Below, in pieces: positions 1-36,093 of a stretch of 36,093 nucleotides of DNA (the stretch's first letter is position 1; each line of letters opens with the position of its first letter). The DNA comes from Acidobacteriota bacterium (GTDB taxonomy: Bacteria; Acidobacteriota; Thermoanaerobaculia; Multivoradales; Multivoraceae): NCBI GenBank assembly GCA_026708285.1, contig JAPOVF010000022.1, positions 1 through 36,093 of the forward strand, read 5' to 3'. The notes under the pieces were generated by a model. It did not search any database. It saw only the letters and a program-made list of their open reading frames with translations, and was not told the DNA's origin. The position numbers were made by a program, and so were the translations under genes.

Positions 1-55
1 CCATCGGTTCGCCCATGGCGCCGAGTCCGATGAAACCGATCGTGGGTCGTGGCAT
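1..55 (-). CDS. 3-hydroxyisobutyrate dehydrogenase-like NAD(P)-binding protein, N-terminus only
   Basis: The first 18 codons read MPRPTIGFIGLGAMGEPM, the start of a Rossmann fold with the GxGxMG nucleotide-binding motif typical of the 3-hydroxyisobutyrate dehydrogenase / 6-phosphogluconate dehydrogenase superfamily. These enzymes oxidise beta-hydroxyacids with NAD(P). The gene leaves the window on the left, so substrate residues and length cannot be judged. An AGAGGG ribosome-binding site lies 8 bases before the ATG, and a good promoter lies just upstream (70-98). The gene is divergent from the TetR gene at 100, which is therefore its likely regulator. The family assignment rests only on the N-terminal motif. 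Confidence 0.7.
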   Translation of the reverse strand, partial: MPRPTIGFIGLGAMGEPM

Positions 56-69
56 GGTGAAGGCCCTCT

Positions 70-98
70 ATTTTACTTATTGGACGCTTATCGTCTAA
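70..98 (-). promoter_or_regulatory. Sigma-70 promoter with overlapping TetR-type operator
   Basis: On the minus strand TTAGAC (98-93) and TAAAAT (75-70) are separated by exactly 17 bases, a good sigma-70 promoter reading into the dehydrogenase at 55. An imperfect inverted repeat, TTGGACG-CTTAT-CGTCTAA (80-98; 7-base arms with one mismatch, 5-base centre), covers the -35 box and ends one base before the GTG start of the divergent TetR gene. This is the usual geometry for a TetR operator that represses the neighbouring gene and its own gene. The operator assignment is inference from symmetry and position. Confidence 0.6.
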
Positions 99-99
99 A

Positions 100-678
100 G
101 TGTACATCGTGCCTCAAGCCGATGCCAGCGACTACGAGACCGCCGCGCAAGTGCTCGCCGAGTTCGCGAGCACGGGTTACGCGAAGACGTCGATGACCTC
201 CCTGGCCGAAGCGGCTGGCGTCGCGCGGCAGACGATCTACAACCGTTTCGGGCGCAAGGAGGCAGTGCTCGAATGGGCGATAGGCGCCGTTGTCCGCTCG
301 CTGCGGGCAGACGCGCTTGCATGTCTGGCCGACCCGGAGAGACCGACGGAGCAGGCGCTGCTGGACGCGTTCTGCTGCTGGTTGGGACCGGTCGTCAGGT
401 TCGTTCGCGACGGCCGGTACGGCGAGGAGATCCTCGGCCTCGGCAACGCCGCGAGGCGACGCACGGGCTCGTATCCCCTTGACGCCTTCACCACCGAGGT
501 CACCGGCGCGCTACTGGCGCGAGGAGTCCGCCAGCAACGCCGGGAAGCCGCCGATCTGGCGTTCGTGCTCGTCATGGCGGCCAAGGGGCTTCTCGCCGAC
601 AGCGAAACCGAAGCCGACTTCCGAACCGGTATGGCGCGCGCCCTTCGCGGGGCCGGAATCAACAGTTCGTCCGACTGA
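100..678 (+). CDS. TetR/AcrR family transcriptional regulator
   Basis: This 192-residue protein has the classic TetR layout: an N-terminal DNA-binding domain with a helix-turn-helix around residues 33-52 (SLAEAAGVARQTIYNRFG), then a helical ligand-binding and dimerisation region with no recognisable ligand signature. Length is normal for the family. The start is taken as GTG at 100; GTG at 109 is the alternative. With either start the leader is very short and there is no clear ribosome-binding site, so the mRNA may be nearly leaderless. The gene is divergent from the dehydrogenase at 55 and 35 bases upstream of an SDR gene on the same strand, which it probably co-regulates. The palindrome at 80-98 is its likely operator. 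Confidence 0.88.
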   Translation: MYIVPQADASDYETAAQVLAEFASTGYAKTSMTSLAEAAGVARQTIYNRFGRKEAVLEWAIGAVVRSLRADALACLADPERPTEQALLDAFCCWLGPVVRFVRDGRYGEEILGLGNAARRRTGSYPLDAFTTEVTGALLARGVRQQRREAADLAFVLVMAAKGLLADSETEADFRTGMARALRGAGINSSSD

Positions 679-713
679 ATCAGCAATCAAACGCCTAAGG
701 GAGATCCAGATAG

Positions 714-1550
714 ATGACCAACCGCACCGTACTCATCACCGGTTGCTCGAGCGGCTTCGGCAAGCTGGCAGTCCACACCTTCCGAGCCAACAGCTGGAAC
801 GTCGTGGCCACGATGCGATCGCCGGAGAAGGAAGCGGAGCTCACGGGCCTCGAAGGCGTCCTGGTTACGAGGCTCGACGTCAAGGATCCGCGGAGCATCG
901 ACGCCGCCTTCGAGCAGGGCACCGCCGCGTTCGGCCCGATCGACGCGGTCGTCAACAACGCCGGCTACGGCAGCAACGCGCTCTTCGAGCAGTCGCCCGA
1001 CGCCTCCGTCCGCGACATCTACGAGACGAACGTGTTCGGCCTGATGAACGTGATGCGTCGTGCCCTGCCCGACATGCGGAAACGGGGCTCCGGCTGCATC
1101 GTCAACGTGACGTCGATGGGGGGCCTGATGGGCCTGCTCGGCAACTCCGTCTACTCGTCGTCGAAGTTCGCCGCCGAGGGACTCACCGAGGCGCTCGCGC
1201 TCGAGTACAAACCGCTCGGCATCCGCGTCGTTTCCGTCGCGCCCGGGGCCTACCTCACCACCGCGTTCGGCGCCAACACGGACAACTACGTCGAGTCCGG
1301 CGACTCCCAACTCGTCGAGCACTCGCGGAAGCTCCGCGACCACTTCGCCGCGATCGTCGGAGACGGTGAGCCGCAGGACCCGCAGGAGGTGGCCGACAAG
1401 ATCTATGAGTGCGTAACCGCGGACGACGTCCCGGTGCACAACCCCGTGGGCGCCGACGCGGAGCGGCTCAGCGGTCTCATCGACAGCCTGCCGTCACGGC
1501 AGGCGTTCGTCGCCACGATGGAGCAGATGCTATTGCCGCCGGCCGGCTAG
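714..1550 (+). CDS. Short-chain dehydrogenase/reductase (SDR)
   Basis: This 278-residue classical SDR has the nucleotide-binding motif TGCSSGFG (residues 9-16), the NNAG motif (81-84), and catalytic Ser134 and Tyr147-xxx-Lys151 (YSSSK). It would be a cytosolic NAD(P)-dependent alcohol/ketone oxidoreductase; the substrate cannot be read from sequence. An AAGGGAGA ribosome-binding site at 697-704 supports the ATG at 714. It follows the TetR gene by 35 bases and is probably co-transcribed with it. Together with the divergent dehydrogenase this makes a small TetR-controlled oxidoreductase locus. Confidence 0.9.
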   Translation: MTNRTVLITGCSSGFGKLAVHTFRANSWNVVATMRSPEKEAELTGLEGVLVTRLDVKDPRSIDAAFEQGTAAFGPIDAVVNNAGYGSNALFEQSPDASVRDIYETNVFGLMNVMRRALPDMRKRGSGCIVNVTSMGGLMGLLGNSVYSSSKFAAEGLTEALALEYKPLGIRVVSVAPGAYLTTAFGANTDNYVESGDSQLVEHSRKLRDHFAAIVGDGEPQDPQEVADKIYECVTADDVPVHNPVGADAERLSGLIDSLPSRQAFVATMEQMLLPPAG

Positions 1551-1589
1551 GTGCCGCCGTAGGGCCCGTCGCGCTCAGGCATCCGTACG

Positions 1590-1862
1590 TCAGGGCCGTC
1601 TAGCGGGCGCCGTCACCCCACCTCGTCGTAGACGCTTCTCACCCTCCAGACGCCCATCGACCTCAAGCTCGTCGATGAGCTGGTTCAATCGAGTAGCGTC
1701 GAAGCCCTGCCGCAGCCCGAGTTCGCTGGGGCGGGTGCGATACGACTTCGCCGGGGGCCTTCCCTCCCGTTGGAGGCCGTTGCCGGACAGCAGACTGACG
1801 AGCTGGTTGAGCGACTGTCGGATCCAGGTCATCCCGTTGAAGCGGCTCAGCCGCACGCCCAT
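1590..1862 (-). CDS. Small hypothetical protein (90 codons)
   Basis: An open frame starting at an ATG two bases after the stop of the DUF4143 remnant encodes about 90 residues. The middle part (SELGLRQGFDATRLNQLIDEL, then EVDGRLEGEKR) has a balanced, helix-like composition that looks like real protein and is loosely reminiscent of small antitoxins. I cannot assign a family. The C-terminal RRGGVTAPARRP is low-complexity GC-driven sequence. It may be a remnant, like its neighbour. No clear ribosome-binding site was found. Confidence 0.3.
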   Translation of the reverse strand: MGVRLSRFNGMTWIRQSLNQLVSLLSGNGLQREGRPPAKSYRTRPSELGLRQGFDATRLNQLIDELEVDGRLEGEKRLRRGGVTAPARRP

Positions 1863-1863
1863 G

Positions 1864-2085
1864 CTACAGCGCACCGAAAGGCAGGGCCGTCGCTCCCCGG
1901 CCCAGCGGTAGTCGCACGTCGCCGGGATGAACAACGTACCCGGGGGCGGCGGCTTCTCCGAGGTCCCTCTGCAACGTCCTGATCGGCGTCGCCATCGCCG
2001 GGCGCGGCGTTATCGACACCTTCACTTCGACTGGCTTTCACGCCGACCTCGATGGCGAAGTCGACCTCGGTACCGGCCTTCGGCA
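1864..2085 (-). pseudogene. 3' remnant of an AAA ATPase with DUF4143 domain
   Basis: One frame carries AGTEVDFAIEVG (about 2045-2080), the conserved strand that precedes the nuclease-like core in DUF4143 ATPases. A different frame continues as KPVEVKVSITPRPAM and on to GYVVHPGDVRLPLGRG and TALPFGAL, followed by TAG at 1866-1864, which matches the usual C-terminal end of that family. The two parts are joined only through a frameshift near 2036-2044 and an in-frame TGA, and the N-terminal AAA module is missing. DUF4143 ATPases are commonly mobile or toxin-antitoxin-like genes, so this is a decayed accessory gene at the island edge. Between 2086 and 2230 I see nothing else. Confidence 0.6.
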
Positions 2086-2230
2086 TCGACTCAGCTACCC
2101 CCGCAAGTGGCAATTCTGCACTTCTACTGCACAATGTCCACCTTCTTCCCCCTCAATGCCGGTCGTGCGCGGAGGCGATCGCACCCCCGAACGCCTTGGC
2201 AGCGACTCCACCCGAATTCCCGGCAGGGCC

Positions 2231-5200
2231 TCAGCACCCTCCTCCTATCGTTGGATGCTGAAACCTGAAGCGGACCGAGCCCTGACCGATCTGCTTGAAA
2301 CGGTTGCGGGTCCCGTCGCCCATGGGATTGGGCAACTCCAGGACCATCCAGCGGTCCGGGCAGAAGACGAAAGGAACGTAGAGAATCCGGTACCGTCGAC
2401 GACCGCGCCGCGGCACTCTGGCTGCCACTCGCATCTCGTTCGGGGTCAACTCGAACTCGCCCGTGTTCTCCAGCGAGGACTTGACCTCGTACAGCCATTG
2501 TGCCTGCGGAGTGTTGACGCAGAAGTCGTACCCCGCAGCGTCGTCACCTTCGTCGCCACCGAAGAACCGTGTTCGATTGGTCGAGATCCAACACGTCTCG
2601 TCGACGGCCTCACCGTGATGCCGACGCAAGTAGCGGAACGCTAGCCACTCACTCGCGAGCCCCATCGCCCGCCGCAGGTCTTCGGGTGGGCGCTTCCTGC
2701 GTCCGGCTACGCGGCGGGTCCCATCGACGGGCGAGCGGCTGCCACCTGGAGGTGCGGCGAACTTCGCGAGTCTAGGCCGTCGGCTACGCTCAAACCACGC
2801 GTCGTTCCCGTCAATCCAGTCTTCCGCCAATCGTCCGAAGGCCTGAGCGAAAGAGGGATCGCCCGTGTCGAGGCTGTTTCCGGCGAAGTCGATACTCCGC
2901 TCCTCTACGATCCTGCCTTGCCGTTTCGTTTCGCGGCGCCGCTCCTCCTCTTCGACGGCGGTCTGGTCAAGCCCGAGTGTCGCGGGGTCCAGCGTCCGCG
3001 GCATCGCCTGCGGCCAACAGGCGGCACGGCGGCAGAAGCCTGGTAGTTGAGCGTCGTCAACAGGCTCAAAGTCGAGGAGCCCGGCGTTCTCAAGCTGCCG
3101 CACCACGGACTGCGGTTCTCCGCTCAACCAGGGTTCCTGGACGGGGACGCCGTTACGGCGACACCAAGCGAGGACGACAGCGCTTGCACGGGATGCGAAG
3201 CTACGCACTGACTTGCGATTCGTCTCCAGCAAGCCCCGCAACGACGGGAGATTGACATCGCGGTCCTCTCCCAGCACTTCGCCAAGCAGCCCCGTCACAT
3301 GGGTTTCGACGATTCGTTGATCCAGCGTTTCCTTCGTCCGGATCCACGCGGTATCGAAGGCTAGGAACGCCAGCGTCTTTCGTTCTACGTAGACACCGAG
3401 GTCCCGCTCTTCTCGGAAGTCGACCGCGTGGTGGCGCCGCAGGCGTTCCAGGATCCGCGGCGCCATCGGCCGGAGATAGGCCGCATACAGAGACCGGAGT
3501 TCGGCCTCGTTCGAAAGCGGCGGTTCGCCCAAGGCCAAGAGTGTACGGTTGAACCTCTCGTAGTCGAGATCCAGGCTCTTGCGCACCTCGGCACGATCCG
3601 AAGACCGCTCACAGGTGTCGAGCCAGTCTTCCACTGCGAGCTGGCCGGGGAACCGTGCGCGGACCCAGTTCCGGAGGTCCCAGCCTGGCCCCGCACCTTC
3701 CGCGCTGGCTTGGAGTTCTTCGGCAAACGCGACTTCTCCGAAGTAAGCGACAACCGGTGTCAGCAGATGCAGAACGCGACCGACATCGGTGCGCAACGCG
3801 TCCCGATGCTCCAGCAAGGTCTGAGCATCACATCGGAGAGCCTTCGCGAGCGCTTCGTCGGACGGTGCGTCGAGTACGCCGTTCCGCTGGCCTAGGGCGA
3901 GTTGCGGGAGGAGCGCCTCTAGGAACCGGAACCGCCTGTCAATCAGCCGTGAGACTGTCCGCGCGAGGTCTTTTCCCAGCGTCGTCCATGTCAATGGCAC
4001 ACGGTCCGACAGGATTAGCGTCGGAAGCGCCTCATCGTCGAAGCCATACCACTCCAAGCTGTCCCTCGGCGACGTGTCCTGCTCGTCAACGACCAGAGTG
4101 ATCGTCTGGCAGTGCCTGACTCTGATGGCCCGAACGCGCCGGTCGACGGTAGCGGGCTGGACGCCGCGTTCAAGCTGCTCGGCGAGCATCTCGTGGCCCA
4201 GGAGCACTATCTCTGGCAACCACCCCATGCCAAGAGAGGTCAGCAACGGATCGTTCATGGTTGGCACGAAGCGCTCGCCGTCGACCAAGAGCTGCACGTC
4301 GGTTCCGCCAAGCCGCCGGGGCGCGAACCCGCCCGTCGCCTCCAGTTGTTCGGCGACTTTCTCGGCCGGGGCGTCGCCGATGTCGAGCCAAGGGTACCCG
4401 GCGGAATCAAGGATTCTTGCCTCGGACCGCTGCGCGCTTTGGGCAAGAATCACCGTAACGGGCTTCGTCATATCTCCGTTCAGAATCTCAAGCCGGCCGT
4501 CCCGGCTCACGGCCAGTTCCAGGCCCGTGGGCAAGGCGGCACCCGCATCGGAAACCTCGAACCAAGCCCGCCGGTACTCCCTCCTGAAGACCAAGCGGTC
4601 GTGCGTGGCCAGCGCCGGAGTAACGGCCGCTAGCACCTGCAGACGCTCGGCTGCGGTTTCCGGGCTGTGCCAGTCCCGAAGCCCGAGGTCAGCACCGAAA
4701 ACCAAGTCCGCGAGCTCCTTGCTGTTCTCTACGAGACCCGCCACGGTGTCAGGCACACGATGCACGAATCGCGGAGGGCGCCGTTGCCTCGTTCTGGAAG
4801 CCCAACACTCGATCGGTCGACGGAACCCGGGTTCCTCATGAGTGCCCGCGGCAATCCAAGCTCTAGACCGGAGAAACGTCGCAAGCGGCGTTGGGAGCCG
4901 CCTCCGGTCCCAGTAGCGAGGCCGCTCGAATCGGCCGACCTCAAAGCTCAGGTACTTGGTGTTGTGCTGTTCCAGGTGCCTGAAAGCAAGTTCGTGAAAC
5001 GCTTCCTTCGCGCCTTCGGGAAACTCCTCGTACTCGACCTGCCCGGGCAGCCGCCACGCTTCGCCCCTTCTTCCATACATCGTGTAGGGATGTCCTAGCG
5101 GTGTACGCGACGCTTCTCGGCACCAGTCCGTATCCAGGGAGTTCTTAGCGTCACCCCTGCGCATCAACTGGTTCCAAGTCCTTCCCCCCGCACGCTTCGG

Positions 5201-7555
5201 CAGGTGGCCCGCAAGCGGCCTCAGACCATGGGAGACACCGAGTAGCATCAGGAAAGTGACCCACTGGCGCTTGCTGCCGCCGGGGACCGGCGGCCAGTCC
5301 GCGAAATCGACCAGGAGCCCGCTTCGGGCTCGCCGGCAATCTGCCGAGGCTTCGCTCGCTTCGACCAGGTAGTTTTCCACGGTCCGGCCGACCGGCGTCC
5401 ACGTCGATGAAAACGTCGCCTGCGTAGCTGGTTGCCAGCCGCTCAATGTCGGCACCCACAGGCCCGCGCCCAGTAGCACTTCCTGAAGGCCGTCGCCCGT
5501 GGCCCCATAGACTCCAAACGCCCATGTCAGAGCCTCCCGACGGCGATTGTCGTTGGCTCTGGCGCCCAAGGCAGACGCGAGGCCGGACAGGGCTTCTACC
5601 GGATCGTACTCGCGTGCGAGATGGGCCTCGAGGAAGGCGTTCAGCGTGTCCCGCCGGAATGGGATTCTCTCGTCGACGAAGCGGTAGCGCCGGGTGAGCG
5701 TCGCCGGTGGCAACGGGACGCCGTCCTTGGTGCGCTTGCGTCTGGTTGCTTCGGAGCGCACAAAGACGCCGCGTCCCGACGACGGTCCGGCCACTCCCGC
5801 CGCCCGAAGCTTCCTTGACCGATCCAGCATGATGGCCTTTCCAGCCAATGCGCCGAGATCTGCGCCGGCAGCACCGAACACGAGCTTGAGGTCATTGTAG
5901 AAGCGCGACCAGGTCCGCGGCTTGGCGTTCCTGTCTGCCAAGGATCGTGCGAAGAGCTCGGACCATTCGGCGAGGCGTCCGCTCGTCGGCTGCAGATTGC
6001 GGTCTATCCGGCGTGCCAAGGTTCCTAGACGCTCTCGTCGGTCATCGTCGAGTACCGGCGCCACGAGCTTCGCACCGGTTCGCTTGACGACCTCTGCCGC
6101 CTTCATTAAGGAGAAGCTCCCTGCGGGCCAGACGTTGACCCCCGCGAGACTGGCCCAGTGGTCACGCTCGACCGGTATCACCGGAACAACAGGCGCCTCC
6201 TTCAGCGAACTGCCCAAGCGGCCAAGGGCGGCATCGAGCTTTCCGGCGTGTGGACCGGTCCAGGCGACCAGATCGAAGACAGCGCGCTGGAGAACCGGCG
6301 TGTCCGCCCGTTCGGCGATGTGCAATGCCGCTTGGGCGCTCGCTTCCGCGGCTGCCTTCAGCAGCATCGCGTTCAGTGGCAGGTCGAAGTCCGCCCTGCG
6401 ACGGTCGATTCCCGCGAAGAATGGTGCGTCGAGATGGCCGAGAAGGGGCGCGGATGCAGCATCACCCATAGGCAGAAAGTTGTATAGGCGCCCCTCGGCC
6501 ACCGCACCCGGGGACATACCAACAGCAACTGAAACCGTCGGTTGGCCCTTCCAGTCGAGCCAGCGCTTGAGTTGCGGCGCTCCCGACACGCTTTGCTCGA
6601 CTGCTTCGAGTACGAGCGCCTTGTCCACTTCACGTTGAACAACGAGGAAGCGCCGATCCTGACCTACGCCGACCTCGTACATTCGGCAGTGTGGGGCGTC
6701 CCGCACGTCGCCCAATGGCCTCTGGCTGCGGCTCAATCGACGCCGATACGGCGAGCCGTCCGGTGTCTCCACGTCGATACGGAAGTCTCCGATGCGATCC
6801 AGGAACAGCAGAAGAGGCACTTCGAGGTCCGCAAGCGCCCGCGTTTGGCGCTCCGCCAGCACGATTGCTTCGGTCGTCGACAAGGGCACGACGATGACGG
6901 TCGCGTAGCCTCTCCGGGCATACGCGACGACCTCCTCAGGCTGTTCGAATAGCGGCTGAGGGACGAGGTAGCGCGGAATCGTGTGCGCAACTTCGCGGGC
7001 TCTAGTCGGACTGAGACCGTCCGCGAGAAGGAGGGTCTCGATCTCGCCCACGGCGGCGAACCGGAAGCAGTAGCCATCGAACTGTGCCGACTCACTGGCG
7101 CCGACACGCGAGAAAACGCGCACGTCGTCGGTCAGCGCCTCGACGCTCCTGAAACCGAGGCCCTTGTTGCCGATACCCTCGCCGATCTTCTTGGCGGTCG
7201 TCGCGAGGTTCTTTATGGCTTCGACGTCCTCCCTGCGGAAGCCGGTGCCTCCGTTGGCCACATACAGAGTCCCGTCGGTCCCGGAACGCACGACCAGCCT
7301 TACAGCAATCCGCCCTTGGTCTTGGCCCTGGTGCGCATCGTGCGCGTTCTGAATCAGCTCGTACAGAACCCGATCGCCATACTCCGCGCCAACGACTTCG
7401 TTCAGGTTCCGCAGACTCTCATAAACCTTGAGCCTCTTTTCATGCGCATCCACGGCGTGCCTCAACACATCCCGCACCTGCCTGTTCAGTTCCTCCGCCC
7501 GAACGGGGTGCGGCGTGTGGCCATCCCCTCGGGCCCTCTCAAACTCAAGGGCCAA
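2231..7555 (-). CDS. Giant sacsin-like GHKL ATPase with C-terminal DUF3883 nuclease-like domain
   Basis: This 1774-residue protein opens with a sacsin/Hsp90-type Bergerat-fold ATPase: N-box ELIQNAHDAH (residues 66-75, N70), second motif ANGGTGF (100-106) and lid glycine motif GNKGLGFRSV (129-138). A very long middle region (about 250-1600) has no family I recognise. The C-terminus (about 1631-1740) resembles DUF3883, with GYDF (D1677) followed by YEVKS (E1690, K1692), a D...ExK pattern of PD-(D/E)xK nuclease folds. The start is TTG at 7555, supported by CAGGAGC six bases upstream. A sigma-54-like promoter lies 98-112 bases upstream. It is the last gene of the defence block. Expected role: an ATP-gated effector acting on nucleic acid. 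The domain calls are fairly secure; the effector role is inference. Confidence 0.82.
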   Translation of the reverse strand: MALEFERARGDGHTPHPVRAEELNRQVRDVLRHAVDAHEKRLKVYESLRNLNEVVGAEYGDRVLYELIQNAHDAHQGQDQGRIAVRLVVRSGTDGTLYVANGGTGFRREDVEAIKNLATTAKKIGEGIGNKGLGFRSVEALTDDVRVFSRVGASESAQFDGYCFRFAAVGEIETLLLADGLSPTRAREVAHTIPRYLVPQPLFEQPEEVVAYARRGYATVIVVPLSTTEAIVLAERQTRALADLEVPLLLFLDRIGDFRIDVETPDGSPYRRRLSRSQRPLGDVRDAPHCRMYEVGVGQDRRFLVVQREVDKALVLEAVEQSVSGAPQLKRWLDWKGQPTVSVAVGMSPGAVAEGRLYNFLPMGDAASAPLLGHLDAPFFAGIDRRRADFDLPLNAMLLKAAAEASAQAALHIAERADTPVLQRAVFDLVAWTGPHAGKLDAALGRLGSSLKEAPVVPVIPVERDHWASLAGVNVWPAGSFSLMKAAEVVKRTGAKLVAPVLDDDRRERLGTLARRIDRNLQPTSGRLAEWSELFARSLADRNAKPRTWSRFYNDLKLVFGAAGADLGALAGKAIMLDRSRKLRAAGVAGPSSGRGVFVRSEATRRKRTKDGVPLPPATLTRRYRFVDERIPFRRDTLNAFLEAHLAREYDPVEALSGLASALGARANDNRRREALTWAFGVYGATGDGLQEVLLGAGLWVPTLSGWQPATQATFSSTWTPVGRTVENYLVEASEASADCRRARSGLLVDFADWPPVPGGSKRQWVTFLMLLGVSHGLRPLAGHLPKRAGGRTWNQLMRRGDAKNSLDTDWCREASRTPLGHPYTMYGRRGEAWRLPGQVEYEEFPEGAKEAFHELAFRHLEQHNTKYLSFEVGRFERPRYWDRRRLPTPLATFLRSRAWIAAGTHEEPGFRRPIECWASRTRQRRPPRFVHRVPDTVAGLVENSKELADLVFGADLGLRDWHSPETAAERLQVLAAVTPALATHDRLVFRREYRRAWFEVSDAGAALPTGLELAVSRDGRLEILNGDMTKPVTVILAQSAQRSEARILDSAGYPWLDIGDAPAEKVAEQLEATGGFAPRRLGGTDVQLLVDGERFVPTMNDPLLTSLGMGWLPEIVLLGHEMLAEQLERGVQPATVDRRVRAIRVRHCQTITLVVDEQDTSPRDSLEWYGFDDEALPTLILSDRVPLTWTTLGKDLARTVSRLIDRRFRFLEALLPQLALGQRNGVLDAPSDEALAKALRCDAQTLLEHRDALRTDVGRVLHLLTPVVAYFGEVAFAEELQASAEGAGPGWDLRNWVRARFPGQLAVEDWLDTCERSSDRAEVRKSLDLDYERFNRTLLALGEPPLSNEAELRSLYAAYLRPMAPRILERLRRHHAVDFREERDLGVYVERKTLAFLAFDTAWIRTKETLDQRIVETHVTGLLGEVLGEDRDVNLPSLRGLLETNRKSVRSFASRASAVVLAWCRRNGVPVQEPWLSGEPQSVVRQLENAGLLDFEPVDDAQLPGFCRRAACWPQAMPRTLDPATLGLDQTAVEEEERRRETKRQGRIVEERSIDFAGNSLDTGDPSFAQAFGRLAEDWIDGNDAWFERSRRPRLAKFAAPPGGSRSPVDGTRRVAGRRKRPPEDLRRAMGLASEWLAFRYLRRHHGEAVDETCWISTNRTRFFGGDEGDDAAGYDFCVNTPQAQWLYEVKSSLENTGEFELTPNEMRVAARVPRRGRRRYRILYVPFVFCPDRWMVLELPNPMGDGTRNRFKQIGQGSVRFRFQHPTIGGGC

Positions 7556-7652
7556 GGGGCGCTCCTGCTATCTGCCTGCGCATCTGGTCTTCACCGTTGT
7601 CGCCCGTGGCGCCCTGCATGAGGCCTTGTCAATCTTGGCCTGGGACGATCGG

Positions 7653-7667
7653 GCAACAACCGGGCCA
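7653..7667 (-). promoter_or_regulatory. Sigma-54 (-24/-12) promoter for the GHKL gene
   Basis: On the minus strand TGGCCCGGTTGTTGC matches the sigma-54 consensus TGGCACGNNNNTTGC except for A to C at one position, with correct spacing. The -12 GC is at 7654-7653, putting the transcript start near 7641 and giving an 86-base leader before the TTG start at 7555. The site lies 10 bases after the stop of the upstream NTPase gene. The same placement occurs at 18357-18373, and a sigma-54 activator is encoded in the same block, which makes chance less likely. Confidence 0.6.
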
Positions 7668-7676
7668 CGGCTCTGT

Positions 7677-9257
7677 TCACGAACGACTACGCTTGGACGC
7701 CGCAAGATCGCGTGCAAGGCTCTCGCAGAGGCCAATAGAAGACAGACAGAACGCCGTCGCCATGAAGATCGAGACCGTTGCTTCCTCTCTGTGTTGGCCG
7801 AAGTCACCGATAGACTGAAGGTGATCGACCAGCAAGCACGTTGGCTTCGTGACGAACATTGCGGCTGGGTCGTTGTGCTCCGTGCCCGTAATGCGCCGCA
7901 AGATCTGGCATTGCCGCCCGCGACTACGCGGAAGTCGGCCTCTGTCATCAAACTGGACACCGGCGAACTTCCAGTCATCCGGCATTGACCGATCGTTCGG
8001 GAGTTCAGCTTCCCAGATCAGATCTAGCGCACGGCCCGCGATACTGCGGGCCCAGACCACAGAGTTCACAGGTTCGGGCTGCAAGTCGCGGATTGCACGC
8101 TCAACGAAGTCGCGCAGCTCAGGGTCCGCCCCGTCGACCTGAGTTAGGCGGAGTTCGAGAAGGTTGCGGATGTTCCCCTCAAAGCGCTCTGGGGCACCGA
8201 ACATCCGTCGCAGGTTCGCGACGCCCTCAGCCCGCTGCAGGGCGTATTGAGCCATCAGGCGGCAAGATGGCCGGATCTTCTTCCCAATAGCGCGGGCGAA
8301 ACCGCGACGCTCGAGATCGCGTCGCCTCTCGTCGGCGATCTCGCGCAGTGGCAAACCACTAGCTGCTATTGCCGCCAAGTCTGACTGGAGTTCAATCGAG
8401 CAATCATCCCAAAGCGCAGCAAGGAGCTCTCGGCGCTCTTCTATCGTTGCCTCTGCAGTGGCATCCACATCCGGCTTTGAGAGGGTCTGGCCCTGGCTGG
8501 CGGCGGCCAGCAAGCGCTCGGCCATCGCGACGGCCAGAACGGGAACCCCACCACTCCAGTTGCTGAGCTCCTTCACGGCAGACTTGTCGAGGCTCACACC
8601 CGTCACCTTGAAAGGCCGTAGGAAGCTGTCCCAGTCGTCGTCCTCGAAACAGCCCACCTGGAGCGGCGTGTCGTAGAAGATCTCCCAGAAGTCGGATGTC
8701 CGCGATTCCTCGGTCTTACAAAGCTCCCGAAGTCTGCCCCGGCTCCCTGTCACAAGCCTCAGGCTGGACTTCTGAGCGAGCGTCCGCATCTCGTCCCAGA
8801 GGTTCCGCGTGATGCCACTCCCCGCTAGAACGTGGTCGAACCCGTCCAAAACAGCTAGCAGACGTAACCTCTTCTTGGCCAGCTCATCAAAGACGAGAAG
8901 AAGAAGGTCGTGCAGCCCTTCCCCCTCCAGTTCGAGGTACTCGGCGCACTCAGGACGCACGACCTGGAGGGAATCCTTGATGCCTTCCGCAAAGCGTAGT
9001 CGAAACTCATCGTCTGTTCCCGGGGTGGCGTGCCGGAGGTCCAGGTACAGGGACGTGACGTAGTGCTCGCCGGGTGTCTTGAACTGTAAGGCTAGGTGAT
9101 TCAACAGGACCGACTTGCCGAACTGCGGAGGGCCCACCACGCACACATGGTCAGGTGTCGCTTTGACCAAATGGCGACAGAGCCCGTCGAACAGGCGCTG
9201 CCGTCCCAGCATCTCTGGTGCTTCAACACCGCGGACCTTGTAAGGGTCCTCACTCAT
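7677..9257 (-). CDS. STAND/AAA-type NTPase (526 aa)
   Basis: The N-terminus carries a Walker A motif GPPQFGKS (residues 42-49) after a GRQ-type lead-in (LGRQRLFDGL), a Walker B strand LLAVLDGFDHV (133-143) in the STAND style (DGxD), and a sensor-like strand RLVTGSRGR. The middle is helical. The C-terminal 80 residues, with TKPTCLLVDHLQSIGDFGQH, form a helical segment that loosely recalls HEPN-like ends but lacks an arginine in the RN...H position, so I do not call it a ribonuclease. ATG at 9257 has GGAGG about 10 bases upstream. It lies 102 bases after the pseudo-methylase fusion, probably in the same transcript, and just before the second sigma-54 promoter. It is probably a signalling ATPase partner in the defence block; its function is otherwise unknown. 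Confidence 0.8.
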   Translation of the reverse strand: MSEDPYKVRGVEAPEMLGRQRLFDGLCRHLVKATPDHVCVVGPPQFGKSVLLNHLALQFKTPGEHYVTSLYLDLRHATPGTDDEFRLRFAEGIKDSLQVVRPECAEYLELEGEGLHDLLLLVFDELAKKRLRLLAVLDGFDHVLAGSGITRNLWDEMRTLAQKSSLRLVTGSRGRLRELCKTEESRTSDFWEIFYDTPLQVGCFEDDDWDSFLRPFKVTGVSLDKSAVKELSNWSGGVPVLAVAMAERLLAAASQGQTLSKPDVDATAEATIEERRELLAALWDDCSIELQSDLAAIAASGLPLREIADERRRDLERRGFARAIGKKIRPSCRLMAQYALQRAEGVANLRRMFGAPERFEGNIRNLLELRLTQVDGADPELRDFVERAIRDLQPEPVNSVVWARSIAGRALDLIWEAELPNDRSMPDDWKFAGVQFDDRGRLPRSRGRQCQILRRITGTEHNDPAAMFVTKPTCLLVDHLQSIGDFGQHREEATVSIFMATAFCLSSIGLCESLARDLAASKRSRS

Positions 9258-9303
9258 CTCTACTCATCCTCCATCGTCGCGGGTGGCCCTCCCATCCGCG
9301 CCA

Positions 9304-9317
9304 ATCGCGTTCGCGAT
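9304..9317 (-). repeat. Short inverted repeat between the fusion gene and the NTPase gene
   Basis: ATCGCG-TT-CGCGAT is a perfect 6-base inverted repeat in the 102-base gap between the fusion gene and the NTPase gene. In RNA it would fold as a 5-base-pair hairpin with a 4-base loop. No T-run follows on the minus strand, so it is not an intrinsic terminator. It could be an RNA-processing or stabilising element, or chance in GC-rich DNA. Confidence 0.3.
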
Positions 9318-9359
9318 CAGTTTCTGTCCCACGCCCGCAGGTACCGTCAAGTCCCATGA

Positions 9360-12300
9360 TCAGCGACCCTCTAAGTCCTCGCTCTCCCGAACGGCCTTCT
9401 GCCGCTGGTCCTCCGAATCAACGTTCCGACCAATCCACCAAGCCATTAGTGGAATCGCGAGGGCATAAGCTGAGCCGCGCGTCGTGCCGCGCAACTCAAG
9501 AAGTTCTAGTTCGCGAAGGAACTCCAGATCCCGTCCGAATCGATCGCTGCGGGGCAGGACGATACCGTGCTCTTCGAGCTTCGTCTCCAGTAGGCCCAGG
9601 GTTATCGGGTCGGGTCCGACATCGAGCTGCTGACACAGAGACATAACAAATCGCCTACGCTCGGTTCCTGCGTAGTCCCAGAGCGTTCGGAAGTGCTCGT
9701 TGTCAACCACCATCTCCTTCGCCGCGGCGTCCACTGCCGCGACCGTGACGGTCCGCCGATTCGAGACGGCCGCACTCTCGAAAACCCGATTGCTCAAGGA
9801 CTGAATCAGGAAAGGTTGACGGGCACAAAGCTGGACCACGCGATCGGTTGCCTCTGGCACGTACGCAAGCCTGCCCTCGACAGGCCGCGTCACTAGCAGC
9901 CGCGCGTCCTCCAACGGGAGTTCACCTACCGGGACCCGGTGGCCGAAGCCGAACAGTGCAGACCAATACTCCTCCCTCAGCCGCTTGAGACGGCGGGAGC
10001 CGGTAATCACCGCGGACAGGCCCGTGTAGGTGTGGAGGAGATAACGGATGTTCTCGGGAACCTGAGGGCTCGTAACACCAGAGTCGATCCCCTCTTGGAG
10101 CTTGTCGAACTCGTCAAGCATCAGAAGGAGCCGGCGTGGGCGAGCCGCCTCCAGCACGGCTTGCAAGTACAGCTCGAACATCTCGAATGGACGATCCTCC
10201 GAGAAAGCCGCTGAAAGCCCTTTCAGGAACGCAACCTTGAACGGTTTGTCTGGGTCAGGGGAATCCACGCCGGGGAACCAGACTTCGATCCCAGCGTCGT
10301 GGACAGCCCACCCGATGTCACGAGCCATGAGCTTGAAGACTCCAGCCGTTGGCAGTCCTGGCTTGTTCTCATGGCCCTCACCGCCCTGGAAAGAGCAGTT
10401 CACCACGATCCAGCCCGGAAGGACACCAGGAGCTTGGAGGTGCCTGAGAATGGACGTCTTTCCCGTTCTTCGGTTGCCCTCCAAGAGGATGACGTTTGCT
10501 TGGTGACTAGTGGAGAGTTGACCCCGGATCTTGCCCACAATGGCACGGCGACCGAAGAACATCTCCGGGCGGTCGATCGGAGCGCCGACGATGTACGGAC
10601 TGGTCCCGAGATCAGCGCGCGGCGCGGCCTCCACTACAGAACGAACGTCCACAGCAAGCGACGCATCACCGTGCAGCCGTCGTCCGTCCAAGCGGTCCGC
10701 CCGCCACCGCAGTTGAAGGCCACACGGACCAAGCTCGGACTGGGCCGGAATCTGCCCAGCGAAGCTCACCGCCTGGCCCTCAGCGACGTACGCGGAAGAG
10801 CCGGACCCGATATCAGGAACTGTGGAGACGGACACGTTGCGCAAAGCGAGAGGCGACCGATTCTTGAGGCGTACTTGAACCTCACTCGACATACCGACTG
10901 CCACCACGTTCGGCTCAACGCCCGGCTGCAACTCCACCTCTCCCAGGAGGGACTCCAACTCCATGCGGACGAGTCGGGTAACACGATTCGTGAGGTCTCT
11001 TGCCGAGTCGAGCGCGGGCAGCGGCGACTCGCCGCAAGTCGAGTGCAACTGCTCGAGGCGAAGTCGTGCCCTGTCAAGGATCGCAAAGCGTCCGGGTCCT
11101 GGTGGTACCTCCCCCAAGTCCCGGAGGGTCCCCAAGGCTTCAGAGAACTTCATCAACCAGACCGCAAGATCCGCAACAGAGTGGCTTTCCGAGTGCGCCA
11201 TCTGATTCCGAAGCATTCCAACCGAACCTGCCACCCGCTCTAGGACGGCTACCGGGTCCGCGGGCTGGCGTGATCCTCGCAACTCCTGCACTTCCGACGA
11301 TTCGTCGAGCCACGCGAGGATCGGATCTTCACCAGTATCGGTCAAGACGGTGAGTAGGGCAGCAAGCGAGTGATCTCTTTCCCCAGCAACCTGGCGGCAG
11401 ACCCGCTCTTGAAGCGGTAGCGCCGGCACAGGAATCGGCACATGGCGCAAGGCCCGCACGGAAAGGTGCTGAATGACTGATCCTCGCGCATGACCGTGTA
11501 GCCACTCTTGATACGTGTCTGAGTTCAGAATCCACTTGAGAAATTCTGGGGAGATATGCCCGGTGGGACGTAGAACCACGAGACTCTTGGCGGGCACGGC
11601 GCCCACGGTACCCGTCGACTCGCACACGACGCCGAGCTTGCCGATCGTGCCTGAGGTTGTAAGGACAACGTCCCCGGCACGAAGGCGCTGCGTTGCCCTG
11701 ACGCGCGTCGCCCCCTCCTTGGTCAGGAAGAGCGATGGCCTTCTTGCGCCGACTTCGTTCACGTCCCCTACACGCAAGAGACCAGAAAACACTGAGGGAT
11801 CGTCGCCATCGGCTGTCGTCACTGCCCGACGGTACGAAACGCCAGCGAACACTTCTGTAACTTCTCCCAGTGGTCGAACAGGAATCTCAGCGTCCACCTC
11901 AGCCAAGGCCGCAAGGGAACGACCCAGAGCCTCTTCCCCTGTTCGCTTCGCGACCAACTCCCAGTCCCTGGTCGCGAGATGCTCGACAGCTGTCTCCCAG
12001 AGAGTCCCGTTTGACGTTCCGTGCTTGAACTTCGCCGCAACACTCCGAGCCACCGCGAGGGCGTTCTCGCGACCCCGTGCGTCGTCCGGACCGAAAGTAG
12101 GCCACTCGTCCACCTGTAAGAACCGGACCACTTCACCGGCTCGCTCTCGTCGGAAGAAAACCAAGCTCGTCTTGATGCCGGTGTATGGCCGAAACGCACC
12201 GGCCGGAAGCGACACCACCCCTTCGACGCAGTACTCGCTCACCAGCGCCTTGCGGACCATGCGGTCCGCACCGATCCTGAAGAGCGCTGCTTCCGGCAGA

Positions 12301-13295
12301 GCGATGACCGCGCGACCCCCTCGCCGAAGCGAGGCCATCACATGCTGGAGAAAGAGCGTCTCGACGTTCGTAGCTGGCACTGGGAACTGGGCCGCAACCT
12401 CAGGTTTTAGGCGCCCTCCCCAAGGGGGAACCGCGAGGATGCAGTCGAATCCTTCGACGGACGGATCCTTAGCCAAGGGACGTTCCAAGGCATCACCAAA
12501 CTCAAGTCCCGGATGCTCGATGCCCGCCAACACAACACGAGCTAAGCCAACGACATACGCGTCAGGGTTGATCTCCACCCCGAACACACTTCGTTGCTGG
12601 ACATCGGCCCAGACCTTGTGCGGCATCTGCAGCGCCTGCTCACAGAGACTGCCTGCTGCTCTTGCGAGCAATCCGCCACTGCCAAAGCACGGATCATAGA
12701 CCCGTTCCCCCGGATTCGGCTTCAGCAGCTCCACCATGAGTTCGACCACAGCCAGAGGGGTCTTGTGATCGCTGTACCCCACTCCACTCGCGTGCTCCAC
12801 TACGACCTCTAGATCCTCTCCAGCCGCCCTCCGACCCCTACTGGTCTCCAGCTCGTACTCACCGCTCCACCGAATGAGCGTCTCCATCTCCGTCGGCGAT
12901 CCGTGCGCCAGCGTCTCGACGACAGGAGCCAGCCGCCGCAAAGCCTGACCGGGTACCCCCGAAGGTGCGTTCTGAAGCCCGGGGAGGACTTCGCGTCGGA
13001 CGAACTCCACTAACCCTTCACCCCGAAGCTCGCTCCAACGCGTCCAGTGCCTATCTCGAGCCAGTGCACGCGTGTAGGCACGGCCCTCGAAACCGGCCAC
13101 AGCCTCTTGCTCCGCATCCATGTGCTCTGCCCAACGAAGAAGAAGCAACGCTGCCAGCGGAGCTACTACCGAGTCCAACGAACGAACGGCGGAGTGGTTG
13201 CGCAGCTCGTCGAGACGGGTCCACAGGTTAACGCCCCGAGCCGTGCGTTCCGTCGGCCTCGTGCGCCCCTCGTCTCCACCCTGGTGGTCATGCAT
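9360..13295 (-). CDS. Fusion: pseudo-HsdM methyltransferase, single HsdS-type TRD, beta domain, STAND NTPase
   Basis: The 1311-residue protein (start ATG 13295) begins with an HsdM-like helical N-terminus and N6-adenine methyltransferase core: motif I VYDPCFGSGG (residues 199-208), FGVEINPDAYVVGLAR, and motif IV region CILAVPPWGG. The catalytic N/D/S-PP-Y/F/W is VPPW (V289), so methyl transfer should fail. Residues about 470-640 form one HsdS-type target-recognition domain ending in VPIPVPALPLQER. A beta-rich Ig-like stretch follows (about 790-885). The C-terminus is an NTPase with Walker A GNRRTGKT (940-947), Walker B LLLMLDEFDK (1056-1065) and ITGSRRLK. The frame is open upstream to 13382, but ATG 13295 overlaps the hsdS stop (ATGCATGA) and follows a G-run ribosome-binding site. 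Likely a DNA-sensing regulator or effector of the block; the sensing role is inference. Confidence 0.88.
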   Translation of the reverse strand: MHDHQGGDEGRTRPTERTARGVNLWTRLDELRNHSAVRSLDSVVAPLAALLLLRWAEHMDAEQEAVAGFEGRAYTRALARDRHWTRWSELRGEGLVEFVRREVLPGLQNAPSGVPGQALRRLAPVVETLAHGSPTEMETLIRWSGEYELETSRGRRAAGEDLEVVVEHASGVGYSDHKTPLAVVELMVELLKPNPGERVYDPCFGSGGLLARAAGSLCEQALQMPHKVWADVQQRSVFGVEINPDAYVVGLARVVLAGIEHPGLEFGDALERPLAKDPSVEGFDCILAVPPWGGRLKPEVAAQFPVPATNVETLFLQHVMASLRRGGRAVIALPEAALFRIGADRMVRKALVSEYCVEGVVSLPAGAFRPYTGIKTSLVFFRRERAGEVVRFLQVDEWPTFGPDDARGRENALAVARSVAAKFKHGTSNGTLWETAVEHLATRDWELVAKRTGEEALGRSLAALAEVDAEIPVRPLGEVTEVFAGVSYRRAVTTADGDDPSVFSGLLRVGDVNEVGARRPSLFLTKEGATRVRATQRLRAGDVVLTTSGTIGKLGVVCESTGTVGAVPAKSLVVLRPTGHISPEFLKWILNSDTYQEWLHGHARGSVIQHLSVRALRHVPIPVPALPLQERVCRQVAGERDHSLAALLTVLTDTGEDPILAWLDESSEVQELRGSRQPADPVAVLERVAGSVGMLRNQMAHSESHSVADLAVWLMKFSEALGTLRDLGEVPPGPGRFAILDRARLRLEQLHSTCGESPLPALDSARDLTNRVTRLVRMELESLLGEVELQPGVEPNVVAVGMSSEVQVRLKNRSPLALRNVSVSTVPDIGSGSSAYVAEGQAVSFAGQIPAQSELGPCGLQLRWRADRLDGRRLHGDASLAVDVRSVVEAAPRADLGTSPYIVGAPIDRPEMFFGRRAIVGKIRGQLSTSHQANVILLEGNRRTGKTSILRHLQAPGVLPGWIVVNCSFQGGEGHENKPGLPTAGVFKLMARDIGWAVHDAGIEVWFPGVDSPDPDKPFKVAFLKGLSAAFSEDRPFEMFELYLQAVLEAARPRRLLLMLDEFDKLQEGIDSGVTSPQVPENIRYLLHTYTGLSAVITGSRRLKRLREEYWSALFGFGHRVPVGELPLEDARLLVTRPVEGRLAYVPEATDRVVQLCARQPFLIQSLSNRVFESAAVSNRRTVTVAAVDAAAKEMVVDNEHFRTLWDYAGTERRRFVMSLCQQLDVGPDPITLGLLETKLEEHGIVLPRSDRFGRDLEFLRELELLELRGTTRGSAYALAIPLMAWWIGRNVDSEDQRQKAVRESEDLEGR

Positions 13296-14484
13296 GGAGT
13301 CCCCCCCCAAGAACTCGTTCCAGGACTGACCCAGGAAGGCCCTTGATCGACTCCATGCTGAGGTCAGAGCGAATTCTGTCACTAGCTGTCTTCGCTTCCC
13401 GCAGTCGTTCGACGAGCGATTGCTGCTCGGCGACCGAAGGCAGTGGTAGCTCCATTCTCCGAATTTGTCTTGCGTTGACGTTCACCATCCCGATGGCTCT
13501 ACGGGCCGACCGGTGCACAAACCGTCGACCGATCCGGCTGTTGATGACGGCCGTCACATACTCCGGAAGCGCCCTGCTACGGTCCACTTCAAGTCGGATC
13601 AGGTACGACGCAAACACCCAATCGCCGCCGAGACCTGTAAAGGTCGCGGCCTTTCCTACCAACGCTAACGAGTTTGTGCGATTGAAGAGGATGTCTCCAT
13701 CGCTCAAGATGTACTTCTTGATCTCCCGCACGGGCAGCCGGATGTGCTTCAAATCGGCCAGGTCCAGGTGTCCGTCCCGGATGTTCCCCATACGCAGAAT
13801 CGGAACTCCCTCCCGACTTGTGTTGGCCCTGGACGACGTCCCGTATTGGGTGCGCAGAAGGATCCGCGCGAGAGGAACGACCGGAGTGTTCTTCGTCCGC
13901 CTCACATGACCGGAGACGAAGTCAGCGAAGACGGCTCCTTCCAATGAAGACGCCTGCCTCAGTGACTCGCTGCGCAGCTTCCGGATCTCTTCAACTCGCT
14001 CGAGGCACTCACCAATGACGTCGACGATCGTGCGCTGCACTGTCAGTGGAGGCACTGGAAGCCCAATGCGTTCTAGCTTCTTCTTCGTGATATGACGTAG
14101 TCCCACACCCCCATGAGAAAGTGAGATCATCTCGTCCAACCGGGAGTTCAGAGCGTGGGCAAAGAACTCCTTGAGCATTCTGTCCGTGTCGACCGTGACC
14201 CTGAAAATGTGCTGGTTAAGAACGGCTCGTCCCCTGCTCCAGACGAAGCACCCAAAGGAGGTGCCGGGAGTACCCGACCAAGAAAGAAGTACGTCCCCAC
14301 TATCGATGAGGTGTTTCTCGTCAACGTTTCCGTTAAAGAAGTTGAATGGCCTAGTTTCGTCGTTGAGGTTCTGGATACGAACGATTGGAAGGCCCTGCGA
14401 CGACCAATCGGACGGCCTGAAGGCCCGCCCGTTCACCAGCCGGCACAGCGATCCGACCCTCTCCACTTGCCAGCACGCTCTCAC
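13288..14484 (-). CDS. hsdS: Type I restriction-modification specificity subunit HsdS
   Basis: This 398-residue protein has two target-recognition domains, each followed by a helical conserved region. The first (about 1-150) ends in ERIGLPVPPLTVQRTIVDVI and the second (about 200-365) in RRMELPLPSVAEQQSLVERL, the usual HsdS half-site organisation for a bipartite DNA target. It directs the HsdM/HsdR complex to its sequence; the target itself cannot be predicted. Translation starts at GTG 14484, overlapping the hsdM stop (GTGA), so it is translationally coupled. Its own stop overlaps the ATG of the pseudo-methylase fusion. Base composition dips here (43% GC at 14281-14340). Confidence 0.93.
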   Translation of the reverse strand: MRACWQVERVGSLCRLVNGRAFRPSDWSSQGLPIVRIQNLNDETRPFNFFNGNVDEKHLIDSGDVLLSWSGTPGTSFGCFVWSRGRAVLNQHIFRVTVDTDRMLKEFFAHALNSRLDEMISLSHGGVGLRHITKKKLERIGLPVPPLTVQRTIVDVIGECLERVEEIRKLRSESLRQASSLEGAVFADFVSGHVRRTKNTPVVPLARILLRTQYGTSSRANTSREGVPILRMGNIRDGHLDLADLKHIRLPVREIKKYILSDGDILFNRTNSLALVGKAATFTGLGGDWVFASYLIRLEVDRSRALPEYVTAVINSRIGRRFVHRSARRAIGMVNVNARQIRRMELPLPSVAEQQSLVERLREAKTASDRIRSDLSMESIKGLPGSVLERVLGGGLHA

Positions 14485-16010
14485 CCGGACGGCTCCAAGA
14501 GATCTTCAAGCTCCTTGAGAAGCTCGAGCACCCTCTCCTCCTTGGCCTTCATCGACTGCACCAACTCCAGCGCGGGCATATGATCAATACCCACTTCCTC
14601 GCCGGGGTTCTTCGCGGAGAGATCCCAGTCCTGGTCAGCGATCTGGGTGATGGTAACCTCCCAAGAGTTCTCGCCGCCCGCCCGCGCCTTCCACTTGGTC
14701 AAGAAGTCAGGTATCTGGCTCCCCTCGATCGGTCGCCGTGTCGACTTCAGGTCAAAACCATCGTTGGTGAGCTCGTAGTACCAAACGCTCTCTGTTCCCC
14801 GTTCGTCTTCGTGCCGCTTGAGGAAGAGAACATTCGTCTTAACGCCCGTGTAAGGGAGGAAACAGCCGGACGGCAGAGAGAGGATTGTATGGACGTCGAA
14901 CTCTCGCAGAAGTCGCCTGCGGACCTTGGCATCGGGTCCCCCCCGGAACAGAACCCCTTCCGGGACGATCACAGCGGCGCGGCCCCCTTTCGCGAGGTTT
15001 GCCATGATGTGCTGGAGGAACAGGATCTCGGTCGATCCCGAGCGCACAGTGAAGTTCGACTGGAGTTCGCGGGCCATCTTCCCGCCGTAGGGAGGGTTGC
15101 AGAGAATCACGTCGTAGCGGTCCCTTTCGGTCACGTTGTTCGAGTGAAGCTCCAGCGTGTTGCCCAGCTCGAGACTCGCTCCCTCGATGCCGTGGAGAAG
15201 CATGTTCATTGTGCCGAGAAGGTAGGTCAACGCCTTGTTCTCGATCCCCCAAAAGGTCCTATGCTGAAGCCGGTCCAGGTCGCGACCGCTGAGCGTTCCC
15301 GCAGCGTTTCGGACGTGCTCTGCTGCCTCGGCCAGGAAGCCCGCTGTGCCGAAGCACGGATCGTAGACGCGCTCCCCGATCTTCGGCCGAACCACGTCGA
15401 CCATGCACCTAATGATGTGGCGTTGGGTGTAGAACTCCCCCGCGTAGCCAGCGGAGTCGGCAGCCACGTCCTTGAGTAGACCTTCGTAGATCTCAGAGAG
15501 AACTATGACGTCGGTGGCTTCGCCGAAGTGGAGCCGATTCACCTGTTGCACCACACGGGCAAAGCTCACGCCCCGACGGGAGTGGTTGCGGACCGTGGAG
15601 AAGATCCGGCGGAAGCGCTCGGCCACTGCCTCACTCGCGAACTGCTGCGTGTCTTCGGTCTGACCGAAGGCCCTGAGGTGAGGCCAGAGTCTGCCATCGA
15701 CGAACTCCAACATCTGGGCAGGCCGGTTCGCCATCGAAGACCAACTTGCCCACCGGTAGTCGCCGTCGAGCCGCCGCCGGTACGGCGTACCGTCAAATGA
15801 GGCCTCCTCCTCACGCCGGCTCTCCATCTCATCGAAAGCCTTGAGAAAAAAGAGCCACGCGAGTTGCTCTACATAGTCACGCGCGTCGACGCCGTCTGCG
15901 CGAAGCTGATCGCAAGCGCTGCTGACAGCCTGCTGCACATCCTGCCGCCGGTGGTCGTCGGCCGCGTTCAACACGCCGTCGCGCCCGCTCTTTGCCGTTG
16001 CTTGCGTCAT
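14481..16010 (-). CDS. hsdM: Type I restriction-modification methyltransferase subunit HsdM
   Basis: This 509-residue N6-adenine methyltransferase has the HsdM N-terminal helical domain (residues about 25-150), SAM-binding motif I VYDPCFGTAG (215-224) and catalytic motif IV NPPY (305-308), all intact. It methylates adenine in the sequence selected by HsdS, protecting host DNA, and forms the M2S core of the restriction complex. ATG at 16010 lies 10 bases after the hsdR stop, and its own stop overlaps the hsdS start. This intact motif contrasts with VPPW in the fusion protein two genes downstream. Confidence 0.95.
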   Translation of the reverse strand: MTQATAKSGRDGVLNAADDHRRQDVQQAVSSACDQLRADGVDARDYVEQLAWLFFLKAFDEMESRREEEASFDGTPYRRRLDGDYRWASWSSMANRPAQMLEFVDGRLWPHLRAFGQTEDTQQFASEAVAERFRRIFSTVRNHSRRGVSFARVVQQVNRLHFGEATDVIVLSEIYEGLLKDVAADSAGYAGEFYTQRHIIRCMVDVVRPKIGERVYDPCFGTAGFLAEAAEHVRNAAGTLSGRDLDRLQHRTFWGIENKALTYLLGTMNMLLHGIEGASLELGNTLELHSNNVTERDRYDVILCNPPYGGKMARELQSNFTVRSGSTEILFLQHIMANLAKGGRAAVIVPEGVLFRGGPDAKVRRRLLREFDVHTILSLPSGCFLPYTGVKTNVLFLKRHEDERGTESVWYYELTNDGFDLKSTRRPIEGSQIPDFLTKWKARAGGENSWEVTITQIADQDWDLSAKNPGEEVGIDHMPALELVQSMKAKEERVLELLKELEDLLEPSG

Positions 16011-16020
16011 CCCGGGTCGC

Positions 16021-18318
16021 CTAGGCCACCATCGGCACGTACAAATGGCGCTTTACAGAGCCCAAGTGCTCCCTGAGCACCTCGGCACCTCCGTATCGGC
16101 TCAGCAGGCGACTGAAGCTGCCGAACTGCTCCACGAACTGGGGAGCGCTGTACGTGCTGCCCTTCTCCAAGTCGTCAATTCCATACAGCGAGTAGTGGTC
16201 CAGTCCTGTCTCCCAGAACCGCGTCTTGAAGCGCTCGTGATCGTCCAAGCCGTGCTCGCCGACCTGCGAAAGCAACCAATCCCCGTCGTCGCCCCAGAAT
16301 CGCGCGACCCGGTCAGGACGTGACGGAATCCTCACCAACCTAAAGCCGACCTTGGCCAGGATGTCCACTTCGTCAGACGCCTCGAGCTCGAAGTAGTGCC
16401 TGAACGCAGCCACGTGGACATCGCAGTCCGTGAGCTCGGCGCGGAGATCACTTCGCGTTTTCTGGTCGATCCAGATGCTCAGCAATTCATCCATGCTGGC
16501 CGACGCGATACTCCGGATCACGTCACGAGACCGCTCTAGGTACTCATCGAACGGGATCTTCCGACCATCGGCAAGACAGACGTAGCGCTCTGCCGAGGAG
16601 ATGTAGACGGAGACTCCTTCTCCAACTGGCTTTTCTGCGGGGCTCGCCGCCGGCTTCGTACGCGACGCGCGTTTGCGGCCCTCTTGCAGGTTGGCAGGGT
16701 GCCCATCGAACTCCGCATCTTCGAGCAAGTTCGCCCCGGCGTAGTCGAAGATCGTGAAGTAGCGCTTGTTGATGTCTTCGCAAAGGCGCGTGCCACGGCC
16801 CTTCATCTGCTTGTAGAGGATGGCACTCTTCACTGGCCTCGCAAAGACGATGTTCTTCACATCGGGCGCGTCGAAGCCGGTCGTTAGAAGGTCTACTGTG
16901 GCCGCCACTCTAGGCTTCGCTCGGCCGACGTCCGCGAAAGTTCTTTCGAGCTGGTGAGAGTTACGCTCGGACCGTGTGATGCGGGCAGCGTAGTCCGGGT
17001 CTCCAGAGAGGCGCCGCAGCTCGGCAGCAACGAAGGCCGCATGCGTGTCGTCCACACAGAAGATGATCGACTTCTCATCTCGAAGACCGTACTTTCCTAG
17101 CGTGGACCAGAGGTCCTCCATAAGAGTGCGGGTGCGTTCGGGCAGGCGGATTTCACGTTCGAAGTTCTGCGTCGTGTAGTGCTTCCCGTCAGGGCCCGTG
17201 TAACCGCCCTCGTCCAGATTCGAGATGCGCTCTTCGAGAAGATACGGAACAAGGTAGCCATCTTCGATGGCCTGCTTGAGCGAGTAGACGTACCTCGGCT
17301 CTCCAAAGTACTCATATGTGTCACGTCTAAGTTCCTCAGACGTGAGCGGGCGCCCCGTGCGGTCAATCTCGCGAGGCGTAGCCGTGAGCCCGAGCTGATA
17401 GGCGGACCCGAAGTGCTCAAGAACGCCGAACCAGTCGCCGAAACCGGAACGGTGGCACTCGTCTACCACCACTACGTCGAAGAAGTCAGGATCGAAGTGC
17501 TGGTAGAGCTTCTTTCCGTCGAGCTCCTCATCGAGGTTCTGATAGTTGGCGAAGAAGATCCGCCCGACGAGGTGTTCTCCACGACCTACTCGGTGTTTGT
17601 CGATGACTACGCGCTCGTCAGCCGGGAACCCGGCAAAGGCACGGTAGGCCTGCTCTTTCAGACTGTTGCGATCTGTGAGAAAGAGAAGACGCTTGTTGGG
17701 CAGAACCTCCCCGCGCATGAGCTTCCAGGCAAGCTGAAAAACCGTGTAGGTCTTGCCTGTGCCCGTGGCCATGAGCAGGAGCACTCTCTTCTCGCCTTGA
17801 CAGAAGCGATAGAGGGTCTCGAAGATCGCCATTTCCTGGTAGGGGCGGACCTTCTTCCTTGTGATCTGGTCTTCGTGCCATGGCGCCTCGAACACCGGCC
17901 GCCAGTCTCTCCAGACGATGTTCCGCCCGAGGCGATGCAGAATGTCCCCCGGCGACGGAGGAGCGTCGAGCGTCTCGTGCTCCCCGGTCTCGTTGTCGGT
18001 GAGGATGTACTCCCGGCCATTTGAGGAGACGGAGTAGCGAAGCCCGAGACGCCCGGCATATCGGGACGCCTGCTGCATGCCATTCGCAGCGGGTACGCCC
18101 TCGGACTTGGCCTCCAGGACAGCGAGGGGCATCCGCCAAAGCCGCAGTACGTAGTCCGCGACGATGTGCTGAGACGAGTCGTACATCGAGTCGCCCGTGA
18201 TGTTGACGCGGCCGGGACCGATAACCACCTGCTGGTCCCATTCCCAGCCGGCGCTCTTCAGCGCCGGCTCAATCAGACCGCGGCAGGTCTCGTCTTCGTT
18301 TCGGCTCATCGCATCCAC
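16021..18318 (-). CDS. hsdR: Type I restriction endonuclease/translocase subunit HsdR
   Basis: The 765-residue protein carries an N-terminal PD-(D/E)xK nuclease (D55, E69-A-K71, with Q83 in a QASRYA motif), then an SF2 helicase motor: Walker A MATGTGKT (183-190), DECHR box, GLTATP and the late motif QMKGRGTRL, and an EcoEI-type C-terminal region. It translocates and cleaves DNA lacking HsdM methylation. It is shorter than the large EcoR124-like HsdR and fits the EcoEI-type group. The frame begins at GTG 18318; ATG 18309 is an alternative. It is the first gene behind the full-consensus sigma-54 promoter at 18357-18373, with a GC-rich hairpin in the leader. Placing the nuclease first in an inducible operon is unusual. 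Confidence 0.94.
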   Translation of the reverse strand: MDAMSRNEDETCRGLIEPALKSAGWEWDQQVVIGPGRVNITGDSMYDSSQHIVADYVLRLWRMPLAVLEAKSEGVPAANGMQQASRYAGRLGLRYSVSSNGREYILTDNETGEHETLDAPPSPGDILHRLGRNIVWRDWRPVFEAPWHEDQITRKKVRPYQEMAIFETLYRFCQGEKRVLLLMATGTGKTYTVFQLAWKLMRGEVLPNKRLLFLTDRNSLKEQAYRAFAGFPADERVVIDKHRVGRGEHLVGRIFFANYQNLDEELDGKKLYQHFDPDFFDVVVVDECHRSGFGDWFGVLEHFGSAYQLGLTATPREIDRTGRPLTSEELRRDTYEYFGEPRYVYSLKQAIEDGYLVPYLLEERISNLDEGGYTGPDGKHYTTQNFEREIRLPERTRTLMEDLWSTLGKYGLRDEKSIIFCVDDTHAAFVAAELRRLSGDPDYAARITRSERNSHQLERTFADVGRAKPRVAATVDLLTTGFDAPDVKNIVFARPVKSAILYKQMKGRGTRLCEDINKRYFTIFDYAGANLLEDAEFDGHPANLQEGRKRASRTKPAASPAEKPVGEGVSVYISSAERYVCLADGRKIPFDEYLERSRDVIRSIASASMDELLSIWIDQKTRSDLRAELTDCDVHVAAFRHYFELEASDEVDILAKVGFRLVRIPSRPDRVARFWGDDGDWLLSQVGEHGLDDHERFKTRFWETGLDHYSLYGIDDLEKGSTYSAPQFVEQFGSFSRLLSRYGGAEVLREHLGSVKRHLYVPMVA

Positions 18319-18326
18319 ACTTCACA

Positions 18327-18344
18327 GGCCGAGTCCTCTCGGCC
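18327..18344 (-). promoter_or_regulatory. GC-rich hairpin in the hsdR leader
   Basis: GGCCGAG-AGGA-CTCGGCC forms a perfect 7-base-pair stem with a 4-base loop. With a predicted transcript start near 18347 it would sit at the extreme 5' end of the message, and the loop holds an AGGA ribosome-binding-like sequence 9-15 bases before the GTG/ATG start region. It may stabilise the mRNA or restrict hsdR translation. No T-run follows, so it is not a standard terminator. Confidence 0.5.
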
Positions 18345-18356
18345 GAACGTACACAG

Positions 18357-18373
18357 CAGCAAGGCGCGTGCCA
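18357..18373 (-). promoter_or_regulatory. Full-consensus sigma-54 promoter for the hsd operon
   Basis: The minus strand reads TGGCACG-CGCC-TTGCT, matching the sigma-54 consensus TGGCACGNNNNTTGCW at every specified position. The -24 box is 18373-18367 and the -12 box 18362-18358, so transcription should start near 18347. It begins on the base directly after the TGA stop of the sigma-54 activator gene and reads into hsdR 29 bases downstream of the predicted start. Such promoters are silent without an ATP-hydrolysing activator, and one is encoded immediately upstream. Confidence 0.85.
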
Positions 18374-19873
18374 TCAACTCTTCATCCCAAGGACTTTGAT
18401 TCGGTAGCGGAGTGCCGAACCACTTTCTAGCCCAAGAACCGCCGCAGCCGCGTTCTGCGACGGTGTGGCCTCAAGTGCTCTCCGGATGTACCGTCGCTCG
18501 ATGTCGTGAAGGGTCGTCTTCAGTTGGAAGTCGGGACCTAGCGGCCTGTTGGAGAGGTCCTTCGAAGGCCCGGCAAACTGGTGCAGAGCACGATGCACGT
18601 CTTGCGCCGCGATCTCCTCACCCGAGGAGAAGAGACCGGCGCGCACCAGTGTGTTCTGCAGCTCCCGTGCGTTCCCGGGCCACGTGTGCGACCGAAGAAG
18701 ACTTCTTGCTTGTGGAGAAAGAACCTTCTCGGTTGCTCCGGGTTCGCTTCCGCGACGAAACTCGCGATTCAGTTGGCCGAGGAAATGGTCGATGAGAAGG
18801 TCGACATCTTCCACCCCCCGTTCCCGCAGCGGCGGAAGTTGAATGAAGAAGGAGAAGCGGAAGAAGAGGTCCTCCCGAAAGGTCCCCCGCTCAACCTCGC
18901 GGCGGAGGTCGCGATTCGTGGCGGCGATGACGCGAGCGCTAGTCTCTTCTGGCGTTGCACTGCCCACCCGGTAGAACTCCCGATCCTGGAGAACCCGGAG
19001 GAGGCGAACCTGTGCGTCGCCGGAGAGTTCGCCTATCTCGTCCAAGAAGATGCTGCTATCGCGCGCAGCGTGGAAGAAACCAAGCGTGTCCCTGTCGGCT
19101 CCAGTGAAGGCGCCTCGCTTGTAGCCGAAGAGTTGGCTCTCCAAGAGGCTCTCGGGGATTCCACCAGCGTTTACCCGGACCATCTCCCGGCTACTGCCGC
19201 TAAGGGAGTGGATGAGTGAGGCGAAGAGTTCCTTGCCGGTCCCACTCTCACCCACGATCAAGACTGAGTAACGCCTGGGCGCGACTCGTGCCGCAAGTGC
19301 CTTAGCTTCGTTGATTCCGTCGCATTCACCGATGATCCTCCGAGCCTCGGGTGTCTGCGGCACTGCTCCAGAAAGTAGGTCCGCCAGACAGTCGTCCCTG
19401 AGGACCGACCTGAAGTCGGCCGATACGGAGAACGGGATGCTAGCGACTTGGAACCCAGCTTTCCGGGGCGAAGTCTGGATGAGGTCGGCTGGATGCGTCG
19501 ACTTGCCCAGAAGAACCCACACTGCCGCCATGGCGGGCGTACCCGGGCTCAAGTGATACACGAGCGACGCTTCGCGGCCATGTCGGTCATACACCGCGTC
19601 GATCACGGGACGCGTCGCTTCGTAGATGGCTCCATGGTCGATGACCTGGTCGTTCTTCAAGTCTCGACGTTCGACACGGACCGGTACCTGTGTGTACTCA
19701 CCTAGGAACGCGACGTAGCTGGAGTTCTCCCGAGCCGTGTAGTTAGAGAGGAGAACTATCTCGCGGAACTGTTCTGCCGACGCCGCCGACGCGATGGGGC
19801 CGAGTTCGTCCCGTTCGCCGGATGCAGCTGCCAGATCGGCCATGCCCAACCAAGCCAGGAGTATCCTCCTCAT
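18374..19873 (-). CDS. Sigma-54 activator with RtcR/CARF-like N-terminal sensor domain
   Basis: The 499-residue protein has three parts. Residues 1-160 resemble the CARF-like sensor of RtcR, with VYHLSPGTPAMAAVW (105-119) and LIQTSP (131-136). Residues about 178-410 are an AAA+ domain with Walker A GESGTGKE (208-215), the sigma-54-contacting GAFTGA loop (254-259) and Walker B SIFLDEIGEL (274-283). The last 45 residues are a Fis-type helix-turn-helix. It should remodel sigma-54 RNA polymerase when a ligand relieves the N-terminal domain. RtcR in E. coli controls the RNA repair operon rtcBA. Here the adjacent target is a restriction operon and no rtcA or rtcB is in view. ATG 19873 has GGAGG 5 bases upstream. 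A 10-base palindrome (TCTTGCAAGA, 19896-19905) in its leader may be a binding site. Confidence 0.9.
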   Translation of the reverse strand: MRRILLAWLGMADLAAASGERDELGPIASAASAEQFREIVLLSNYTARENSSYVAFLGEYTQVPVRVERRDLKNDQVIDHGAIYEATRPVIDAVYDRHGREASLVYHLSPGTPAMAAVWVLLGKSTHPADLIQTSPRKAGFQVASIPFSVSADFRSVLRDDCLADLLSGAVPQTPEARRIIGECDGINEAKALAARVAPRRYSVLIVGESGTGKELFASLIHSLSGSSREMVRVNAGGIPESLLESQLFGYKRGAFTGADRDTLGFFHAARDSSIFLDEIGELSGDAQVRLLRVLQDREFYRVGSATPEETSARVIAATNRDLRREVERGTFREDLFFRFSFFIQLPPLRERGVEDVDLLIDHFLGQLNREFRRGSEPGATEKVLSPQARSLLRSHTWPGNARELQNTLVRAGLFSSGEEIAAQDVHRALHQFAGPSKDLSNRPLGPDFQLKTTLHDIERRYIRRALEATPSQNAAAAVLGLESGSALRYRIKVLGMKS

Positions 19874-19986
19874 GACCCTCCAAGACTAGAAGATCTCTTG
19901 CAAGAATGGAAAGACCCCTACTCAGGAGGCACCAGAGGCCCCCAAGCCAGCGGCGTAGCCGGATTCTGCCGGGCGTGCCGTCGCGA

Positions 19987-22230
<2,244 letters not shown>

Positions 22231-22238
22231 CTAACCGC

Positions 22239-22267
22239 TGTATACAAGGATCCGGAGGCATTGAAAA
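22239..22267 (-). promoter_or_regulatory. Candidate sigma-70 promoter for katG
   Basis: TTTTCA (22267-22262) and TATACA (22244-22239) are separated by 17 bases on the minus strand, each matching the consensus at four of six positions. The -10 lies within a small palindrome (TGTATACA). The predicted start is about 38 bases before the katG ATG. There is no clear OxyR- or Fur-type site. This is a tentative call. Confidence 0.35.
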
Positions 22268-22302
22268 GTCCCGGGGCGGCGGAACATGACAAGCTAACCA
22301 GG

Positions 22303-23877
22303 ATGACCGGAGCGACGCCGGCAGGACCACCCCCAATGCCACCGGGCTCGCTCGAAGCGTGGGCGATGGAGACGCCGCTTGCGACCGCCCTCTCCGACAG
22401 GAGACGCTCCGTCGACTGGGCCACCTGGAACGACCGCGCCAACCGGCTGGCGAACGCCCTGGAGCAGGAACTCGGGCTTGCGGCGGGAAGCCGCGTCGCC
22501 GTCCGGCTGCGCAACCGGGTGGAGTGGTTCGAGGTCGGGTCGGCGCTGGCGAAGGTCGGCGCGGCGCCGGTTCCGGTCGGCACCCGTCTGACCGCCGCCG
22601 AGGTCGGCTACATCACGAGCCACAGCGGGGCGCAGCTCTTCGTAACCGACGACCCGGAGACGGCGCGGGCCGCATCCTCGTTCCGGGGCGACGCCCTCCG
22701 CTCGACCATTCTGGTCGGCGGTGACGCGCCGGACGGTGTCCCGAGCCTCGAGGAGCTGATCCACACCGGGCGACCCGTCCCCAGGGTCGCCGGGCCGCCC
22801 ATCGGCGCCAAGAACATCTCGTACACCTCGGGCACGACCGGCCGCCCGAAAGGCGCCGTTCGCTCCTACACGCCTCAGCAGTTGCAGGCTCTCGGCGCGA
22901 TCGTCGCGACGATCAACACGAAGCTCCGGCTCGGCCGCGACGAGAAGCACCTCGTCGTCGCTCCGCTCTACCACGCGGCGCCGTCGTTCTGCGCGCAGCA
23001 GGCGAGCCGCGCCGGCGGTCACCTGGTGCTGCATGAGCGGTTCGACGCCGAAGCGGCGCTCGATGAAATGGGTCGAGGCGTCACCAGCACGTTCATGGTG
23101 CCTACGATGGTGCGCAGGATCCTGGCCCTGCCGGAGGAGCGCCTTCGGACGACCGATCTCTCCTCGCTGCGAGCCCTGATCCTCGGCGGCGCCCCCTTCC
23201 CCGCCGAGATGCGCGCGCCGGCCCAGGAAGTGCTCGGCGAAGTCCTGTTCGACATGTACGGCTCGACCGAGACAGGTTTCGCCACGATGCTCGAACCGGC
23301 CGATCAGGTGCGCAAGGCAGCGTCGGTCGGCCGGCCACTCGACGGCGTCGACGTCCTGCTGCTGGACGAAGAGCATCGTCCCGTGGCCCAGGGCGAACGG
23401 GGCGTGTTCTTCATCAGGAGCCCGATGCAGGTCAACGGCTACCACGCCGACGAGGAAGCGACGGCGGAGAGCGCCCACAAGGACTACTTCACCGCCGGCG
23501 ATGTCGCCTACGAGGACGACGAGGGCTTCCTCTACATCGTCGACAGGATCAAGGACATGATCCTGGTGGGCGGCGCCAACATCTACCCGGCGGAGATCGA
23601 ACAGGTCCTGCGCGCCCATCCGGCCGTCCTTGACGCCGCCGTGTTCGGCATCCCCAACGAAGATCTGGGCGAGGAGATCAAGGCGATCGTCGAACTCGCG
23701 CCGGGAGAGACCGCGGAGCCCGAGGAGCTGATCGCCCACTGCGGCGAGCGGCTGGCGAAGAACAAGTGGCCCCGGAGCATCGACTTCCTGGCCGAGCTGC
23801 CGCGCAATCCCACCGGGAAGGTGCTGAAGCGGGAACTACGGGCGCCTTGGTGGGAGGGCCGGGATCGCTCGATCTGA
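22303..23877 (+). CDS. AMP-forming acyl-CoA synthetase
   Basis: This 524-residue ANL-superfamily enzyme activates a carboxylic acid to its acyl-CoA through an acyl-adenylate. It has the phosphate-binding loop YTSGTTGRPKG (residues 174-184), YGSTETGF, the adenylation motif YFTAGDVAYEDDEGFLYIVDR with hinge Asp/Arg, GGANIYPAEIEQ, and the C-terminal catalytic lysine in PTGKVLKRELR. The substrate (medium/long-chain fatty or aryl acid) cannot be assigned. The open frame extends far upstream opposite katG, but that part is antisense shadow. ATG 22303 is chosen by alignment with family N-termini, although its ribosome-binding site is weak. The gene is divergent from katG. Confidence 0.9.
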   Translation: MTGATPAGPPPMPPGSLEAWAMETPLATALSDRRRSVDWATWNDRANRLANALEQELGLAAGSRVAVRLRNRVEWFEVGSALAKVGAAPVPVGTRLTAAEVGYITSHSGAQLFVTDDPETARAASSFRGDALRSTILVGGDAPDGVPSLEELIHTGRPVPRVAGPPIGAKNISYTSGTTGRPKGAVRSYTPQQLQALGAIVATINTKLRLGRDEKHLVVAPLYHAAPSFCAQQASRAGGHLVLHERFDAEAALDEMGRGVTSTFMVPTMVRRILALPEERLRTTDLSSLRALILGGAPFPAEMRAPAQEVLGEVLFDMYGSTETGFATMLEPADQVRKAASVGRPLDGVDVLLLDEEHRPVAQGERGVFFIRSPMQVNGYHADEEATAESAHKDYFTAGDVAYEDDEGFLYIVDRIKDMILVGGANIYPAEIEQVLRAHPAVLDAAVFGIPNEDLGEEIKAIVELAPGETAEPEELIAHCGERLAKNKWPRSIDFLAELPRNPTGKVLKRELRAPWWEGRDRSI

Positions 23878-23897
23878 GCCCTCTGCCCCGAGCCATC

Positions 23898-25160
23898 TCA
23901 GTCGACGATCGCGGCCCTGATGACGCTCTCGAAGCCTGTGGACACGCCCTTGCTGCCCTGCTGGACCATCAGGACGGCCGTGATCTCGTTCGCCGGGTCG
24001 GTCCAGGACACGGTTCCAAACGCACCGCCCCAGCCGAACGCGCCCTTGCCCCGCGCGCTCTTCGCGGCGACCGGGTCGAGCACGACGGACACGGCGTAGC
24101 CGAATCCCGAGCCGGACTCCTTGCCTCCCTGTCCGTAGAGCCCACCGACCTGGTTGCTGGACATCCGGACGACCGACTCCGGGCTCAGCAGACGGTTCCC
24201 GAACAGCTCGCCGCCGCCGGCCAGCATCTGCTCGAAGCGAAGAAAGTCCTCGGCGGTGCTGGAGAGCCCACCGGAAGCCGACGCGTAGCGGCTTGGCTTG
24301 TCCCAGCCCTTGGCCTTGCCGTCGAGGCCGTGGATGACGACCCGTCTGGATTCCTTCTCCGGCGGCAGGAAGAAGTGGGTGTCGGCCATGCCGAGCGGCT
24401 CGAAGATCCGCTGGCGAAGGAACTCGTCGTAGGACTCGCCCGAGACGATCTCGACGATCCGGGCGACCACGTCGTGTCCGATCCGCGGGCTGTAGCCCCA
24501 TCGCGAGCCCGGTTGAAAGTCGAGCGGCATGCGGGCGTACAGCGGCACGCGGCTCGCCAGGGTGTCGTCCGGGCCGACGTTCGGCAGCTTCGCGACCGCC
24601 GTGCCCAGTCCGTAGCTGCCCAGCCCGGAGGTGTGGGTCAGCAGGTCGTGGATCGTGATCGGCCGCTCCGCCGGCACCAGGCGGTGCTCGGGTGCCTCGC
24701 CCGGCGCCGCGAACGCCGGGCTCACGTCCCTGTCTGCGGGCTCCTTGAGCACGGCGACCTGCATGTCCCTGAATTCGGGCAGGTACTTCGCGACCTCGTC
24801 CGCCGGATCGAAGAGACCCTCCTCGATCATCATCATCGCTGCGACCCCGAGCACCGGCTTCGACGAGGAGGCCATCCGGAAGATCGCGTCCTTCTCCATC
24901 GGCCGACCCCTATCTGTGTCCATCAGGCCGTACGCCTCGAAGTGGACGATCTTCCCGCGCCGGGCCACCGCCGTGACCGCCCCCTGGATCTCGCCCGCGT
25001 CGACGTGGCGCTTGATGACGGCGTCGATCTCGAGCAGGCGTTCGCTCGACATGCCCACGTCCTCGGGCGATGCCGCGGGAATCTCCTGAGCGGGAAGCGC
25101 CGTCCAGGCAATGGTCGTCGCGAACAGCGCCAGCAAAGCGTTTCCAAGGGACCTCTTCAT
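23898..25160 (-). CDS. Exported serine hydrolase (class C beta-lactamase/EstB-like)
   Basis: The 420-residue protein starts with a signal peptide (MKRSLGNALLALFATTIAWTALPAQ) and carries the penicillin-binding fold: nucleophile motif S98-S-S-K101, a YSP motif in the YxN position, and GWGGAFGTVSWTDP near the C-terminus that aligns with the HxG/KTG-like strand of this family. Such proteins are esterases, peptidases or lactamases; the substrate is unknown. The frame is open to a GTG at 25169, but ATG 25160 gives a clean signal peptide and lies just after the stop of the upstream dioxygenase gene (TGA-A-ATG). It is the last gene of the transporter/dioxygenase/hydrolase cluster. Confidence 0.88.
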   Translation of the reverse strand: MKRSLGNALLALFATTIAWTALPAQEIPAASPEDVGMSSERLLEIDAVIKRHVDAGEIQGAVTAVARRGKIVHFEAYGLMDTDRGRPMEKDAIFRMASSSKPVLGVAAMMMIEEGLFDPADEVAKYLPEFRDMQVAVLKEPADRDVSPAFAAPGEAPEHRLVPAERPITIHDLLTHTSGLGSYGLGTAVAKLPNVGPDDTLASRVPLYARMPLDFQPGSRWGYSPRIGHDVVARIVEIVSGESYDEFLRQRIFEPLGMADTHFFLPPEKESRRVVIHGLDGKAKGWDKPSRYASASGGLSSTAEDFLRFEQMLAGGGELFGNRLLSPESVVRMSSNQVGGLYGQGGKESGSGFGYAVSVVLDPVAAKSARGKGAFGWGGAFGTVSWTDPANEITAVLMVQQGSKGVSTGFESVIRAAIVD

Positions 25161-25161
25161 T

Positions 25162-25770
25162 TCACTCACCTTCCGTCGAAGCCGCCCAGTAGAAGTACGA
25201 GATCGCCTGGCGCGACCGCCGGCTGCGGTTCGCTTCCGACCAGTGCACCGTCAGCGAGCTGTGAATCGCGGCGTCGCCCGGCTCGACCTCGACCGCCACC
25301 GCCTCCTCGGACTCGGCGCTGAAGCCCTCCAGGCCGACAACACTCGGCAGTTCCCGCCGGTGGGTGCCCCTCGCGTAGTAGAGGCAACCGTTCTCCCGGT
25401 CCGCCCGGTCGAGGGCGATCCAGATCGTCGCACCCTTCTGGCGGTGCCCGACCGCATCGAGATGCGGCCTGATCCCCGAGGTCTCCCCGGGAAGCCGGGC
25501 GAACCAGGCGGCCGTCGCGGGTTCGAGGTCGTCGTCCAGCAACGCGGAGATCAGCTCTCTCTGCCTGCCATGCTGGAGCTGATCCTCGAACCAGGAATCC
25601 ACCCTGTTCAGGTTCTTGACGACGCCCGGGTACTCCTCGCCTCTCTCAACCTCGCTGAGACAACCTTCGGCGCGCGCACGCAACTCTTCCAGCTCCCCGG
25701 GCGAAAGAAACCCCCGCAGGACGACGTAGCCGTCCCGGTCGAAGTCCCGTTTGAGCTGCTCCAGGCTCAT
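25162..25770 (-). CDS. Phytanoyl-CoA dioxygenase family protein (Fe(II)/2-oxoglutarate oxygenase)
   Basis: The 202-residue protein has the iron-binding HxD motif in RPHLDAVGH and a distal histidine in PGDAAIHSSLTVHWSEANRSRRSRQAI with a following arginine that would hold 2-oxoglutarate, matching the PhyH family. It probably hydroxylates a small molecule; the substrate is unknown. It is somewhat short for the family but complete. Its ATG overlaps the stop of the transporter gene by four bases (ATGA), and its stop is one base before the hydrolase start, so the three genes are tightly coupled and probably act on one compound. Confidence 0.85.
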   Translation of the reverse strand: MSLEQLKRDFDRDGYVVLRGFLSPGELEELRARAEGCLSEVERGEEYPGVVKNLNRVDSWFEDQLQHGRQRELISALLDDDLEPATAAWFARLPGETSGIRPHLDAVGHRQKGATIWIALDRADRENGCLYYARGTHRRELPSVVGLEGFSAESEEAVAVEVEPGDAAIHSSLTVHWSEANRSRRSRQAISYFYWAASTEGE

Positions 25771-27266
25771 CCGCCGCCGGCTCCCGTTGCCCGCGCCGCG
25801 CGCCGCGCCTCGAGCACGGTCAGGATCTCCTCATGCCTGGCGGCGTTCAGGCGGTACAGCATCATGAACAGAATGCCGACGCCGTAGATCAGGAGGCAGA
25901 GGGGTCCGCTCATCACCAGCAGGCCGGTGAGCGTCCCCGCCGACACTCCTTCCGCCTCGGCGTTCTGCGGGAACCGGATCAGTTCCAGCCCGAAGCCTCC
26001 GATCAGCCCGCCGAAGCCCTCCGTCGCCTTCATCGCGAACTCCCGAACCGAGAAGATCGTGCCCTCGGCCCGGCTGCCGGTCCGGAGTTCGTGGTCGTCC
26101 GCGATGTCGACCAACTGGGAGTCGACCACGATGGCCATGACCGTCACCAGGGCATAGCCGACGAACAGCGGTCCGAACAGCAGGGGCAGCAGCAGCGCCG
26201 AGTCGTTCCCGGGAAACAGACCCGCCAGGCGCAGGACGTGCGGAAAGGCCACCAGGACGGCCGAGACCGCGCTGGTGAAGATGACCGTCGGCTTCTTGTC
26301 GAAGCGGCGCGTCATGTACTTGGCGAGCGGAAGGGCCACGAAGATCCCTGGAATCTTCGCGAAGGCCAGGACCGAGAACTGTTCCGTCGACAGGTCGTAC
26401 ACCCAGATCCAGGTGAAGATGTTGACCATGTCCAGCACGCCCTGGGCCGCGGCGATGGTCAGCCAGGAGGCAGTCACCGACACGAAGGACCGGTTCGCGA
26501 GCAGTTGCCGCAGCTCTCCGTAGTGGTCGCGGAAGTTGAAGCGCCGGCGCGTGGTCGCGTGCAGGTGGGGAATCTGGTCGGCCGTCCCGAAGGTACAGAC
26601 GAGAACGGCGGCCAGCACCACGACGGCGCCGAACCCGGCCAGAATGACGTACCGGCTCGGGTCGAGGAGCCCGTTGCTGAACGCCGGCGTGGACGGAAAA
26701 ACAGCGTTCAGGACCAGCAGGCTCAACCCGACCGCGGCGCCCGTGGCGACGACGTTGTACCAACCGAAGACCGAGGTCCTTTCGTGGTAGTCGTCGGTGA
26801 GCTCCGCGCCGAGCGCGTCGCGCGGGATGTTGTGGAAGGACGTAGCGATGCGGAGCAGGACCAGGAAGCACACCTGCCACGCGAAGAGGGCGCCCTCGCT
26901 CAGGCCCGAGACGGGCTGATACAGGAAGTAGAACGAGATCGCGATCGGGAGGGCCGACATCAGCATCAGCGGGTGGCGACGCCCCCACCGGCTCCGGAAG
27001 CGATCGGAGATCGCCCCGACCATCGGATCGGAGACCGCATCGACGACGCTCGCGACCAGGTAAGCGACCCCGCATAGCGCCGCCGAGACGCCGAGCACCT
27101 GGTTGTAGAAGATCAGGGTGGTGATCCGGCCGGCGACCACCATCCCCTCCTGAAAGCCGCCGGAGGAGAAGGCGAGCTTTGTGCGCAGCGGCACTCTTCG
27201 CCGACGATCGGGGAGCCCGCGGCCGGGCGAGTTGGCGGCCGTCAGAGGCTGGATGTCGGCTGTCAT
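25767..27266 (-). CDS. MFS transporter of the GPH (glycoside-pentoside-hexuronide:cation) type
   Basis: The 499-residue integral membrane protein has about twelve hydrophobic segments. The N-terminal signature FYNQVLGVSAALCG and the loop VVDAVSDPMVGAISDRFRSR, continuing WGRRHP, are characteristic of GPH-type symporters (MFS_2). These couple sugar or glycoside uptake to a cation. The substrate is not predictable. It is the first gene of a coupled set with the PhyH-type dioxygenase and the exported hydrolase, suggesting import and processing of a shared compound. ATG 27266 lies just across a short divergent gap from the flavin-type oxidoreductase at 27320. Confidence 0.88.
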   Translation of the reverse strand: MTADIQPLTAANSPGRGLPDRRRRVPLRTKLAFSSGGFQEGMVVAGRITTLIFYNQVLGVSAALCGVAYLVASVVDAVSDPMVGAISDRFRSRWGRRHPLMLMSALPIAISFYFLYQPVSGLSEGALFAWQVCFLVLLRIATSFHNIPRDALGAELTDDYHERTSVFGWYNVVATGAAVGLSLLVLNAVFPSTPAFSNGLLDPSRYVILAGFGAVVVLAAVLVCTFGTADQIPHLHATTRRRFNFRDHYGELRQLLANRSFVSVTASWLTIAAAQGVLDMVNIFTWIWVYDLSTEQFSVLAFAKIPGIFVALPLAKYMTRRFDKKPTVIFTSAVSAVLVAFPHVLRLAGLFPGNDSALLLPLLFGPLFVGYALVTVMAIVVDSQLVDIADDHELRTGSRAEGTIFSVREFAMKATEGFGGLIGGFGLELIRFPQNAEAEGVSAGTLTGLLVMSGPLCLLIYGVGILFMMLYRLNAARHEEILTVLEARRAARATGAGGG

Positions 27267-27319
27267 CGCGGCGCGTCACAAACTTGGAACAGCGTACCAC
27301 TTGGAGTAACTTACGACCC

Positions 27320-28246
27320 ATGGAGTTTGGCGCCCAGCTCAGCAGCTACCGCGTGCCGTGGTCGGAGACCGAGGCCACGGTCCAGGCGATCGAGAACGGC
27401 ACCTGGAGCAGCCTGTGGTTCTCGGACCACTTCCTGCCGCCGGCCGCTCCCAACGACGAACATCTTTCGGCCCTCGAGGTTTGGACCCTGGTCACGGCGG
27501 CGGCGGTCGTGACCGAGCGCGTACGGCTCGGTACGCTCGCCTGCGGCGTCACCTACCGCAATCCGGCCCTGCTCGCGAAGATCTGCGCCAGCGTCGACCA
27601 CATCAGCGGCGGGCGCATGGAGCTGGGGATCGGCGCCGCCTGGTTCGAGCGCGAACACCAGGCCTACGGCTGGGACTTCCCCACCCTGCGCGAGCGCTCC
27701 GACCGCCTGGAGGAGGCGGCTCAGCTCATCCGCCTGCTGTTCACGGCGGAGGAAGGTGAGAAGGTCTCCTTCGAGGGAAGCCACTACACGCTGGACAAGG
27801 CGCCCCTGGTACCGGGTTCGACCCGGCCGCGTTCCACCCGGACGGCCCACATCCCGATCCTGATCGGCGGCAACGGCGAGAAGCGAACGCTCCGCACCTG
27901 CGCCCGCTACGGCGACATCAGCAATCTCGACTTCTGGCACCCCGCCGGCGTCGATGTCTTCAAGCAAAAGCAGAAGGTCCTCGACCGCCACTGCGAGGAC
28001 GCCGGCCGCGATCCGGCGGAGATCAAGCGAACGGTCGGCCTGCCATTCCGGCTCTTCGCGAACGACGAGGAAGCCGCGAAGTCACCCGGACAACCCTGGT
28101 ACTGCTGGGGCACTGCTTCGCACGTTCAGGACCTTCTGCACGAGTACGTCGAAGCCGGCGCCGAGGAGATCGTCCTCTGCGGCATCGGCAACCGGCCGGA
28201 AGCCTGGCAGCAGATCGACGAAGAGATCCTCTCGGCGTTCCGTTGA
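27320..28246 (+). CDS. LLM-class flavin-dependent oxidoreductase (luciferase/F420-like)
   Basis: The 308-residue protein shows the luciferase-like TIM-barrel pattern: an N-terminal FGAQLSSY strand, SLWFSDHFLPP, RVRLGTLACGVTYRNPALLAK, DHISGGRMELGIGAAWFEREHQAYG, and IPILIGGNGEKRTLR. Members use FMN or F420 to oxidise small substrates; the cofactor cannot be distinguished here. ATG 27320 is chosen because the conserved N-terminus begins there, although the frame is open upstream to 27179. A GGAG lies at 27303. It is divergent from the GPH transporter cluster and may share its regulation. Confidence 0.88.
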   Translation: MEFGAQLSSYRVPWSETEATVQAIENGTWSSLWFSDHFLPPAAPNDEHLSALEVWTLVTAAAVVTERVRLGTLACGVTYRNPALLAKICASVDHISGGRMELGIGAAWFEREHQAYGWDFPTLRERSDRLEEAAQLIRLLFTAEEGEKVSFEGSHYTLDKAPLVPGSTRPRSTRTAHIPILIGGNGEKRTLRTCARYGDISNLDFWHPAGVDVFKQKQKVLDRHCEDAGRDPAEIKRTVGLPFRLFANDEEAAKSPGQPWYCWGTASHVQDLLHEYVEAGAEEIVLCGIGNRPEAWQQIDEEILSAFR

Positions 28247-28295
28247 GGGCTACAATCGCCGCATCCGCGGACTCTCGCCGCCCAAGGAGAACCCC

Positions 28296-29660
28296 ATGAA
28301 GTCCCGCTCTCCCTTCCTCGTTACCGCCCTCGCGCTAGTCGCGGCCGCAGCAGTCGCGGCGCCGCCGGCCAACAACCCGGCCGACCCCTCCGAGGTGACC
28401 TGGGCGGACCACATCGCGCCAATCCTCCACGAGAACTGTGCGAGCTGCCACCGCCCCGGCCAGACGGCACCCATGTCTCTCCTGACCTACGACGAGACGC
28501 GGCCCTGGGCGAAGTCGATCCGCCGGGTCACCAGCGAGCGCACCATGCCGCCGTGGTTCGCCAACCCGGAGCACGGCGAGTTCGTGGAGGATCCGAGCCT
28601 CACCGACGCCGAGATCGAGACGCTGAACAACTGGGTCGCCGCGGGCGCACCGGCCGGCGACCTGTCGCAGGCTCCGGAGCCGCCCACGTTCGATTCCCAC
28701 TGGAAGCTGGGTGAGCCGGACGTCATCTACACCGCGCCGGAGTTCCACGTCTCAGACGACATCGAGGATCACTACGAGTGGCTCCAGGTGGACAACCCGG
28801 TCGACGAAGAGCGCTGGATCCGGGCGATCGAGATCCACCCCGGATTCGTCGAAGCGGTACATCACCAGTTGACCTACCTGGCGCCGCCCGACGCCACCAT
28901 CGCGGGCGTGCGGAGCACGACCGGAACCCTGGACCTCACCTTCGTCGGCGGCTGGGGGCCGGGCGTCGCGCCGCTCCAGTTCGCGGAAGGGCACGGAATG
29001 CGCATGCCGCCGAACAGCACGCTGTTCTTCCAGATGCACTACCACAAGACTCCGGGCCCGGGCACCGGCGGCACCGACCAGACGACGATGGGCCTCTACT
29101 TCCACGACGAGAAGCCCGAGAACGTGGTGGAGACGCTGTGGCTGGTCGATCCGACGCTCAACATTCCGGCGGGCGAGAGCGACTACCACTCCTGGTCGTC
29201 GTACACCACCGAACACGAGGCGGTGCTCTTCGACTTCACGCCCCACATGCACCTCCGGGGTAAGTCGATGACGTTCACGGCCGAGTACCCGGACGGCCGC
29301 AAGGAAGTCCTGCTCGACGTGCCGAACTACGACTTCAACTGGCAGCTCACCTACACGCCGACGGCGCCCAGAGTGATCCCGGCCGGCACGACGATCCGCG
29401 TCGACGCGAAGTTCGACAACTCAACCGACAACCTGGCGAACCCCGATCCGACGTCCAGCGTGACCTGGGGCGAGGCAACGACCGACGAGATGATGGTCGG
29501 CTTCATCCACTACACCTTCAGCGACAAGACGCAGCAGACGAACATGCCCACCTTCATCGTGCCCGAGCAGTTGAGGGAGCAGATGCAGCGGGTTCGCGAG
29601 TTCCGGCGCCAGCAGCGGGAAGCGGCCAAGGCGGCCGCTGCCGAAACCAGCGGCGGCTGA
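28296..29660 (+). CDS. Exported cytochrome c / copper type II monooxygenase-like protein
   Basis: The 454-residue protein has a signal peptide (MKSRSPFLVTALALVAAAAVAAPP), a single haem c site C48-A-S-C51-H52, and a C-terminal region resembling the two-domain copper fold of ascorbate-dependent (PHM/DBM-like) monooxygenases, with histidine clusters HHQLTYL, QMHYHKT and HMHLRGKSMTF. It should be periplasmic. Similar haem-plus-PHM-like proteins occur widely in Acidobacteriota and related soil or marine bacteria, mostly with unknown substrates. AAGGAGA 5 bases before ATG 28296 decides the start. It follows the oxidoreductase by 49 bases and may share its transcript. Oxygenase activity is inferred, not shown. 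Confidence 0.82.
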   Translation: MKSRSPFLVTALALVAAAAVAAPPANNPADPSEVTWADHIAPILHENCASCHRPGQTAPMSLLTYDETRPWAKSIRRVTSERTMPPWFANPEHGEFVEDPSLTDAEIETLNNWVAAGAPAGDLSQAPEPPTFDSHWKLGEPDVIYTAPEFHVSDDIEDHYEWLQVDNPVDEERWIRAIEIHPGFVEAVHHQLTYLAPPDATIAGVRSTTGTLDLTFVGGWGPGVAPLQFAEGHGMRMPPNSTLFFQMHYHKTPGPGTGGTDQTTMGLYFHDEKPENVVETLWLVDPTLNIPAGESDYHSWSSYTTEHEAVLFDFTPHMHLRGKSMTFTAEYPDGRKEVLLDVPNYDFNWQLTYTPTAPRVIPAGTTIRVDAKFDNSTDNLANPDPTSSVTWGEATTDEMMVGFIHYTFSDKTQQTNMPTFIVPEQLREQMQRVREFRRQQREAAKAAAAETSGG

Positions 29661-29661
29661 T

Positions 29662-30348
29662 CTAGCGGCCCAACACGGCGTACGTCCCGTCCAGCACCAG
29701 CCGCACCGCCACGTACAGCCCGAACATCGGGACGACGACCCAGATCGTGTTGGGCGCCCACACCCACACGAGCCGGTCGAGCCGACCGATTGCCCGGTGC
29801 CCGCCCGAGACGTAGAAGCTCACCATGTAGAGCGAGCTGACGTAGACCCACTGCCAGAACAGCGCGACGCCGAGGATCCCCGCGACCAAGGCCGGCAGGA
29901 AACCCGTGGTCATCGACAGCAGCAGGACCATCGACGGGATCGGCGTGGCGAAGCCGTTGCCGACGTCGCAGTTGAAGCCGAAGGTCCGCCGGTCCGTATA
30001 GGCGTCGTCGTACACGGAGTAGGCCGCCCAGACGTCCGCCCATGCCGTCGGCGACAGGACGCCCGTGAGCGGGATCCCCGAGAACAGGAACAGGATGGCT
30101 GGCGGCCGGCCGGTCTCCGCGCCGCGTTCGCGCCAGTACTCGGCCCGCTGCGCGATGTAGTCGCGCCGCAGGTACAGGCAGGCCTCCCAGTAGCAGATCA
30201 GCAGGTTGATCGACAGGAACAGGCTGAGCACGAAGTAAGTCGGATCGACGCCGCCGTGCAGCCGGTGGCTCGCCACGTTCCAGGCCGTCGTCTGAAGCGC
30301 GACGACGACCACGACGAAGGCCGCGACCGGGATCTTCGGTCCCTTCAT
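29662..30348 (-). CDS. Multi-pass membrane protein of unknown function
   Basis: The 228-residue protein has about five hydrophobic segments (for example VAAFVVVVVALQTTAWNVA near the N-terminus and WVVVPMFGLYVAVRLVL near the C-terminus), separated by charged loops. I do not recognise the family. ATG 30348 overlaps the stop of the S9 peptidase gene by four bases (ATGA), so the two are translationally coupled. The frame is open further upstream to 30393, but that part overlaps the peptidase. It converges with the cytochrome gene, which ends one base away. A transport or accessory role for the peptidase is possible but unsupported. Confidence 0.7.
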   Translation of the reverse strand: MKGPKIPVAAFVVVVVALQTTAWNVASHRLHGGVDPTYFVLSLFLSINLLICYWEACLYLRRDYIAQRAEYWRERGAETGRPPAILFLFSGIPLTGVLSPTAWADVWAAYSVYDDAYTDRRTFGFNCDVGNGFATPIPSMVLLLSMTTGFLPALVAGILGVALFWQWVYVSSLYMVSFYVSGGHRAIGRLDRLVWVWAPNTIWVVVPMFGLYVAVRLVLDGTYAVLGR

Positions 30349-32387
30349 GCTTCCGGGTCTTCGTCGTCTTCCGATCCCGGAGCCGTCTCCCACTCGTACT
30401 CGATCCCCCGAACGTGGCGCTCGAACCAGTCGATCTCCACGTTCACCTTGAACAGCTCGTGGCGGAGCTCCCGCCAGCCGTGGGGCTCACGCGGAGCGAT
30501 GTAGAGGTGGGTCTCCACTCCGTTCGTCTTCAGCGCCCGATACAGCTCCACCGACTGGGGCGGCGGCACGCGCACGTCGTTCTCACCGACCAGGACGAGC
30601 GTCGGCGTGGTCACCTTGTAGACGTCCTTGAGCGGCGAGTTCTCCCAGTAGACCCCGATCGGAGCGTCCTCCTGCCACGGCGTGCCCCCGAACCAGGGAG
30701 TGCGATAGGTCCGTACGTCGCTCTGGCCGTACATCGAGATCCAGTTCACCGCGCCGGCGCCCGACGACGCGGCCTTGAAGCGGTCGGTGTGGGTGATGAT
30801 CTTGTTCGTCATGTGACCGCCGCCGCTCCAGCCCATCTTGGCCATGCGGTCGCCGTCGACGAGTCCGAGCTCGATCAGGTGGTCGACCCCGGTCATCACG
30901 TCGAGGTGCGCCTGGTGGAAGTAGTGGCCGACCATGTCGCGCAGGAACGGGTCTCCGTAGCCGGTGCTCCCCCGGTAGTTCGGCTTGAAGACGAAGTAGC
31001 CGCGGGCGGCCAGTACCTGGACATAGTTCGACCAGCGGCCGAACCCGAACTTGTCCGAGGCCGCGGGTCCGCCGTGCGTCTGGACGACCAGGGGGTACCG
31101 GTTTCCCTCCTCGTAGTCGAGCGGGTAGTAGAGGAGGCCCTCCACCTCGACGCCGTCCTCCCCCGGCCAGCGGATCGTCTCCTGGCGGGGCAGCAGGAAG
31201 GTCTCGTCGAGGTAGTCGTAGACCGAAGTCACCTTGGCGGGCGCGCCTCCGCCCGCCGGCATCACGTGGATATCGCCGGCGTTCTCGCGGCGGTTGATGC
31301 CGAAGGCATGCAGGCCCGCGTCCCGGGAGTAGCTCCACGAGCCCAGCGCGTGGTCGCCTTCGGTCAAGGCACGTGGCGTCGTGTCGTCGACAGCGGCGTG
31401 GAAGAGCTGGCTTCGCACCCCCGTGTTCGCCGTGAAGTAGATCGAGCCGTCGGCGGCCCAGCGGGCGCCGTTGACCTCGTGGGGCATGTCCCCGTAGAGC
31501 AGCCGGTGCGCTCCGCCGCTGGCGGGGACGACGAAGAGGTTCGTGTTGAAGTAGGTCTCCAGGTCGGCGCTGGAGTTGGTCAGGAACATGACGTGCCGCC
31601 CATCGGGGGACAGCTCGGCTCCCGACTCGCTCACCGTGTTGTCGGTGAGCTGCAGGGCGTTGCCGCCGTCCGCGTCCATGATCCAGACCTCACCCTCGTC
31701 CCGGTTGTCGAAGAGCGGAGAGGGCGCCCGGTGGTGGGCGATGCGCGCCCCGTCCGCAGAGATCCGGAAGCCGACGACCGAGAAGTCGCCGTCGGTGATC
31801 CGCTCGACCTTGCCCCGGTCGTCCCCGGTCCAGGCGACCCGGAAGAGGTGGCGCTGCTTGTAGTCCTCGTCGAAGGCGAAGACGTCGTCCTTCAGCTCGT
31901 CCTTCTTCTTCTCCTCGGGGGTCTCCGGATCGGCGGCAACGAAGAAGATGTTCTCGCCATCCGGCGAGAACTCGTAGCTCTGAACGGAACTCTCGTGGCT
32001 CGTCAGCGGCGAGGCTTCCCCGCCACCGTTCGGGAGGAGGTAGATCTGGGAGAACTCGTCTTCGCCGCGCGTCGCGAGAAAGGCCACGTAGTTCCCGTCC
32101 GGAGACCAGCGCGGACTACGCTCCCCCTTCTCGCCGTAGGTCAAGCGCACGTCGCCCGTGCCGTCCATCCCGATCCGGCGGATGTGCGTCGTGCGGCCGT
32201 TCTTCTTCCAGTCCGTGTCGCTGCGCGTGTAGAGGAGCTGAGCGCCGTCCGGCGAGATGCGCGGACTACCGACGCCGGGCACGTCGATCAGCTCGACGAT
32301 CGTGATCGGCCGCTTGTCGGAGGCATTCCCGGCAGCGGCGAGCAGCGCGGCAGCCAGGAAGAAGAGCCGCGTCAGGTTGTGCATCAT
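30345..32387 (-). CDS. Exported S9-family prolyl oligopeptidase-like serine peptidase
   Basis: The 680-residue protein has a signal peptide, an N-terminal beta-propeller of WD40-like/Tol-like repeats (SPRISPDGAQLLYT, SPRWSPDGNYVAF, SYEFSPDGENIFF), and a C-terminal alpha/beta-hydrolase domain with nucleophile GWSGGGH, acid VLVGENDVRVPP and histidine in REPHGW. It matches acylaminoacyl-peptidase/dipeptidyl peptidase IV-type S9C enzymes, which release short peptides in the periplasm. Length is normal. Start ATG 32387 (second ATG adjacent). It is followed by a coupled membrane protein and is divergent from the toxin-antitoxin pair. Confidence 0.92.
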   Translation of the reverse strand: MMHNLTRLFFLAAALLAAAGNASDKRPITIVELIDVPGVGSPRISPDGAQLLYTRSDTDWKKNGRTTHIRRIGMDGTGDVRLTYGEKGERSPRWSPDGNYVAFLATRGEDEFSQIYLLPNGGGEASPLTSHESSVQSYEFSPDGENIFFVAADPETPEEKKKDELKDDVFAFDEDYKQRHLFRVAWTGDDRGKVERITDGDFSVVGFRISADGARIAHHRAPSPLFDNRDEGEVWIMDADGGNALQLTDNTVSESGAELSPDGRHVMFLTNSSADLETYFNTNLFVVPASGGAHRLLYGDMPHEVNGARWAADGSIYFTANTGVRSQLFHAAVDDTTPRALTEGDHALGSWSYSRDAGLHAFGINRRENAGDIHVMPAGGGAPAKVTSVYDYLDETFLLPRQETIRWPGEDGVEVEGLLYYPLDYEEGNRYPLVVQTHGGPAASDKFGFGRWSNYVQVLAARGYFVFKPNYRGSTGYGDPFLRDMVGHYFHQAHLDVMTGVDHLIELGLVDGDRMAKMGWSGGGHMTNKIITHTDRFKAASSGAGAVNWISMYGQSDVRTYRTPWFGGTPWQEDAPIGVYWENSPLKDVYKVTTPTLVLVGENDVRVPPPQSVELYRALKTNGVETHLYIAPREPHGWRELRHELFKVNVEIDWFERHVRGIEYEWETAPGSEDDEDPEA

Positions 32388-32460
32388 GGAGCGTCATCGT
32401 ATCGCCCCCAGCGAAGGAAGCGCTGGGCCTCCGGGCAGAACTGACTCCGCCCCCTCGTTC

Positions 32461-32475
32461 TCCCGACCGTCGGGA
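32461..32475. repeat. 15-base palindrome upstream of the toxin-antitoxin promoter
   Basis: TCCCGAC-C-GTCGGGA has perfect 7-base arms and a 1-base centre. It lies 18 bases upstream of the toxin-antitoxin operator, in the divergent gap between the peptidase and antitoxin genes. It could be a second operator for the antitoxin complex or a regulator site for the peptidase; GC-rich palindromes also arise by chance. Confidence 0.4.
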
Positions 32476-32492
32476 CCCAGACCGAACCAAGC

Positions 32493-32524
32493 ACTTGACC
32501 AAGTCGGGTCTCCGAGCCTACAGT
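32493..32524 (+). promoter_or_regulatory. Promoter and operator of the toxin-antitoxin pair
   Basis: TTGACC (32495-32500) and TACAGT (32519-32524) are separated by 18 bases and form a fair sigma-70 promoter, with a transcript start near 32531. ACTTG-AC-CAAGT (32493-32504), a perfect 5-base inverted repeat, lies over the -35 box, the usual position for autorepression by an antitoxin-toxin complex. Confidence 0.5.
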
Positions 32525-32578
32525 TCAAGCGCGTCGAACCTGATCGGGAACCGGGATCGCCCAGGGAGCCAGGAGACG

Positions 32579-32821
32579 ATGACACGCTACGTGAAGATCG
32601 GCGAGGCCAAGACACACCTTTCGGCACTGCTGGTGAAGGTGGAGGCGGGCGAGGACGTGGTCATCTGCCGCGGGTCGAAGCCGATCGCCCGTGTGACCCC
32701 CCACGTCGACGGCGAGGAACACGCCGCGCTGTGCGCGACGATGCGGCGGGAACGTGCCAAGCAGCAGAGCGTGACGACCTCGGAAATCCTGTCCTGGCGG
32801 CACGAGGGGCACGAACGCTGA
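32579..32821 (+). CDS. Phd/YefM-type antitoxin
   Basis: The 80-residue protein has the Phd N-terminal fold: MTRYVKIGEAKTHLSALLVK, then VEAGEDVVICRGSKPIARVTP, a DNA-binding domain that also represses its own promoter, and a C-terminal tail (about 50-80) expected to wrap and block the toxin. AGGAGA at 32571 supports ATG 32579. Its TGA overlaps the ATG of the downstream PIN toxin by one base, typical of coupled toxin-antitoxin genes. Confidence 0.9.
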   Translation: MTRYVKIGEAKTHLSALLVKVEAGEDVVICRGSKPIARVTPHVDGEEHAALCATMRRERAKQQSVTTSEILSWRHEGHER

Positions 32822-33222
32822 TGGCGTTCGTGCCTGACGCCTCGGTCGCGGCCACGTGGGTGCTGCCGGACGAAGACGCAGCGCTCGCAGACCTCGCCCT
32901 GGATCGGCTGGGCGTCGAGGACGCGACCGTCCCGGAGGTGTTCTGGCACGAACTGCGGAATCTCCTGCTGTCGGCCGAACGTCGAGGCCGCATCGACGGC
33001 CGCCACGCCGACGCCTCCATGTCGCGGCTGCGCAGGCTCCGTATCCGCTGCGCCGCTGAAACGGACGATCGACACGTCATGACGCTGGCGCGCGAACACC
33101 GCCTGACCGCCTACGACGCCAGCTACCTGGCCTTGGCGATTCGCGAAGGCTGCGCTCTGGCGAGTCTGGACCGCCGCTTGACCGAAGCGGCCGCCGCCGA
33201 AGGCGTGGCGATCCTCGCTTAG
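32821..33222 (+). CDS. VapC-type PIN-domain toxin
   Basis: The 133-residue PIN ribonuclease retains all four acidic positions: D6 (VPDAS), E44 (FWHELRN), D99 (YDASYLAL) and D117 (SLDRRL). It would cleave RNA, often tRNA or rRNA, when released from the antitoxin. The start is fixed by the one-base overlap with the antitoxin stop. VapC with a Phd-type antitoxin is a common pairing. Confidence 0.9.
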   Translation: MAFVPDASVAATWVLPDEDAALADLALDRLGVEDATVPEVFWHELRNLLLSAERRGRIDGRHADASMSRLRRLRIRCAAETDDRHVMTLAREHRLTAYDASYLALAIREGCALASLDRRLTEAAAAEGVAILA

Positions 33223-33263
33223 GCCCAGGTCGAATCAGCCCCAGCCGGCGCTAGAGCCGCTCT

Positions 33264-34046
33264 TCAGCCGATATCGCCGGTGTTGCCCGCCATCAGCCGG
33301 ATCGCGGCCTTGCGCGGCAGGAGACGCGTCAGCAGCGCGGCGACCAACCGGTTGACGAGTCCAGGCACAAACCGCGGACCCATGCCGAGAGCATCCAGCG
33401 TTCGCCGCGCCACCGCGTCGGGGTCGAGCATGCCCGGCACCCGGCCCTTGCCCGAGCGCTCGTAGCCCGGCGTGGGAATCGCGCCGGCGCAGCAGGCAAC
33501 CACATCGATGCCCTGCTCGCGGAGCTCCTGCCACAGGCCCTCGCCGAGGACCGTGTTGAAGGCCTTGGTCGCGGCGTAGGCAGCAACCCGCGCCGTCCCC
33601 TGCAGGCCCGCCAGCGAAGACATCAGGATCACCGCGCCACGGCCGCGCCGCTCGAGCCCCGGCAGCAGCGTGTGCAGCATGACGACCGGTGCCCGGACGT
33701 TGACGTCGACGGCGCGCTCGAGTTCCTCGGCGCCGGCGTCGACGAAGCGCCCCACCGGCACGAAGGCGGCGTTGTAGACGAGCACGCCCAGGTCGAGGTC
33801 CGAGGTGGCGCCAGCCAGCGCGCCGGCGAGACCGGGACTGGCGAGGTCCATCGCAAGCGGCCGCACCTCGACGCCGTACCGCTCGCGCAGCCTGCCCGCG
33901 AGGTCCTCGAGCAACGACTCGCGCCGGGCGATCAGCACCAGGTCCATGCCGCGCTCGGCGAGACAGTCCGCGAACGAGGCGCCAAGACCCTCGGAGGCGC
34001 CCGCGACGAGCGCCCAGCCCCCGTAGCGGTCGCGGAACGAGGTCAC
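33264..34046 (-). CDS. Short-chain dehydrogenase/reductase (SDR)
   Basis: The 260-residue SDR has GASEGLG (residues 16-22), YNAA in place of NNAG (91-94), catalytic Ser143/144 and Tyr157-xxx-Lys161 (YAATK). NAD(P)-dependent oxidoreductase; substrate unknown. The C-terminal part (about 218-250) is relatively hydrophobic and basic (PGLVNRLVAALLTRLLPRKA), which may mediate membrane contact. It is divergent from the sulfatase gene and separate from the SDR at 714. Confidence 0.88.
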   Translation of the reverse strand: MTSFRDRYGGWALVAGASEGLGASFADCLAERGMDLVLIARRESLLEDLAGRLRERYGVEVRPLAMDLASPGLAGALAGATSDLDLGVLVYNAAFVPVGRFVDAGAEELERAVDVNVRAPVVMLHTLLPGLERRGRGAVILMSSLAGLQGTARVAAYAATKAFNTVLGEGLWQELREQGIDVVACCAGAIPTPGYERSGKGRVPGMLDPDAVARRTLDALGMGPRFVPGLVNRLVAALLTRLLPRKAAIRLMAGNTGDIG

Positions 34047-34129
34047 GCCGCCACCGGGTCCGCGAACGTCTCCGCTACGCTGCGGTGCCGACGCTCGCTA
34101 CTTGACGCACCCACCATGGAGACTCGATC

Positions 34130-35953
34130 GTGAGGCTAACAACGTCTCTTTCCGGAGCTCTGCTCTTCGCGCTCGCGGCGACCGCCTCCGCCCAGCCGCC
34201 GAACGTCGTCCTCGTGATGACGGACGATCAGGGATACGGCGAACTTTCCGCCCACGGGAACCCCGTGCTCGAGACACCGCATCTCGACCGGCTGCGCAAC
34301 GAGAGCGTGCGCCTGGACGACTTTCACGTGGCGCCGATGTGCACGCCGACCCGCGGGCAACTGCTGACCGGCATGGACGCCGCCCGCAACGGCGCGATCA
34401 ACGTCAGCAGCGGTCGCGCCCTGTTGCGGCCCGAGATCCCGACGATGGCCGACATCTTCGCGGAGGCCGGCTACCGAACCGGGGTGTTCGGCAAGTGGCA
34501 CCTCGGCGACAACTATCCCTTCCGGCCTGAGGATCGCGGATTCGACGAAACCGTGTGGTTCCCCTCCTCCCACATCGGCTCGGTGCCCGACTTCTGGGGC
34601 AACGACTACTTCGACGACACCTACATCCGCAACGGCAGGCGGCAGGCGTTCAAGGGGTACTGCACCGACATCTTCTTCGACGAAGCGATCGGCTTCATGA
34701 AGCGCTCCGTGGAGTCCGGAACGCCCTTCCTGGCCTACATCGCTCCGAACACGCCGCATGGCCCGCTGATCGCCAAGGAGGAGGACGAAACCGCGCTGGC
34801 GGCCGCCTTGGCCCGGCCCGAGTTCGCCGACATGAGCGCGGCACTGAAGACAAGGCTGGCGAGCTATCTGGGCATGGTCCGGAACATCGACACGAACATG
34901 GGCAAGCTCACCGAGTTCCTCCAGGAGGAGGGGCTCCGGGACAACACGATCGTGATCTTCATGACGGACAACGGCAGCACCCACGGCCCGCTCTACTTCA
35001 ACGCCGGCATGCGCGGCATGAAGACCGAGCTGTGGGAAGGCGGCCATCGGGTGCCCTTCTTCATCAGTTGGCCGAACGGCGACCTGGCGGACCCGCGGGA
35101 CGTCACGGGCCTGACTCAGGTCCAGGATGTCCTGCCGACGCTTCTGGACCTCGCCGGCATCGAAACGCCGGCCGCCCGGAACTTCAACGGCATTAGCCTG
35201 GCCCCCGTCTTGCGCGGAGATGCTGCTGTGCCCGAGGACCGCATTCTGATCATCAACTACAGCCGGATGCCGTCCGGGTTCAACTACCCCTCGCCGTACA
35301 CCCAGTCGATCCTCACGCGCAGTCACGCGGGCGTCCTGTGGAAGCACTGGCGCCTGCTCGAGGACCGCGAGCTCTACGACCTGGAGTCCGATCCGTTGCA
35401 GACCACGAACGTGATCGAGCAGCACCCGGAAGTGGTCGCCCGGATGCGGGGCCATCTGTACGAGTGGTGGAACGAAGTGGCCCCGGCCGCCAACGAGCCC
35501 CAGCGGATCGTCATCGGCGACGACATCGAGAACCCCATGATGCTGACCGGATGCGAGTGGCTCGACGTCTTCGTCGATCAGCAGGCGCAGGTTCGCCGCG
35601 GTACCCGCAAGACCGGTTACTGGCTGCTCGACGTGGCCGTGGCGGGCGAATACGAGTTCGCGCTGCGGCGCTGGCCCAGGGAGATCGACGTACCGCTCGC
35701 GTCGGCGCCCGAGGGCAGCACGGCGCTGCCCATTTCCTCGGCACGCCTCTTCATCAGCGACCACCATCACCTCGACATCGGCGACAAGAGGCCCTACGGC
35801 TTCGAGGGGCTGACGACCCGAGTCGACTCGGACGACACGGAGGCCACCTTCACGGTGACCCTGCCTGAGGGGCCCATGGCGCTGCACACCTGGTTCGAAG
35901 AAGGGCGGGAAGTCATCGCGAGCGCCTACTACGTGTACGTGACGAGGAAGTAG
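34130..35953 (+). CDS. Exported arylsulfatase-family sulfatase
   Basis: The 607-residue protein has a signal peptide (MRLTTSLSGALLFALAATASA) and the sulfatase core, beginning with the metal-binding NVVLVMTDDQGYGELS (D32, D33) and the formylglycine site C71-T-P-T-R75. GKWHLG and DNGSTHG are further conserved blocks. The cysteine would need a formylglycine-generating enzyme encoded elsewhere. It hydrolyses sulfate esters, often of polysaccharides. Translation starts at GTG 34130 with GGAG 8 bases upstream; the nearby ATG at 34116 is out of frame. The C-terminal 150 residues form a beta-rich extra domain. Confidence 0.92.
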   Translation: MRLTTSLSGALLFALAATASAQPPNVVLVMTDDQGYGELSAHGNPVLETPHLDRLRNESVRLDDFHVAPMCTPTRGQLLTGMDAARNGAINVSSGRALLRPEIPTMADIFAEAGYRTGVFGKWHLGDNYPFRPEDRGFDETVWFPSSHIGSVPDFWGNDYFDDTYIRNGRRQAFKGYCTDIFFDEAIGFMKRSVESGTPFLAYIAPNTPHGPLIAKEEDETALAAALARPEFADMSAALKTRLASYLGMVRNIDTNMGKLTEFLQEEGLRDNTIVIFMTDNGSTHGPLYFNAGMRGMKTELWEGGHRVPFFISWPNGDLADPRDVTGLTQVQDVLPTLLDLAGIETPAARNFNGISLAPVLRGDAAVPEDRILIINYSRMPSGFNYPSPYTQSILTRSHAGVLWKHWRLLEDRELYDLESDPLQTTNVIEQHPEVVARMRGHLYEWWNEVAPAANEPQRIVIGDDIENPMMLTGCEWLDVFVDQQAQVRRGTRKTGYWLLDVAVAGEYEFALRRWPREIDVPLASAPEGSTALPISSARLFISDHHHLDIGDKRPYGFEGLTTRVDSDDTEATFTVTLPEGPMALHTWFEEGREVIASAYYVYVTRK

Positions 35954-35980
35954 AATCCGCGACTCAGCACAGAGTCCTCA

Positions 35981-36093
35981 ATGATCCGCGCTGCGCCCTT
36001 CCTGTTTGCCTGGCTGGCGGCGGTCGGAACGGTCGCCGGCGCCTCGGAGATCGATCCCGCCGACCTGGAGTTCTTCGAGTCGAAGATCCGGCC
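35981..36093 (+). CDS. Planctomycete-type cytochrome c (PSD1/DUF1549) protein, N-terminus only
   Basis: The first 37 codons give a signal peptide (MIRAAPFLFAWLAAVGTVAGA) followed by EIDPADLEFFESKIRP, the characteristic lead-in to the planctomycete-type cytochrome c domain that precedes DUF1549/DUF1553 proteins. The CxxCH motif would lie just beyond the window edge. It follows the sulfatase by 27 bases; such cytochromes are often paired with sulfatases. The call rests on this short segment. Confidence 0.65.
   Translation, partial: MIRAAPFLFAWLAAVGTVAGASEIDPADLEFFESKIR

Follow-up and report, generated by a model that had tools for sequence, protein, structure and literature searches.

Positions 2231 to 19873 of the window, the 36,093-nt stretch of DNA analysed here, contain two things: a conserved system composed of a sigma-54 activator (ACT), the type I restriction-modification (R-M) subunits HsdR, HsdM and HsdS, a methylase-TRD-STAND fusion (FUS) and a second STAND NTPase (NTP), and a separate TmtA gene. 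On balance, 7677-19873 is probably a single inducible defence unit of a hitherto undescribed kind, putatively directed against phages, with TmtA as a Tiamat gene independent of it at a shared integration hotspot.

Gene content of the block

Seven open reading frames were verified, all on the minus strand and at the positions given in a preliminary description of this DNA, and the domains named there were borne out by Pfam, PADLOC and NCBIfam for all seven proteins. ACT (18374..19873, 499 aa) is an RtcR/PspF2-type activator with CARF, AAA+ (GAFTGA present in the translation) and Fis-type HTH domains. It matches the PADLOC family RtcR_PspF2--CARF_AAA_HTH (PDLC01995) at 483 bits over residues 3-497 and has the full-length CARF-AAA-HTH architecture of that family; Pfam returned Sigma54_activat, AAA_lid_14 and a weak HTH_8. 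An assignment to RtcR proper was rejected, with NCBIfam RNA_repair_RtcR scoring only 276 bits against a cut-off of 650.

HsdR (16021..18318, 765 aa) matches Pfam HSDR_N and ResIII above cut-off and EcoEI_R_C at 23.2 bits, just below the cut-off of 24; its match to NCBIfam restrict_EcoAI spans residues 7-760 at 486 bits, under the cut-off of 550. HsdM (14481..16010, 509 aa; N6_Mtase, HsdM_N) has an intact motif IV, NPPY, and HsdS (13288..14484, 398 aa; Methylase_S in two stretches, PADLOC Specificity_I) has two TRDs. Type I families are the best PADLOC matches of HsdM and HsdS, with mad2 and mad5 ranking lower among the best 25 families listed (of 44 and 112, respectively). With the nuclease N-domain and SF2 motor of HsdR, the NPPY of HsdM and the two TRDs of HsdS, the predicted proteins make up a type I R-M system that is EcoAI/FtnUII-like.

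FUS (9360..13382) is 1340 aa long counted from the annotated GTG, but its start is probably the ATG at residue 30, because the GTG start overlaps hsdS heavily. An HsdM-like methylase domain is followed by a TRD, a helical domain, a beta sandwich and a STAND/ORC-type ATPase with a winged helix, and profile searches matched solved type I M and S subunits. Motif IV of the methylase domain is degenerate, reading VPPW at residues 318-321 (12420..12431), as the preliminary description had it. The single TRD (residues 502-660, 11403..11879) is placed by a Methylase_S match of 18.3 bits (cut-off 22) and by the profile match to solved S subunits. An RNxxxH motif, RNQMAH, lies at residues 725-730 (11193..11210) and is called HEPN-like from the motif alone; it occurs in 13 of 40 FUS loci, the window among them. 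The STAND part (residues 925-1340, 9360..10610) carries GNRRTGKT, LMLDEFDK and the winged helix.

NTP (7677..9257, 526 aa) is likewise a STAND NTPase, and its C-terminal domain is entirely helical; both NTP and the C-terminal half of FUS have Walker A/B motifs and a STAND/ORC fold. The fold search of FUS used residues 655-1340, which are mainly ATPase and barely cover the helical and beta-sandwich domains; that of NTP was limited to residues 1-354, where Foldseek placed Avs3 among the best rows. Towards the NTP C-terminus, H489 is invariant, and R484, the counterpart of the arginine in the FUS RNxxxH motif, is found in 10 of 40 proteins and is absent from the NTP of the window. Pfam lent little support to a HEPN reading of this C-terminus: across ten scanned C-termini the only HEPN match was HEPN_Swt1, at E 0.11, in one.

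A sigma-54 site at the activator stop codon

The near-consensus -24/-12 element TGGCACGCGCCTTGCT (18373-18358, i.e. 18358..18373 on the minus strand) has its first base directly after the ACT stop codon. The pattern alone carries little weight, with 2 matches at ≤2 mismatches in the window against 2.9 expected. The first site stands above chance because the same site lies in the same place in relatives. Where an activator ORF lies on the coding strand, 20 of 24 activator 3' ends (window counted) have a sigma-54 site at p<0.05 against local shuffles, 17 of these at +1 to +6 from the stop; the four without a significant site are both L035 activators, L044 and the first half of the split L019 activator. 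Over 900,907 bases, strong sites numbered 33 on the FUS-gene strand versus 7 on the opposite strand, and the host genome has rpoN.

The second site, TGGCCCGGTTGTTGCC (7667-7652, i.e. 7652..7667 on the minus strand), lies at +10 from the NTP stop and is weak (score 13.5 of 15.5, p about 0.01-0.02). In its favour, the core TGGC-N7-TTGC occurs 5 times in the window against 1.0 expected, a number reached in 0 of 100 shuffles, and two of the five are the TGGCACGCGCCTTGCT and TGGCCCGGTTGTTGCC sites. A site at p≤0.025 follows 4 of 41 NTP 3' ends, the window counted, and a sigma-54 site as a regular feature before the gene after NTP was rejected on this count. In a sister genome, the best-scoring site ahead of this GHKL gene reached 11 of 15.5, short of the window's second site. 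Thus, of two promoters proposed earlier immediately after stop codons, the first is kept in most relatives tested and the second is weak and not conserved.

Recurrence and co-divergence across genomes

A single-protein scan of genome contigs for FUS gave no matches; an alignment scan with two short patterns gave 45 loci, and none in viral contigs. Six phage records matched the methylase part of FUS only, and three plasmid records, all from Acinetobacter ursingii, had a match, none covering 80% of FUS. No dedicated FUS or NTP model was among the PADLOC 2.0.0, Pfam or NCBIfam matches listed. A phylum survey of 396 genomes found four full-length NTP copies in three genomes and four FUS copies in the same three. 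Weaker survey matches (E 1e-43 to 1e-50, ten genomes) were rejected as FUS for six loci (L062-L067), which are STAND domains on other proteins with N-terminal halves that look propeller-like and membrane-anchored by eye; the remaining four genomes were viewed as short loci only.

NTP adjoins FUS in 44 of 45 genomic loci, the exception (L030) ending at a contig end. Further counts refer to the 40 loci, window included, with FUS of at least 1200 aa, neighbours below 71 bits (fragments of HsdS in L010 and of an activator in L045) being omitted. The full ACT-HsdR-HsdM-HsdS-FUS-NTP set recurs in 17 of these (L061 counted), in many phyla. FUS-NTP occurs without any of these Hsd genes in 11 of the 40. 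In 2 more, an HsdR fragment or a remote HsdR is all that accompanies the pair; L015 is set aside here, its contig beginning shortly before FUS. HsdR-FUS-NTP without HsdM and HsdS was seen in an Acinetobacter plasmid (from the incomplete PLSDB gene table) and a Citrobacter genome. A full activator is unlabelled in 18 of the 40, including loci truncated at contig ends, and the activator family heads other cassettes too. Among 20 proteins chosen, rather than randomly drawn, from 18 of the 45 loci, the first sizeable codirectional genes after NTP belong to Druantia III, SIR2-Argonaute, CBASS, GmrSD, Hhe and others.

HsdR, HsdM, FUS and NTP diverge together (rank Mantel r: M-FUS 0.85, R-M 0.83, R-FUS 0.80, FUS-NTP 0.77, M-NTP 0.72, R-NTP 0.69; each p 0.0005), after leaving out HsdR of L034 and HsdM of L032 and L034 (<400 bits, other R-M systems), R/M/S proteins less than 25% identical to those of the window, ORFs on the minus strand and proteins shorter than the set limits. 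HsdS does not co-diverge (S-FUS r 0.06), and ACT barely does (ACT-FUS 0.09, p 0.17; ACT-R -0.06; ACT-NTP weak, 0.20, p 0.017), so the regulator may be exchangeable.

Walker A/B motifs are intact in 39 of 39 FUS proteins and motif I, DPCFG, is retained in most. Of 40 FUS (window counted), 26 have a degenerate motif IV, through different changes (VPPW/APPW/HPPW and NPPI/NPPV/QPPV); the 14 with a canonical [NDS]PP[FWY], all adjoining Hsd genes, might methylate. Where this HsdM/HsdS is absent, motif IV is degenerate in 13 of 13 loci; where it is present, in 12 of 26 (Fisher p 0.0009, or 0.002 once two loci with an HsdR piece are removed, L015 left out because its contig begins just before FUS; the loci are related, so these p values are too small). 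The FUS TRD ranks the HsdS of its own locus at a mean of 9.7 of 19, where 10 is expected, and a specificity shared with the local HsdS was rejected, the own HsdS ranking no better than those of other loci. The earlier suggestion that the fusion reads the unmethylated target of its R-M system is thus not supported, given this rank and the occurrence of FUS without these R-M genes.

TmtA is a neighbour outside the core

The GHKL-DUF3883 gene (2231..7555, 1774 aa from a TTG) encodes a GHKL/sacsin-type ATPase with DUF3883/NOV_C. It is TmtA (Tiamat), a defence gene already known: the match to PADLOC TmtA reaches 1655 bits over residues 20-1766, a full-length homology with no difference from Tiamat, and that to NCBIfam P_loop_sacsin is 68.6 (cut-off 50). 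Although 30 of the 45 FUS loci extend at least 6 kb beyond NTP, a TmtA-like ORF was found in one of the 45 (L007, 29% identical). In another genome of the same genus (G398), TmtA occupies the same chromosomal site, between SDR and peroxidase genes, without the block; it also stands without the block on two plasmids examined, and small ORFs adjoin it where the core is missing. The contents of this integration site differ among same-genus genomes.

The preliminary description had joined all seven genes in one island. What survives is the block of ACT, HsdRMS, FUS and NTP under its own sigma-54 activator, whose members co-occur in the 17 loci; the GHKL gene falls outside it, being found mostly without the other members, and neither its role as the unit's effector nor a separate GHKL unit under the second promoter agrees with the distribution of TmtA or with the weak, unconserved second site.

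Discussion

Several arrangements of these genes have to be weighed. We consider it highly improbable that the seven genes form one unit in which FUS recognises the unmethylated HsdRMS target while a second sigma-54 promoter drives the GHKL protein as effector; the common strand, the short gaps and the weak site after NTP would suit such a unit, but TmtA occurs apart from the block, the FUS TRD is unrelated to the own HsdS and the second site is not conserved. Conversely, the activator, R-M system, FUS-NTP pair and TmtA could be unrelated modules accreted by chance at an integration hotspot. The varying content of the SDR-peroxidase site, the other cassettes headed by the activator family and the absence of ACT co-divergence with HsdR or FUS point that way, and accretion does explain TmtA and perhaps, in part, the activator. 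As an account of the whole block it is improbable, since the same six-gene set recurs in 17 of 40 loci in many phyla and the strong co-divergence of HsdR, HsdM, FUS and NTP is not expected from repeated chance.

Two readings give FUS a different function. It could be an additional modification enzyme, with M and S fused and a specificity of its own, marking the host's DNA under ATPase-dependent control; this is consistent with the profile matches to M and S subunits, the conserved motif I and the 14 canonical motif IV sequences beside Hsd genes. The VPPW of the window, the repeated loss of motif IV by different changes, its degeneracy in all 13 judgeable loci without HsdM/HsdS and the retention of the STAND motifs throughout make this distinctly unlikely. 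FUS-NTP could instead be a safety or restriction-alleviation AAA+ device acting on HsdR/HsdM, docking on them and restraining or recycling the restriction complex while a type I system that has just been switched on methylates the host chromosome. A sigma-54-inducible R-M system would need such control, the divergence of FUS follows that of HsdR and HsdM and not that of HsdS, and HsdR-FUS-NTP exists without M and S; however, the pair also stands alone, with none of these Hsd genes, in 11 of the 40 (13 with the two that have no more than an HsdR fragment or a remote HsdR), and a STAND architecture with a winged helix suits immune switches better than unfoldases, so that we judge this device unlikely.

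In the defence unit that we favour, we infer the ligand, its sensing, oligomerisation and the output as follows. RtcR is a sensor of RNA damage, and by analogy the CARF-AAA-HTH activator may sense an infection-linked ligand such as damaged RNA with cyclic phosphate ends. It would then open the sigma-54 promoter at its own stop codon and switch on hsdR-hsdM-hsdS-FUS-NTP. HsdRMS would restrict DNA as an EcoAI-like type I enzyme, and FUS and NTP would form a second layer of defence. Lacking a usable catalytic motif in the window, the methylase/TRD half of FUS may serve as a sensor docking on DNA or on the Hsd complex; upon recognition, the two STAND ATPases would switch and oligomerise together, giving a toxic or blocking activity for which the FUS helical domain with its HEPN-like RNxxxH and the helical C-terminal domain of NTP are candidates. 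More specifically, and tentatively, the unit could be an inducible type I R-M system combined with a bacterial resistosome of two components: a STAND ATPase whose sensor is a dead methylase-specificity module, and a second STAND ATPase dedicated to it. The whole would head a sigma-54 superoperon with other defence modules plugged into its tail. In an inducible type I system the genome must be methylated before HsdR appears, and therefore basal expression or delayed restriction would be required; this self-damage problem is not accounted for by the proposed mechanism.

We found no published description of this gene set in the literature. In MADS (MAD1-8), too, ATPases accompany a type I-like methylase and an S subunit; this assignment was rejected, with FUS scoring 61 of 720 bits against MAD2 and 26 of 400 against MAD5 (NCBIfam). 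As the preliminary description held, the block is not BREX, DISARM, Druantia, Dnd or Ssp among the PADLOC matches listed, which contain no PglZ and BrxC, DrmABC or DruE/DruH (for FUS, as for HsdS and HsdM, the best 25 families were listed, here of 103). CoCoNuT was rejected as well, the seven proteins having no McrB-type GTPase or McrC match in Pfam. RtcR-like CARF-AAA-HTH proteins are often associated with R-M systems (PMC4012209), and RtcR-headed superoperons with CoCoNuTs have been described (PMC4012209, PMC11090510). As here, the same regulator family heads codirectional defence genes, possibly including HsdR/M/S, but in the available portions of these accounts there is no methylase-TRD-STAND fusion, STAND partner or promoter at the activator stop. 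BREX and BREX-related systems likewise link an adenine methylase to ATPases of the ORC/Cdc6-like and STAND kinds (PMC12839542); the main text of that paper does not use the word RtcR. The FUS ATPase half and NTP share fold and Walker motifs with STAND/NLR-like NTPases (Avs, NLR, CED-4, archaeal 2qen, 2fna), unlike which the sensor half of FUS is a type I methylase-TRD module and two STAND proteins stand in tandem.

The fusion and its STAND partner appear to be undescribed, and RtcR-like regulators beside R-M systems and TmtA were already known. Type I R-M systems are usually regarded as always on and complete with three subunits. The genes share the motifs of EcoAI/FtnUII-like systems, yet here a sigma-54 site lies in front, an RtcR-related regulator precedes the genes, and in many phyla the divergence of HsdR and HsdM is matched by that of two additional proteins. 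This makes it testable whether restriction can be induced and how a cell spares its own unmethylated DNA. In addition, FUS offers a case of a methylase losing catalysis yet being retained within a STAND immune-type protein, and FUS, NTP and the promoter at the activator stop provide markers for finding the system in genomes.

Gene content and relation to known systems

All seven open reading frames (ORFs) of the preliminary description were found, on the minus strand. An RtcR/PspF2-type CARF-AAA-HTH activator (ACT; 18374-19873; PADLOC 483 bits; Sigma54_activat) heads an EcoAI-like HsdR (16021-18318), an HsdM with NPPY (14481-16010) and an HsdS with two TRDs (13288-14484), which were assigned by domain scans. 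A methylase-TRD-STAND fusion (FUS; 9360-13382) and a second STAND NTPase (NTP; 7677-9257) complete the block. RtcR-like proteins unlinked to Rtc are often associated with restriction-modification (R-M) systems, as stated by Makarova et al. 2014 (PMC4012209), and this link is therefore already known. No description of FUS, NTP or the six-gene unit was found in our literature search, which covered few subscription papers.

The GHKL protein with a NOV_C/DUF3883 end (2231-7555) had been proposed as a member of a new system. Because it matches PADLOC TmtA over almost all of its length (1655 bits, residues 20-1766), it is, judged by sequence, the already known Tiamat protein. TmtA is a neighbour of the block and does not belong to the unit. 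Among 45 FUS loci, of which 30 span at least 6 kb beyond NTP, a TmtA-like ORF was detected in L007 only (29% identity, 60 bits; PADLOC TmtA 204 bits); PADLOC was applied to part of the genes, and a very distant TmtA could have escaped. At E 1e-30, no TmtA was detected elsewhere in the phylum (395 further genomes, a set that does not include the sister genome G398). TmtA also occurs without the block, both on Roseovarius and Sphingobium plasmids in the PLSDB gene table and in G398, where a gene with 77% DNA identity to window 2256-7494 lies at the same chromosomal site with no block genes. Two small ORFs precede the G398 gene (L106, G398:C11:159300-169500), one of them HEPN-like by eye.

Distribution of the gene set

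The 45 FUS loci were recovered by an alignment scan of GTDB contigs. Their record titles name Acidobacteriota, Planctomycetota, Latescibacteria, Gemmatimonadetes, Cyanobacteria (Nostoc), Chloroflexota, Gammaproteobacteria, several deltaproteobacterial groups, Spirochaetaceae, Fimbriimonadaceae, Verrucomicrobia and others. NTP adjoins FUS in 44 of them, the exception (L030) stopping within FUS. Set composition was counted over the 40 loci with full-length FUS, the window and L061 included. The complete set of ACT, HsdR, HsdM, HsdS, FUS and NTP is present in 17, and seven have R-M genes, FUS and NTP without a full labelled activator (HsdS is labelled in five of these; L045 carries an activator piece). 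Five consist of ACT, FUS and NTP alone, two (L009, L011) lie on contigs that begin inside the Hsd genes, and nine have neither ACT nor this R-M system. Two of these nine have an HsdR that is distant or partial, and the contig of a third, L015, is too short to judge.

Several variants were observed. HsdR-FUS-NTP without HsdM and HsdS occurs on an Acinetobacter ursingii plasmid (L084, NZ_MH220285.1; according to the incomplete PLSDB gene table) and in a Citrobacter genome (L027), and the catalytic methylase motif IV of FUS is degenerate in both (HPPV, TPVT). L026:10471-15975 encodes an 1834-aa FUS with an extra P-loop motif, GPRRIGKT, and two Planctomycetota loci (L020, L040) share a 614-aa ORF between the activator and hsdR. 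Four loci of the window's phylum (L062, L063, L064, L067) contain another STAND pair, in which a protein of about 1300-1400 aa ends in a FUS-like STAND domain and looks, by eye, to have propeller-like repeats and a membrane segment; an NTP-like STAND protein lies near the FUS-like-STAND protein in four of six loci examined. The sensor half seems to have been swapped with the STAND pair retained. Same-family activators also head other cassettes in the phylum (L074-L083), with different type I R-M genes in L077 and L078 and very large proteins in L074 and L079.

Promoter and downstream genes

In the window, a sigma-54 site, TGGCAC-N5-TTGCT, starts directly past the ACT stop codon, and rpoN is present in the host genome. 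Of 24 activator 3' ends tested (22 loci, two with two activator ORFs each), 20 carry a similar site at p<0.05, the window among them, and in 17 of the 20 it lies at positions +1 to +6 relative to the stop codon. In 900,907 bases of locus sequence, 33 sites scoring at least 14.5, some of them away from an activator, were on the FUS-gene strand versus seven on the opposite strand. A second sigma-54 promoter had been placed after the NTP stop; this site is weaker than the first and is not conserved in relatives, and upstream of TmtA in G398 no sigma-54-like site as good as it was found.

The first gene of at least 150 aa past NTP runs in the same direction in 26 loci and in the opposite direction in 12; in six it lies outside the available sequence. 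Tail genes were scanned in 18 loci, which were chosen rather than random, and a known defence family was present in nine. Those nine tails held Hhe (L017), DruH3-DruE3 (L018), SIR2-Argonaute (L020) and a CBASS effector with its cyclase (L029), the latter two each three bases downstream of NTP, GmrSD with a one-base overlap with NTP (L040), a DrmD-like helicase (L033), PDC-M16B at 629 bases from NTP (L042), PDC-S02 (L043) and the TmtA-like gene of L007 past two ORFs. The tail of L025, a Geomonas diazotrophica locus, encodes a generic OLD/AAA ATPase and that of L008 a WYL protein; the remaining seven gave no match or a weak match only. This arrangement is like the RtcR-headed superoperons with CoCoNuTs described in PMC11090510. 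Coupling of the tail genes to the block is only a possibility, since defence islands cluster anyway.

Co-divergence and the role of the fusion

Pairwise distances of HsdR, HsdM, FUS and NTP are strongly correlated in rank Mantel tests (n 21-39, p 0.0005), with r between 0.69 and 0.85. HsdS is not in step with FUS (0.06), as would be expected because its TRDs get swapped, and ACT is the better internal control for shared species history. With a median identity of 0.54 between loci, ACT showed no correlation with FUS (0.09) or HsdR (-0.06) and a weak one with NTP (0.20, p 0.017).

FUS had been suggested to read the R-M target, and this was not borne out. Between loci with HsdM 0.70 alike, the HsdS TRDs have a median identity of 0.23-0.28, and the FUS TRD (0.38) is similar to the FUS methylase part (0.37). 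The FUS TRD is no closer to the HsdS of its own locus than to others (mean rank 9.7 of 19, 10 expected). FUS therefore does not track the R-M target. It diverges in pace with HsdR and HsdM, from which we infer that FUS may be in contact with the complex. The ligand, the output and self-restriction by an inducible R-M system are the weak points of the proposed mechanism.

Integration site

The insert is flanked by SDR (714-1550) and peroxidase (19987-22194) genes, whose spacing was compared in same-genus genomes with both genes near each other. The gap is 5 to 114 bases in four genomes (G135, G310, G397, G270), about 0.8 kb in two (G168, G222), and 1.4-1.7 kb in four (G089, G160, G126, G117). 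In G398 the gap measures 6.5 kb, and in G214 the two genes are far apart. A 418-aa ATPase-like ORF fills the gap in the two 1.4-1.7 kb loci inspected (L101, L104). The SDR-peroxidase junction (window 1550-19987; L099-L107) is an integration hotspot in the genus. Its states comprise a near-empty site, a filler of 0.8-1.7 kb, TmtA without the block, and TmtA with the ACT-NTP block. Among 396 genomes of the phylum, four copies of FUS and four of full-length NTP occur in the same three genomes, and because FUS is absent from all 14 same-genus genomes within this set, the block was probably acquired.
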